DNA from: a virus
IMG/VR virus record: IMGVR_UViG_3300033993_001516
Coordinates: 1 to 39,284 of that record
Length of the DNA stretch: 39,284 nucleotides
Reading direction: 5' to 3' (one strand)
Numbering within the stretch: the first letter of the stretch is position 1; each line of letters begins with the position of its first letter. Positions 1-39,284 of this stretch are shown here, one piece after another. The position numbers and the translations under genes are program-made. A model generated the notes under the pieces. That model saw only the letters and a list, made by a program, of their open reading frames with translations. It did not search any database and was not told the origin of the DNA.

Positions 1-12
1 TGACGCCCAAAC
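1..12. repeat. Left copy of 12-bp terminal direct repeat
   Basis: The first 12 bases, TGACGCCCAAAC, recur exactly as the last 12 bases of the window. This implies a circular molecule, or one with short cohesive ends, of about 39,272 bp. The joint lies just upstream of the small terminase gene, where lambda-type phages keep cos. Lambda cohesive ends are also 12 nt, so this may be a cos overhang. It could equally be an assembly overlap. Confidence 0.8.
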
Positions 13-59
13 CCCATTGGTTTGCGCCGTCTGATAGCTTTCTTACCGGGGGGGGTGGG

Positions 60-665
60 TCATGAGCCCAATTCCCCATAGAACTCCACGATCTCCCGCA
101 GCGTCTCGCGGATGTCTTCCCTGTCTTGATCGTCCCACTTCTTCCACGCCTCCCCAAGCTCTCGACGCCATGCCCGAAACTCCCTTTGCACGGCGTAAGG
201 AGAAGGCAGCGAAACCGTGCGCTTGTCCATGTCAATGCGGATCACCTCATGCGCCCGAATGCTGGCCTGCAATTCCCTTGGGCTCAGTCCCTCGATGCTT
301 GCGGTAGTCAGCCACACTTGCCTGTCCTTGTCGCTGTCGCACCTCTTGCTTGCCACAAGGTAATGCTCTTGGGTCAGGTTCTCGTGCCGATGCTCTGGCA
401 ATACCTCGGCAATCAGCTGGAGGTTCTCTTTAAATTTAAGGTCAAACTCCATCTGCTCCAATGTCGCAGAAACAAACCCCGCCTCGTAGTTGCTGCGTCC
501 ATAGCGCAACCAATCCGCATTCCATACGGTCAATGATTCCTGTGCCGTTTTTAGCCATTGGCCGAAATTGGCCCACTCTTCGCCGCTCATGCCTTCGGGC
601 AAGATTAGCGATGTCTTTGTTGCAATAACCCCTTGCGGGACTTTGTATTGTGTCAGTGTTCCCAT
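60..665 (-). CDS. Putative DNA-binding regulator, last gene before the terminase
   Basis: A 201-residue protein. I start it at the ATG at 665, 8 nt after the previous stop; the longer reading from 905 only shadows the neighbouring gene. Near residue 25 it has an MSGEEWANFG segment, then WNADWLRYG, and around residues 118-140 the phrase GLSPRELQASIRAHEVIR. This layout resembles families that pair a W-DWL-YG segment with an LS-RELR helix-turn-helix region, but I cannot name the family with certainty. Because it is the last gene before the small terminase across the circle junction, it sits where lambda carries its late regulator Q. That role is inferred from position only. Confidence 0.75.
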   Translation of the reverse strand: MGTLTQYKVPQGVIATKTSLILPEGMSGEEWANFGQWLKTAQESLTVWNADWLRYGRSNYEAGFVSATLEQMEFDLKFKENLQLIAEVLPEHRHENLTQEHYLVASKRCDSDKDRQVWLTTASIEGLSPRELQASIRAHEVIRIDMDKRTVSLPSPYAVQREFRAWRRELGEAWKKWDDQDREDIRETLREIVEFYGELGS

Positions 666-673
666 AGATTTGT

Positions 674-1336
674 TTAGGCTGCTGCTGCCTTCTTCTTTTT
701 GACGTAAGCCACCCGCGCTTCGCGGTATTTCACCCTGGCCTCTTCCGTTTTCGCGTAGGTCAGATCGTAAAGCCCCAACTCCTTCTGCCATTCCTTCTGC
801 CAATAGCTCATCAAAGCCCGCGTGACGCCGAGTTCGGTGGCTTTGCTGTGCGGATTGTGCTGGGTCAAATGCCGAGCCACGCCCGATTGAAACGCCAACG
901 CCCAAAAGACCACCTTGGAATCCGCTGTCTTCTCGCCGAGGAACCGTCCCAATATCGCCCCGAGCACCTTGGCCTGCATCGAGCGGGCGGCGTCATGCTC
1001 CCGCTTGCGCGCCCAAGTCAGCACTCCAAGCGCCTGCCCCTCATGCAACCCGAACCGCTCCATCAGATCCTCGTGGTCTTGGTCGATGGCCCCGGCCATG
1101 TCTGGCACTTCGCTTGCCTCGTTCCATTCCGCCGCGTCCTTTTCCTGCCCGGTGTGGTGCGCTTCACTTGCCAGCTTGGGCATTGCTTCAACCAGCCTCC
1201 GCTCCTTTTCGGGCAAAGTCTTGGCCCATTCGGCCACGAGCGCGTCCTGCGCTTTCTCTTTTGACAAATTGGGTGGGCAAACTGCGGTGGGTTCCATTCC
1301 CCACCACGTTTTGTCAATTTGCGCTCGTTTTTTCAT
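674..1336 (-). CDS. Hypothetical protein with a possible C-terminal HTH
   Basis: A 220-residue protein starting at the ATG at 1336, which overlaps the previous stop as ATGA. The middle part is charged and alpha-helical. Near residues 175-200 a stretch reading SKATELGVTRALMSYW looks like a helix-turn-helix pair. It ends in a very basic, alanine-rich tail (KKKKAAAA), which suggests nucleic acid binding. It lies late in the early operon, directly before the 201-residue gene. Either protein could regulate the late genes. I recognise no enzyme motif. Confidence 0.7.
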   Translation of the reverse strand: MKKRAQIDKTWWGMEPTAVCPPNLSKEKAQDALVAEWAKTLPEKERRLVEAMPKLASEAHHTGQEKDAAEWNEASEVPDMAGAIDQDHEDLMERFGLHEGQALGVLTWARKREHDAARSMQAKVLGAILGRFLGEKTADSKVVFWALAFQSGVARHLTQHNPHSKATELGVTRALMSYWQKEWQKELGLYDLTYAKTEEARVKYREARVAYVKKKKAAAA

Positions 1337-1551
1337 TGTTTTAAAGCCTTGGAACTCAGGTGCCATCCCGCGCAGCATTTGCATTTGTAAGGACGCAACC
1401 CGCGTGCCTTTTTCGGCGATGGTTTGGCTGCATAGCGCACTTTTTCCGTGCATTGCCGCTCAATGGCCTCCAGCCGATAACCCACCGTCCCGTGCGGCTG
1501 GGTCAGGAAATTATCCCGCCACCATTGCCAAATGCTGGCCGCGACATCCAT
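1333..1551 (-). CDS. Small zinc-finger-like protein
   Basis: A 72-residue protein whose ATG at 1551 overlaps the previous stop as TAATG. The C-terminal part has YKCKCCAGWHLSS, a Cys/His cluster like the short zinc knuckle seen in many small phage proteins. The middle is basic (KPSPKKARGLRP), which fits nucleic acid binding. The N-terminus is tryptophan-rich (IWQWWRDNF). No specific function can be assigned. Confidence 0.7.
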   Translation of the reverse strand: MDVAASIWQWWRDNFLTQPHGTVGYRLEAIERQCTEKVRYAAKPSPKKARGLRPYKCKCCAGWHLSSKALKQ

Positions 1552-1754
1552 TAAGCCGCCCTCCTGACCGTCTCATTGGCCCGCAAGTGCCGCGTGTCGC
1601 GCTTTTCCAGCCAGCCAATACACTCGCCGCCGTTTCCGACATCGGCCACGCTCACGGCATTGTCGCTAATGACGCCGTGGTCTTGCAGAAAGTTCATCGT
1701 CAAGCGGGCGTCGAGGCCACGGGCGGCGATATAGGCGCGGAGGGATTCGCTCAT
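1551..1754 (-). CDS. Hypothetical small protein
   Basis: A 67-residue protein starting at the ATG at 1754, which overlaps the upstream stop as ATGA. A longer reading from 1820 would overlap the zinc-ribbon gene and is not needed. The sequence (ARGLDARLTMNFLQDHGVISDNAVSVADV) is mixed and soluble-looking, with no transmembrane segment or known motif. It is kept as a gene because of tight coupling on both sides. Confidence 0.65.
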   Translation of the reverse strand: MSESLRAYIAARGLDARLTMNFLQDHGVISDNAVSVADVGNGGECIGWLEKRDTRHLRANETVRRAA

Positions 1755-2005
1755 TTTTCGGCCCTTCCAAAAGCCGCCATCAATGTGGCAATGGCGTCCT
1801 TTTGTATTTGGGTAAGGCACTCAACCCCTTCCATTTTGCGATTTGCGACCCGTCGCGGTGCGGGCGATTGGCTTTCTACTTCGCGCTCGATAGACACTTT
1901 TTTCGTGCCACACACCTTGCAAACGCGATTGCGCCGCACGCCTTCAGCGATAAGCCTTGAATCCCAGCACCGCATCCGCTGTCCGCAGCAAATGGTGAAA
2001 CTCAC
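1751..2005 (-). CDS. NrdR-like zinc-ribbon protein, no ATP cone
   Basis: An 84-residue protein starting at GTG 2005, overlapping the initiator stop as GTGA. Residues 6-40 contain ICCGQRMRCWDSRL, then RRNRVCKVCGTKKVSIE. The spacing and the DSR and RRxRxC phrases match the zinc ribbon of NrdR-type regulators, which normally continue into an ATP-cone domain. Here the ATP cone is absent and a short basic tail follows. In phages such free-standing ribbons are probably small DNA- or RNA-binding regulators. The exact target is unknown. Confidence 0.7.
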   Translation of the reverse strand: MSFTICCGQRMRCWDSRLIAEGVRRNRVCKVCGTKKVSIEREVESQSPAPRRVANRKMEGVECLTQIQKDAIATLMAAFGRAEK

Positions 2006-2865
2006 GCCGCCACCTCCACGCCAGCCAAACGCTGCCGCATTTCCGATATGCTTGCCTTCAACGCCTTCACCTTCGCCATCGGCTCGGCTCGCAGCCTGCG
2101 GTCGAACGAGTCAGGGACAGGCTCCTTGTTCGCCGGGTTGGCGCAGATGCGGTCTACCTCCTTCTGCGCGGCCTCAATGCGTTGCTGAAGCTGCCACACA
2201 CCTTCGGGCTTCGGGTTGCCGTTGTGGCCGTTGACCGCCCCGTTGCCGAATTGCTTCGGGTTGCGGTTGCTCTGCCACTTGCGCCAGAATCCCGACAAGT
2301 CATGCGGCATGGATGAAACGCGCCTTCCCTTGCCGTCCAGCCATCCCGCGCCCTGGCGGTCATCGAAGTAAGCCCGGCACACGTCTTCGGGGATGCTGGC
2401 GCGTCTTCCTGCCTCGATGACTTGCTCGACCGCAAACCCCGCCTCGCCACCTACTGTGCTATATATACTCTTCTCTTCTCTTCTCTGGTAACGCTCTTGT
2501 AACGCTGGGAGCGTTACAGAATCGGCCCTTGTTTTTTCCACCCGATTCTTTGTAAGTGCCCGCTTCTTAGCTGTTTGGCCGTTGTGACGGTCAAAGTGCG
2601 GGAAGGACAAGTCGCCATCGCGGCCCTCCAACCAGCCCACCTTTCGCATCGCCTCGGCGAAACCCGGCGTGGTCGTGATGCGATCAAGCACATTTGCTGT
2701 AACGCTCACAGCGTTACAATCTGCGATGTGCTGATCGGCCCACGCCCAGACCTTCCAGAGCCTTCCGACTACGGCCAGCTCGTCCATTTCCAACGCCGCC
2801 GCCATCTGGAACACCGCTGGGTCGGTGTCCAGATTGCAGCGCATTTTGATCCAATCGCCAGCCAT
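2002..2865 (-). CDS. DnaD-like replication initiator / replisome organiser
   Basis: A 287-residue protein starting at the ATG at 2865, overlapping the ParB-like stop as TAATG. Residues 1-105 look like the winged-helix N-domain of phage replication proteins: an MAGDWIKMRCNL start, then EMDELAVVGRLWKVWAWAD, TTPGFAEAMRKVGWL and FPHFDRHNGQTAKKRA. A charged linker follows, then a C-terminal part with FWRKWQSN and a terminal helix. Initiators of this kind bind origin DNA and recruit the host helicase. The gene itself carries two perfect 21-bp palindromes and an AT/pyrimidine-rich tract, as lambda O carries its origin. No helicase gene is visible in the window, so host helicase is probably used. Confidence 0.75.
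   Translation of the reverse strand: MAGDWIKMRCNLDTDPAVFQMAAALEMDELAVVGRLWKVWAWADQHIADCNAVSVTANVLDRITTTPGFAEAMRKVGWLEGRDGDLSFPHFDRHNGQTAKKRALTKNRVEKTRADSVTLPALQERYQRREEKSIYSTVGGEAGFAVEQVIEAGRRASIPEDVCRAYFDDRQGAGWLDGKGRRVSSMPHDLSGFWRKWQSNRNPKQFGNGAVNGHNGNPKPEGVWQLQQRIEAAQKEVDRICANPANKEPVPDSFDRRLRAEPMAKVKALKASISEMRQRLAGVEVAA
2451..2518. other. Candidate replication origin, site 1
   Basis: An A/T- and pyrimidine-rich tract (CTATATATACTC followed by repeated CTTCT, about 2458-2486) is followed by a half site GGTAACGCT (2487-2495) and a perfect palindrome, TGTAACGCT-GGG-AGCGTTACA (2498-2518). It lies inside the putative initiator gene. Repeated binding sites beside an easily melted tract are typical of phage origins. 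Confidence 0.5.
2698..2718. repeat. Candidate origin palindrome, site 2
   Basis: A second perfect palindrome, TGTAACGCT-CAC-AGCGTTACA, identical in both 9-bp arms to the one at 2498-2518 and exactly 200 bp away. That is close to 19 helical turns, so both sites face the same side of the DNA. It also lies within the initiator coding region. Confidence 0.6.
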
Positions 2866-3707
2866 TAGAGCGAGAGAATGGTTTTAAATTTGTGGACGAG
2901 TTCCTTGTTTGTCGAAAGCAGCCATTGGTAAGCCTGCTCTGAGGAATACAACTTAATGCGCGTTTGGCCCTCGACGTGGGCCTTGAGGGCAGAAGCGGTT
3001 GTCTTGAAGTGGGCAATGGCATTGGCCCCGCCCATCATCGGATGTCGTTTAATCCACCCAATTAGTGCCCGGCTTGGAGCGTTTTCGGGGCCGGTAATAC
3101 TAACCAACTCCGCCATAAACTCCTCGGCATCCATCGGGGCCGTAGTGTGGAGCAATACTGTGGCGGCAATGGCCGACGCGGGAGGCCGGAACATCTGCCG
3201 CTTGCTTTCCGCTATGGCCGCACAGGTTTCGACGTGCCCGCCAACAACCTCCAAAACCAACTGAATTTGTGGCAAGGATACGGCTCCCACCTTTGGGTTT
3301 CCGCACGCTATAAGCAGACAGCGCGCCACAGCGGCAATCCTTCTGCCGTTGCTAACGCCCTCCATGCCCAACACGTCGCCAGCCTTGCGGATTCGGCCTT
3401 GGTCAATCGTGTTCCACGTTTTCATTTGGCCCCCATTGGCCTTCTGAGAAACGGCAATTCCCGTGCTTACCAACATCTGCACGGGCTTGTTTGCCATAAC
3501 CACCGCCGCCAATCGGTGCTGTCCATCCAATAGGATTCCGTCTTCGTCGAAGGCAATGCCCTGGTGTGTTAATAGGAATGTGCCAGCCTTAATGTCTCTG
3601 GCCAATTTTTCCGCCCACGTCTTCTGAAAGCGGATATTCCGTGTATTTCGCTTCTCCAAAACCTCCGAGGCCCAGCTCGGAGTGATTGTTTCGACTTTGA
3701 TGTTCAT
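2865..3707 (-). CDS. ParB/Srx-fold protein with DGQHR motif
   Basis: A 280-residue protein starting at the ATG at 3707, overlapping the Mom-like stop as ATGA. Residues 25-75 contain the family signature: FQKTWAEKLARDIKAGTFLLTHQGIAF, then ILLDGQHRLAAVV. The DGQHR box marks ParB/sulfiredoxin-fold proteins found in many phages, in DndB of the phosphorothioate system and in other DNA-modification islands. The later two-thirds is helical and not recognised. Tight coupling to the Mom-like gene suggests a joint role in DNA modification or its control. A segregation role is unlikely because no ParA is present. Confidence 0.75.
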   Translation of the reverse strand: MNIKVETITPSWASEVLEKRNTRNIRFQKTWAEKLARDIKAGTFLLTHQGIAFDEDGILLDGQHRLAAVVMANKPVQMLVSTGIAVSQKANGGQMKTWNTIDQGRIRKAGDVLGMEGVSNGRRIAAVARCLLIACGNPKVGAVSLPQIQLVLEVVGGHVETCAAIAESKRQMFRPPASAIAATVLLHTTAPMDAEEFMAELVSITGPENAPSRALIGWIKRHPMMGGANAIAHFKTTASALKAHVEGQTRIKLYSSEQAYQWLLSTNKELVHKFKTILSL

Positions 3708-4357
3708 GTGTGTGTGTTCTCTTTTTGGTTTTTGGCCCCCGTGGGCGAAATTGTGCGGCCCGAATCAAACCGCTTAACGAAAAGCCACTTCCTAGATCTC
3801 GGCTTCCATTCTCCATCCAAGCCGCTGACCTTACCGCGCTGCTTGATTTTGCCGTCTATGTAGAAATCGGTCTTTTGGGCGGTAAGTCCCAAGGCGGTAA
3901 ATCCCGACGCTCGGTAGATCGTCCCAACGTGGCCTTGGCCGTCATCGGCGTAGGTAATGACGCCGCGCACAAGCTGAGTTCGCTTGATTAGACGAAGTGT
4001 TACGCCGATGAAGCGGCTCTCGCTGTTTCGCGGACAAGCCTCGCTCATTGCCAGGCGCTTTATCTCCCACCAATCGTTTTGCGTTTCGGGCGTCCAATAG
4101 CCTTTCAGGTATTTGGCGTTGGGCGGGCCGTAGCTAATTGAGCCTTGAAGCTCGCCCTCAAAATACGCCCCGAAGTTGATCTGCGACAAAAACGGAGTAT
4201 CGCCCAAGTAGTGCCACCGACGATACGCGCCGGCCGCAGTTACCGCGTTGATCTCGCGGAAATAAAGTTGGAGCGGCGAGGTCGGAATTGCACCGCCATC
4301 TTCCCCTTGGAATAGGGGCAGTTCTGCTGTTGAACTATCGCCGCAAAAAGTTGTCAC
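3704..4357 (-). CDS. Mom-like (GNAT-fold) DNA modification protein
   Basis: I place the start at GTG 4357 because GGGAGG lies 5 nt upstream; the longer reading would begin at a TTG. The 217-residue product has the Mom-family pattern: an R-WHYLGDTPF segment, FGAYFEGELQGSISYG, EIKRLAMSEACPRNSESRFIG with ITYADDGQGHVGTIYRASGF, and a final KIKQRGKVSG. In phage Mu, Mom converts adenines to a carbamoylmethyl form, which blocks host restriction. Members of this family are GNAT-fold. The gene opens the second half of the early operon, just after the inserted plus-strand cassette, and is coupled to the ParB-like gene. Substrate and modification are inferred. Confidence 0.7.
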   Translation of the reverse strand: MTTFCGDSSTAELPLFQGEDGGAIPTSPLQLYFREINAVTAAGAYRRWHYLGDTPFLSQINFGAYFEGELQGSISYGPPNAKYLKGYWTPETQNDWWEIKRLAMSEACPRNSESRFIGVTLRLIKRTQLVRGVITYADDGQGHVGTIYRASGFTALGLTAQKTDFYIDGKIKQRGKVSGLDGEWKPRSRKWLFVKRFDSGRTISPTGAKNQKENTHT

Positions 4358-4427
4358 GCCGCCCTCCCGTCTCTGTAAACATCCGTGTAAGTGCCTGATT
4401 CCCAACGGCCAAAAAAATCGCTCTTTT

Positions 4428-4470
4428 TCTTGAAATACCTGTTGACAGATTCAAGATCGCATGAGATATT
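4428..4470 (+). promoter_or_regulatory. Sigma70-type promoter with overlapping operator
   Basis: A consensus -35 box TTGACA (4442-4447) is followed after 17 bp by GATATT (4465-4470). A perfect inverted repeat TCTTGAA (4428-4434) / TTCAAGA (4450-4456) flanks the -35 box with centres about two helical turns apart, a typical repressor site. The expected start of transcription, near 4477, is only a few bases before the ATG at 4480. Confidence 0.65.
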
Positions 4471-4479
4471 GTCTGCGTT

Positions 4480-4671
4480 ATGAGAACACACAGCACCAAA
4501 GCCAAAGCCATCCGCAGTCAGATGGCGGTCTTCAACTACGACGGCACCCATTGGGTTGTCGTGCGTGGATTCAAGGGCACCGAAGTCCTCGGTCGCTTCA
4601 CCAACCAACGCGATGCTCAAGCCTTGTGCGAACAGCACAACGTGGCGCTCGCCAAAACCATCAACGGCTAA
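4480..4671 (+). CDS. Small protein, probably translated from leaderless mRNA
   Basis: A 63-residue protein, MRTHSTKAKAIRSQM..., the first gene of a three-gene plus-strand cassette embedded in the minus-strand early operon. The promoter -10 box ends at 4470, leaving almost no leader, so translation may begin leaderless as for lambda cI from PRM. The N-terminus is basic. The rest (HWVVVRGFKGTEVLGRF) looks like a small beta-sheet fold followed by a helix. Small proteins in self-regulated phage cassettes are often anti-defence factors. That is inference, and the family is unknown. Confidence 0.65.
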   Translation: MRTHSTKAKAIRSQMAVFNYDGTHWVVVRGFKGTEVLGRFTNQRDAQALCEQHNVALAKTING

Positions 4672-4680
4672 CCGAACTCC

Positions 4681-4932
4681 ATGACCACGCTTATCGACAA
4701 ATTGATTTCGCAACTGCCGCCCACCGCGACCGTTGCCGAGACACACCCCCTGACCCAAGACGCCGACGCCGAGATTGTTTTGGGCGGCGCATACGATGGC
4801 TGCCGAATCCAAGTCGGTAGAAACTACTACGTTGTCGCGGCTGAAGACGGCAACGACGGCATTGTTCAAATCGACGGCAAGGGCGATTTGTGCTCGGAAC
4901 TCAATGCGGTGATTGCCGCTCAGTGCTTGTGA
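4681..4932 (+). CDS. Small acidic hypothetical protein
   Basis: An 83-residue acidic protein in the middle of the plus-strand cassette. It has a short N-terminal helix (LIDKLISQL), then alternating beta-like segments rich in Asp and Glu (TQDADAEIVLGGAYDG, VVAAEDGNDGIVQIDGKGD) and a C-terminal helix. Excess acidic residues recall DNA-mimic inhibitors, but no family is recognised. Its stop overlaps the next start as GTGA. No strong Shine-Dalgarno site is seen, and the gap to the previous stop is 9 nt. Confidence 0.65.
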   Translation: MTTLIDKLISQLPPTATVAETHPLTQDADAEIVLGGAYDGCRIQVGRNYYVVAAEDGNDGIVQIDGKGDLCSELNAVIAAQCL

Positions 4933-5096
4933 AAACCCACGGGGGCAAACGCAATGGCGCGGGGCGCAAGCCCCGCCCCGATGCCGTGGTGACGGCATCC
5001 ATTTCCCTGCGCCCGCAGGATTGGCAGAGGCTTGACCAACTGCGCGGCGACGAGTCGCGCAGCGCGTGGGTGCGGAAGAAGGTGCGCGAGTCATAG
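4929..5096 (+). CDS. Ribbon-helix-helix-like regulator of the plus-strand cassette
   Basis: A 55-residue protein starting at GTG 4929, which overlaps the upstream TGA. The N-terminus carries GKRNGAGRKPRPDAVV, a basic arm common in small phage regulators. ASISLRPQDWQRLDQL and SAWVRKKV then match a beta strand plus two helices of the MetJ/Arc type. As the last gene of an operon whose promoter carries an inverted repeat, it probably represses its own cassette, like the Aca partner of anti-CRISPR genes. The stop codon lies directly beside the stop of the convergent gene at 5091. Confidence 0.6.
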   Translation: MKTHGGKRNGAGRKPRPDAVVTASISLRPQDWQRLDQLRGDESRSAWVRKKVRES

Positions 5097-5363
5097 CGAA
5101 TACTCCGCAACACGTTTGCCCGTCGCCGTCTCGACGATCTCGCGCTTGATCGCCCACCCTTCGCGCTTTAGCTCCGCAATCCGCGCCGCCAACCGATTGC
5201 AGCCCCACAGTTGCAGAGCGAGCATCGGCGTGACGCGCTTTCCGAGTTGCAGCCAGCCCAAGATGAACGCAGCCTGCGTCGGCTTCTGATTGCGCTCCTC
5301 GGCCTCGTCGGCCTCAACTATGTTGGTTCCGTGGTCGGCCCACAGTTCGGGTTGCCAGGTCAT
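5091..5363 (-). CDS. Helix-turn-helix protein of the phage recombination operon
   Basis: A 90-residue protein starting at the ATG at 5363, overlapping the exonuclease stop as ATGA. The core AAFILGWLQLGKRVTPMLAL and LWGCNRLAARIAELKREGW fits a winged-helix fold widely found in small phage proteins: a helix, a RVTPM turn, then a recognition helix with R-AARI-EL, followed by an IKREIVETATGKRVAEY beta wing. It probably binds DNA or serves as an accessory to recombination or replication. It is the last gene of the upstream early block before the convergent plus-strand cassette. Confidence 0.7.
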   Translation of the reverse strand: MTWQPELWADHGTNIVEADEAEERNQKPTQAAFILGWLQLGKRVTPMLALQLWGCNRLAARIAELKREGWAIKREIVETATGKRVAEYSL

Positions 5364-6202
5364 GCCGCCCCCTTCCCATAAACCCACGAAGGAAGGTTCA
5401 AGCACTGCACCTCTGGCGCATACCCCGGCCACACTCCCGCATCCTCGCACCGAGCGATAAGTTCCAGCGCGTCATTCATCATGCCCACACCCAGATCGAG
5501 CGCGTCGGGATGTATCTCGTAGACCGCCACCGCAAAAGGCGGGGCCACTTCCACCGCGATCCAGTAGAAGCGGCACGGCGGCAGGCCGTTTAGCCCTGCC
5601 AGATGGCAATACCAAGCCGCCGAAACGTGGTAGTTAAGCGATGCCGCTTGCCGCGAGAACGTGTTGTAGTCCGCGCCCGCGCTCGTGGTTTTTACGTCCA
5701 CGATCACGCTGTTCATGTCGCTCTCGACTTTGAGCGCATCCACGCGGCCCTTGATCCACAAGCACGTCCTATGCTCGGCAAACATCGCCACCTCGCTGTC
5801 GCAGCCGGCCAGCAAAGCCTTCGCCGCATCGTGCGCGGCGATTGAGTCGCGGATTCCCCTGACTGCTCTCGCCTCGTCGGCGTCGAGGATCGGCGTGGTG
5901 CCCATCTTGGCTTTCCACTCCTTGCCTTCTTTGGTGCGGAAGTCGCCCTCCTTGCCTTCGGGTTTCTCAACGAAGGCTGTGTCCAGCTTGTTAGGCTCGA
6001 GGACGGCAACGTGTGCCATCGTTCCAAGGAGCATGGCCTTGCTCGGCTCGCGCTTCAGTTCCCCCGCCATGTGGGCCGCGTAGTGTGCTGGCGTGAGCGG
6101 CGGCAGGATCTTCTTGGCGTCACTGCCCGCGATGGCCGGGGCCATGCGGTATTCTGCTTCGGGCATCTGGTAGTGGATGCCTGTGAGGTTTTGGGCGCTC
6201 AT
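5360..6202 (-). CDS. RecE-type PD-(D/E)XK exonuclease
   Basis: A 280-residue protein. The catalytic part at about residues 150-200 has WIKGRVDALK, IVDVKTTSAGAD and then FSRQAASLNYHVSAAWY. The Asp of GRVD, the Asp-x-Lys of VDVKTT and the following QAA...Y...A helix are the signature of RecE/exonuclease VIII C-domains. Upstream GTMAHVAVLEP gives the conserved histidine region. The enzyme would resect one strand of double-stranded DNA ends and hand it to an annealing protein. It lies 2 nt after the stop of the 306-residue recombination protein, so the two form a Red/RecET-like pair. Confidence 0.85.
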   Translation of the reverse strand: MSAQNLTGIHYQMPEAEYRMAPAIAGSDAKKILPPLTPAHYAAHMAGELKREPSKAMLLGTMAHVAVLEPNKLDTAFVEKPEGKEGDFRTKEGKEWKAKMGTTPILDADEARAVRGIRDSIAAHDAAKALLAGCDSEVAMFAEHRTCLWIKGRVDALKVESDMNSVIVDVKTTSAGADYNTFSRQAASLNYHVSAAWYCHLAGLNGLPPCRFYWIAVEVAPPFAVAVYEIHPDALDLGVGMMNDALELIARCEDAGVWPGYAPEVQCLNLPSWVYGKGAA

Positions 6203-6204
6203 GG

Positions 6205-7125
6205 TCAGAACGGGATATCGTCATCCGCGAGTTCAGTGGCCTTCTCCTCGTGCTTCGTCGGCACATCCGCCGTGCGGATGCCCACCACATCGAGGCCGAA
6301 GTCCGTAGCCTTGGTCTGAACCAGCACGGTTTCGCCCTGCTCCAGCGCGTCGATCGTTTCGCCCAAGTCGCGGTTGATCGTGTTCGCCCACACGGCTTTC
6401 TCTGCGCCGTCGATTTCAATGAAAGCGCCCCACTTGGTGAAAGGCTTGCCTGCCTTTGATGTCTTGTCCTGCCTGTTCGCTTTGATGAAGCGCGCCGTCT
6501 GCCAATCGGCTCCGTCTTCCATCGAGGCGACGGGTTGTTTTTTGCGGACTGGCGCTTTCGGTTCCACGCGCTCTGGCGTTACGTCGATTACGTCCTCGTC
6601 CACCATGCGCGGGGCGGGTTTGGAAGCTGCTTGGTAGCGCACGGGGCTCGCCGGGCGCGGAGCGTCGGAGAATCCATCCTGCGGCACTTCCTCGGCGGGC
6701 GTGGTTTCAAGCCCGGCATCCATCATTGTCACGACAAAGGCGAACGCGCTGCGGCAAGCCCGCGAAATGGCGCGAGTCTGCGCCATCGCCCGCTTGGCGT
6801 ATTCGTCACGCTTCGCCCAGGTGCGCTCGTCATCGCCCACAAAGCCCTCGGCCTCGCAGATCACGGCCCCGGTGTCCATGCGGCGAACTTGGCCGATGGC
6901 GCGGTAGCCTGTCTCGGTGCGCTCAACGTCTTTGGCTGATGCAACGCAGCCGAAGGCATTTGCCACGGACTGCCATCCCTCGACGCGGACGTATTTGCGC
7001 CCCTGTATGTTTTGCGCCGTGCGCGTGACGATCTCTTTGCAAACTGAGGCCACTTCCGTTGCTTGACGGTGGTGACTTACTTGGTGTTGGGTGCCACTTG
7101 ACACCGCTAATTGAGTCGATTCCAT
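6205..7125 (-). CDS. Recombination protein with C-terminal SSB-like OB fold and tail
   Basis: A 306-residue protein. Residues 25-150 (KYVRVEGWQSVANAFGC, AKRDEYAKRAMAQTRAISRACR) form a domain common next to phage exonucleases, a candidate single-strand annealing protein. A proline/charge-rich linker follows. Residues 215-290 (FIKANRQDKTSKAGKPFTKW, EQGETVLVQTKA) look like an OB fold. The extreme C-terminus is ELADDDIPF, which is the acidic tip SSB uses to recruit partner proteins. With the RecE-type exonuclease it probably makes a two-part recombination system. The annealing role is inferred from position. The ATG at 7125 has no clear Shine-Dalgarno site. Confidence 0.7.
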   Translation of the reverse strand: MESTQLAVSSGTQHQVSHHRQATEVASVCKEIVTRTAQNIQGRKYVRVEGWQSVANAFGCVASAKDVERTETGYRAIGQVRRMDTGAVICEAEGFVGDDERTWAKRDEYAKRAMAQTRAISRACRSAFAFVVTMMDAGLETTPAEEVPQDGFSDAPRPASPVRYQAASKPAPRMVDEDVIDVTPERVEPKAPVRKKQPVASMEDGADWQTARFIKANRQDKTSKAGKPFTKWGAFIEIDGAEKAVWANTINRDLGETIDALEQGETVLVQTKATDFGLDVVGIRTADVPTKHEEKATELADDDIPF

Positions 7126-7143
7126 TTGGTGTGTGTTCTAATG

Positions 7144-7180
7144 CCGCGTCGGGGGTGCAACCTCGGCGCGGTCTTTTTTT
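7144..7180 (+). terminator. Rho-independent terminator, plus-strand orientation
   Basis: An 11-bp GC-rich stem (7144-7154 with 7061-style partner at 7161-7171, loop GTGCAA, two G-U pairs) is followed by CTTTTTTT. The T run lies on the plus strand, where no gene is present, so it would stop antisense transcription. On the minus strand the hairpin sits in the leader of the 306-residue gene. Confidence 0.55.
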
Positions 7181-7183
7181 GGG

Positions 7184-7585
7184 TTAAGCCAATCGTTCGC
7201 GGGCCTCCTTTAGCTCGTCGTTCAATCGGCAAATCATTTGGCGCAGCCTGGCAATCTCGGCGCACAGCGCGACAAGGTGGGAAAAGCGCAACACTCCAAG
7301 CCATTCGCCCTTGTTCCAGCGCGTGACCACGCAAGGCTCCTTCTCAATGCCAGCGTCATTCACGGCCTGCGCCCACCACTGGCGAAGCGCCTGCTTTTCC
7401 GTGCGCTTAACTTCCAGATGCAGGGGCAAGTCTGTCAGCACATCGGGCGAGGCAACGCCCACGGCAAAGCGTCCCGCGTGCTGGCATCCGCGTTGAGCCT
7501 TAAACACGCCGCCGCTGGCGTCCTCGATCAGCGCCGACACCTCGCGCTCGCCGCCTGCGCCTTTGTTGCGGGACATGGCGCTCAT
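7184..7585 (-). CDS. PD-(D/E)XK nuclease, Holliday-junction-resolvase-like
   Basis: A 133-residue protein starting at the ATG at 7585 (ATGA overlap). It begins NKGAGGEREVSALI, placing the catalytic Glu in GERE. SPDVL supplies the Asp and HLEVKRTE supplies the E-x-K pair, with RQWWAQA afterwards. This order matches archaeal Hjc-like and phage resolvase-like nucleases, which cut branched DNA. A C-terminal helix (LCAEIARLRQMICRLNDEL) may form a coiled coil. It lies directly upstream of the recombination pair and belongs functionally with it. Confidence 0.75.
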   Translation of the reverse strand: MSAMSRNKGAGGEREVSALIEDASGGVFKAQRGCQHAGRFAVGVASPDVLTDLPLHLEVKRTEKQALRQWWAQAVNDAGIEKEPCVVTRWNKGEWLGVLRFSHLVALCAEIARLRQMICRLNDELKEARERLA

Positions 7586-7953
7586 ATGTTGGCCCACCCT
7601 CCATCCGCCGCCGCCTTGTCCCGGCACTTGTCCGCGCAAGCTGCATCCCGTGCGCGTTCGTCGGCCACCATTTCGCGCAGCCGCTCCAACTCGCGCACCA
7701 GGATTCCGCGCTCGACTTCCCAAGTGGCGAGCGTGGCCCGCGCCTCTTCGGCCTCCTGCTCCAGCCGAACAATGGACGCGCAGGCCACATCGTAAAGCTC
7801 GCGCAGGTTCGGCTCATCGTCTTGCCACATCGGCCCGAAGCCCACAGCGCCAACCGCAAATTGTGCCGGGGCGGCGTTGTTATGCCCCCCAAAGGCCACC
7901 GCCCCGGCGTTGTGTCCCCCTACAGGACTCCGCTTGTCCGTAGACAAATTCAT
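7582..7953 (-). CDS. Coiled-coil protein, block 2
   Basis: A 123-residue protein starting at the ATG at 7953 (ATGA overlap). The first 45 residues are glycine- and alanine-rich (GGHNAGAVAFGGHNNAAP). Residues 50-105 form a long charged helix (LYDVACASIVRLEQEAEEAR), and the end has a CADKC pair. It occupies the same place after the second coiled-coil block as the 227-residue coiled-coil gene does after the first. Function unknown. Confidence 0.65.
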   Translation of the reverse strand: MNLSTDKRSPVGGHNAGAVAFGGHNNAAPAQFAVGAVGFGPMWQDDEPNLRELYDVACASIVRLEQEAEEARATLATWEVERGILVRELERLREMVADERARDAACADKCRDKAAADGGWANI

Positions 7954-8210
7954 AGATCCAAAGCCTCCGCTTCGGCCCGCCGCAGCGCGGCAAGTTGGAT
8001 CTCCGCATCGGCCTCGTCGGCCCACGATTGCAACTGCTTGCGAAGCTCAAGGTTTTCCTTGGTTGCTCGTTTCGCCGCCGTGTAAAGCTCGGCGATCTCG
8101 TTCTCCAATCGCTCGATGATGAGGCGACAGCGTTGCAACTCCTCGCGCAGCGCGCCGAGTTCGGCATCCTTTACGCGCACAAAGTCTTCCATTTCCATCT
8201 CGTGACTCAT
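7950..8210 (-). CDS. Coiled-coil protein, duplicate of the gene at 10431
   Basis: An 86-residue protein starting at the ATG at 8210 (ATGA overlap; AGGAGGG lies 4 nt upstream). It is almost entirely one charged helix. Its core EIAELYTAAKRATKENLELR lines up with EIAALYKAASDATRENMELR in the product of 10431-10637, so the two are paralogues. Small helical proteins of this type may bind partner proteins, but no function is known. Confidence 0.75.
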   Translation of the reverse strand: MSHEMEMEDFVRVKDAELGALREELQRCRLIIERLENEIAELYTAAKRATKENLELRKQLQSWADEADAEIQLAALRRAEAEALDL

Positions 8211-8491
8211 TGCGCCCTCCTCGCATCCAGTTGCCGTGCCGCTGGCAACATATCCATCGCCCACGATTTAGCCCAAGGTTCGGCAAACACTGCCGCCGCC
8301 AGCACCACGCAGTTGGCGTGGAGATATTCGCCGCCCTGCAAGTTCATCGGCGGCGGAGCGTCATCAATGCGGTCGAACCGAGTGCTAAACGCTCGCCCCT
8401 GCTTGCGCCCGGCTGCGCGGTTGTTGCCCTTGGGTGCGCCTTTTCGGCCCCAACCCTTTGGCAAGATGCGTCCGAGAAATCCTTTTTTCAT
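8207..8491 (-). CDS. Hypothetical protein, duplicate of the C-terminus of the gene at 10634
   Basis: A 94-residue protein starting at the ATG at 8491 (ATGA overlap). The first 35 residues are strongly basic (MKKGFLGRILPKGWGRKG). The last 40, with GEYLHANCVVLAAAVF and WAMDMLPAARQLDARR, match GDYFATGSVLLTAAVF and WAQDMLGTARRVDAMR of the product of 10634-10999. The paralogues share order with their neighbours. No known domain is recognised. Confidence 0.7.
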   Translation of the reverse strand: MKKGFLGRILPKGWGRKGAPKGNNRAAGRKQGRAFSTRFDRIDDAPPPMNLQGGEYLHANCVVLAAAVFAEPWAKSWAMDMLPAARQLDARRAQ

Positions 8492-8595
8492 CGCATCCAG
8501 TTGGCGAGGGTTTCGCACAGCACCACGAGCAACACGGCCAGCGCCGTCAGCACCAGCATTGCTCCGATTGCCTGATCCGGGGGTTCGGGATTCAT
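8488..8595 (-). CDS. Tiny single-pass membrane protein
   Basis: A 35-residue protein starting at the ATG at 8595, overlapping stops on both sides as ATGA. After a short soluble start (MNPEPPDQ) one hydrophobic helix, AIGAMLVLTALAVLLVVLC, spans most of the rest. It is the membrane-protein counterpart, in the second block, of the 68-residue membrane protein at 11150. Role unknown. Confidence 0.6.
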   Translation of the reverse strand: MNPEPPDQAIGAMLVLTALAVLLVVLCETLANWMR

Positions 8596-8762
8596 CGGGC
8601 GAGACGTTTGCAAAGTTGAGCCAGGGCGCGCTTCACGCGGTCGGCCAGTGTTGGCTGATGGCCGTTGCAAATAGCTTCCATCACGCGGCCCAAGGCCAGC
8701 GGATCGAGGCACGGGCAGGCTCCGAGATTGTCGGAGTAACGAAAGCGCGGGTCGATGCTCAC
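8592..8762 (-). CDS. Small protein, duplicate of the gene at 11001
   Basis: A 56-residue protein starting at GTG 8762 (GTGA overlap). It begins VSIDPRFRYS, then PCLDPLALGRVMEAI and PTLADRVKRALAQL. The product of 11001-11153 shows the same pattern, VSISPAKI, PCLEPWVLVAVMEEL and PLTLWERFMQWL, and also starts with GTG in a GTGA overlap. The paralogues mark a duplicated block. Function unknown. Confidence 0.65.
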   Translation of the reverse strand: MSIDPRFRYSDNLGACPCLDPLALGRVMEAICNGHQPTLADRVKRALAQLCKRLAR

Positions 8763-9058
8763 GCCTCCTCCTTCCGCCAATTTTTCAAAAAGCGCGCCGC
8801 CTGTGTGCCAGTCCACCCGCACCGGTTCCATTCACCGTCCAGCACGGAGTTCGTCTCCCGCACCTTCGCCATGTCCTCGAACAACTCCTTAATCGTCGCC
8901 TCGTGCTGCAGCCGGTCAATCACCGTGTCCAGCCACTGCACCGCCCAAGTCGCCGCCGCCATCGCGTCGTCGCGCTCGTTACTCAATCTCAGGGCATAAG
9001 CGGCCACAAGATCGTAAGCACCCTGCGGTGGCGGCTCTGGTGCGTGATAAACGCTCAT
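8759..9058 (-). CDS. Hypothetical helical protein
   Basis: A 99-residue protein starting at the ATG at 9058, overlapping the previous stop as ATGA. It is mostly helical (LRLSNERDDAMAAATWAVQW, LQHEATIKELFEDMAKVRE). The start is preceded by GGAAGCCAGCAA, one of three near-identical gene junctions in this stretch. No motif is recognised. Confidence 0.65.
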   Translation of the reverse strand: MSVYHAPEPPPQGAYDLVAAYALRLSNERDDAMAAATWAVQWLDTVIDRLQHEATIKELFEDMAKVRETNSVLDGEWNRCGWTGTQAARFLKNWRKEEA

Positions 9059-9071
9059 TTGCTGGCTTCCT
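9053..9071 (-). repeat. Repeated ribosome-site junction, copy 3
   Basis: On the minus strand this reads AGGAAGCCAGCAAATGAGC: ribosome site, end of one gene and ATGA start of the next. It differs by one base from the copies at 9364-9383 and 9621-9640. Confidence 0.7.
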
Positions 9072-9369
9072 CCCATTTGCCCAGCGTCCGCAAAAACGCC
9101 TCGGCTCGTTGGCGGGCGGTGGCGTGGACTGCTGTTTCGCTTCCAAATGGCGTTGGATTTCTTCGGTTAATGTAACCGACATACTCCCACCATGCGTTAA
9201 CTCCTTTAGTCGTCAGCACCTTCTCCGCTTCATGCATCGCGTTGAGGTCGTTGCAGTAGTCGTTAACTTCGGATTGCCCATACATCAGCTTTCCGTTGAC
9301 GTTTTGGATTTCACAATCCGTCCACCCACACGCCTCCGCGATTGCGATATTGATTTGTTCGTTGCTCAT
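9055..9369 (-). CDS. Phage ABA-sandwich-like protein
   Basis: A 104-residue protein starting at the ATG at 9369. The N-terminal phrase NIAIAEACGWTD, followed by VNDYCNDLNAMHEAEKVL, fits the small phage 'ABA sandwich' family (an AEA-GW start, then DY-NDL-AM-E). The C-terminus (TARQRAEAFLRTLGKWEEASK) is helical and ends in EASK like the two preceding gene products. The function of the family is unknown. The start is set by AGGAGGCCAGCAAATG. Confidence 0.7.
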   Translation of the reverse strand: MSNEQINIAIAEACGWTDCEIQNVNGKLMYGQSEVNDYCNDLNAMHEAEKVLTTKGVNAWWEYVGYINRRNPTPFGSETAVHATARQRAEAFLRTLGKWEEASK

Positions 9370-9383
9370 TTGCTGGCCTCCTG
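9364..9383 (-). repeat. Repeated ribosome-site junction, copy 2
   Basis: CAGGAGGCCAGCAAATGAGC on the minus strand, identical to 9621-9640. It encodes the QEASK end of one protein, supplies GGAGG and carries the ATGA start of the next. Confidence 0.75.
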
Positions 9384-9626
9384 CTCAAATTCAATGACAA
9401 TTTTTTCCAATCGAGAAATTTCACGGTTCAGATCGGCAATTTCTTCGCCCCTCTGGTCGGCAATTTTTTCCCAGTAGCTTGATTGTTCTTGCCACTCCAA
9501 AGCGACCGAACGCATGGCCGAATTGGCGTTTCTGGCCTCTTCGATGTGCGCGATAGCTGCATCAAATGCAGGACAAGTGTGCTCCGGCAAATTGTCGGGA
9601 GGCGGCGGTTGGTGAAGTCTGCTCAT
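9366..9626 (-). CDS. Coiled-coil protein
   Basis: An 86-residue protein starting at the ATG at 9626. After a proline-rich start (HQPPPPDNLPEHTCP) it is a continuous charged helix (IADQRGEEIADLNREISRLE), ending EQEASK. Upstream and downstream junctions are the same repeated sequence, suggesting that this stretch arose by local duplication. Function unknown. Confidence 0.65.
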   Translation of the reverse strand: MSRLHQPPPPDNLPEHTCPAFDAAIAHIEEARNANSAMRSVALEWQEQSSYWEKIADQRGEEIADLNREISRLEKIVIEFEQEASK

Positions 9627-9640
9627 TTGCTGGCCTCCTG
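9621..9640 (-). repeat. Repeated ribosome-site junction, copy 1
   Basis: CAGGAGGCCAGCAAATGAGC on the minus strand, identical to 9364-9383. It joins the 45-residue zinc-ribbon gene to the coiled-coil gene. Confidence 0.75.
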
Positions 9641-9760
9641 TTTAGGCTGACAATGCGGACAGGGCTTCCAACGACTCATCCACTGGCCCATGAAAAAGTA
9701 AGCAACAAGCCATCCTCTAGCACTTCTGCACAGCAAACAGTGCGCGTGAGTCTCGCTCAT
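9623..9760 (-). CDS. Small CxxC...CxxC zinc-ribbon protein
   Basis: A 45-residue protein, ATG at 9760, with GGAGGG upstream and ATGA overlap downstream. HCLLC and CPHC give two Cys pairs about 25 residues apart, enough to bind one zinc. Between them lies the hydrophobic stretch GWLVAYFFMGQWM. It ends KQEASK. Small zinc ribbons in phages often act as adaptors or RNA/DNA binders. The specific role is unknown. Confidence 0.65.
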   Translation of the reverse strand: MSETHAHCLLCRSARGWLVAYFFMGQWMSRWKPCPHCQPKQEASK

Positions 9761-10440
9761 TTCCCGCCCTCCTTCAGCCGCTCATAGCGGGCGATGTCTG
9801 CGTTAAGCCTTTGAAGCTCAAGCACCCACTTATCCGCCGCCGCTTTGTTTAGTGCTTCTCGTGCTTCTCGTGCATAGAGGATTAACCCCTCCGCGCACTC
9901 GCGCCACTGGTCGGCCTTCGCCGCCGCCGTGCGAAGCATTTTTTCGGCGCGTTCGGCCTTTGCGTAGCCAGCTTGCGCCTCGTGCAAGTTGTCGTAGTGA
10001 ATACGCTCCTGTTGTCTCGCCTCGTCCCGCTCGCGCTCCGCTTTGAGTGCCCGCACCAGCATTGCATCAACCTCCTTTTCTGTTGCCTCTCGTTCGCGCA
10101 AAGATTTTCTATGCAGCTCCCGCGCCTCGTCCCGCTCGTGTTCCAGCTTGCGGGCAAAGTCGGCATTGACAATGCAACAAGGACGACTTGCTGCTGTGTC
10201 CACTCGGTCAATCGGCATTTCAGCCGCGTCTGTTTCCGGCGTGCCCTTCTGTAAAAAATGTGGCGACGGCTCAGGTCGCTCGACCCCGGAATTTCCAGTG
10301 CCGCCCTCAATGACCGCCGCCAAAACCGTGTCCAACGCTATCCCGATCTCCCGCGGGTTCGGCATGTCGAGGGTTTCATCCTCACCACGCCGCCAGCGGT
10401 TGTAAGTTGTTAAAAACGCAATCGCGTCCTTCAGTTCCAT
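9757..10440 (-). CDS. Phage protein with YNRWRRG motif and long coiled coil
   Basis: A 227-residue protein starting at the ATG at 10440, overlapping the previous gene by 10 nt. Residues 1-45 contain LKDAIAFLTTYNRWRRGE and PREIGIALDTVL, a conserved head found in many small phage proteins of unknown role. A linker follows, then residues 90-220 are a very long charged coiled coil (KLEHERDEARELHRKSLR and so on). It closes the first coiled-coil block. Confidence 0.75.
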   Translation of the reverse strand: MELKDAIAFLTTYNRWRRGEDETLDMPNPREIGIALDTVLAAVIEGGTGNSGVERPEPSPHFLQKGTPETDAAEMPIDRVDTAASRPCCIVNADFARKLEHERDEARELHRKSLREREATEKEVDAMLVRALKAERERDEARQQERIHYDNLHEAQAGYAKAERAEKMLRTAAAKADQWRECAEGLILYAREAREALNKAAADKWVLELQRLNADIARYERLKEGGK

Positions 10441-10637
10441 AAAACCTTCTCCCGCACTTTTTTGAGTTCACGTTCCAATTTCACCAGCGCGATATAGTTG
10501 TCCGCTTGGCGACCGATGCACTCCAGGCGCTGCCGTAGTTCCATATTCTCCCGCGTCGCGTCGCTGGCCGCTTTGTAGAGCGCCGCGATCTCCGACTCCA
10601 TCGCCGCAATCCGTGCTTGGTAAATGGCCTCACTCAT
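10431..10637 (-). CDS. Coiled-coil protein, duplicate of the gene at 7950
   Basis: A 68-residue protein, ATG at 10637 (ATGA overlap, GGAGGTG upstream). One long helix: EIAALYKAASDATRENMELR matches the paralogue at 7950-8210, followed by basic KLERELKKVREKVLW. Its gene neighbours are duplicated in the same order. Function unknown. Confidence 0.75.
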   Translation of the reverse strand: MSEAIYQARIAAMESEIAALYKAASDATRENMELRQRLECIGRQADNYIALVKLERELKKVREKVLWN

Positions 10638-10999
10638 GGCCGCACCTCCCGCATGGCATCCACCCGCCGCGCCGTGCCCAGCATGTCCTGCGCCCAGTGA
10701 TACGCCTTGCGCGTCCTAAAAACCGCCGCCGTCAGCAGCACGCTGCCGGTGGCAAAATAATCGCCCTTCCGCCGCCGCAAGCGCCGCTCTACCGGCACCG
10801 CCCGCTTAGGTTCCTCTGCCACCGGCTCCGGCACCAAACGAGTCGTCGGACGCACCCGCTGCAGCAGTTCATCCCGCACCGCCCGCGCGTGCTCGATGTT
10901 GTCGCCAGCAAAGACTTTCAAATCGGTGTCGCCCTGCCGGAGCACTACGCAAAACCGCGCCCCGATGCGCCGAATGTATTTGTTTCCGGTGCCCTTCAT
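10634..10999 (-). CDS. Hypothetical protein with possible AP2/arm-type DNA-binding head
   Basis: A 121-residue protein, ATG at 10999. Residues 6-50 (KYIRRIGARFCVVLRQGDTD, then HARAVRDELLQRV) suggest three beta strands and a helix, as in AP2-like and integrase arm-binding domains. A basic linker (RRLRRRKG) follows. The C-terminus (GDYFATGSVLLTAAVF, WAQDMLGTARRVDAMR) matches the 94-residue paralogue at 8207, which lacks the head. The DNA-binding idea is weak. Confidence 0.65.
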   Translation of the reverse strand: MKGTGNKYIRRIGARFCVVLRQGDTDLKVFAGDNIEHARAVRDELLQRVRPTTRLVPEPVAEEPKRAVPVERRLRRRKGDYFATGSVLLTAAVFRTRKAYHWAQDMLGTARRVDAMREVRP

Positions 11000-11000
11000 G

Positions 11001-11153
11001 TTAGGCCAGCCCTTTCAGCCACTGCATGAACCGCTCCCACAGTGTTAGCGGCTTGCGCGTCTTGGACAACTCCTCCATCACCGCCACCAGCACCCAGGGC
11101 TCAAGGCACGGACGCTCCCCGCGACGGTCGATCTTGGCAGGCGAAATGCTCAC
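11001..11153 (-). CDS. Small protein, duplicate of the gene at 8592
   Basis: A 50-residue protein starting at GTG 11153 in a GTGA overlap. PCLEPWVLVAVMEEL and PLTLWERFMQWLKGL give two amphipathic helices. The paralogue at 8592-8762 keeps the same GTG start, opening residues and PCL-P pattern. Function unknown. Confidence 0.65.
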   Translation of the reverse strand: MSISPAKIDRRGERPCLEPWVLVAVMEELSKTRKPLTLWERFMQWLKGLA

Positions 11154-11356
11154 GCCTTCACCGCCTTCCGCTTCGGCAAGTTGAGCCGCTTCCGCGACTT
11201 CGCCAGTTCGGCCAGCGCGCCCTGAACGCGCCGGTTGGCCAGTTCCATTGTTTGCGCCCGGCCATGCCGGAATCCGTATTCGTACGCCGACATTCCAGCC
11301 AGCGCCGCCGCCGACAAAACGACGACAGCCACGAGTAGTATGTTGATTAGGTCCAT
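11150..11356 (-). CDS. Small membrane protein with basic tail
   Basis: A 68-residue protein starting at the ATG at 11356, inside the end of the excisionase-like gene. Residues 2-26 (LINILLVAVVVLSAAALAGM) are one transmembrane helix. The remaining 40 residues are strongly basic (LAKSRKRLNLPKRKAVKA) and would lie in the cytoplasm. No family is recognised. It is probably the counterpart of the 35-residue membrane protein in the second block. Confidence 0.65.
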   Translation of the reverse strand: MDLINILLVAVVVLSAAALAGMSAYEYGFRHGRAQTMELANRRVQGALAELAKSRKRLNLPKRKAVKA

Positions 11357-11520
11357 GTGTGTGTTTCCTTTCTGCTCTCGATGAGCTTGGCGATGTCGGC
11401 CAAGTCGTATCGGGTGCCGTGCGCCGAGAGCCGGACGCGCGGCAAAAGTTTCGCAACCTTGTTGCGGGAGATCCGCAGCAGCGTGGCGGCTTCCTTGGTC
11501 GTGACGAGTTGCGGGGTCAT
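11347..11520 (-). CDS. Excisionase-like / MerR-type HTH protein
   Basis: A 57-residue protein starting at the ATG at 11520, overlapping the RHH stop as ATGA. LVTTKEAATLLRISRNKVAKLLPRV, then TRYDLADIAKLIESR, is the classic small winged helix of excisionases and helix_17-type HTH proteins (T-KEAA-LL-IS, then RY...DI). It probably binds attP DNA to favour excision, or acts as an early activator. It is the second gene of the leftward early operon, close to the integrase on the opposite strand. Confidence 0.75.
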   Translation of the reverse strand: MTPQLVTTKEAATLLRISRNKVAKLLPRVRLSAHGTRYDLADIAKLIESRKETHTWT

Positions 11521-11693
11521 TTGGAGCGTGTTCGCTTGTGGCCGTGTTGGGACACATTGTTCGCCAAAAAAAGACGCAGCGCCGTGCGAACCAAGTGCGA
11601 GACAGGAACGCAATCGCGTCCCGAAATTTTCATCAGCGCATCGAACATCGACGAGGAGATGCGCGCTTTGATCGAAGTCGTAAGCTCGTTCAT
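11517..11693 (-). CDS. Ribbon-helix-helix regulator (leftward)
   Basis: A 58-residue protein starting at the ATG at 11693. TTSIKARISSSMFDALMKIS gives the beta strand and first helix, then VPVSHLVRTALRLFL the second helix, as in Arc/MetJ-type repressors. The longer reading from 11714 starts with TTG inside the operator and is rejected. It lies head-to-head with another RHH gene, with operator-like repeats between. The pair probably forms the lysis-lysogeny switch in place of CI/Cro. Confidence 0.7.
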   Translation of the reverse strand: MNELTTSIKARISSSMFDALMKISGRDCVPVSHLVRTALRLFLANNVSQHGHKRTRSK

Positions 11694-11699
11694 GTGGGG

Positions 11700-11742
11700 C
11701 ACAATGGGACACAATGGGGTATGGGGTCAAGTCCCTATTGTG
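11700..11742. promoter_or_regulatory. Divergent operator region of the genetic switch
   Basis: CACAATGGG occurs at 11700-11708 and 11710-11718 as direct repeats 10 bp apart. An inverted copy, CCCTATTGTG, lies at 11733-11742. Runs of eight T follow on each side of GAC (about 11743-11762), likely bent DNA. These sites lie between the two divergent RHH genes and are the obvious binding sites for one or both. Confidence 0.6.
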
Positions 11743-11793
11743 ATTTTTTTTGACTTTTTTTTAGGGCGGCTGGAACGTGGGACAAAGGAACAC

Positions 11794-12009
11794 ATGAGTA
11801 GCAATCTGGACATTGAGCTAAAAGTAAGGATCAGCGAGGCCATGAGTCGGCAAATCGACACAGTGGTAGCGTCCCGCCCGGAGGGGGTAAACCGAAGCGA
11901 TATTGTCCGCGAAGCAATTGCAGGATTGCTAACAAACCAGCTTCACGAGTCGGGCAAGGATGATCTTCGCAAGGCCGCGAGTCGCATAAAACGCAGCCTC
12001 GGAAAGTAG
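11794..12009 (+). CDS. Ribbon-helix-helix regulator (rightward)
   Basis: A 71-residue protein. I start at the ATG at 11794 because AAAGGA lies 4 nt upstream; the open frame reaches back to 11359 but only shadows the leftward genes. DIELKVRISEAMSRQIDTVV is the strand and helix A, and GVNRSDIVREAIAGLLTNQL helix B. The basic tail is AASRIKRSLGK. It faces the leftward RHH gene across the operator and is transcribed toward the integrase, so it is the better candidate for the prophage repressor. Confidence 0.75.
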   Translation: MSSNLDIELKVRISEAMSRQIDTVVASRPEGVNRSDIVREAIAGLLTNQLHESGKDDLRKAASRIKRSLGK

Positions 12010-12068
12010 CTTTATGATGTTCATAAGGGACTATTGATAACTAAGGGCGTAGGACATCCGCAGTATTG

Positions 12069-12083
12069 CCCCCCCCCCCCCCC
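12069..12083. repeat. Poly-C tract of 15 bases
   Basis: Fifteen consecutive C residues lie about 20 bp before the integrase start codon. Such a tract slips easily in replication and sequencing. It could vary integrase expression between lineages, or be a miscalled length. Confidence 0.85.
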
Positions 12084-12102
12084 GCAAATCAATAATTAAG
12101 GA

Positions 12103-13173
12103 ATGAATACCGATACGGTCAAAGTGGGATCATTTGCAGCCCACCTTTGGCTGGCCTCTGACGGACGTTGGAAGTGGCACACTCACAAAGCGGGTCGGCG
12201 CATCCTTTGCACCGCCAAAAACCTCGACCGCGCCCGCGACAAAGCCCGCGCCCAGCTTAAAGCCATTCGGGTGGGCAAGGCCGACTTGGCCGAGATCACT
12301 CCCGCCCTGCTCTCCGAGTTCCAGCAATGGCGAGCCACGCGGCTGGAGTCGCCCAAGGTGTCCGAGGCCGTGACTCGCTACATGGCGCACCTCAAAGACC
12401 GCAAGGTGCAAGAGACGAGAATAGTGGCCTCCGACCTTGCCAAATTTGCCAAGGCGCACCCCGTCCGCATGAGCGAAGTCACACCCGACCAGATCCGCGA
12501 CTACCTCGACCGCCTGCCTGTTGGCCCTCGCCGCTACAACAATGTCCGCACCGCCCTCGTCAGCTTCTTCTCGTGGGCGCGCAAGTCGGCGCTCATCCCT
12601 GACGGCATGACCGCGCCAGAACGCACGCACACCAAGACTTTAGACACAAAGCCTGTGGCGATCTACGCACCGAAGGAGTTCCGCGCCCTGCTTGCCGCCG
12701 CCCCAAGCGAATGGCGACTCGCCCTGGCAATCGGTGGCCTTGCTGGCCTACGAACCGAAGAGATCCAAGGACTGCGCTGGGAGGACATCAAGCTCGGCAG
12801 AAAGCACATCGAGGTGCGGCCAGAGATTTGCAAAACCAAGCGCCGTCGCCTCGTCCCGATCCTGCCCGCGCTGGCAACGTGGATACGCAAAAGCGAACCG
12901 CAGCCCGGCGGCATGGTTGCCCCGCAAGACCGCATCGACAACCTTGCCAAGCGCCTTCGTAGAAAAGGAGCCCTGTGGGTGAAGAACGGTTTGCGACATT
13001 CTTTTGGAAGTTACCGATGCGCCGCCGTGAAAAGTGCCTCACAAGTGGCCTTAGAAATGGGCAACTCCGAGGCCGTAGTGAGGAAGAACTACCTCGAAAT
13101 GCAGGAAAGAAAGGCCGCGACCGAGTGGTTCAAAACTGGTTACTTTCCTCTCTCAAATTCTGTAAGTCGTTGA
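12103..13173 (+). CDS. int: Tyrosine integrase
   Basis: A 356-residue tyrosine recombinase that integrates and excises the phage genome. Residues 90-165 form the core-binding domain. The catalytic domain shows the first Arg in GGLAGLRTEEIQGLRWEDI, the Lys region KTKRRRLVPI, then NGLRHSFGSYR and the nucleophile Tyr in VVRKNYLEM. The usual HxxR box reads NGLR, and LGHS reads MGNS. This pattern is common in recombinases of the Planctomycetes-Verrucomicrobia group and is my main host clue. The attachment site follows the stop. AAGG lies very close to the ATG, so translation may be weak. Confidence 0.9.
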   Translation: MNTDTVKVGSFAAHLWLASDGRWKWHTHKAGRRILCTAKNLDRARDKARAQLKAIRVGKADLAEITPALLSEFQQWRATRLESPKVSEAVTRYMAHLKDRKVQETRIVASDLAKFAKAHPVRMSEVTPDQIRDYLDRLPVGPRRYNNVRTALVSFFSWARKSALIPDGMTAPERTHTKTLDTKPVAIYAPKEFRALLAAAPSEWRLALAIGGLAGLRTEEIQGLRWEDIKLGRKHIEVRPEICKTKRRRLVPILPALATWIRKSEPQPGGMVAPQDRIDNLAKRLRRKGALWVKNGLRHSFGSYRCAAVKSASQVALEMGNSEAVVRKNYLEMQERKAATEWFKTGYFPLSNSVSR

Positions 13174-13182
13174 TTGTTAAGA

Positions 13183-13202
13183 TGCCGGCGGAGGGGGTCG
13201 AA
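13183..13202. other. attP: Candidate attP core (3' end of a tRNA gene)
   Basis: Ten bases after the integrase stop, the minus strand reads TTCGACC-CCCTC-CGCCGGC-A: a T loop, T-stem strand, acceptor strand and discriminator base as in bacterial tRNA-Leu genes. The 5' half of the T stem does not match, so homology starts at TTCGA, as expected for a crossover core. Phages often integrate at such tRNA ends, restoring the gene. Confidence 0.6.
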
Positions 13203-13451
13203 TCTACACTACTTGGTTTTTACGGTGCCAAATGGTGCCATCCGACACAGGAAATTGAGAAGATTGGGCGATAACATAGATTCGGAATAGTGGTTACTTT
13301 CTGGTTTCATTTGGCAAAATATTTTCACCCACACGCCACGTTGACCGCAACAGAGTAAAAAAGCCGTAGTGTGGGGGCTTGTGGGGGATTCGCTTCATGG
13401 AGTAACCGGGATGTAACCAGTTTTATATGACTTGACATACGCCGCCGCTTC
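13203..13451. promoter_or_regulatory. Gene-free stretch with helically phased direct repeats (possible integrase arm sites)
   Basis: No gene is visible. Three repeat pairs are spaced by about one helical turn: GGTGCCA at 13224-13230 and 13234-13240, GTGGGGG at 13371-13377 and 13381-13387, and GTAACC at 13402-13407 and 13413-13418. Placed beside attP, these may be arm sites for integrase or accessory factors. A TTGACA at 13434 has no good -10 partner. Confidence 0.5.
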
Positions 13452-14192
13452 GTGGCGTCCAAGACCAAAGGCTGGCAAAAGTATCTGGCAGTCAGTTGCA
13501 CCCACGGGGCCGAGGCCGACCCCCGCGCCCTCGATGCCATGCTTCGGCTCAAGGAGGCTTGGAAACCGCAGTTCACCCTGCACCTTGGAGATGCCATTGA
13601 TGCCCGGTGCCTTCGCTCTGGAGCGCGCAAAGACTCGGACAGCGCAGACCATGCCGCCGACCTGGCTGATGATCTCATGCAGGGGTTGGCCTTCCTCAAG
13701 CAACTCAAGCCGAACGTCTACCTTCTCGGCAACCATGAGGCCAGACTAACCGAGTTGGCCCATTCGCCCAACGCCGTCCTTTCCTACGCCGCTGGCAACG
13801 TCATGGGCCGAATCATGGACGAGATGGGCAAGATTAAGTGCCAAGTCGTGCCATACGTCGGCGTTCACCCAGCGGGCGTATTTCTGCTCGGCGACACAGG
13901 ATTCACCCACGGATCTTTGTATGGAGTGTCTGCCGCTCGTGACGCGGCAGAGATGAGCGGGCGCAGCATTGTTATGGGCCATACCCACCGCGTGGCAATG
14001 GAGAGCGCACGAACGCACAACAAAGCAGTCGGCTACAACATCGGGTGTGGGATCAAGCTCGACATCGGCTACTCGGCCCAGCGCCGACAGACCCTCGGAT
14101 GGCGTCACGCGGCGGCATACGGCCACTTCAATGGTTCTCACTGCACGGTCAACATCGCGGTCTTTGATCCGCATTACCGCCTCCCCCTATGA
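13452..14192 (+). CDS. Metallophosphoesterase
   Basis: A 246-residue calcineurin-like phosphoesterase starting at GTG 13452. Metal-binding motifs appear in order: VSCTHG (in place of the usual D-x-H), HLGDAID, LLGNHEARL, a FTHGS segment and GHTHRVAM. Such enzymes cut phosphodiester or phosphomonoester bonds in nucleic acids or nucleotides. The Asp of the first motif is replaced by Cys/Thr, which may alter metal binding. It starts a four-gene plus-strand operon (MPE, HTH, metallopeptidase, membrane protein) coupled by ATGA or GTGA overlaps. Confidence 0.85.
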   Translation: MASKTKGWQKYLAVSCTHGAEADPRALDAMLRLKEAWKPQFTLHLGDAIDARCLRSGARKDSDSADHAADLADDLMQGLAFLKQLKPNVYLLGNHEARLTELAHSPNAVLSYAAGNVMGRIMDEMGKIKCQVVPYVGVHPAGVFLLGDTGFTHGSLYGVSAARDAAEMSGRSIVMGHTHRVAMESARTHNKAVGYNIGCGIKLDIGYSAQRRQTLGWRHAAAYGHFNGSHCTVNIAVFDPHYRLPL

Positions 14193-14473
14193 AGTCGCGG
14201 CCCTCGACCACAAAGGCTGGCGGCAATTTGCCCCCCTCCCTCGATCCCGATCTCGCCAAGTGGTGTGCGGCCCTCGCCTCGCCCGCCGTGACGGACGTAA
14301 TCCCGCCCGGCTGGTTCACCACCAAGCAACTCGCCGACAAGCTCGGCAGACCGAGGCCCACAATGGGCCGATTACTCGCGGAGGCCGTGGCCGCTGGCCG
14401 CTGTGAGGTGCAGAAATTTCGCATGACCACGGGATCTGTCACTCGGCCAGTGCCGCACTACCGACCGCGATGA
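14189..14473 (+). CDS. Small HTH protein
   Basis: A 94-residue protein overlapping the phosphoesterase stop as ATGA. WFTTKQLADKLGRPRPTMGR followed by LLAEAVAAGRCEVQKF is a compact winged helix-turn-helix: a helix ending in a recognition helix, then a beta wing. The ends are basic (MKSRPSTTK; PHYRPR). It is probably a DNA-binding regulator or accessory protein of this operon. Confidence 0.75.
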   Translation: MKSRPSTTKAGGNLPPSLDPDLAKWCAALASPAVTDVIPPGWFTTKQLADKLGRPRPTMGRLLAEAVAAGRCEVQKFRMTTGSVTRPVPHYRPR

Positions 14474-14814
14474 AAAAGCCCGCCACAGCCCCGCGTAAGC
14501 GCAAGAAACCAGCGCCCACAATGCGGTTCAAGTTGGACGGCCAGTGGTGGCGCGTCCGGGTAGAGCGTCCGCCCGACAAGGAAAAGCTCGACGGCCTGTG
14601 CCACTACAAGAAGCGCACCGTGTGGCTGAATCCCGAAGCGGTCAAAGGCGACCTTCTCGGCATCGTCACGCACGAATTAACGCACGCCTGTATCCCGCCG
14701 ACTGACGAGACGCACGTTCGAGACTTGGAACGGCTGGTCTGCGCGGTTGTTCGGTGGGCGGCGACTCGATGCAATGACGGCAAAATCAGCATCGGGAGGC
14801 ATAAGGCTTCGTGA
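14470..14814 (+). CDS. HExxH metallopeptidase-like protein
   Basis: A 114-residue protein. The zinc motif is GIVTHELTHACIPP (HELTH), with a downstream Glu in DLERLVCAVV that may complete the site. The N-terminus is highly basic (KKPATAPRKRKKP). Size and arrangement resemble small SprT- or ImmA-like phage metallopeptidases, which can cleave repressors or DNA-protein adducts. The target is unknown. Lysogeny control is an attractive guess because it sits near the switch. Confidence 0.7.
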   Translation: MKKPATAPRKRKKPAPTMRFKLDGQWWRVRVERPPDKEKLDGLCHYKKRTVWLNPEAVKGDLLGIVTHELTHACIPPTDETHVRDLERLVCAVVRWAATRCNDGKISIGRHKAS

Positions 14815-14957
14815 CCTTCTGGCCCTTGCTTATCTGCACCCTGTGCTACATCGCCACCAGCGCGGGATTTGCCTTGGAAAAAAACTGGCCCATGTCAGCA
14901 ATTTTTCTTGGATATTCAGCGGCAAATCTGGGTTTCCTTTGGATAGCCTGGAAATGA
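14811..14957 (+). CDS. Small two-helix membrane protein
   Basis: A 48-residue protein starting at GTG 14811 in a GTGA overlap. Two hydrophobic segments, FWPLLICTLCYIATSAGFAL and IFLGYSAANLGFLWIAW, are separated by EKNWPMSA. This looks like the common class of tiny phage membrane proteins of unknown function. It ends the plus-strand operon. Confidence 0.7.
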   Translation: MTFWPLLICTLCYIATSAGFALEKNWPMSAIFLGYSAANLGFLWIAWK

Positions 14958-14961
14958 CTTT

Positions 14962-15062
14962 GGCGGTGCGGCGTTGAAGGAAACGCGGCCAGACAATGGA
15001 GCGTTACAAAATAACACCACAATATGTAACACAGCGGGTGTCGAGTCCCGCCACCGCCACCA
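14962..15062 (+). tRNA. tRNA-like element with encoded CCA (degenerate or unusual)
   Basis: A perfect 7-bp acceptor stem pairs GGCGGTG (14962-14968) with CACCGCC (15052-15058), followed by A and CCA. A D arm GCGT-TGAAGGAA-ACGC and a T stem GCGGG/CCCGC are present. The T loop is TGTCGAGT (8 nt instead of TTCGANN), and no 5-bp anticodon stem is visible. The 46-nt middle holds AGCGTTACA...TGTAAC. The 3' end also resembles tmRNA ends. It may be a degenerate tRNA, an att remnant or a mimic. Confidence 0.4.
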
Positions 15063-15323
15063 ACACTCCCGCTCTATACCCTATCGGGTCGCCGTTTCCG
15101 CGCCGTCTCTGTAGCCGTTTTGGCGCTATACCCGTGCGGGACTGTAGACGTTTCTATCCACATTGCCTGCCATGTGCATACGAATGACTGCTTTTTCGAC
15201 ACGTCCCGCGAACTTGTCGATGCCATCGACACGTTGCCCGTGTCTTGTTAAACGATACCGCCCCGCGCTTGAATAGCTGGCAGGCGCAAACACGCTTGAA
15301 CTACCGCGCAGATTGTATGCGTT
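15063..15323. other. Gene-free strand-switch region
   Basis: No convincing gene in either strand. The stretch holds two related phrases, CTATACCCTATCGGG (about 15074-15088) and CTATACCCGTGCGGG (about 15126-15140). It separates the ends of the converging plus-strand and late minus-strand operons. No T-tailed terminator hairpin was found. Confidence 0.5.
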
Positions 15324-15388
15324 TGGGGCGGGGCCGGGCATTGAACCCGTAAGGCAACCTCGGCAAAACGCCTTGTCGCTACCCCGCC
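15324..15388 (-). tRNA. Second tRNA-like element, D-armless, ending in CCA
   Basis: Starting 5 nt after the amidase stop, GGCGGGG (15382-15388) pairs fully with CCCCGCC (15327-15333), followed directly by CCA. Inside are a 5-bp stem AAGGC/GCCTT with a 14-nt loop and a T arm CGGG-TTCAATG-CCCG. A D arm and discriminator base are missing, so at 65 nt it is shorter than a normal tRNA. It may be degenerate, or a tRNA-like RNA at the end of the late transcript. Confidence 0.35.
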
Positions 15389-15392
15389 AAAG

Positions 15393-15833
15393 TTAGGCCA
15401 TCCGCTTCGCCAAATACGCCTTGAACCGCGCAAGCTCGACCGGGTTCAAATCGTCTTTGCGCCCCGGCGAAACTGCGCGGTGGTCGGTAACATCGCCCAA
15501 GGCAAGGTTGTATTGCTTCATCAGCGGCACCAAGTATTCCGCCATGCTCGCCATCTCGTCCTCGCCAAGTGGCTGCTTGTAGGTGTCGCCTTCGAACGCG
15601 GCCCCGATGCTCCAGCTATTCAAGTCACGCTTGCCACGCCATGACGAAACTCCAGCGTGCCAGGCTCTTTTGTCGGGATCGGCCAGCGTGGAGCGCCGTC
15701 CGTCCTTGGCGACAATGCAGTGGTAAGACACGCGGCTGGCAGGGTTCATGCACCACGCCACCGATCCCCCGTAGCTGCCCGACGTGTGATGTAGGACGAT
15801 AGCTTTTGGAGCAATCCGCCTCCCCTTCGACAC
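15393..15833 (-). CDS. N-acetylmuramoyl-L-alanine amidase (endolysin)
   Basis: An amidase_2-type zinc enzyme that cuts the amide bond between muramic acid and the peptide of peptidoglycan. Zinc ligands are seen in KAIVLHHTSGSYGG, RAWHAGVSSW and VTDHRAVSPGRKDDLNP. I start at GTG 15833 (146 residues), just before the domain, because there is no in-frame ATG and the longer frame to 16277 overlaps three small lysis genes. The start is uncertain and no clear ribosome site is seen. It is the last gene of the late operon, after the holin- and spanin-like genes. Confidence 0.85.
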   Translation of the reverse strand: MSKGRRIAPKAIVLHHTSGSYGGSVAWCMNPASRVSYHCIVAKDGRRSTLADPDKRAWHAGVSSWRGKRDLNSWSIGAAFEGDTYKQPLGEDEMASMAEYLVPLMKQYNLALGDVTDHRAVSPGRKDDLNPVELARFKAYLAKRMA

Positions 15834-15867
15834 GTTTGGCGTGTTGAGTAGTTTCTCCGGGTATTCG

Positions 15868-16020
15868 CTACGGCTTTTCGCCTTTGTGCTTGGGGCGCTT
15901 TTTGGTAGCGCGCTCGGCTTCTTTGGCTCGCTTATCGAGGATGACTTTAATAGCGAGGAGGAGTTCGGCGAGATCGACGGTGGGCCATTTCGCAAGGCCG
16001 CGAATAAGTGACTGAACCAT
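15868..16020 (-). CDS. Small basic lysis-region protein
   Basis: A 50-residue protein between the lipoprotein and amidase genes. The N-terminal half has an amphipathic helix (DLAELLLAIKVILDKRAKEA) and the C-terminal half is very basic (ATKKRPKHKGEKP). It may be a lysis accessory or simply a small late protein. No family is recognised. Confidence 0.5.
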   Translation of the reverse strand: MVQSLIRGLAKWPTVDLAELLLAIKVILDKRAKEAERATKKRPKHKGEKP

Positions 16021-16030
16021 TTGAGCGGGT

Positions 16031-16168
16031 TCACTTCTTGTAGCCGTCTAACGGCTTTTCCAAATTCACGAAAAACTGTTTCGTCTCGAAATTGTAGCCG
16101 CCGCCGAGCTTCATCCCCGCGCAGCCGGTGAAGCAAAGCACGAGCAGCGCCAACAAGACCGGGCGCAT
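16031..16168 (-). CDS. Small lipoprotein, candidate outer spanin (Rz1-like)
   Basis: A 45-residue protein whose ATG overlaps the holin-like stop as TAATG. MRPVLLALLVLCFTGC is a lipoprotein signal with lipobox FTGC, followed by a 30-residue mature part (GMKLGGGYNFETKQFFVN). Size, lipid anchor and place between holin-like and amidase genes fit an outer-membrane spanin subunit, which fuses inner and outer membranes at lysis. An inner-membrane partner is not obvious. Confidence 0.6.
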   Translation of the reverse strand: MRPVLLALLVLCFTGCAGMKLGGGYNFETKQFFVNLEKPLDGYKK

Positions 16169-16335
16169 TACTTGGACTGCTTGCGGAATACGTTGATGAG
16201 GCCAACCAGCGCCAAGCCGACCGCGATAATCGCGTTAGCCTGTGAGGGGTCAAGTTGCACGCCGAGGGCGGTGGCAAGCATGACCAAGCCGCGCCAAGTG
16301 GAGTTTTCGGTAAGACGGTCGAGGACGTAACTCAT
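16168..16335 (-). CDS. Small holin-like membrane protein
   Basis: A 55-residue protein, MSYVLDRLTENSTWRGLVML..., with two hydrophobic segments (WRGLVMLATALGVQL and AIIAVGLALVGLINVF) joined by DPSQAN and ended by basic FRKQSK. This layout is typical of small phage holin-like proteins with two membrane helices. The ATG at 16335 is 13 nt after a TTTGACA motif. It is directly followed by the lipoprotein gene and then the endolysin. Confidence 0.7.
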   Translation of the reverse strand: MSYVLDRLTENSTWRGLVMLATALGVQLDPSQANAIIAVGLALVGLINVFRKQSK

Positions 16336-16348
16336 GCCCCCGCAGGGG

Positions 16349-16355
16349 TGTCAAA
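16349..16355 (-). promoter_or_regulatory. TTTGACA motif before the holin-like start
   Basis: TTTGACA ends 13 nt before the ATG at 16335. A CCCC-TGC-GGGG hairpin fills the gap. One of ten such sites in the late region. Confidence 0.6.
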
Positions 16356-16357
16356 GC

Positions 16358-16780
16358 CTATCCTGCGAGATCGGTAACAGCCTCCGCGCTCGCCTCTTCA
16401 AACGTAGCCGCAGGCTGGCCAAAGCTCTCCTTCGGCGTAGGATCGAGCGCCCAGCCAAGCATGACCGATTCCAGCCATGTCTTGCAGGCCGACATCTTCG
16501 GGCCAAGGGGCTTGCCTGCGGTCATCAAGGCCATCTCAAAACGCTGCAAGGCGAGCGTCTGGTAAGGCGAGAAGTATTGAGCAACAGCCTCTTCGGCGGT
16601 CATCAGCGCCACAGGCGGCACGATCCAAGCGCCATCTGTCCAGACGGCATCGGGTGACGGAGCTTCGGGCTGCACGGCCCAATCGTCGGCCTTGGGGTTG
16701 CCAGCGGCAGTCCAAGCGGCCATCTGGTCGCCAAGGTCGCGGACATCGTTGGGGTCAGAAATGCGGTAATAGTTATGCAT
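16358..16780 (-). CDS. Putative tail fibre assembly or accessory protein
   Basis: A 140-residue protein whose ATG lies within the end of the LamG-like gene. MHNYYRISDPNDVRDL and the middle part (VWTDGAWIVPP, EEAVAQYFSPYQTLALQRFE) recall small tail fibre assembly proteins, with a Trp-rich start and a helical end. It follows the fibre genes, as chaperones of fibres often do. The assignment is tentative. Confidence 0.55.
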   Translation of the reverse strand: MHNYYRISDPNDVRDLGDQMAAWTAAGNPKADDWAVQPEAPSPDAVWTDGAWIVPPVALMTAEEAVAQYFSPYQTLALQRFEMALMTAGKPLGPKMSACKTWLESVMLGWALDPTPKESFGQPAATFEEASAEAVTDLAG

Positions 16781-17420
16781 AAACTCGCGGATGGTTGGCG
16801 ACTGTCGCGCCGTTGTTATTCGTTATGGTCAAGCCGCCGCGCACATCTTGAAGATTACGGACGAGCGGGGCGTATAAGACCAGCGACTGCGGGCGCACCT
16901 TGTCGCAGGTCATGCCTTTGGCGAGTGAGGCGATTTCGTCGGCGGTGAGGGCTACGTTCCAGATGCCGACTTCGGCAATTCTTCCGACAGCAAACAAGCC
17001 AATCGAGCCGCCCAAAAATCGCCCTCCGACTGTCAATGTGTTTACCACAAGGGCTGCTGTGACGCTGGCTGTATTCGTTGCGCTGCTTCCTCCGTCCAAA
17101 TATGCCGTGCGAGACGCTGTAGATTCGTAGACTCCGCAAGCGTGATGCCATATGTTTTGGCTATATCCGCTTGTAGTTCTGGCTATTCCATTGGCTATAT
17201 CAATAGTATAATCTGCCCGTATTGGATCACCTGCCGCCGCGCCTTCTGCAACAAGCCTCGGCCCTCTAAAGTCTCCTGTTGTATTTCCAATAGACAGCAA
17301 GGTTTGACTTGCTGTGGTTGAACTTGAATAAAACCAACACGCCATTGTGATTGGCAACGCCGATGCTGGCGCGCTTGCCGTTTGCAACGATTGGTTCGTC
17401 CCGTTGAATTCGTAAGCCAT
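16773..17420 (-). CDS. LamG / concanavalin-A-like fibre or adhesion protein
   Basis: A 215-residue protein, MAYEFNGTNQSLQTAS..., with the LamG pattern: an N-terminal YEFNGTNQ strand, ITMACWFYSSS, a central IWHHACGVYESTASRTAYLDG (W...YxDG), LTVGGRFLGGSIGLFAVGRIAEVGIWNVALTADEI split over several strands, and a C-terminal strand. Such domains bind glycans. It probably acts at the tail tip, recognising the host surface. It is coupled to the large fibre gene upstream. Confidence 0.75.
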   Translation of the reverse strand: MAYEFNGTNQSLQTASAPASALPITMACWFYSSSTTASQTLLSIGNTTGDFRGPRLVAEGAAAGDPIRADYTIDIANGIARTTSGYSQNIWHHACGVYESTASRTAYLDGGSSATNTASVTAALVVNTLTVGGRFLGGSIGLFAVGRIAEVGIWNVALTADEIASLAKGMTCDKVRPQSLVLYAPLVRNLQDVRGGLTITNNNGATVANHPRVYA

Positions 17421-17421
17421 A

Positions 17422-19278
17422 TTACGCCGCGCTCCTTACTTCGCAAACGACCAACTCTGCATCGCCTGTCATGGTGTCGCTGGCGTTGTTTGCATCCCGC
17501 GTCACCTTGAGGCGGAAGCCGTCACCCGCCGTCACGGAGTCGATGGTCGTGAGGGTGATTTCGGTCACGGTCAAGATGCCGCTGGTGCCGTTGGCCGCTG
17601 CGGTGCCGCTGGCGATGGTGTCGAAAGAGTCTGAATCCAAGTCGGTGGTCATGCGCTCCAAGGACACATCCCAGACCACATTGCCGCTGGTTGCGGTGGT
17701 TGCCATCCAGTGCAGGCGGATCTTGAGGCCGCTGCCGAGTGAGGCGGCTTCGGGGATGATGCTGACGAAGACGGCGCTCTCATCGGTGGCGTCATCGAAG
17801 TCGAGGACGGCGATGCTGTTGCGGGTGTCGAGGGTGGCGAAGCTGGTGGCCGTGGGCTGGTTGTTGGTTGCCGTGAAGACGGCGTAGGTCTTTGATCCGC
17901 CGCTGGCCGTGGCCGAAAGCGTATCGCCCGACACGCTCAACCCGCTGCCAATGACAAACCCAATCGCCTTGGATTCCGAATCGTCCCACCCGTAGAGCTT
18001 ATCGGCAGCCAGATCGTCGGCCACCAGATCGCTGCCGCTCACGCTCAGGATATCCGCGAGGGTCGTGCCGACTGCGGTGACGCCCGATGACGTAGCCGAC
18101 AACTCCCCCGCCGAAAGCGAAAGGCCCGAGCCGATTTGGATCTCCTCGACGGCACCTGTGCTCGCGCTCGTCCTTCCCAAAATTCTTGCGGTGGCTTGGG
18201 TGAGGCCGCTGGAGGTGATGGGGCCAGAGGATGCGCCTCCGAGATTGTCTAAAGTGGTGGCGGCGTTGGTGGCGGCGTTGTCGCCAGAAAAACTTAAAGT
18301 GCCAGATAGTTGAACGCTTTCAACAGCGAAGAGAGATCCATTAAATGTAAAATCCGTAACTGTGAGTCCGTTAAATTCAACATTGTCTCCAGTGCCTAAA
18401 CTTTGATTAAAAATCTCATCCGCGCCATCGGGCAGGTGGCTGGCTGCATGAAGATTCGGGTCGCGGTCATCCGAAAGCCGCGCATCATTCCCCTCGCAAA
18501 AGCTCCCTGCCACCGTCCCAAAAGCCCCAGCCTGAACCTCGCCCCCGCTGCCAGTTTTTAAAGGAAGGCCACTGCTTGTGCCGACTTTTACGCTATCGCC
18601 GACAAACAAAAAGGTGTCGCGGGCGCGGCCCACCACATCAGCGAGCTTTGCCTTTAATACATCGCCGCTCCACGCCGACAGCCACGGCCACGCGGCGTTG
18701 TCATCGTCGCTCGATTCAATAATGTTGGCTGTGATGGGCGAACCGTCCGCGATATGCCAGCGGGCATTTTCAAAAAAGACGCTGTAGCCCGAAGTCGTGC
18801 GGTAGGTGTTCTTCGTGTTGATGAAAGTATCAACCAGCGGGTAATAGATTCCGTCGCCGTCGCCGTTGCCCACCGCAGTCACGGTAAATGCGGCCCTGGC
18901 GTCGTTCGTGCTGCTGTCGATGTCGGAGCCGTCGAGAATAACGGTGCCTGTCTCGCCATTCACGCTGGTCACGGCCCCCGATTCGTTGCCCCACGCGGGG
19001 ATGCCGTTAGCAACCTTTAGCACTTGGCCGCTGGTTCCGATGGCGAGGCGCTGGCCTGTGGACGCACCTTGGTAAAGAATGTCGCCCTGCGTGGTCAGGA
19101 CTTCCAGCCCGGTGCCTGGCACTCCCTGTGGGCCTTGAGGCCCAACGGGGCCGACGCTGCCAGTCGGGCCAGCCGGGCCGATCGTCGGCACGACAACATT
19201 CACAGTCTGCGGCGAAGGCACGCCAACCTCAACCGCGTTGGTGTTCAGCGACACTTCGACTTTGTGATAAGCGGCCAT
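17422..19278 (-). CDS. Large tail fibre with collagen-like repeat
   Basis: A 618-residue protein. Residues 33-57 are collagen-like Gly-x-y triplets (GPAGPTGSVGPVGPQGPQG), which form a trimeric rod in phage fibres. The long remainder is beta-rich with low-complexity Ser/Thr/Gly/Asp (for example GDILYQGASTGQRLAIGTSG, repeated later as SASTGAVEEIQIGSGLSLSAG). It is likely a trimeric receptor-binding fibre. N-terminal residues 1-30 probably attach it to the tail. It is followed by the LamG-like gene. Confidence 0.8.
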   Translation of the reverse strand: MAAYHKVEVSLNTNAVEVGVPSPQTVNVVVPTIGPAGPTGSVGPVGPQGPQGVPGTGLEVLTTQGDILYQGASTGQRLAIGTSGQVLKVANGIPAWGNESGAVTSVNGETGTVILDGSDIDSSTNDARAAFTVTAVGNGDGDGIYYPLVDTFINTKNTYRTTSGYSVFFENARWHIADGSPITANIIESSDDDNAAWPWLSAWSGDVLKAKLADVVGRARDTFLFVGDSVKVGTSSGLPLKTGSGGEVQAGAFGTVAGSFCEGNDARLSDDRDPNLHAASHLPDGADEIFNQSLGTGDNVEFNGLTVTDFTFNGSLFAVESVQLSGTLSFSGDNAATNAATTLDNLGGASSGPITSSGLTQATARILGRTSASTGAVEEIQIGSGLSLSAGELSATSSGVTAVGTTLADILSVSGSDLVADDLAADKLYGWDDSESKAIGFVIGSGLSVSGDTLSATASGGSKTYAVFTATNNQPTATSFATLDTRNSIAVLDFDDATDESAVFVSIIPEAASLGSGLKIRLHWMATTATSGNVVWDVSLERMTTDLDSDSFDTIASGTAAANGTSGILTVTEITLTTIDSVTAGDGFRLKVTRDANNASDTMTGDAELVVCEVRSAA

Positions 19279-19279
19279 T

Positions 19280-19645
19280 TTAGAGCGCGGCGGTGCGAGT
19301 GGTTACGTCGGAAAGCACTTTCCAGAGACCGCCGAACAACGTGTAAATTTTGTTGGTCGAGTCCTTTAGCTGCACATCGTAGTAGCGCGTTCCTGCTGTG
19401 GCGTTATCCGTGGTTAGCAAATCAAAGTGGGATAGCCCACCCGCTGCGTTGCTGTGCGAGGTGACTTCCTTGCGAATCACGGCAGCAGAATCGGCATCGG
19501 TAAGCGCGGACTTCACCGTCAAAAAAAGCGTGCTGCCCGTTAAGTTGTAGGCTGTGCCGTCCGCGTCTTTGACCGAGACATCGAGCCGCCCGGAGTCGCC
19601 GCGTGTCCAGCAGAGGTCGGCTTGTGAGGAAGCGCAAGCGCTCAT
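19280..19645 (-). CDS. BppU-like N-terminal-domain tail protein
   Basis: A 121-residue protein starting at the ATG at 19645 (ATGA overlap with the holin-like gene). The order CWTRGDSGRLDVSVKDADG, YNLTGSTLFLTVKS, ADSAAVIRKEVTSH, YYDVQLKDSTNKIYTLFGG is the beta-sandwich pattern of the baseplate protein BppU head domain, which anchors fibres to the tail tip. It is probably an adaptor for the large fibre encoded next. A related but longer protein is encoded at 20728. Confidence 0.7.
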   Translation of the reverse strand: MSACASSQADLCWTRGDSGRLDVSVKDADGTAYNLTGSTLFLTVKSALTDADSAAVIRKEVTSHSNAAGGLSHFDLLTTDNATAGTRYYDVQLKDSTNKIYTLFGGLWKVLSDVTTRTAAL

Positions 19646-19833
19646 TTGTTTCTGTCCCTCCAAACTTTCTTGGCCGACATGATGGCGATGAAAAGACCGA
19701 GCGCCAAAGCGCCGAGCCTCATGCCAGTTTCAAGGTGCGGCAGCAGGCTCACGATCACGCTACCGAGCGAGGTCGATACGCCAATGATGGGCCGCGAAAG
19801 AAATTCAAATGGGTCGTGGCTGTGAAAGTTCAT
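19642..19833 (-). CDS. Small membrane protein, second holin candidate
   Basis: A 63-residue protein starting at the ATG at 19833 (ATGA overlap). After MNFHSHDPFEFLSRP come IIGVSTSLGSVIVSLLPHL and LGALALGLFIAIMSAKKVW, two hydrophobic helices, then a basic end WRDRNK. It could be a holin or antiholin, although it sits among fibre genes rather than lysis genes. The alternative start at 19884 overlaps the upstream gene. Confidence 0.65.
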   Translation of the reverse strand: MNFHSHDPFEFLSRPIIGVSTSLGSVIVSLLPHLETGMRLGALALGLFIAIMSAKKVWRDRNK

Positions 19834-20720
19834 TGATACAACGGGACGCGAAAAGAGTTGGTGCCGATCCGCATTTCGACCCATGCGGCCACGTTGGTCG
19901 TGTTAGCCGGGGCGTTTGTCGCGGGACGGGTCGAGGCGTTGGTCGAAAATCGGATCGGACGGGCAAACTCCGTAGCCCCGTCACGAATGAGGGTCATCAC
20001 TTCGTTGTTCGTTCCGCCGCCCGAATAGATCACAGCGTTGGTCGAGGCGTCAGCGCCGACCATCATCAGGGCGTTGTATCCAAAGACTGAGAACACTGCC
20101 ACGCCATTGCCGTTGGTGTTGGTCGATCGAAAACCAAACTGTGCCGATCGGTTGGTGGCCTCGGCCACGCCTACGCGAAACAGCGTCTCGTTGGAGATCG
20201 TTGTGTTGTTGCTGGCGAGAAGGTTGGCGAGACCGAGGAATGGTTCGTTGTTGGTGCGGTAAACGAAAAGAATCCCGTTGTTTGTGGCGGTCTGGTTGGT
20301 GATGACGATGTTGCCGTCAGAGATCAGTCCGCGAAATGCGGGGGTGTTGGTCGCGCCGAGTCCGAGGTTGGTGCGGCTTGCATTGGCGTTTTCAGTCGAA
20401 GTAAAGGAAACTGGCTGATTCAAAATAAAGGCCGTGCCGCTAAAAGAAAAAACGGTTGCGTCATCCGCAATAAGCTCTCCGGTTTCAAAATCCAAAGCTC
20501 CGCCAAATTCCGTTGTTCGAATACTGCCGCTGCCAACAGTCATTTCGCCCGCCTCAAAACTTGTGGCAATAACGGCTCCCGCATTGGTAAATCGCAAGTC
20601 GTTGTTTGTTGCGACAATGTGCCCGTTGGTCGTGTTGACCATAAGCGCCTTCAGAACTTGCGCTTGAGCGGTCGCGGAGCAGAGTGTAATGGCGGCAAGG
20701 ATGGTAAGGAGGTGGCGCAT
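19830..20720 (-). CDS. Fibre-like protein with Sec signal peptide
   Basis: A 296-residue protein beginning MRHLLTILAAITLCSATAQA, a textbook signal peptide with cleavage after AQA. The mature part is Asn/Thr-rich and beta-rich (NTTNGHIVATNNDLRF; SRTNLGLGATNTPAFRGL), the latter phrase being common in phage tail fibres. A secreted fibre-like protein in a tail operon is unusual. It may work at the host surface, for example in superinfection exclusion, or be a recruited host surface protein. Confidence 0.75.
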   Translation of the reverse strand: MRHLLTILAAITLCSATAQAQVLKALMVNTTNGHIVATNNDLRFTNAGAVIATSFEAGEMTVGSGSIRTTEFGGALDFETGELIADDATVFSFSGTAFILNQPVSFTSTENANASRTNLGLGATNTPAFRGLISDGNIVITNQTATNNGILFVYRTNNEPFLGLANLLASNNTTISNETLFRVGVAEATNRSAQFGFRSTNTNGNGVAVFSVFGYNALMMVGADASTNAVIYSGGGTNNEVMTLIRDGATEFARPIRFSTNASTRPATNAPANTTNVAAWVEMRIGTNSFRVPLYQ

Positions 20721-20727
20721 GGTTAAA

Positions 20728-21261
20728 TTAGTTAGGCACGGTTGTCAGAATCCCGTCGTTATCCACCGACACGCGGTAGATTGTGCCGCCGGGGGCTTGC
20801 AAAAGCGCAAAGGCAGCGGCAACAGTAGTCGGAACGCCTTCGCCGCCACGGATGACATCGTTGTAAACCACTGCCGATGTAGGCAGCGTTGTCGTGGTTG
20901 TCCCGCTGACCGACCAAGTGACCTCGATTTTGGCCGTGATGCTGTCGGTCGTGGCATCCGGGGAAAACTCGGCGTCCATGTTGGACGTGTTGAGGTTGAG
21001 GTCGAACGTGTAAACTGTGGCCGCGCCTGTTCCCGTTTTTGTCCAACCAGAGTCGTTGGCGAGGAAATTGCCCGTGAAAGTCTTTTTAATCCCGATCTGC
21101 CCCGTGGCCCCCGACCCCAATTCCACCACCGAGCCTCCGCGCACGAACTGCACCTCGACGGGAACCGTGTCGCGGCGGGTGAAATAGAGCGTGTTGACCC
21201 GTTGCGTCAAAACGGGGGATACGACAAATTCGCTGCTGTCGAGGTTGATATAGACGCGCAT
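20728..21261 (-). CDS. BppU-like tail protein (longer relative)
   Basis: A 177-residue protein, MRVYINLDSSEFVVSPV..., with FTRRDTVPVEVQFVRGG, GATGQIGIKKTFTGNF, YTFDLNLNTSNMD and DSITAKIEVTWSVSGTTTTT. This is the same sandwich layout as the 121-residue protein at 19280, followed by a short C-terminal part (YNDVIRGGEGVPTTV). It is probably a baseplate or fibre anchoring protein. The start lies 20 nt after a TTTGACA motif. Confidence 0.7.
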   Translation of the reverse strand: MRVYINLDSSEFVVSPVLTQRVNTLYFTRRDTVPVEVQFVRGGSVVELGSGATGQIGIKKTFTGNFLANDSGWTKTGTGAATVYTFDLNLNTSNMDAEFSPDATTDSITAKIEVTWSVSGTTTTTLPTSAVVYNDVIRGGEGVPTTVAAAFALLQAPGGTIYRVSVDNDGILTTVPN

Positions 21262-21281
21262 GGCCTTGCCCTCGCCCTCTG

Positions 21282-21288
21282 TGTCAAA
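21282..21288 (-). promoter_or_regulatory. TTTGACA motif before the BppU-like start
   Basis: TTTGACA ends 20 nt before the ATG at 21261, overlapping the end of the sugar epimerase gene region. The gap also holds purine-rich AGGGCGAGGGCAAGG. Confidence 0.5.
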
Positions 21289-21292
21289 GCCG

Positions 21293-21721
21293 CTAACGGC
21301 TCTCTACGTCCCACCGAAATGGAAAAGCCAGCGGCCCCCGGCGCTCCTCGTCGGGATTGGCGGGATTGTATTCGCGGGATGGGAGGTTAAGGATCGCGGC
21401 CTCGCGGTGGCCGTGGCAGGGCGTGAAGCCGTGGAACAACCCAGCCGGGATGATAAGCAGCTGCGGCGTATCGGCGGAAAGGATGATCGTCTGCCCGCGC
21501 TTGGCCTCGGCGTCCCAGATGCCAACCTTGGCCGCGCCCGCAACGCAAAACCACCGATCCACTTGCAGCTTGTGGCGGTGCCAGGCTTTCACCACCCCCG
21601 CCGAGCAAGTCGTGATGTAGGCTTGGCCGAAGCCGTGAGCGTCATCCGTGGCGCGGAATATCTCGATGAGCCGCCCGCGCTCATCGAGGTGGGCCGTGAG
21701 TGGGCGAATCTCGGCTAACAT
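21293..21721 (-). CDS. RmlC/FdtA-like sugar 3,5-epimerase (cupin)
   Basis: I start at the ATG at 21721, overlapping the glycosyltransferase stop, giving 142 residues; the open frame extends upstream but shadows that gene. IRPLTAHLDERGRLIEIFRA, VVKAWHRHKLQVDRWFCVAG, KVGIWDAEAKRG, LLIIPAGLFHGF and LPSREYNPANPDE follow the dTDP-4-keto-sugar 3,5-epimerase cupin order, with the catalytic His in HRH. It would reshape a nucleotide sugar for the glycosyltransferases in the same operon. Whether it makes rhamnose or another sugar is unknown. Confidence 0.8.
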   Translation of the reverse strand: MLAEIRPLTAHLDERGRLIEIFRATDDAHGFGQAYITTCSAGVVKAWHRHKLQVDRWFCVAGAAKVGIWDAEAKRGQTIILSADTPQLLIIPAGLFHGFTPCHGHREAAILNLPSREYNPANPDEERRGPLAFPFRWDVESR

Positions 21722-22728
21722 GGCATCCAAGGTTGCTGACGGACGCGGAGGTGGCCTCGGTATTCGCCTTCTGTTTCGTGATACGCCCGGTGGTGGACGA
21801 TCTTGCCGTCCTTGTCGCGCTTCACATGGTCGGCGACACAATGCGGTATGCAGGCAATCCGAAGGGCTGCTGGGTGCCACCTATGCCAGCAAAGGAACAG
21901 GTCTTGCGTCCCTCGCCCGTCGTAGCCCTCAAAGGTTGCCAGAGCCAGCGCCTTGGCCGAAAGGAGCGTGCAGCCGAGGCCGCACCAATCGGATGGCACG
22001 ATGCTTCCTCTGCCGATTCCAGGATAGGCAAAGTCCAGCCACCCGCGCCTGCGCCACCCGTGCTTGGCTGTAACCTCAAAGACGTTGCCATCGGGAGGAC
22101 ATCGCTTTACCCGCTCATGCAATCGGCCCATACGCTTGCCTTCTTTCTCGCTGGTGGGTTCAGCCTTGAGTTTTTCGCGGCAAGCCTCCAAGGCGCGGAT
22201 GAGGCGCGGCGGCAGCTTCCTCTCCTTCTCGCTGAAGTCTTCGGCGATGGGATGCTGCGGCGTCCCGTTGCCACCAAGGAAAAGCCCATTCGGATACGTC
22301 ACAGCGGCAACATCGTAAAAGTTTGACCCATCCGCCTGCGGCATTTGTAGCGTCCACTCGGCCACCCGAAGCGCGTCTGCCGGGACAAGGTTGTCGGCCT
22401 CGACGCTCCACAATGCCGTGGCGCGGATCTTCCTCGCAGCGGCAAACGCGGCCCCCTGTAAGGCGGCAATCCGCATTTGTGCGGGCGTCTGGTAGTCCTT
22501 ACCCTCGGCTCCCCCGTCATCGAGCGGAAGCTGCACGGCTTGGATGCGCCAGCCTTCGGGCAGTTCGTGGCGCGCTGCCTCGATCGCCTGCTTGGCCTCA
22601 TCGCTCTGGTCTGTTGCCAGAATGAAATGCGCCTCGGCGTGATGCCCGGCTGCGGCGGCTATCCTGCGGAGGAACTGCGGCCAGCAATAGAAATAGCTTT
22701 TCGTCGCGTATGTAGCAATCGCCAGCAC
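21715..22728 (-). CDS. Glycosyltransferase-like protein (third GT)
   Basis: A 337-residue protein starting at GTG 22728, 16 nt after a TTTGACA motif. The N-terminus, LAIATYATKSYFYCWPQFLRR cut short here, has the GT-A sheet start; ATALWSVEADNLVP gives a metal-binding D-x-D-like site (EAD). Later CGLGCTLLSAKAL, FEGYDGRGTQDLFL and HCVADHVKR fit the acceptor half. It is tightly coupled to the RmlC-like epimerase, and follows a Thr/Ser-rich tail protein that is a plausible target. Acceptor is inferred. Confidence 0.7.
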   Translation of the reverse strand: MLAIATYATKSYFYCWPQFLRRIAAAAGHHAEAHFILATDQSDEAKQAIEAARHELPEGWRIQAVQLPLDDGGAEGKDYQTPAQMRIAALQGAAFAAARKIRATALWSVEADNLVPADALRVAEWTLQMPQADGSNFYDVAAVTYPNGLFLGGNGTPQHPIAEDFSEKERKLPPRLIRALEACREKLKAEPTSEKEGKRMGRLHERVKRCPPDGNVFEVTAKHGWRRRGWLDFAYPGIGRGSIVPSDWCGLGCTLLSAKALALATFEGYDGRGTQDLFLCWHRWHPAALRIACIPHCVADHVKRDKDGKIVHHRAYHETEGEYRGHLRVRQQPWMPC

Positions 22729-22744
22729 TCGCGAGCGAAGCGGG

Positions 22745-22751
22745 TGTCAAA
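22745..22751 (-). promoter_or_regulatory. TTTGACA motif before the third GT start
   Basis: TTTGACA ends 16 nt before GTG 22728, just after the stop of the 630-residue tail gene. Confidence 0.55.
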
Positions 22752-22753
22752 GC

Positions 22754-24646
22754 TCAGTCATCTATCGGCTGGTCTGCCAAAATGCCGTTTCGCAAAAAAG
22801 AGGTTGCGCCCACGAAAGCCGCTTCGGTCGAAGTCCAAACGGTTGCTGGTCGAAACATTGTTATTTCGGCGGTATTTGCCCAAACCAATACCGTGTTGTT
22901 GGTGAAAGATGTGCTGCCTGTGGACGCCCCCTGTCCCGTGATGTATGCCCCACGCGGCAGGAAAGCATAGCCCGACTGCTGTGAAGCGAGCGGCAATCCG
23001 CCGCCTGCCATAAAGTCCGTTGCAGGAGATGCGACAGGCGCGATAACGGCGTTGTTTTGTGCGTCCACCCAATAGGATTGTGCCGCTCCAGAAAGCGGCA
23101 ACTGACTTTGGCTTGTTTCGCCGCCGCTGGTTGGCCGCACGGTCATGCTGTCGCGGTAAATGGTGTAATAGCTGTCGCCAGCCCTTGCCGTTCCACTGAT
23201 GATTTCGCCAATCTCAGGAGTTATGTGTGCGGCGGAAAACGATCCTTCCTCATAAGTAAAATCAACCGAACCCGCAAAGTTCGCGCCTGCCCGCACGCCG
23301 ACTCGGTTCTTGTTGAATTTGGTCAAATTGTTTTCGCCAATAATTGAGGCGATGCTGCTTCCGGTCTTGCTCAAAGAGGTGAACGGAAGGCTGCTCGTCA
23401 GATAAACCGTGACGGTGTATGGCTCGTTGTTAAATCCATTGAATCCCAAGGTGGCCCCGTTGCTGTAAATGCCCGACCAGCCGATATCGTTTGGTGAAGT
23501 TAAATCATAGGACACATTTGCTTCGCTTGATGCCGAGCCCGTCCACTTGGTTGTTTCGCCAAAAAAGAAAGACATCTTCGTTTTGTTCTCCCATGTGTAG
23601 GACTTCGTTTCGAGGCCAAGCACTGTGGTTTGCAGCGATTCAACCGTAGTTCCCTGCACCGAGCTTACTGTGGTCGTGACAACATTTTCACTCGTCGGCA
23701 ACGGCAGCGATCCGCTGTCGATTGTTATTCTGCCCTCGTCAACTTGCGTGCTTGTCGTTTGCGTGATAGCAAACGATGTGGTCGCGGTGTTGAGTATTTG
23801 GGCCGTTACGGGCTGCACCGTCCACCCGAAAAGATCCAAGATTATATCCCCCGGCGTAAACACCTCTCCCTGCGGCTCTCGCATTGAGGCGCTGCCATAA
23901 ATACTTGTCACCGGAACCACGGCGTCACTTAGCGAAAAGGATTCCACCGTGTTGCCATCAAACGTCACGGCGGCGGTCGTGCTGGCGGTTGCCAAAATCG
24001 TGTTTGCGCCTTCGGTGCTGATTGTCACAAGCGCCTCGTTGCCGCTTAACGTGGAAAGCAGTGTGCTTTCCGTCCATGTCTGCACGAAAGCGTTCCCGGC
24101 ACTCGGTTGCGTGGTTGTCGTGTTGCGCGATCTTGTGCTGACGAACACGGTAGATGTCCCGCTCAACTGCGTTGACCAAACGGCCTCGTCGGTTTGTGTT
24201 TGGCGCGTTGACGTATATATGACTGATGCGTCGGCCCGTTGGGTCGTGGTTAGCTGCGTGCTGTAAAACGTGACCTCCGTTGTCGTTGCAGAGGTTGTCT
24301 CAAAAGTGTCGGTGACAACCGATGCGTTCTCAATGAACTCCTCGTTGGAATCGAATATTACGGAGATGGTCGCTTGGCTGACAAAGGTGCCAAGCGCGTT
24401 GACTACCGTTGTTTCCCTGATCGGCGGGATATTGTTGTAGGTTCCCCAAGGCAGGAATCCAACGCCCCCGCCATCTCCGGTAACAAGCAAAAGGTCGCCG
24501 CTGCGACTGATGATCGTGGAAAAGTTGCCGTCTGTATCGTTGCTAATGGTCTGGCTCTCGCCCCACCCATCGCCTACAAAATGTCCAGTGTAGCCGCTGT
24601 CGGCAAAAAATTGCGCGGTCGTTGCCGTGCTGTGCAGCGTAATCAC
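22754..24646 (-). CDS. Large Thr/Ser-rich tail tip or fibre protein
   Basis: A 630-residue protein starting at GTG 24646, set by GGGAGGTGG 5 nt upstream. It is very rich in Thr, Ser and Val in beta-strand-like repeats (TTTTQPSAGNAFVQTW, TFETTSATTTEVTFYSTQL), with few helices. It is probably an extended structural protein of the tail tip or a side fibre. Its high Thr/Ser content and its place directly before a glycosyltransferase make it a candidate for O-glycosylation. No known enzymatic domain is seen. Confidence 0.7.
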   Translation of the reverse strand: MITLHSTATTAQFFADSGYTGHFVGDGWGESQTISNDTDGNFSTIISRSGDLLLVTGDGGGVGFLPWGTYNNIPPIRETTVVNALGTFVSQATISVIFDSNEEFIENASVVTDTFETTSATTTEVTFYSTQLTTTQRADASVIYTSTRQTQTDEAVWSTQLSGTSTVFVSTRSRNTTTTQPSAGNAFVQTWTESTLLSTLSGNEALVTISTEGANTILATASTTAAVTFDGNTVESFSLSDAVVPVTSIYGSASMREPQGEVFTPGDIILDLFGWTVQPVTAQILNTATTSFAITQTTSTQVDEGRITIDSGSLPLPTSENVVTTTVSSVQGTTVESLQTTVLGLETKSYTWENKTKMSFFFGETTKWTGSASSEANVSYDLTSPNDIGWSGIYSNGATLGFNGFNNEPYTVTVYLTSSLPFTSLSKTGSSIASIIGENNLTKFNKNRVGVRAGANFAGSVDFTYEEGSFSAAHITPEIGEIISGTARAGDSYYTIYRDSMTVRPTSGGETSQSQLPLSGAAQSYWVDAQNNAVIAPVASPATDFMAGGGLPLASQQSGYAFLPRGAYITGQGASTGSTSFTNNTVLVWANTAEITMFRPATVWTSTEAAFVGATSFLRNGILADQPIDD

Positions 24647-25258
24647 TTACGCCACCTCCCACGAATACCAGTTATCGTAAGGAATTTCGCCAAGTTCGGC
24701 GGTTTGTTTTTCGGTCGTAAGTCGCTTCTTTCCCGTGGCCGTGAGGTTGCCGAAAACGATCTGTTTCACATCGGTGCCAAAGACCAGCCCAAGCAAGACG
24801 CGAAACGGGCTGTCGCCAAGCGACCACATTCCTACAGGTGGCGAAGAGGGCGCATCGGCGGCGGCATCAATGGTGGAAGAAACAATGTTTCGGCCATCGT
24901 GCTCGCACTCCAAAACGATGTAACGCAGTGATGTTTTTGAAATGGTTATTTCATCACTCCAATCATTAGCAAGGATGCCGTTGATCGTTCCAGGTCGCAC
25001 GGTGACGATGACTTGATTTGGTGCGTTGGGGTCTTGGCGGCTGGATATTTGGAACGGGTGGATGGAGACTGCTGAGCCGCCGCCGCGTTGCGGGGCTACG
25101 GTGATTTCGGTTCCGCCCGGCAGCTTGCGAAATGTGCCGTTGACCACGCGGGTAATCCGCAGACTTTCCAATTCGCGCAGGATCTGGTTCAGCGTGCTTG
25201 CGCCTAACTGCCGATCAAGCGGCTGGCGGGGCTGAAATTCTTTGATCCCGCTTCGCAT
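24647..25258 (-). CDS. Tail tip / baseplate hypothetical protein
   Basis: A 203-residue protein. It opens MRSGIKEFQPRQPLDRQLGA then LNQILRELESLRI, a helical head, and continues beta-rich (GGTEITVAPQRGGGSAVSIH; VIVTVRPGTINGILANDW). The place between tape measure and the big fibre protein fits a tail tip hub or adaptor. No family is recognised. Confidence 0.7.
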   Translation of the reverse strand: MRSGIKEFQPRQPLDRQLGASTLNQILRELESLRITRVVNGTFRKLPGGTEITVAPQRGGGSAVSIHPFQISSRQDPNAPNQVIVTVRPGTINGILANDWSDEITISKTSLRYIVLECEHDGRNIVSSTIDAAADAPSSPPVGMWSLGDSPFRVLLGLVFGTDVKQIVFGNLTATGKKRLTTEKQTAELGEIPYDNWYSWEVA

Positions 25259-25261
25259 AGA

Positions 25262-25951
25262 TTACTCGTAAATATCGAAATCCGCGTTCCATCCGCGATC
25301 CCCGCTGGCAAGCCACTCGCGGGTGACGCGCCAAAAACTTCCCGCGCTGCCGGGCTCGTAAAGTTTCTGAGCGCGAATGCCGATCATTAGCCAGTTTGCT
25401 CCTTGTCTCAAGGTGGGGGCGTCGGGAGGCGGGCGGTTTACGTTGCAAAGCTCGCTTAGATTTGGCTTGATAGTTTCATCGAATGTCTCGGAATAAGTAA
25501 TGCCGCTCGGCGTAAAAAAGTGCGTCACGCCTTTAAGCATCAGCGTGTAGAGATTTTGCGCGGCGATTAGGTCGGCTCCTGTTCCGGTAAGCTGCGGAGT
25601 CGATCCGTCGTTCAGCGAGGCTTTGATGGCGGCAAGGTCGGCTTCAGACACGGTTCCGCCGCCTTGCGCTCCGTTAAATTTTGGGTGCGTCTCGATGGGT
25701 TCTTGCGCGGCTTGGCCGTTAATCTGGATCTGTGCATCACCGGGGGCGCTGCCTGCGCTCTCGTAGGTGTAAACGTAATCGCGCCCGCCATCGGGACGGA
25801 TGGTGTATTCGTTGCTAACAAGGCGCATCCCGCTCGGCGCGGCTGGTGCGGATGGCGCTGAGTCATCGGTGACGCTAACGGGGATTTGCACGATCTTGCG
25901 CCCTTCGGGCGTGATGGTGCTGCGGTATCCTGCTGTTTGAAACGAGGCCAT
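25262..25951 (-). CDS. Tail protein downstream of tape measure
   Basis: A 229-residue protein with beta-rich ends and Pro-rich linker (DDSAPSAPAAPSGMRLVSNE). YTIRPDGGRDYVYTYES and RQGANWLMIGIRAQKLYEPG suggest beta structure, and a C-terminal W-rich stretch (FWRVTREWLASGDRGWN). By position it replaces lambda gpM/gpL, perhaps a distal tail protein. No known domain is recognised. Confidence 0.65.
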   Translation of the reverse strand: MASFQTAGYRSTITPEGRKIVQIPVSVTDDSAPSAPAAPSGMRLVSNEYTIRPDGGRDYVYTYESAGSAPGDAQIQINGQAAQEPIETHPKFNGAQGGGTVSEADLAAIKASLNDGSTPQLTGTGADLIAAQNLYTLMLKGVTHFFTPSGITYSETFDETIKPNLSELCNVNRPPPDAPTLRQGANWLMIGIRAQKLYEPGSAGSFWRVTREWLASGDRGWNADFDIYE

Positions 25952-25954
25952 ATG

Positions 25955-27538
25955 TTAAGCGGGCATGAGCGCCATTTGCGGCGTCAGTTTTTGTTCGATG
26001 CGGGCGAGGAATCCGTTGGCTTTTTGCTGCTCGCGTAGTTGCTGTGCGGCAGGGTTGGCCGCGTCGGAGAATCGGGCAAAGGCTGCACCGCCGCCGACTT
26101 GCTGGAGCGATTGGGCGATGACGCCTGCGTTGGTGCCGCGCTGCATACCGCCCTCGCCGTCCATGCCGGGGATCATGGTTTTGCTGGCCTCAAAGCGAGC
26201 GCGGGCTTCGGCTGTATTTTTATCAACAGTGGCGCTCACAGAAGCGATGGCATTATTTAGCGCATTGGCAAGGTCGCCGTTGTCGAATGTTTCTGTGGCG
26301 TTCTGCACGCCATTCAAAAAAGCATCAGAAAAGCGCGCATATGCTTCCTGCATATTGGCCGTTATGGCGCTTGCTACGCTGCCAAGTTGGGCATCGGCGC
26401 TGGCGTTTAGTTCGTTTGCTTGCCCTGCATACGAATCGCCAGCAGAAATTGCCGCACTCAGAGCTGGTGCAATCATGTCACGAAGACCTGTGATTTCCGA
26501 AAGACCAGCCAAGGCGTCAGCAACCAGATACGACAGCTTTTGACCAAATGTTATTGCCGCAGAAAGAAAGGCGGATTTTACGCCAGACCAAAATTCCGGG
26601 CTGGCAATCAAGGCAAAGTTTTTGATCGTGCCTTCAAACAGTGCGGGGAAACCAGCGGCCAGCCCTTGCATGGTTTTTAAAAAGTCATTTGCTGCTCGGC
26701 GCAAAGCAATTTGCACGGAAAGACCTATGATCGTGCCGATTGATCCGTCTTGGAGCGCGGTGATGCCTATGGCGATTTGCCTTCCAAGCTCTTGCCCAAG
26801 GCCCGCGAAGTCCAACCCATCCGCCGCTTCCAAAAGCGGCAAAATGGCAGGGACGACCGCATCGGCCACGCCGACAAAGAAACCCTCCAGCTTGCTGCCG
26901 ATGGTGTTAAGGATGTCGGAGGCGCGGTCAAAGAGGTTGGCGTTGCGGGTAAGGAGTTCGGCCTGCGCGCCGATGGCGCTGGCGGCATCACCGAGCGCGC
27001 CTGAGTCTTTGAAAAGCGCGAGCAAGTTGCCCGCCCCCCTTCCGAAGATTTGCATTGTTGCGGCGGCTTGGGCGGCGGGATCTTTAATTCCAGCAATGGC
27101 CTGTCCGATTGCCTCAAATTGCTGATCGGGGGAAAGGCTGCGGATTGAATCAAGAGAAAGTCCGATATTGCTAAAGGCTTGCTGTGCTTCTTTGGAGCCA
27201 GTGGACGCCTCAACAATGGCGCGCTGCATCCGGTTAACTGCGGGGCCAACTTGATCCGCGCTCATTCCTGCGCGCTCAAAGGCCATCTGAAGCACGCGAA
27301 GCTCGCCAGCGGCAACGCCTGTGCGGGCTGATAGCTCGGAAAGCGCCCCGCCGATGTCCACGGCTTTCTTGATGCCAACGGCCAATCCTGCGGCTGCGGC
27401 GGCGGCGGCGGCAAATCCTGCGGCCATGACGGGAACGCCAATAGCCCCCAGCTTGCCGAGTGCTGCTTGCGCCTTGGTGAGTCCTGCGGTAAACCCGGAG
27501 GAATCGAGCGCGAGTCTGGCTGTTACGGTTGCGGCCAT
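25955..27538 (-). CDS. Tape measure protein
   Basis: A 527-residue protein whose length should set tail length. The N-terminus is helical and Ala-rich (LDSSGFTAGLTKAQAALGKL), then a hydrophobic segment near residues 35-60 (VMAAGFAAAAAAAAGLAVG), then SARTGVAAGELRVLQMAFER, a common tape measure phrase. Further helices follow (IGQAIAGIKDPAAQAAATMQ). It is short for the family, so the tail should be fairly short. It lies after gpG/gpGT and one extra gene. Confidence 0.9.
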   Translation of the reverse strand: MAATVTARLALDSSGFTAGLTKAQAALGKLGAIGVPVMAAGFAAAAAAAAGLAVGIKKAVDIGGALSELSARTGVAAGELRVLQMAFERAGMSADQVGPAVNRMQRAIVEASTGSKEAQQAFSNIGLSLDSIRSLSPDQQFEAIGQAIAGIKDPAAQAAATMQIFGRGAGNLLALFKDSGALGDAASAIGAQAELLTRNANLFDRASDILNTIGSKLEGFFVGVADAVVPAILPLLEAADGLDFAGLGQELGRQIAIGITALQDGSIGTIIGLSVQIALRRAANDFLKTMQGLAAGFPALFEGTIKNFALIASPEFWSGVKSAFLSAAITFGQKLSYLVADALAGLSEITGLRDMIAPALSAAISAGDSYAGQANELNASADAQLGSVASAITANMQEAYARFSDAFLNGVQNATETFDNGDLANALNNAIASVSATVDKNTAEARARFEASKTMIPGMDGEGGMQRGTNAGVIAQSLQQVGGGAAFARFSDAANPAAQQLREQQKANGFLARIEQKLTPQMALMPA

Positions 27539-27540
27539 AA

Positions 27541-28326
27541 TTAGCGGACGCCAAAGCCCGAAGCCTTGGCGTTTTGTTTGAGGTAGTATTGGACGCGGCG
27601 GGTAATGGCTCCCGTGCGTTTTGCCAGAACGGCCTTTAGACGGCGCTCGATGCTGCCCCGTGCGCGGGCATAGACCCCGGCATTGGCAAGCTCAAGGACG
27701 CCACGGCTTCCTTGCTGCTTGTAGTTGATGTAGCCAGCGCGTTCGTGACGGGTGATCCATGCGGGCAGCTTGGCCCCAAGTTTGACGGCAGCGGCTTTCC
27801 AGCCTGCGGCCTGCTTGCCGACCATCTTAACTGCCTTTTTGATGTAAGCGGCTTTCTTGGCCTCGGTCGTGACGCCTCGATTGTAGGACTTGGAGCGGCC
27901 AATGTTTCGGTCGCCCGTCTGCCCTGCGCTGGTCACTCGTCCGTTGCGAGTCCTCTGGCTGCGGTGCCATTGGGCAAGGTTGCTGACGGCAACGTCATTG
28001 TCGGACACATAGACCGTGCCGTCTTTTCGGCGAAGCTCGCGGTTATTGGTTTTGCCGCCAAAGATGTCGATAAATTGCTCGTAGAGCCCCGGCGCGAGGC
28101 CGATGAGGATTTTGTTAATGTCGTTGGTCGTGGCTTCTTCCCCGCCTTTTTTGTTCCACTTAAATCTTTTGTTTGGCGGCGTGATCTTTGCAGCCTCGAC
28201 AATCACTATCTTCCCCTGCTCGTTTAGCAGTTCTTTGGTCGTGCGCTTGCTCGTGGCAATATACTTCTGCATTGCCTTGTCGAACTCGGCAGAATCAATC
28301 GTAACACTTTTGGCGGGGCGTCCCAT
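27541..28326 (-). CDS. Basic hypothetical tail-module protein
   Basis: A 261-residue basic protein between the tail chaperones and the tape measure. Its ATG overlaps the gpGT stop as TAATG and lies 20 nt after a TTTGACA motif. Features: KYIATSKRTTKELLNEQGK, NKRFKWNKKGG, AAYIKKAVKMVGKQAAGW, and a very basic end (RGSIERRLKAVLAKRTG). This is not a usual place for an extra gene in lambda-like tails. No family is recognised. A structural or nucleic-acid-binding role is possible. Confidence 0.65.
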   Translation of the reverse strand: MGRPAKSVTIDSAEFDKAMQKYIATSKRTTKELLNEQGKIVIVEAAKITPPNKRFKWNKKGGEEATTNDINKILIGLAPGLYEQFIDIFGGKTNNRELRRKDGTVYVSDNDVAVSNLAQWHRSQRTRNGRVTSAGQTGDRNIGRSKSYNRGVTTEAKKAAYIKKAVKMVGKQAAGWKAAAVKLGAKLPAWITRHERAGYINYKQQGSRGVLELANAGVYARARGSIERRLKAVLAKRTGAITRRVQYYLKQNAKASGFGVR

Positions 28327-28972
28327 TACTCTGCTGAAAACCTCTCTGTCAAAGCCGCCATGCGCTCAAAGGCGTCCACCGTCTCGCCTGTCGGCGGGCC
28401 GGGCGGCACTGTCCACACATCATTGGCGCGCAGGGCGCAATGCTGATATTGCAGGAGTCGGGCGAGCGGCAGTTCCCAAATGATGTAGTGTTCGGGCCAG
28501 CCTGTCTCTCGCGCCAGCGTGAAAGCGAAGGTCGCAATCCACGCTGGCTCCGTCAGTTTCCCGGTGGCGAGGCTTGGGATGCGCCCGGTGCGGCGGGCTT
28601 TTCGACAATCTCCACGGAGGCCGCGCCCGTCATGTCGCCCACGCGCTGAATCTCATCCATGACCTGCGGCACGATGGAGAGCGGGATCTGCAACTGGTAG
28701 CGAAGCAGTTCGTCCTCAAGGTGCTGCTTGTCGCGGACGGCGCGCAGCACTTTCTCGACGGGTTCGCAGTGGATGAAAAGGAAGCCCGCCACTTGGCGTA
28801 GCTGCTCGACTTGATCCATCGGCTCGTCGGACTTCTCGCCTGTGAACTGCGACAGGCCGAGTTTCTTGCAGAGAGTGACGGAGCCCAAAGTAAAGGGACG
28901 CAGCTTGAAATCGCCAATCTGCTTGAGCGAGGGTTCTAAAAACGCTTCTTCGGTTAGAGTAGTTTGAGCCAT
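28326..28972 (-). CDS. Tail assembly chaperone gpGT (product of -1 frameshift)
   Basis: The upstream chaperone frame ends at 28553 with GGGAAAC followed at once by TGA. A second frame, -1 relative to it, runs without its own start from the slip site to TAA 28326 and adds 76 residues: LTEPAWIATFAFTLARETGW, then PEHYIIWELPLARLLQYQHC and on to FERMAALTERFSAE. The fusion would be about 215 residues. This mirrors lambda gpG/gpGT, in which a minor frameshifted product bridges tape measure and tail tube subunits during assembly. The TAA overlaps the next ATG as TAATG. Confidence 0.85.
28347..28353 (-). promoter_or_regulatory. TTTGACA motif before the 261-residue gene
   Basis: TTTGACA ends 20 nt before the ATG at 28326, inside the frameshifted part of gpGT. 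Confidence 0.5.
28513..28562 (-). promoter_or_regulatory. Programmed -1 frameshift signal
   Basis: On the minus strand the slippery heptamer G GGA AAC (28562-28556) is followed by the zero-frame TGA, a 7-nt spacer in all, and then a perfect 9-bp stem GCCAGCGTG (28548-28540) / CACGCTGGC (28521-28513) with an 18-nt loop. X XXY YYZ form, spacer length and stem match the classic -1 frameshift design. Confidence 0.85.
28553..28972 (-). CDS. Tail assembly chaperone gpG-like
   Basis: A 139-residue protein starting at the ATG at 28972 with GAGGAG about 9 nt upstream. TEEAFLEPSLKQIGDFKL, RPFTLGSVTLCKKLGL and LLRYQLQIPLSIVPQVMDEI form the helical body; the C-terminus is Pro/Ala-rich (KPAAPGASQASPPGN) and ends on the slip site. 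Known gpG proteins bind the tape measure in excess over gpGT. It overlaps the upstream gene by 19 nt. Confidence 0.8.
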   Translation of the reverse strand: MAQTTLTEEAFLEPSLKQIGDFKLRPFTLGSVTLCKKLGLSQFTGEKSDEPMDQVEQLRQVAGFLFIHCEPVEKVLRAVRDKQHLEDELLRYQLQIPLSIVPQVMDEIQRVGDMTGAASVEIVEKPAAPGASQASPPGN

Positions 28973-29400
28973 TTTGCTTTCTCCTCAGGAGTCAAGTCGG
29001 GGCGGATCTTTAGCGTGCGTTGACCCTTGCGAAGCAGGATCATTGGGCGGTGCTTGCGGAAGTGGTCGCGGAACTTGGAAAGGTTTTCGTGCGCGTGGCG
29101 CAGGTAGGCAATGGGGTGCGCCGGGTTGGCCTTGCACCATTCCAGATCGCGGAAGCGGATGAGGAACGCTTCCAGCGGCAGTCGCTCGTCGCCAAATTCG
29201 GCGGTGGCCGAGTCATCAAAGACCCACACCGTCTCGCGGATCATTGTCCCGTCTGCCGCGTCCTCAATGTAGTCTTCGAAGTTTTTGACCTGTTTGCCGT
29301 CCACCAGACGATAGCCAGCGGTCATGGCCGCGACGGCGGATGCGCCTTCTATCGAAGCGAGGGGCTGATCGTCCCTCGACTTAACCACTCGGACTTGCAT
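28954..29400 (-). CDS. Hypothetical tail-module protein
   Basis: A 148-residue protein with a mixed beta/alpha start (VRVVKSRDDQPLASIEGA), an acidic middle (NFEDYIEDAADGTMIRETVW) and a basic helical end (LRHAHENLSKFRDHFRKHRP; LTPEEKAKWLKLL). It lies between the tail tube-like pair and gpG. No family is recognised. Confidence 0.7.
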   Translation of the reverse strand: MQVRVVKSRDDQPLASIEGASAVAAMTAGYRLVDGKQVKNFEDYIEDAADGTMIRETVWVFDDSATAEFGDERLPLEAFLIRFRDLEWCKANPAHPIAYLRHAHENLSKFRDHFRKHRPMILLRKGQRTLKIRPDLTPEEKAKWLKLL

Positions 29401-29407
29401 GAGCTAC

Positions 29408-29734
29408 TTAGCCCAGCGTGGCACCCGGCCAGTTTCGCATTGTGAACGACCAATCCGGGTAGTCCTCGTTGCGCTCAGTGATGGAAATGTTGGTAACAAC
29501 CGAAGCCCCAGCGGTTACGCCCGTGATCGTGGCCGTGCCACCCACATCAAGCGCAGGGAAGTCGCCGCGTCCGCTGACTTGAACTTCAAAGGTCGGGTCA
29601 AAGGCTTTGCCCTGGCCGTAGGTGCCGTCTTTTTCGGCAATGTGAAGCTCTTCGACAGTCTTGGTGATCTGCACGGATTGCGTCAGGTTTTCGCTGTAAG
29701 CGGTGACGCCGATATCTGCAACGGAGGAGGCCAT
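29408..29734 (-). CDS. Tail tube-like protein, paralogue of 29738 gene
   Basis: A 108-residue, beta-rich protein. GGTATITGVTAGASVVTNIS followed by ITERNEDYPDWSFTMRNWPG lines up with VGDLAGVTAGNITEGTAKII and SVSNTQTADDFPSYEISG of the neighbouring 103-residue protein, so the two arose by tandem duplication. Position matches lambda gpV (tail tube), but both are only half its size. One may be the tube, the other a terminator or decoration. Confidence 0.65.
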   Translation of the reverse strand: MASSVADIGVTAYSENLTQSVQITKTVEELHIAEKDGTYGQGKAFDPTFEVQVSGRGDFPALDVGGTATITGVTAGASVVTNISITERNEDYPDWSFTMRNWPGATLG

Positions 29735-29737
29735 AGT

Positions 29738-30049
29738 TTAGAGATCGTCTTTCTGAACGCCGCTGATTTCGTAGGAAGGGAAATCGTCGGCGGTCTGGGT
29801 GTTGGAAACGGAAATGATTTTGGCCGTGCCTTCAGTGATATTCCCGGCAGTAACGCCAGCCAAGTCGCCAACCCCGCGCCCGCGCCGGGTGAAGTTGGTC
29901 GTGGAATAGCCGAGCTTTTGAACGTGCTTGGTTACGCCTGTCTTGTCGCGGATCGTGGCGACTTCAACCGTGCTGTCGGTCGTGAACTCCTCTGTGGTGG
30001 AGTTGGACGGCTCGGCAATGTCATTGCTGGTAATTCCGATGGAAGGCAT
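29738..30049 (-). CDS. Tail tube-like protein, paralogue of 29408 gene
   Basis: A 103-residue, beta-rich protein (MPSIGITSNDIAEPSNSTTE; RDKTGVTKHVQKLGYSTTN). It shares the GVTAG and D-(F/Y)P-(S/D) pattern with its neighbour at 29408. The length is short for a tail tube subunit. The functional split between the two is unknown. Confidence 0.65.
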   Translation of the reverse strand: MPSIGITSNDIAEPSNSTTEEFTTDSTVEVATIRDKTGVTKHVQKLGYSTTNFTRRGRGVGDLAGVTAGNITEGTAKIISVSNTQTADDFPSYEISGVQKDDL

Positions 30050-30055
30050 GGCGTT

Positions 30056-30157
30056 TTATTTGGCGGACTTTTTGGCAAGGCGCGCTTCGACGGCTGCGCC
30101 ACGCGGGCCAGTAACGGCGGGGGCGGCTTTGGGCTGCTCTTTGGCGGCTTCGCTCAT
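30056..30157 (-). CDS. Tiny Ala/Lys-rich protein
   Basis: A 33-residue frame, ATG at 30157, placed 14 nt after a TTTGACA motif and just before the tube-like gene. Sequence MSEAAKEQPKAAPAVTGPRG, then AAVEARLAKKSAK. It resembles small linker or decoration peptides, but a chance frame is possible. The motif and tight packing favour a real gene. Confidence 0.5.
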   Translation of the reverse strand: MSEAAKEQPKAAPAVTGPRGAAVEARLAKKSAK

Positions 30158-30171
30158 ACGCTGCGCGCAGT

Positions 30172-30178
30172 TGTCAAA
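30172..30178 (-). promoter_or_regulatory. TTTGACA motif before the 33-residue gene
   Basis: TTTGACA ends 14 nt before the ATG at 30157 and contains the TGA stop of the preceding gene. Confidence 0.55.
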
Positions 30179-30587
30179 CGGTCACGCCGAGCGCGACTTG
30201 CAAAGTGTTGACCCATGCGCGGTCTTGAAAATCTGGCCCCGGCACGCTGGTGATGTAGCTGCCTGCAAAATCCACCCCTGACGCGGCGGCATCAAAGGCC
30301 GTGCGGAAGGAGTTTTGCGCCTCGATGGCGGTGACGAGCGTGGTGAAAAGACTGCTGTGGTCGGACAGGCTAACAGCCATTGAGGGCGAGCGAAGGCTGA
30401 CGGTGAGGTTGACCAAGAACGCGCCCGGCCCCCGGTGTTCGGCATCGCTGACCTCGACCACCACGGCTTGCTTCTCAAAGTCCAAGTCGGCGGCAGTGAC
30501 CGATTCGTGAACCTGTGTGCCTGCGGGAAGGTTGTTTAATGCGCGCAGGTAGGCCGCTACGCCCTTTTCTACTTCAAGCGGGTTCAC
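30174..30587 (-). CDS. Tail completion / head-tail joining protein
   Basis: A 137-residue protein starting at GTG 30587: GGAGG lies 10 nt upstream and the start overlaps the previous stop as GTGA. The frame also has an ATG at 30611, which lacks a ribosome site. VNPLEVEKGVAAYLRALNNL is a helical start; VVVEVSDAEHRGPGAFLVNL and AFDAAASGVDFAGSYITSVP are beta-rich. Position matches lambda gpZ/gpU. Confidence 0.65.
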   Translation of the reverse strand: MNPLEVEKGVAAYLRALNNLPAGTQVHESVTAADLDFEKQAVVVEVSDAEHRGPGAFLVNLTVSLRSPSMAVSLSDHSSLFTTLVTAIEAQNSFRTAFDAAASGVDFAGSYITSVPGPDFQDRAWVNTLQVALGVTV

Positions 30588-30919
30588 GGGTTGCCAACCT
30601 CCACGATCCATTCCTGCGCGAGCGGGCTAAAGTTTTGCCGCACGGAAATGACGCGGTAGTTTTTGCCGTCGATTGTCACCGGGCTTTTCACTTCGGGCGC
30701 TTCGCACATATCGGTTTTGCTCACCCGCACCACGAAATCGACGGGCTGCTGAAAACCACCCGATTCAAGGTTAAGTTCGGGTGTTCCCGTCGAAACAGCG
30801 CAAGTGTAGCTGCGGGGAGCGCCGTTCCATGCCGTGCCGAAAATCACGGTGCTGCCAAACGTGCTTTTGATGGTCCTGGCGGCGAGCTTGGCAAACTCGG
30901 TCACGGCTGCGGCGTTCAT
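30584..30919 (-). CDS. Head-tail connector (gpFII-like)
   Basis: A 111-residue protein starting at the ATG at 30919, 14 nt after a TTTGACA motif. An N-terminal helix (MNAAAVTEFAKLAARTIKS) is followed by beta strands: FGSTVIFGTAWNGAPRSYTC, QQPVDFVVRVSKTDM, KSPVTIDGKNYRVISVRQN and EWIVEVGNP. Size and fold pattern fit small head-tail joining proteins such as gpFII. Confidence 0.7.
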   Translation of the reverse strand: MNAAAVTEFAKLAARTIKSTFGSTVIFGTAWNGAPRSYTCAVSTGTPELNLESGGFQQPVDFVVRVSKTDMCEAPEVKSPVTIDGKNYRVISVRQNFSPLAQEWIVEVGNP

Positions 30920-30933
30920 TGCTTTGGCCCCTC

Positions 30934-30940
30934 TGTCAAA
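30934..30940 (-). promoter_or_regulatory. TTTGACA motif before the connector gene
   Basis: TTTGACA ends 14 nt before the ATG at 30919 and contains the TGA stop of the small glycosyltransferase. Confidence 0.6.
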
Positions 30941-31514
30941 GTTGTTCAGCGGGCGGGGGCGGGTCTGTCGGCTTGCTGCGGTAGCGGTAGAAATAAATTA
31001 CTTGGTCGCCGCTCCATTCCTCGCTTTTGATGTGTTCCAAAAGACCAAGGGCATAGCGGTAGTCCTCGCCCCACATAAGGTCGGGGAAGCGGCTTTTGAG
31101 CGCCACAGCGCGCTTTAGCGGGCAAAGATGATGCGGAGTTCGGTCTTGCCCGTGCCACTGGAAATTTTCTCGGAAGCGGTAGCTGTGGCGGAAGATGGGT
31201 GACGGATGCCAATCGCGGCCATCCATCGTGACGTGCATGGTGATCCCTACGCAATCGGGCTCAGATTTAAGGAAAGGCAAGATGCGCGCAACGTAGTCTG
31301 GTGCAACCATGTCATCATCGTCCACAAAGGCGATGTAATCGGCGGTTGCCGCCTCAATCATGCGCTGCCGCTTGGCTCCAATCGTGCCAGGGCCGTCATC
31401 GGTCAGGTAGCCAACGCCTTTCTTTAGCTGCGGCTTTAGCACAGACAAAAGCTCGGCCAGCATTTTTTCGCGGCCCGGCATGGTAGGGATAAGGATTTGC
31501 AGCTTCACGTCCAT
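30936..31514 (-). CDS. GT-A family 2 glycosyltransferase (small)
   Basis: A 192-residue protein overlapping the larger glycosyltransferase by 10 nt. LQILIPTMPGREKMLAELLS, then GTIGAKRQRMIEAATADYIA, FVDDDDMVAPDYV (the D-x-D metal site) and later LMWGEDYRYAL (ED catalytic region) are the family 2 order. It is small for the family and lacks membrane segments, so soluble protein targets are likely. Its place between the capsid gene and head-tail genes suggests glycosylation of virion proteins. Confidence 0.8.
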   Translation of the reverse strand: MDVKLQILIPTMPGREKMLAELLSVLKPQLKKGVGYLTDDGPGTIGAKRQRMIEAATADYIAFVDDDDMVAPDYVARILPFLKSEPDCVGITMHVTMDGRDWHPSPIFRHSYRFRENFQWHGQDRTPHHLCPLKRAVALKSRFPDLMWGEDYRYALGLLEHIKSEEWSGDQVIYFYRYRSKPTDPPPPAEQL

Positions 31515-33226
31515 CCCTTTGCTTCAGCGTCAGGGTTGCGGCGGCGGAAGACGGCTTTGCCACGCTCGTTGGCCTCTGGGTTTTGCTGGCGCATATAAAC
31601 CTCGTCCGAAGCCGCTCCCGTAAATGCGGGGTGGTCGTGGAAGAATTTAATGTGGCGAGCGTCTTTGACTACCCCGTCCCGATAAGCGCGAAAGCTGAAC
31701 TCCGTGTCGCTCCAGTAGCCATCGAACTCCGGGCACAGCAACCACTCGCGGCCAAGCCACCAGCGCCAGTTGTAGCACATGATCGTCATCAGCGGATCAG
31801 TCGGCCCACGGAATCCGTCTGAAACGTGCAGCACGGCGGGCGCGTCCATGTGCGGCTGCATAGCCTGGACAATCTGCTCGTCCCATCCATGAGGAGGATA
31901 AACGTCCGACTGACTCATAATGAAGATGCGCGCACCTGATGCCGTAGCTGCGCGTGCGGCGGCGTTGTAGTTCGCCACGGCGCTACTGTGGCCCTCTGGA
32001 ACAGCGGGCGCTAATCCGTGCGGGTAATGCTTCAACTGCTCAACAATCTCGGTGTCCGACTCGCAGATGCCGAAATAGTAGGCCACGCGCTCCGGGTGCG
32101 CGGCACGACTCAACCACAAATCGCGCACTTCAATGTCCTTGGCTCCCCTGCCCGCTGGATGCCCCACGGCAATGCGGGGCTTTAACCGCTTGAGCCATTC
32201 TTTGCGGAGGCGCTCGGCTTCCTTGGTGTGGCCTGCTTTGGCGAGGGCCAGCGTCTTTAGGTCATGCGCCCGCCATCCGTAGAGCGAAGCATCATGCGTC
32301 CAGCTTGGTTCGTCTGGCATGGGCTGCGCTTCCATCGCGTTCGCATAGGCCAGCGCCTTGTCGGCCTTGCCGCGAGCCAGGTGCAGCTTGGCAAGCTCGG
32401 CATATCCTTCTCGGCGCTGCGGCATGAGGCGCACGGCTTCCAACAAAGGGCGCTCGGCTTCGTCCACGTCTTTGAGCCAGCGGCCTATGGTTTGGTAAGC
32501 AACAAACTTTTCCTCGCTGCCCAGATCGTCGCGCCCCGTAGCGATGAGCGCGGCGTGCATCGCGGTCGGGATGTCCTGCTGAATCTCGCACTCGCGGAAC
32601 AAAAACCACCATTCCCGCCCCGTGCGCTCTTCGGGCGGGATGCTTTCCAAGATATTGCGGTTGCGGGTGACGCTGCCGCGCTTGTTGTTTTCGGGCATAT
32701 GCATGACTTGCATTTCCGCGCACCATGAATTTTCCGTGCCTTCGTGAGTCTCGATGTCCTCGTGGACGGCATTGATCCAGCGTTTGTAAGCACTGGCTTT
32801 GACCAACCGAACGCGCCGGGCGTAGCTGCCGCTGGCGTTGGTGATGTAGGGCGAGAAAATAGCGCCCCCTTCCATCGGGTGCCCCTCGCGTATCATCCGC
32901 AGGACTTCCGCGCCCGTAGGGGTCAGCAGATCGTCGCAATCGGCCCACATGATCCAGTCCGTGCCTTCGGGTGCGAGGGCAAAGGTCTGGTTGCGGGCGG
33001 CGGCGAAGTTATCGACGTGCGGCCATTCCTTGCCTGCCTCGCCGTTGTGATATTCGCCCACGATGCAGCCACGGGCTTTGGCGATGTCCAGCGTGGCGTC
33101 GGGCGGCTGGTTGCCGCAGGCGCGGACTACGGAAACGGAATCAACGTGCGGTTGGAAGCTGTCGAGGAAGCGGGTAATGTTTTCCGCTTCGTTGCCGCAA
33201 ATGATGCCGAGATGAATTTTCGCCAC
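31505..33226 (-). CDS. Two-domain glycosyltransferase
   Basis: I choose GTG 33226 (573 residues) because it starts just before the domain (VAKIHLGIICGNEAENITRF) and after the capsid terminator; a GTG at 33307 is possible. The N-domain is family 2 with WIMWADCDDLLTP as D-x-D site. A middle part has helix pairs (EGYAELAKLHLARGKADKAL) like TPR repeats. The C-domain (YYFGICESDTEIVEQL, IFIMSQSDVYPPHGWDEQIV) looks like a second GT-A fold. The TPR-linked design recalls enzymes acting on protein. It is the first gene after the capsid gene. Confidence 0.8.
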   Translation of the reverse strand: MAKIHLGIICGNEAENITRFLDSFQPHVDSVSVVRACGNQPPDATLDIAKARGCIVGEYHNGEAGKEWPHVDNFAAARNQTFALAPEGTDWIMWADCDDLLTPTGAEVLRMIREGHPMEGGAIFSPYITNASGSYARRVRLVKASAYKRWINAVHEDIETHEGTENSWCAEMQVMHMPENNKRGSVTRNRNILESIPPEERTGREWWFLFRECEIQQDIPTAMHAALIATGRDDLGSEEKFVAYQTIGRWLKDVDEAERPLLEAVRLMPQRREGYAELAKLHLARGKADKALAYANAMEAQPMPDEPSWTHDASLYGWRAHDLKTLALAKAGHTKEAERLRKEWLKRLKPRIAVGHPAGRGAKDIEVRDLWLSRAAHPERVAYYFGICESDTEIVEQLKHYPHGLAPAVPEGHSSAVANYNAAARAATASGARIFIMSQSDVYPPHGWDEQIVQAMQPHMDAPAVLHVSDGFRGPTDPLMTIMCYNWRWWLGREWLLCPEFDGYWSDTEFSFRAYRDGVVKDARHIKFFHDHPAFTGAASDEVYMRQQNPEANERGKAVFRRRNPDAEAKGWT

Positions 33227-33231
33227 TGAAT

Positions 33232-33270
33232 ACAAAAAGGAAGGGCCACGGCGAGTGGAACCGTGACCCC
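33232..33270 (-). terminator. Rho-independent terminator after the capsid gene
   Basis: On the minus strand GGGTCACGG (33269-33261) pairs with CCGTGGCCC (33251-33243) with a 9-nt loop and one G-U pair, followed by TTCCTTTTTG. It lies 60-100 nt after the major capsid stop and immediately before the glycosyltransferase start, so it would lower expression of downstream genes relative to capsid. Confidence 0.75.
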
Positions 33271-33335
33271 TGCTCGTAAGAGCAAATGAAACTCCCGCCG
33301 CGTCCACTCACACGGAGGGAGATGAACACACAGAC

Positions 33336-34187
33336 TTAGATGACCAGCGCCATCGTGTTGCTCGTGAGGCCGGGGGCCGCGCCGAACATGACTTCAATCG
33401 AGGCGTTGACCTGACGATTGTTGGTGCTGCCCCACACGTTCCAGTAGACCGAGAGGCCCAACTGGTCGAGGGTGACAACTTGGTCGCTGATCTGGAACTG
33501 CGAGGAAACCGCAGGGTCGATCATCGGCTTGGCCGAGGCAACGCACACCGCTTCGCGTGAGCAGGCGAAGCCGTCGAGGCCCGTGACCGCACCGCTGAAG
33601 CTGTTCGCGTAGTAGATGCCCTGGTCGAAACCGTAGGCTCCGTTCTGGAGCGGCAGGAAGTCCGCGTTGGTCGGGATGAGCGCCGAGTAGATCGACGGGG
33701 TAACGACCAAGCCCTTGTTGGTGGACTTGCTGATCGCGCTCCACAGCGAGGCCAAATGGCCCGAACCGGGGGTGATCGTGGTCGTGGTGACAGTCGCCGC
33801 GCCGAAGTTCACAGTCGTGACGGGCGTGATGGCGATGCTCCAGAGCTTGTCGGCCAGAGCGTCCACGTTGATCTTGATGAGGTTCTCAAGGCGATGGCCG
33901 AGGGCGAGATCCGCCTGGCTGATGCCGAAGAATTGAGCCACATGATCCAGGGTGACGGTGGCCTTGCCAACGGTCACATCGGAGCCGGGTTCAAAATTGG
34001 TCGGGTTAACAGCGGTGGCGCTGGTTGCCGAGACGATGGGCACCTGAATGGTGTCCTTTGCTTTCTTAACTTCATTGCTGAAGTCAGTGGTGAAAAGGCG
34101 CAGAGGAGCGAGGCGGTTAGCCAAGACTGTCTGAACCTGTTGCGAGATGGTGGCGACCACCAGCCCGGAATCGAATACGTTAGCCAT
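33336..34187 (-). CDS. Major capsid protein
   Basis: A 283-residue protein. MANVFDSGLVVATISQQVQT is the N-arm, then NEVKKAKDTIQVPIVSATSA, VTVGKATVTLDHVAQFFGIS and later IYSALIPTNADFLPLQNGAY, with SIEVMFGAAPGL near the end. This is the pattern of coat proteins of the HK97-like fold. It comes right after the protease/scaffold gene and is followed by a terminator. No lambda gpD-type decoration gene is seen nearby. Confidence 0.85.
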   Translation of the reverse strand: MANVFDSGLVVATISQQVQTVLANRLAPLRLFTTDFSNEVKKAKDTIQVPIVSATSATAVNPTNFEPGSDVTVGKATVTLDHVAQFFGISQADLALGHRLENLIKINVDALADKLWSIAITPVTTVNFGAATVTTTTITPGSGHLASLWSAISKSTNKGLVVTPSIYSALIPTNADFLPLQNGAYGFDQGIYYANSFSGAVTGLDGFACSREAVCVASAKPMIDPAVSSQFQISDQVVTLDQLGLSVYWNVWGSTNNRQVNASIEVMFGAAPGLTSNTMALVI

Positions 34188-34231
34188 ATCTTTAGTTGAT
34201 TAGGTTGGGTTTGTTGGTTGTTGGGTTTTCC

Positions 34232-34690
34232 TTAGCTGGTGGCTTTGGAAAGTGAGGCGCGAGCGGCCCAAATGGCTTTCTTGTGCTCGGCGTAAAGTTT
34301 GTTGCTGGCTGCGAAGTCCTTGGCCTCGACTGCGGCCATCCACTGCGCCACGGGGTCGGACTCTTCGGACTTGGCAACCGGGGCGACTGTTGCGGCGGAA
34401 ACGCCTGCGGATTTCTCCAGCGCGGCGAAAGCGTCTTTGACTTTGGAAAGCTCGGCCTCGGCAGCTTCGGCGCGGGCGATGGCTTCGGCCTTCTCGGCTT
34501 CCAGCGCGGCGAGCTTTTCGGCGGAATCGTCGGCCTTGGCTTCGGGCGCGGCCTCTTCGGCGGCGGGCTCTTCGGTGATTTCGGGCGCGGCGACTTCGGC
34601 CTCGACTGCGGCGGGCGCTTCCTCAACGGCGACTTCGACCGCAGGCGCGGCGACTTCGGTTTCGGTGGCGACGGAGTTAGATTCGTCCAT
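34232..34690 (-). CDS. Internal scaffold protein (Nu3-like), in-frame start
   Basis: An ATG at 34690, in frame inside the protease gene, lies exactly 14 nt after a TTTGACA motif, the same spacing as before other late genes. It would give a 152-residue protein, MDESNSVATETEVAAPAVEV..., that is Ala/Glu-rich and helical, as expected for a scaffold. Lambda makes Nu3 from gene C the same way. Confidence 0.65.
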   Translation of the reverse strand: MDESNSVATETEVAAPAVEVAVEEAPAAVEAEVAAPEITEEPAAEEAAPEAKADDSAEKLAALEAEKAEAIARAEAAEAELSKVKDAFAALEKSAGVSAATVAPVAKSEESDPVAQWMAAVEAKDFAASNKLYAEHKKAIWAARASLSKATS

Positions 34691-35284
34691 GCGCTTTGCA
34701 AAAGTGTCAAACCTGTGGCGCAAATCCTTGGCGCTTGCGGCGGCAGGAATGCCGTCTTCGATGGCGTCCACAAAGCCGAGCGCGGTGGCTTCCAGCGCCG
34801 TCAGCCATGTCTCTTCGTCCATGAGTCGGCTGATCTCTTCGGCGGGCATCCCGCTTTTGCGCTGATAGCCGCGCACCAGCGTGGACTTCATGGTGTCGAG
34901 CAAGTCGGCTTGCTTGCGAAGATCGTCAGCCTCGCCAGCGGCGAGCGTCCACGGGTTGTGGATCATCAAGAGCGCGTTTTCGCTCATGTAAGTCGGCTTG
35001 CCCGACATGGCGATGTAGCTCGCCATTGAAGCCGCGAGGCCGTCGATGTGGACGGTGACGCCGCCTTCGTGGCGGTTTAGCGCGTTGGCAATGGCGCTTC
35101 CGTCGATGATTTCTCCACCGGGGGAGTTGATGCGGACGTGAACGTGCTGGCCTTTGTATTCGCGCAGTTCTGCGATGAACTCTTTTGCGCCGATGCCGAA
35201 CGCACCGATTTCGTCGTAGATAGAAAGCTCAACCTCGCCGCTCTTGTCGGAAGAGTTTTTAAACGCATACCACTTCTGGGTCAT
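34232..35284 (-). CDS. ClpP-like head maturation protease fused to scaffold
   Basis: A 350-residue protein. Residues 1-195 are a ClpP/S49-like protease: VHVRINSPGGEIIDGSAIAN, the nucleophile Ser in VHIDGLAASMASYIAMSG, and catalytic His in LLMIHNPWTLA. Residues 200-350 are a scaffold, first Ala/Glu/Pro-rich (VAVEEAPAAVEAEVAAPEIT), then a coiled coil (EAEKAEAIARAEAAEAELSK) and basic core-binding end. The protease would cut scaffold and capsid during head maturation. It starts at the ATG at 35284, 13 nt after TTTGACA. Confidence 0.85.
   Translation of the reverse strand: MTQKWYAFKNSSDKSGEVELSIYDEIGAFGIGAKEFIAELREYKGQHVHVRINSPGGEIIDGSAIANALNRHEGGVTVHIDGLAASMASYIAMSGKPTYMSENALLMIHNPWTLAAGEADDLRKQADLLDTMKSTLVRGYQRKSGMPAEEISRLMDEETWLTALEATALGFVDAIEDGIPAAASAKDLRHRFDTFAKRMDESNSVATETEVAAPAVEVAVEEAPAAVEAEVAAPEITEEPAAEEAAPEAKADDSAEKLAALEAEKAEAIARAEAAEAELSKVKDAFAALEKSAGVSAATVAPVAKSEESDPVAQWMAAVEAKDFAASNKLYAEHKKAIWAARASLSKATS
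34705..34711 (-). promoter_or_regulatory. TTTGACA motif before the internal scaffold start
   Basis: TTTGACA lies inside the protease coding sequence and ends 14 nt before the in-frame ATG at 34690. Confidence 0.6.
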
Positions 35285-35297
35285 GCACCTTCGCGGG

Positions 35298-35304
35298 TGT
35301 CAAA
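35298..35304 (-). promoter_or_regulatory. TTTGACA motif before the protease/scaffold gene
   Basis: TTTGACA ends 13 nt before the ATG at 35284 and includes the TGA stop of the portal gene. Confidence 0.6.
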
Positions 35305-36841
35305 CGTCGGGCGTGGAGTCGGGCGGAGTTGAACCGCCGTCCGTTGCGTCCTCTTCGTCCGCAGCGTCGATGCCAGGTTGCGACCCCGAAGGTGGCGCGG
35401 TGATAGGAGAGCCGGGCGCGGGCGGGAATACGTCCGTGACGCTCAACCCTGCCGCCTCGCACTTTTCTTTGCGGCGAACAGCGGCAGCAATCGCCGCATC
35501 TTCTTCGGCCTCTTCGTCCAGCCCGTGCATCTCGGCAAAGCGGCGAGTGGACATTGCGCCCGTGCGGACAATCTCCAACAGCGCCTTGGTGTCGCGGCCA
35601 AAGTCCACCGTAGCGCGGGCGGGCGGGATGAAATCCACCCTCCACCAATCGTCACGCAGCGGCAAGCGCCCCGCTTGAATCTCCGACCATACCCAATACT
35701 TCCAGAAGCGGCGGCAGAACTGATTGATGAGCCACTCCTGCAATTCGGAGAAAAAGACCTGTGCGTCGGCCAACACATAGCGGGTGTTTGCCCCGCCGAT
35801 CCCGGCCACCGACCAAAGCATTTCGGGCGAGACGCCGATGCCCCAAGAGATGTCGCGGGCGAGAAAGTCGAGGAACGCTTGGAAGTTATTGCCGGGATGC
35901 TCGTTCTTGAACTGCTGCAACTTGCTTCCGGGCGGCAACTGGACCACGCCCGATTGCGAGTAGAGCTTGTCTAGCGTAACGCTGCCCGTGGAGGCATCCT
36001 GCTTCTTGAGCGCGGCTCCCATGCCAATTTGCATGGCGTCGGGTGACTCGATGATGAAGGCGGGCTGACTCGCCAGCTTAAACGTCTGCTTGGTGAAGCT
36101 GACGATATCGGCCATGTCGTGCAGATGCAGGGCTGCGCGGGCCAGCCATGACGGGCTGCGCGTGTAGCCAATGCGAACGGGTCGGCGGAAGTGCAGGATG
36201 TCATCGGCAGAGACATCGGTAAAACGCTGCGCGTCGGCGCTGCCAAGGATGCGGTATTGGGTCGGCCTGCCGTAGCGGTCAGTCCGCACGCCGTCCTGCC
36301 ATTCGTCCTGGCTCAGTGGCGTGGTGGCGTTGCCGACCGATTCCGCTCCCATGAACCGAACCAGGGCGCGCCCGCTTTCGCTTTTGATGAACTGCCCGAA
36401 AAAATCGCCGTCGATAGCAACGTGGCGGATGATGAAGCTCTGTGCCTCGTAGAAATTGACCTGACCGCCAGCGTCGAAACCAAACGCTTCGCGGCCTACC
36501 GAATCCTCAAAAAGTTCTTCCGCCTGTTTGTTCCACGCATCGTCCGAGGTGCGAGCGGCGGGGATGATGCCCGTGCCGCAGACATAGCGCGCCACGCCAT
36601 CCACGGCGCGTGCGGCGAGGCCCACATTGTTGTAGAGCCAGCGCGCCTTTCGCATGATGTTGACCCGCGTGCCGTTGGTAAGCTCGTTGCGCGGCTCCAC
36701 CGTGGGCATATAGATGAAAGTCCTGCCCGGCTGATAAAGTTCGCCCGCCTCATAGGCTGCATTTTTGGCATCGGGCTTGCGTGGCCTGCCTGCTCCGGGG
36801 CGCGCTCCCCCGCGCTTTGATTTCGTTTGAATTTCCGCCAC
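35300..36841 (-). CDS. Portal protein (lambda gpB family)
   Basis: A 513-residue protein starting at GTG 36841, 13 nt after TTTGACA. After a basic start (KSKRGGARPGAGRPRKPD) come NIMRKARWLYNNVGLAARAV, DGDFFGQFIKSESGRALVRF, ADDILHFRRPVRIGYTRSPS and FLARDISWGIGVSPEMLWSV, all typical of lambda-type portals. The C-terminal part is Glu-rich then Pro/Thr-rich. The dodecameric ring forms the DNA channel and binds terminase. Confidence 0.9.
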   Translation of the reverse strand: MAEIQTKSKRGGARPGAGRPRKPDAKNAAYEAGELYQPGRTFIYMPTVEPRNELTNGTRVNIMRKARWLYNNVGLAARAVDGVARYVCGTGIIPAARTSDDAWNKQAEELFEDSVGREAFGFDAGGQVNFYEAQSFIIRHVAIDGDFFGQFIKSESGRALVRFMGAESVGNATTPLSQDEWQDGVRTDRYGRPTQYRILGSADAQRFTDVSADDILHFRRPVRIGYTRSPSWLARAALHLHDMADIVSFTKQTFKLASQPAFIIESPDAMQIGMGAALKKQDASTGSVTLDKLYSQSGVVQLPPGSKLQQFKNEHPGNNFQAFLDFLARDISWGIGVSPEMLWSVAGIGGANTRYVLADAQVFFSELQEWLINQFCRRFWKYWVWSEIQAGRLPLRDDWWRVDFIPPARATVDFGRDTKALLEIVRTGAMSTRRFAEMHGLDEEAEEDAAIAAAVRRKEKCEAAGLSVTDVFPPAPGSPITAPPSGSQPGIDAADEEDATDGGSTPPDSTPDV

Positions 36842-36854
36842 GCCTGCGGCGGTC

Positions 36855-36861
36855 TGTCAAA
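36855..36861 (-). promoter_or_regulatory. TTTGACA motif before the portal gene
   Basis: TTTGACA ends 13 nt before GTG 36841; the gap has GCC-GCA-GGC. Confidence 0.6.
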
Positions 36862-37155
36862 TCACAGACGCACGGGCGCTTCCGACCAATCGGCGTAAAC
36901 CATGCCTGCGCTGCGGACTTTCGTGGGCTCGGCAGAGGGGGCGAGGTCTTCGATCAAGTCTTCGACCAGATTCAGAATGTCGGCCTTGCTGTAACGCTTG
37001 GCCTGGCCGCTGGTGCTGCCGCCCTCAAAGCCCGTCGAGGTGATGACCACTTCGCTTTCCGCCGAGGCAAACAGCGCGGTTGCCATCGTCTGCAATTCGG
37101 AAAGCGTCTTGGTGCGCTTCAAGAATTTGCGGATGCCAGCAAGCTCGGAGGTCAT
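36862..37155 (-). CDS. Head-tail joining protein, gpW-like
   Basis: A 97-residue protein between large terminase and portal, exactly where lambda encodes gpW. LAGIRKFLKRTKTLSELQTM is a helix pair, SEVVITSTGFEGGSTSG a beta hairpin and KADILNLVEDLIEDL a helix. gpW plugs the portal after packaging. It starts at the ATG at 37155, overlapping the terminase stop as ATGA, 14 nt after TTTGACA. Confidence 0.7.
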   Translation of the reverse strand: MTSELAGIRKFLKRTKTLSELQTMATALFASAESEVVITSTGFEGGSTSGQAKRYSKADILNLVEDLIEDLAPSAEPTKVRSAGMVYADWSEAPVRL

Positions 37156-38867
37156 GCTTGGGCGTCGGCTGTCAAAGGTTGTGGTTGCGCCTCAAAGTGC
37201 TGCCGCATCACCCACCACGTCACCAAATGCAGCTTAGTGCAGTCACCGTAGTGGTCACCCGCCACCTTCTTCCAGACGCGGCCTTTGGTCTTCTCGCTCT
37301 CGATGATTTTCTGCCCCATGTGCCCAAGCAAAAAGTCTTCGCCCGTGTCAGACGGGAAATGCAAAAGCGGCGGCGATTTTTTGGCGATGCGCTCGATGTA
37401 GAGCGCCACCTTGGCCGAGAAGTCCACATAGCGGTAAAGCACCAGCGTCGGGTAGTCCTTCAAGTGCGAGGCATCCCATGTGCCAGCCTGTGCCGCCGAT
37501 CCCTTGGACGGAAAAAACACGCCGCCCGACCGGGCGCACGTTGCATAGACGCGCTCGGTGAAGTCGCCCGAATCGACCAGCCCGCATTGGATGCGGATTG
37601 GTTCTTCGCGTCCCTCCACACGCCACTCCATGCGCGCCACGAGCGGAATCAAGTCCTCGATGGCAAAGGTCGTGCCGTAGTCGATCACATACGCCTCGCC
37701 GCCTTCCGTCCACGCTTGCACGCTCCAGTGCGTTTGCATTTGTCCGGGGTCAGCACAAAGCGTGACCAGCACGGGCTCGACGGGCATCTGGCCGCGCTTG
37801 TAAGTCGCATCCCGCATCGCCACTACGGCATCGTCGCTAACGTGCGCCGTGCGGTCTTCCCATCTTTGCGCCATGCGCTTTTGTAAAAACTGCTTTCGCG
37901 GCTCGCGGTCGCCGCGCTGCCAAGCCTCTTCGGCCCTGACCCACTCGGACGCCAATTTTGACCACGGCACCCACCACACCGTGAGCGCGTTGTAATTAAA
38001 GGCCAACCGCCCGGTCATGCCGTCAGCCACTTGGATGTATTGCCCTGTGGCGCAAAGTTGTCGGCGTTGCTCCGCGTTGTCTTCAAAGCGCGCATCGCAC
38101 CCGGCACAGACCATGTGCGTGGTGGCCGCAAGTCTGTCCCAATCCATTGACCCGTCCTTTTTGCGCTCCCGCTGAAAGCGCACCATTTCAAAGCGCCACG
38201 GCTGGCGGCGTTGGCACTGTGGACACTCCCACTGCCATTGCCATTGTTCGCACAGGTCTTGGGCTGCGTGGAAATCGTCGCCCTCTTCGCCGCCCTGGCT
38301 GACCAGAACCACCCGGCTATTCCATCGGTCGTGCGTGCGGCGGCGGAACTCCTCAACCATGCCATGCTTCCAGCGCCACACCTCGTCACCGATACACCAG
38401 CGGATCGACTTTTCTTGAAGGTTGCTGATGTTTGCCCCGCCGATGAAAAGAGGCATATGGGGGAAAAGGATCTCGGTCTTTCGTTTGGCGTGGCGGTCTT
38501 TGGGGAATAGCCGCGCCACGGGTTCGGTGGCGTTGAAGACGGGGGCCAACCGCGTCTCGGCCCACTCCTTTGATAGCTCGTCCGTCTGCCCCGCAAAAAG
38601 GGACGGCCCCGGCGCTTGCGATACCACCCACGCCAGAAGGCACTCAAAGAGTGTGGTCTTGCCCGATCCGACCGGGGCGCAAATCAGCACCTCGTCGTTG
38701 GTGTCTTTGGCGATCTCCTCCAGTGGCGCGTTTAGCCAGGGCGCGGTATCCCTGCGGAATCGCGGGTTGCGCGCCGAGTGCGGCAACTCAACGTGCCGCT
38801 CTATCCATTCGACTACGCCGAGCTTCTCAGCGGCATCAACGGTTTCACTGAAGCCCTCTGGCAGCAT
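37152..38867 (-). CDS. Terminase large subunit (lambda gpA family)
   Basis: I start at the ATG at 38867 (571 residues) with AAGGAGG 10 nt upstream; a TTG two codons earlier is less likely. Walker A is EVLICAPVGSGKTTLFECL; Walker B-like SIRWCIGDEVWRW; a zinc ribbon CPQCQRR...CAGCDA (about 213-253); the nuclease has LCADPGQ, GLVDSGDF and DHYGDCTKLHL. The enzyme powers DNA packaging and cuts at cos. This family usually makes cohesive ends, which fits the 12-bp terminal repeat. Confidence 0.95.
   Translation of the reverse strand: MLPEGFSETVDAAEKLGVVEWIERHVELPHSARNPRFRRDTAPWLNAPLEEIAKDTNDEVLICAPVGSGKTTLFECLLAWVVSQAPGPSLFAGQTDELSKEWAETRLAPVFNATEPVARLFPKDRHAKRKTEILFPHMPLFIGGANISNLQEKSIRWCIGDEVWRWKHGMVEEFRRRTHDRWNSRVVLVSQGGEEGDDFHAAQDLCEQWQWQWECPQCQRRQPWRFEMVRFQRERKKDGSMDWDRLAATTHMVCAGCDARFEDNAEQRRQLCATGQYIQVADGMTGRLAFNYNALTVWWVPWSKLASEWVRAEEAWQRGDREPRKQFLQKRMAQRWEDRTAHVSDDAVVAMRDATYKRGQMPVEPVLVTLCADPGQMQTHWSVQAWTEGGEAYVIDYGTTFAIEDLIPLVARMEWRVEGREEPIRIQCGLVDSGDFTERVYATCARSGGVFFPSKGSAAQAGTWDASHLKDYPTLVLYRYVDFSAKVALYIERIAKKSPPLLHFPSDTGEDFLLGHMGQKIIESEKTKGRVWKKVAGDHYGDCTKLHLVTWWVMRQHFEAQPQPLTADAQA
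37170..37176 (-). promoter_or_regulatory. TTTGACA motif before the gpW-like gene
   Basis: TTTGACA lies in the end of the large terminase gene and ends 14 nt before the ATG at 37155. Confidence 0.6.
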
Positions 38868-39258
38868 CGGCAACAGCCCTCCTTGCCTTCTGGACTTCTT
38901 TCTCGATGACGGGAGCCATCTGCGCTGCGGCCAGCCCCTCCAACTGGCCCGGCAGCACGGCCACCAGCGAATCCATGCAGGCCGCGACTACAGCACCGAG
39001 CGCCATCCCCTGCTCGCGCACCGAGTCCTTGGCGATGTATTTGCCTTCGTCAATTTCCAGTTGGCGGGCAATGCGCTGGCATTCCAGTTTTACCTTGAGG
39101 AGTTTGGCCTGCCCATAGTCTTGGACGGCGGCAATGTCACCGAACTGGTTGGCGAGGTTGAAGGCTTGTCGCCTGCCAACCCCCGCAACCTTTTGTGCGG
39201 CATTGGCCGTCTTGGCTTTAGCTCCGCGCTTTGTGCAATTTTTTGCAGGAATGCTCAT
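38845..39258 (-). CDS. Terminase small subunit (Nu1-like)
   Basis: A 137-residue protein, first gene of the late block. KTANAAQKVAGVGRRQAFNL suggests a DNA-binding helix-turn-helix; AKLLKVKLECQRIARQLEID and GLAAAQMAPVIEKEVQKARR are helices for binding the large subunit; GKYIAKDSVREQGMALG is a conserved phrase of Nu1-like proteins. It overlaps the large subunit gene by 23 nt. The candidate cos region is directly upstream across the circle joint. Confidence 0.75.
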   Translation of the reverse strand: MSIPAKNCTKRGAKAKTANAAQKVAGVGRRQAFNLANQFGDIAAVQDYGQAKLLKVKLECQRIARQLEIDEGKYIAKDSVREQGMALGAVVAACMDSLVAVLPGQLEGLAAAQMAPVIEKEVQKARRAVADAARGLQ

Positions 39259-39272
39259 AAATCATGTGTAAA

Positions 39273-39284
39273 TGACGCCCAAAC
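39273..39284. repeat. Right copy of 12-bp terminal direct repeat
   Basis: TGACGCCCAAAC, identical to positions 1-12. Across the joint an inverted repeat AAACC-CCATT-GGTTT is formed beside it. Together with the small terminase gene 15 nt away this is the likely cos region. Confidence 0.8.

What the first reader, a model, noticed from the sequence alone, without database searches (positions are those of the whole stretch)
4428..5096. Self-regulated three-gene cassette resembling an anti-defence (acr-aca) locus
Three small plus-strand genes interrupt a minus-strand operon. They have a consensus -35, an operator palindrome over it, two small unknown proteins (one acidic) and a last gene of ribbon-helix-helix type. 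Anti-CRISPR loci have this layout. The cassette ends with its stop directly beside the convergent gene's stop, as in a compact insertion.
Basis: inference. Interest (0 to 1): 0.65.

Follow-up and report, generated by a model that had tools for sequence, protein, structure and literature searches.

The report
Swappable self-regulated phage gene cassette
A temperate phage carries three tiny genes inserted exactly between two genes of its early operon, next to a gene that chemically disguises its DNA from restriction enzymes; a near relative has a different middle gene there, as expected of an exchangeable accessory cassette, but an anti-CRISPR role is only a guess.

Summary
Three plus-strand genes (p63, p83, p55) with one near-consensus promoter sit inside a minus-strand early operon. 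Codon statistics favour the plus strand over the open antisense frame. In 25 of 27 relatives the flanking genes, HTH_39 and a Mom DNA-modification gene, are joined by a 4-base stop/start overlap; the cassette was inserted exactly there. One relative (L010) has a DNA methyltransferase at the same junction. The near-identical phage L002 keeps promoter, p63-like gene and p55 but has an unrelated 111-residue middle gene: a swapped-effector pattern.

The acr-aca reading is only partly supported. It fits layout, promoter, gene swap and antirestriction neighbours. But p55 matches no ribbon-helix-helix or HTH model, the 7+15+7 palindrome arises in about 8% of shuffles, and no protein has a characterised relative. 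I call it an accessory (moron-like) cassette with a probable autorepressor; counter-defence is the single likeliest function (about 35-40%).

More surprising is the neighbour. The first 25 codons of this mom gene and of 50 uncultured relatives fold as a conserved tRNA-Gly-like cloverleaf (Rfam tRNA hits, compensatory changes, 4-fold sites 90% identical against 32% downstream). It is absent from nine named-phage mom genes examined.

The parts
4428..4456 (.). Inverted repeat TCTTGAA-N15-TTCAAGA around the -35 hexamer; putative operator
   Evidence: exact, unique in window; 167/2000 shuffles of the intergenic region have one as good
4442..4470 (+). Sigma-70-like promoter TTGACA-17-GATATT with TG before the -10; predicted start only a few bases before the p63 ATG (near-leaderless)
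   Evidence: same sequence in L002
4480..4671 (+). p63: small basic protein, helix + three-stranded sheet + helix predicted; no known family
   Evidence: 58% identical L002 homologue at the same place
4681..4932 (+). p83: acidic orphan; variable middle gene (replaced by an unrelated 111-aa gene in L002)
4929..5096 (+). p55: GAGRK-type small basic protein with a possible strand-helix-helix (RHH-like) core; candidate autorepressor
3704..4357 (-). mom: Mom-family DNA modification (antirestriction) protein, GTG start at 4357
   Evidence: PF25680 E 2.3e-31; phrog_1384 E 9e-34
4269..4344 (-). tRNA-Gly(UCC)-like cloverleaf with discriminator and CCA inside the first codons of mom
   Evidence: absent in nine named-phage mom loci
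5091..5363 (-). HTH_39 winged-helix gene; its stop codon is the insertion point of the cassette
   Evidence: PF14090 E 3e-12; junctions
4354..5094 (-). Open antisense shadow frame from the HTH_39 stop/start overlap to the mom start; not under coding constraint, possible translational bridge

Best explanation
An accessory, independently transcribed (moron-like) cassette of a temperate phage, probably of a Verrucomicrobiota host, inserted exactly at the HTH_39-stop/mom-start overlap of the early operon. A strong promoter makes a three-gene mRNA at the start of infection or in the lysogen (inferred). The last gene, p55, most likely binds the operator over the -35 and shuts the cassette off (inferred). 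The middle gene is the exchangeable effector (swap shown, function inferred); p63 is its partner or a second effector. Counter-defence is the single likeliest function, because the junction also receives a DNA methyltransferase and sits next to mom.
For: Insertion point shown to the base: HTH_39 and mom share ATGA/GTGA in 25 of 27 relatives, and L010 has an N6_N4 methyltransferase there. Middle gene swapped between conserved p63-like and p55 genes in L002. Plus-strand coding. Promoter and palindrome. Mom neighbour. p55 under purifying selection and basic, with an RHH-register profile match. Integrase and excisionase-like genes make the phage temperate. Nearest terminase from an Akkermansia phage.
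Against: Palindrome only modestly better than chance. No RHH or HTH family match for p55 and a poor structural model. No terminator after p55, unlike classic morons. Only two examples of the cassette are known, and nothing ties it to a particular defence system.
Confidence: 0.6

Rival explanations
1. A true acr-aca locus: p63 and/or p83 inhibit a CRISPR-Cas system and p55 is a new type of Aca repressor.
For: Operon layout, strong promoter with an inverted repeat inside it, small orphans, swapped middle gene. The known Aca operons have the same promoter anatomy (PMC9410906). RHH proteins have been seen among early anti-defence genes of archaeal viruses (PMC11065993).
Against: All ten Aca families described in that paper are HTH proteins; p55 matches none of the family libraries searched. 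No match to any defence-related model. The same anatomy is shared by many other phage accessory genes.
Confidence: 0.15
2. A prophage-expressed moron acting on the host or on rival phages (superinfection exclusion or defence), silenced when the opposing early operon fires.
For: Own promoter on the strand opposite to the early operon, inserted between operon genes, exchangeable content, temperate phage.
Against: No membrane or toxin signature found; no terminator; no relatives with known function.
Confidence: 0.25
3. A toxin-antitoxin pair (p83 or p63 with p55 as DNA-binding antitoxin).
For: Small overlapping genes, autoregulation geometry, possible RHH regulator.
Against: Regulator is last and only 55 aa, without a toxin-binding tail; no toxin family match; an unrelated partner in L002 with a p55 that is 93% identical argues against a co-evolved pair.
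Confidence: 0.08
4. A mom-control module: p55 binds the shared 122-bp intergenic region and regulates the divergent mom gene as well as itself.
For: The operator lies between the cassette and mom; the insertion removes mom from its ancestral stop/start coupling.
Against: No promoter-like site for mom on the minus strand was found; 25 relatives control mom without such a cassette.
Confidence: 0.12
5. The plus-strand genes are artefacts of a single minus-strand gene (246 codons, 4354-5094) filling the operon.
For: The frame is open in both phages and joins both neighbours with 4-base overlaps; it stays open in only 5% and 2% of synonymous resamplings.
Against: Codon log-odds favour the plus strand for all three genes in both phages; 7 of 10 substitutions in p55 are at plus-strand third positions, which are second positions of the minus frame.
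Confidence: 0.05

Closest known systems
acr-aca operons (Aca1-10 regulated; PMC9410906)
   Same: small orphan genes followed by a small regulator gene, strong sigma-70 promoter with an inverted repeat in the core promoter, exchangeable upstream gene
   Different: p55 is not detectably HTH, the regulator family is unknown, no inhibition shown, inverted repeat not statistically compelling
Phage morons (own-promoter accessory genes inserted between phage genes)
   Same: independent promoter, opposite strand, precise insertion, variable content
   Different: no terminator detected; function unknown
Phage Mu com-mom operon
   Same: the neighbouring gene is a Mom-family antirestriction modifier; in Mu, mom translation is gated by RNA structure (PMC6483171)
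   Different: no Com homologue was identified; here the structure is a tRNA-like cloverleaf inside the coding sequence, and a three-gene cassette lies upstream on the other strand

Membership tests
acr-aca operon | small acr-type gene(s) and a regulator gene co-transcribed from one promoter | tested here: met
   contiguous plus-strand genes, gap of 9 nt then 4-nt overlap, one promoter-like site; co-transcription itself is inferred
acr-aca operon | regulator is a helix-turn-helix Aca | tested here: not met
   no HTH match for p55 in Pfam, PHROGs, NCBIfam; Aca1-10 models themselves were not available
acr-aca operon | inverted repeat within the core promoter | tested here: inconclusive
   present at 4428-4456 but 8% of shuffles do as well
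acr-aca operon | protein inhibits CRISPR-Cas | not testable with these tools
   needs plaque or plasmid interference assays
Ribbon-helix-helix regulators (PF01402/PF12651) | profile match or RHH fold | tested here: inconclusive
   no HMM match even in a search of the 39-kb record, where two other proteins do match; profile-profile alignment in the right register, P 0.0018 but probability 15%; low-confidence monomer model without the strand
Phage moron | own promoter, inserted between genes contiguous in relatives | tested here: met
   promoter is a sequence prediction
Phage moron | own terminator | tested here: not met
   no terminator-like site after 5096 before 5671
Mom family (neighbour) | Mom profile | tested here: met
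   PF25680 109.5 bits, cutoff 27.1
tRNA (element in mom) | cloverleaf scored by the Rfam tRNA model | tested here: inconclusive
   window 26.2 bits, below the gathering score of 29; 7 of 10 relatives above it; anticodon loop of 6 nt is irregular

The most novel reading that the evidence does not exclude
Mom production in this group of phages is gated by a tRNA-Gly-like cloverleaf embedded in the first codons of mom and opened by ribosomes arriving from the upstream gene through the stop/start overlap. The inserted cassette keeps that coupling alive by carrying an open antisense frame that bridges the upstream stop to the mom start while its sense strand encodes three accessory genes. The existence of the cloverleaf is well supported; the gating and the bridge are inference.
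Probability: 0.2. Interest if true: 0.75.

Novelty: new member of a known kind. Interest (0 to 1): 0.45.

Why it matters
Autoregulated, exchangeable cassettes beside antirestriction genes are a productive place to find new counter-defence proteins, and here the conserved flanks (HTH_39 and mom) give a base-precise bait for finding more inserts at the same junction. Independently, a tRNA-like structure inside the start of mom genes would give a directly testable new mode of control for one of the oldest known and still puzzling phage antirestriction genes.

Tried and rejected
Relatives of p63, p83 and P0006 were sought in IMG/VR and phage records, of p55 in IMG/VR, phage and plasmid records, and of p63 in 84,980 genomes: only L002 was found. 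A search of IMG/VR for the operator pattern found only L002. PADLOC, NCBIfam, Pfam and (for p63, p83) PHROGs gave nothing for p63, p83 and P0006. A home-made RHH profile scored p55 no better than shuffles and was abandoned as uninformative. Fold searches with the p63 model gave no significant match; the best viral matches are unnamed small proteins, with DUF2188 and SPOR-type entries among the weak ones. The single minus-strand gene reading was considered and rejected. An attachment-site origin of the tRNA-like element was rejected: it is full length, lies about 8 kb from the integrase and also occurs in phages without these neighbours. A first comparison of the element with the downstream Mom domain used a wrong frame and was redone.

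Full report
WHAT IS THERE. The window is an IMG/VR virus record. It is a temperate tailed phage with integrase, excisionase-like HTH_17 protein and terminase. Its closest named large terminase, at 30% identity, is from an Akkermansia phage, so a Verrucomicrobiota host is likely. The early genes run on the minus strand: recE-like exonuclease (5360-6202), HTH_39 winged-helix gene (5091-5363), mom (3704-4357), a ParB-like phrog_5931 gene and a replication initiator. Three plus-strand genes lie between HTH_39 and mom.

IS IT REAL. Yes. With a codon table trained on 8063 codons of the phage's confident genes, p63, p83 and p55 score +24.8, +31.8 and +13.6 bits in the annotated frames. The best antisense frames score 11.5, 12.0 and -1.6, and 116 of 121 control windows pick the true frame. 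Against L002, p55 has dN 0.03 and dS 0.16, and p63 dN 0.27 and dS 0.51. The promoter TTGACA-17-GATATT with extended -10 is the only such site in 3 kb (0.8 expected), and it puts the transcript start close to the p63 start codon. The palindrome TCTTGAA-N15-TTCAAGA is exact and unique, but one as good appears in 167 of 2000 shuffles of the intergenic region.

INSERTION SITE. Of 51 Mom loci fetched from IMG/VR, 27 also have the HTH_39 gene. In 25 of these its stop overlaps the mom start as ATGA or GTGA. L010 has an N6_N4 DNA methyltransferase (PF01555, E 2e-48) starting at exactly that overlap. The window and L002 have the cassette there. The HTH_39 gene keeps the ATGA and mom keeps GTGA or ATGA, so the insertion point is defined to the base. 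This junction therefore takes up accessory genes, one of them a modification enzyme.

GENE SWAP. L002 (7.5 kb; mom differs at 9 of 654 positions) has the same promoter region, a p63 homologue (58% identity), p55 (93% identity), and between them a 111-residue protein unrelated to p83. The break from about 1.5% divergence to dS 0.5 falls between the palindrome and the p63 start, so identity of the palindrome in L002 is not independent evidence of an operator. The pattern, conserved ends and exchanged middle, is what a cassette with a common regulator and exchangeable effector would show; only two examples exist.

WHAT THE PROTEINS ARE. No family match for p63, p83 or the 111-aa protein in the libraries searched. 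p63 folds with moderate confidence (pLDDT 79) as helix, three strands, helix, with no significant structural neighbour. p55 has the GGxRxGAGRKP start seen in other small phage and plasmid proteins, for example a 37%-identical Brevibacillus plasmid protein. Its C-terminal half aligns in the strand-helix-helix register with known RHH repressors (hhalign P 0.0018, probability 15%), but Pfam RHH models miss it even where they find two other RHH-like proteins of this phage at 11.5-11.9 kb, and the monomer model is poor. RHH is plausible, not shown.

MECHANISM. Shown: insertion site, coding strand, gene swap, selection on p55, Mom neighbour. Inferred: p55 represses the cassette through the palindrome; the middle gene is an effector; the function is counter-defence (about 35-40%, of which anti-CRISPR about 15%), otherwise a prophage-expressed moron, a mom-control module or a toxin-antitoxin pair. 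Layout and promoter agree with Aca-regulated operons, but an HTH Aca was looked for and not found, so I do not file it as acr-aca.

ANTISENSE FRAME. A 246-codon minus-strand frame runs from the HTH_39 stop/start overlap to the mom start. The equivalent frame is open in L002 although the middle gene there is unrelated. Resampling synonymous codons leaves it open in 258 of 5000 (window) and 110 of 5000 (L002) trials. It is not a gene: p55 substitutions fall mainly at plus-strand third positions, which are its second positions. It could let ribosomes travel from HTH_39 to mom and so keep the ancestral coupling; this is a post-hoc observation and unproven.

THE tRNA-LIKE ELEMENT IN MOM. The first codons of mom (minus strand 4344-4269) read as a tRNA-Gly(UCC)-like sequence ending in the discriminator and CCA. 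Rfam tRNA scores 26.2 bits in the window (gathering 29) and above gathering in 7 of 10 relatives; ARAGORN calls it in 5 relatives. In 19 distinct sequences 99.7% of pair cells are standard, with compensatory changes in two acceptor pairs and one D-stem pair; sliding the partners drops this to 40-54%. RNAalifold and single-sequence folding of two relatives return the cloverleaf, although in the window itself the minimum-energy fold of a longer stretch pairs the acceptor strands differently. Among representative pairs whose Mom domains are under 50% identical, 4-fold sites within the element are 90% identical against 32% downstream, so the RNA or DNA sequence is constrained, or the element has spread as a unit. 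A scan for the core DNA motif found essentially the same contigs, all with Mom. Nine mom loci from named phages show no such element. The relatives were partly found through this conserved peptide, so 'all relatives have it' is biased; the link of the motif with Mom is not. A likely role is control of mom expression, as RNA structure does in phage Mu, or RNase P processing. I found no paper describing it in the open-access library, which is not proof of novelty.

VERDICT. Interest is moderate for the cassette and higher for the mom element beside it.

Noticed in passing
window 4269-4344, minus strand; also L002-L051: The first codons of mom form a conserved tRNA-Gly-like cloverleaf with compensatory changes and near-invariant synonymous sites, while the downstream Mom domain diverges to about 25% identity; not seen in nine named-phage mom loci.
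   Followed up: yes
window 4354-5094, minus strand; L002 1715-2566, plus strand: An antisense frame through the whole cassette is open in both phages and joins HTH_39 to mom with 4-base overlaps at both ends; chance 5% and 2% by synonymous resampling.
   Followed up: partly
L010 1063-2052: A DNA N6/N4 methyltransferase gene occupies the same HTH_39-mom junction where the window has the cassette.
   Followed up: partly
window 11517-12009: Two divergent RHH-type small proteins (weak RHH_1/RHH_3 matches) next to an excisionase-like HTH_17 gene and the integrase; probably the lysogeny switch.
   Followed up: no
L037 6014-6085 and L038 1223-1294: In these two the tRNA-like element has the canonical G18 and T55 positions, whereas all others have A18 with G55: a possible tertiary covariation.
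   Followed up: partly

Follow-up and report, generated by a model that had tools for sequence, protein, structure and literature searches.

A TTGACA element upstream of selected late-gene start codons in two phage lineages

TTTGACA sites in the late operon

The window, the whole 39,284 nt stretch of DNA that was analysed, contains 11 copies of TTTGACA, ten on the minus strand and one on the plus strand at position 1260. For both strands together 4.6 copies are expected, and none of 100 shuffled sequences reached 11. The ten minus-strand copies of the preliminary description, at the coordinates given there, and its single plus-strand copy are confirmed and are far above chance. All ten minus-strand copies are in the late minus-strand operon. 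As had also been claimed, seven of these have an ATG or GTG 13 or 14 nt downstream; the gaps of the other three are 16, 20 and 20 nt. Each of the 419 other anagrams of TTTGACA (420 in total, minus-strand sequence) has at most one copy with a start at either distance.

Between the terminase and portal genes is a 97-aa gene (36862–37155), and the minus-strand copy at 37170..37176 is 14 nt before its ATG 37155. The gpW label of this gene is based on position alone, since family searches of the protein gave no match. The portal gene (35300–36841) starts at GTG 36841, 13 nt after the motif at 36855..36861. The ClpP-type head protease gene (34232–35284) starts at ATG 35284, 13 nt after the copy at 35298..35304, the TGA of which forms the portal stop codon. 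The copy at 34705..34711 is inside the protease gene, in the frame TTT GAC A, and its start is the in-frame internal ATG 34690, 14 nt away, which corrects the preliminary description. The ORF from this ATG is the 152-aa acidic C-terminal part of the protease gene and is presumed to be the scaffold. A scaffold start usually sits in-frame inside the head protease gene, and the lambda C and Nu3 genes are a nested protease-scaffold pair of this type. The in-frame internal start within the head protease gene is common to lambda and the window, whereas the conserved upstream element belongs to the internal start of the window-type phages.

Further along the operon, a head-closure (Hc1-like) gene (30584–30919), which matches PHROG 82 (E 9e-4), has the motif at 30934..30940, 14 nt from its ATG 30919. 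The copy at 30172..30178 is 14 nt before ATG 30157 of a 33-aa ORF (30056–30157), a second correction. In both of these copies, as at 35298, the TGA doubles as the stop codon that ends the preceding gene. Longer gaps are found for three genes: a 261-aa gene (27541–28326; motif at 28347..28353, 20 nt from ATG 28326), a 337-aa gene (21715–22728; motif at 22745..22751, 16 nt from GTG 22728) and a 177-aa gene (20728–21261; motif at 21282..21288, 20 nt from ATG 21261). The last copy, at 16349..16355, is 13 nt before ATG 16335 of a 55-aa ORF (16168–16335) beside the amidase gene, likewise a corrected assignment. This ORF is a presumed holin, for which a holin family search gave no match, and the spacer of the site, CCCCTGCGGGGG, is able to form a hairpin. 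An ATTGACA among the early genes at about 1312 is probably coding (I-D-K in a longer reading frame) and was for this reason left out of the evidence.

Conservation in related phages

Many of the related loci are near-identical, so that raw counts overstate independence, and similar sites were collapsed for the dereplicated counts. The dereplicated set from 60 loci has 104 sense sites and 6 antisense sites. The gap is 13 nt in 36 of the sense sites and 14 nt in 30, so the positional enrichment extends to related phages. In 51 loci TTTGACA ranks first among all 7-mers for an ATG 13 or 14 nt downstream (z 40.6), with the runner-up at z 14.5 when shifted and one-base variants are excluded. The 14 longer viral records have 125 copies on the majority strand and 12 on the other. 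Among one-base variants, ATTGACA most strongly retains starts at 13 or 14 nt (22/34), while GTTGACA (5/17) and TTCGACA (10/72) have some. The core is TTGACA, extended to WTTGACA in the lineage of the window, and the motif is conserved down to about 40% portal identity. The spacing is not rigid; gaps of 15–20 nt also occur, and 7 of the 152 sites examined have no usable start codon 8–44 nt downstream.

The TGA of the motif is the upstream stop codon in 52 of the 117 sites that have a clear upstream ORF. Sites that are sense-only, at gene junctions and near upstream stops would suit RNA processing, in which an endonuclease recognises UUGACA and cuts between cistrons. This is very unlikely, as it leaves the near-fixed 13–14 nt to the start unexplained and gives no reason for keeping a cut inside the protease coding region.

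Whether TTGACA occurs in the 50 nt upstream depends on the gene in a nearly all-or-none way, in counts that omit loci where tblastn stopped short of the gene start. It is found before the portal gene in 50/50 loci, the scaffold start in 34/34, the head-closure gene in 27/27 (TTTGACA in 26), the gpW-position gene in 45/46 (TTTGACA in 31) and the head protease gene in 45/47 (TTTGACA in 44). It is also present in all seven loci in which the 33-aa ORF was found, in 3/3 for both the 55-aa ORF and the 177-aa gene, and in 6/8 for the 261-aa gene. For the 337-aa gene this tally scored the window only; relatives of the gene have TTGACA at gap 16 in three loci of a second lineage (L157, L167 and L170). 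Motif-free genes are the presumed capsid (0/34), terminase (0/16), tape measure (0/18) and six others (0/24, 0/19, 0/17, 0/17, 0/17 and 0/14). An exception to this pattern is a 103-aa gene, with the motif in only 12/18. In L044, L045, L047 and L050 a distantly related counterpart of the presumed capsid gene has a site 34–37 nt upstream.

For the scaffold start inside the protease gene, the nucleotides of the motif are themselves conserved, although they belong to a coding region: 42 of 43 loci have TTT GAC A, with variation in the codons around it. The third residue is T, S, N or K with a codon that always begins with A, and codon 4 is TTT in 23, TTC in 18 and another codon in 2. In the single miss, L056, the alignment is off register and TTTGACA is nearby with an ATG at gap 15.

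The second lineage has portal proteins that are 24–26% identical to those of the window's lineage, and terminases that are 21–23% identical. A de novo scan of this lineage again placed TTGACA-containing 7-mers first for starts at 13 or 14 nt. The gpW-position gene, the protease-position gene and the internal start carry the motif, the last as GTT GAC A at 14 nt in 20/20, with Val replacing Phe; any base can precede TTGACA. The motif has been kept though the genes have almost wholly diverged, and it is therefore probably an unrecognised signal for where or when translation starts. The carriers are probably two phage groups of Verrucomicrobiota, of the Chthoniobacter/Spartobacteria type.

Comparison with host signals

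The preliminary description had proposed a signal that is either phage-specific or host-specific. TTTGACA-N13/14-ATG occurs 165 times and TTTGACA-N10/11-ATG 182 times across 26 genomes from the likely host family, and 400 kb of host genome G011 has no gap peak for the motif before starts. With no excess at the phage spacing, a host-wide start signal was rejected and the host-specific part of the proposal is unsupported. Pairing with 16S rRNA fared likewise. Five host-family 16S genes end in CACCTCCTTTCTAAGGAG, a normal anti-Shine-Dalgarno end, and TGTCAAA, the complement of TTTGACA, is absent from all five.

Most motif starts had been described as lacking a Shine-Dalgarno site, and this agrees with their mean anti-Shine-Dalgarno pairing of –3.71, compared with –3.69 in shuffles (n 90). 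The share of motif starts pairing below –6 is 0.24, versus 0.19 in shuffles. Host starts with a Shine-Dalgarno 4-mer, based on a crude gene caller, are 0.20 versus 0.16 in controls for G011 and 0.15 versus 0.13 for G001, a sample biased in that most of its contigs were chosen for containing pattern hits; phage loci have 0.24 versus 0.15. All of these shares are above controls, so that a host making little use of Shine-Dalgarno pairing is a tentative view.

TTGACA is the exact –35 hexamer and this may point to a role at the DNA level. It is exceedingly improbable, however, that the sites are –35 boxes of internal σ70-type promoters, since at a spacing of 13–14 nt the –10 box would lie within the gene and TATAAT-like matches do not exceed those of shuffles. 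Mismatches average 3.78 versus 3.70 in shuffles for the window's lineage (lineage 1, n 45) and 3.50 versus 3.66 for lineage 2 (n 14), in support of the earlier view that this is not a σ70 promoter. The promoter reading does draw on Verrucomicrobia phage P8625, in which four TTGACA copies precede annotated starts by exactly 30 nt, and weak –10-like hexamers follow 17 nt after them. This distance and the weak –10-like box mark the P8625 copies as a different thing, and they were rejected as instances of the same element.

TTGACA is also part of the presumed host rRNA boxA, which counts against the explanation favoured below. All five host-family rRNA operons have TTCTTTGACA or CTCTTTGACA approximately 500 nt past the end of 16S, a presumed spacer boxA, and one of the five has such a sequence in the 16S leader as well. 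The presumed boxA is GCTCTTTGACA in four operons and GGTTCTTTGACA in one, and UUUGACA is common to it and the phage motif. In E. coli a boxA beside the suhB start codon represses translation (PMC5725501). The phage sites could similarly be bound by NusB-S10 on nascent RNA, controlling translation or Rho termination for each cistron. This is quite unlikely, given that the phage sites do not conform to a GYTCTTTAANA-type boxA including C4. The GYTC half is missing and its positions are unconserved, so a full boxA was rejected; C4, the position mutated in boxA mutants (PMC5725501), is C in just 47–49% of sites; and lineage 2 permits any base before TTGACA.

Folding of the spacers bears on the boxA reading from both sides. 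Gap-13 spacers fold at –4.48 versus –2.85 in shuffles (0/100), which favours it, whereas gap-14 spacers have no excess (–1.51 versus –1.41). From motif to start, all 120 sites pooled and the gap-13 sites fold better than shuffles (0/100), and gap-14 and gap-17 sites do not (34/100 and 70/100). With 26 nt downstream added, folding exceeds that of shuffles (0/100) in all three groups, namely lineage 1, its distant members and lineage 2; upstream control segments likewise exceed their own shuffles in the first two, but not in lineage 2. No pairing register is consistently in excess, although single pairs reach z 3.0. On these results a hairpin in the spacer was rejected as a defining feature and is kept as a possible extra.

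A start-associated element and its possible factor

The TTGACA sites are sense-only, 13–14 nt and less often 15–20 nt before chosen starts, and nearly all-or-none per gene. They thus have the features of a start-associated sequence, a short asymmetric repeat in one orientation from a few to 20 nt before the starts of a subset of genes. Sequence comparison gives moderate confidence that TTGACA acts on the late polycistronic mRNA as an RNA element that is associated with starts, is specific to the phages and serves to regulate translation initiation. Of the original proposal, the best-supported part is a translation start signal specific to the phage, or a site for a late factor. A putative trans-acting factor would bind UUGACA about 14–20 nt upstream of the start, near where the mRNA exits the 30S subunit, and would control initiation at the motif-bearing starts. 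The factor is probably a product of the phage, since host genes make no use of the site at such a distance.

The leaders of motif starts (n=88) have a GC content of 0.67 and an MFE of –11.3, compared with 0.45 and –6.9 for motif-free late starts (n=82). On average the motif-free leaders are A-rich or less structured, above all that of the presumed capsid gene, but the leaders of one motif-free gene (145 aa) match those of motif starts in GC content and structure (0.67, –12.6). Given this average contrast, the element would give the low-copy head proteins (portal, protease, scaffold and head-joining) a timing or dose separate from that of the abundant ones.

A candidate for the factor is a basic 94-aa winged-helix protein encoded at 14189..14473 on the plus strand, by association only. 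Its predicted fold is H-H-H-E-E (pLDDT 79.7, pTM 0.57), and the best Foldseek match of the model in the PDB has an E of 0.05. Relatives are present in 7/7 long records of lineage 1 and 9/10 records of lineage 2, and the profile has weak matches in two prophages. The profile found nothing in the examined parts of the partial motif-bearing loci L047, L048, L052, L053, L056, L057 and L122, or of G001 contig C20. Since these phages share other genes too, the co-occurrence is weak evidence. A translation-start code of the phage's own, in which a factor, perhaps this protein, reads UUGACA on the mRNA 14–20 nt upstream and directs initiation to low-copy head-assembly genes, including the internal scaffold start, in a host that seemingly makes little use of Shine-Dalgarno sites, is conceivable but doubtful.

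The same protein, or another repressor, would be the binder if the sites act as DNA, with a phage repressor halting elongation in the prophage. The L5 stoperator consensus contains TGTCAA, the complement of TTGACA. The integrase-like gene (12103–13173) suggests a temperate phage, prophage-like copies exist, and most long records contain both the motif and the small winged-helix protein. As in L5-type phages, the sites are many, dispersed, asymmetric, in one orientation to transcription and at short gene junctions (PMC9283540). Stoperator-like sites are nevertheless unlikely here. Distance to a start codon is not part of stoperators as the available text of that source describes them, whereas 66 of the 104 dereplicated sites are 13 or 14 nt from a start, and one site is kept in coding sequence exactly at the internal start. 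The conserved stretch is merely 6–7 bp, while L5-type stoperators are 13 bp and are DNA-bound by a two-domain immunity repressor (PMC9283540). Sites of the stoperator type would also be expected to act as operators at early promoters.

The start-associated RNA element favoured here is comparable in type to the SAS of cluster K mycobacteriophages, though its sequence differs. The SAS is a 13 bp GGGATAGGAGCCC with a Shine-Dalgarno core (AGGAG), typically 3–7 bp from the start (Pope et al. 2011, PMC3203893), and the TTGACA sites do not have this sequence or distance. The SAS occupies the non-structural half, is absent in exact form from the host M. smegmatis and is of unknown function (PMC3203893). 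Both elements have many short asymmetric copies, nearly all in one orientation just before starts, in a gene-specific subset that is conserved, for the SAS between subclusters (PMC3203893). Unlike the SAS, TTGACA is without a Shine-Dalgarno core, keeps a distance of 13–14 nt and belongs to genes of the head, tail region and lysis region; it is found in host genomes too, without the spacing. Among the matches listed for literature mostly outside subscription journals there is no report of a TTGACA start motif.

If TTGACA acts at initiation, it would be a second, Shine-Dalgarno-independent start signal that is used selectively by a virus. It would be shared by lineages with proteins diverged almost past recognition and would be a way to dose head-assembly proteins from a single mRNA. 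With a defined hexamer, distance and candidate factor, the role of phage start-associated sequences becomes testable. The motif is also of use in annotation, as it flags starts that automated prediction may overlook, for instance those of tiny ORFs or of a scaffold within another gene.

Two other phages were compared. No motif signal was found within the 24.5 kb examined of Akkermansia phage Moulinsart. In L176, an AT-rich phage, GTTGACA is repeated at variable distances.

TTTGACA in the window and in related phages

The right half of the window, an IMG/VR virus record of 39,284 bases, carries a late operon on the minus strand, with genes for a GpA-type terminase, a 97-aa gpW-position protein, a lambda-type portal, a ClpP-type head protease, a presumed capsid, glycosyltransferases, a head-closure protein, a tape measure and others. 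Position and relatives, and no family match, are the basis of the names gpW, capsid, scaffold and holin. All ten minus-strand copies of TTTGACA listed in the preliminary description (37170, 36855, 35298, 34705, 30934, 30172, 28347, 22745, 21282 and 16349) were found, as was its single plus-strand copy. The gap between motif and start codon is 13 nt in three cases, 14 in four, 16 in one and 20 in two, which agrees with the seven copies previously counted at 13 or 14 nt. The positional excess is plain, because TTTGACA has 7 copies with a start codon at 13 or 14 nt in an anagram control of the window and each of the other 419 anagrams has at most 1. The early region encodes a Mom-like DNA modification protein (PHROG 1384; 3704-4405, minus strand).

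Searching viral contigs with the portal returned 51 loci at 99 to 40% identity. In these, TTTGACA occurs in 170 distinct contexts on the strand of the late genes (sense) versus 4 antisense. Sense copies are followed by ATG at gap 14 (54), 13 (41) or 17 (23), and by GTG at gap 13 (28). When all 7-mers in these loci are ranked for ATG at 13/14 nt, TTTGACA is first (z 40.6), followed by the shifted variant TTGACAG (24.1) and the one-base variant ATTGACA (19.2). In fourteen longer viral records the two strands carry 125 and 12 copies. With similar sites collapsed across 60 loci, 104 sense sites (36 at gap 13, 30 at gap 14) and 6 antisense sites are left. The strand bias and the 13/14 peak are thus found in related phages also. 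At 3295 in locus L010 and 4268 in locus L020, TTTGACA lies inside an inverted repeat, GTTCACC...GGTGAAC, 5' of a gene several kb upstream of the portal.

Prophage-like regions that carry the motif, with portals 43-47% identical, are present in genome bins that bear the label Chthoniobacter or Spartobacteria and in two other members of this family. These locations make a Chthoniobacter-type verrucomicrobium the probable host. A further locus belongs to a Burkholderiaceae-labelled bin.

A capsid search added 20 loci of a second lineage (L155-L173 and L175). Their presumed capsid (the window gene lies at 33336-34187, minus strand) is 74-79% identical (85% in one partial locus), while portal and terminase are only 24-27% and 21-23% identical. 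The 600-aa glycosyltransferase (31505-33307, minus strand) is 69-83% identical between lineages. On sequence comparison, similar capsid and glycosyltransferase beside strongly diverged portal and terminase point to module exchange between the two lineages. TTTGACA itself occurs only 6 times sense and once antisense in the 20 loci. In a de novo scan for ATG at 13/14 nt, TTGACAC (24/29) and GTTGACA (14/16) ranked highest among 7-mers, the base before TTGACA being free. Gap 14 is dominant (13 of 28 dereplicated sense sites, with 3 antisense sites left). In nine records, a start stands at 13-15 nt from 2 to 7 copies on the TTGACA-richer strand and from 0 or 1 on the other strand.

Genes preceded by the motif and the presumed internal scaffold start

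TTGACA within 50 nt upstream was counted per gene in 60 loci, where the gene start was reached. It precedes the portal (50/50), the internal scaffold start (34/34), the head closure gene (27/27), the protease gene (45/47), the gpW-position gene (45/46), a 103-aa gene (12/18) and a 261-aa gene (6/8). Within this distance it was not found 5' of the presumed capsid (0/34), tape measure (0/18), terminase (0/16), glycosyltransferases (0/14 and 0/11) or six other genes (0/24, 0/19, 0/17, 0/17, 0/17 and 0/14). Four more distant loci have a site 34-37 nt 5' of a gene that is weakly related to the capsid gene. In the second lineage the element is 5' of an 86-aa gpW-position gene, the similarity of which to the window gene is not significant, and of the protease-position gene at gap 15.

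The copy at 34705 lies within the protease frame, 5' of an in-frame ATG (34690) that would begin the acidic 152-aa C-terminal part of the protease, by analogy with nested protease-scaffold genes such as lambda C/Nu3. In a protease alignment of 43 loci made independently of the motif, 42 read TTT GAC A at this site, with the ATG at codon 8 or 9. Residue three varies among Thr, Ser, Asn and Lys, and the first base of its codon is A in every case. Codon 4 is TTT in 23, TTC in 18 and another codon in 2. In the late genes of the window TTT and TTC are used about equally (144 and 134), with 245 GAC versus 146 GAT. All 20 second-lineage loci have GTT GAC A at gap 14 from an in-frame internal start, so that the amino acid changes between lineages (Phe versus Val) with TTGACA and distance identical.

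Level of action and candidate factor

The near-fixed distance, the strand and the in-frame internal case point to an element acting in the RNA, in initiation. At this distance the mRNA leaves the small subunit on the 30S path, and UUGACA would stand at that exit. As previously described, it is not a normal σ70 promoter, a -10 signal being absent, and most starts lack a Shine-Dalgarno site (mean pairing -3.71 versus -3.69 in shuffles). The suggested host-specific start signal was not supported. TTTGACA-N13/14-ATG occurs 165 times in 26 genomes of the likely host family versus 182 for the N10/11 gap control, and no 16S pairing was found in five host-family 16S genes. Nor is the element a canonical boxA. 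The presumed host boxA includes TTTGACA, although the phage sites are without the boxA 5' half; C4 changes serve as boxA mutants in PMC5725501.

The leaders of 88 dereplicated motif starts are richer in GC just 5' of the start (0.67 versus 0.45) and more structured (-11.3 versus -6.9 kcal/mol) than those of 82 motif-free late starts. Rank tests for GC, A and energy gave 6e-15 to 1.5e-7, homologous starts not being independent. A 145-aa motif-free gene has a leader resembling the motif class. Among 152 sites, 117 have a clear upstream ORF, and in 52 of these its stop is the motif's own TGA. Hairpins are possible in some spacers, chiefly at gap 13, and are not a general property.

Host genes make no use of the site at this spacing, and a phage-encoded factor is therefore likelier than a host factor. 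The candidate is a 94-aa winged-helix protein (14189-14473, plus strand), the family of which is present in all 7 long records of the first lineage, in 9 of 10 second-lineage records (the exception is a 24-kb record) and in loci L044 and L045. Two prophages have weak matches (E 8.7e-5 and 0.0019); no member was found in the examined parts of the prophage contig in host-family genome G001 and of seven further loci with the motif. Winged helices bind DNA more frequently than RNA, and a stoperator-like role of the motif in DNA is therefore a serious rival to action in initiation. The gene is part of a four-gene cassette (13452-14957, plus strand; metallophosphoesterase, winged-helix protein, HExxH protein and small membrane protein) common to phages with strongly different structural genes.

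Comparison with other elements

Among known kinds, the start-associated sequences found in cluster K mycobacteriophages come nearest; PMC3203893 gives their function as unknown. The TTGACA element differs in sequence, distance and target genes and is without the Shine-Dalgarno core. It is therefore a new variant of the start-associated kind, outside the cluster K family.

Verrucomicrobia phage P8625 (L070) has TTGACA at 5412, 10736, 15558 and 22406, each exactly 30 nt 5' of an annotated start; 17 nt downstream of each copy stands a weak -10-like hexamer. This spacing and hexamer suggest promoters of leaderless mRNAs. Three of the four copies share a GTATC...GATAC-like inverted repeat. In several places an AT-rich phage (L176; 40% GC, capsid 38% identical) has GTTGACA followed by an ATTC-N-CTAAGAAT-like sequence at variable distance to starts.
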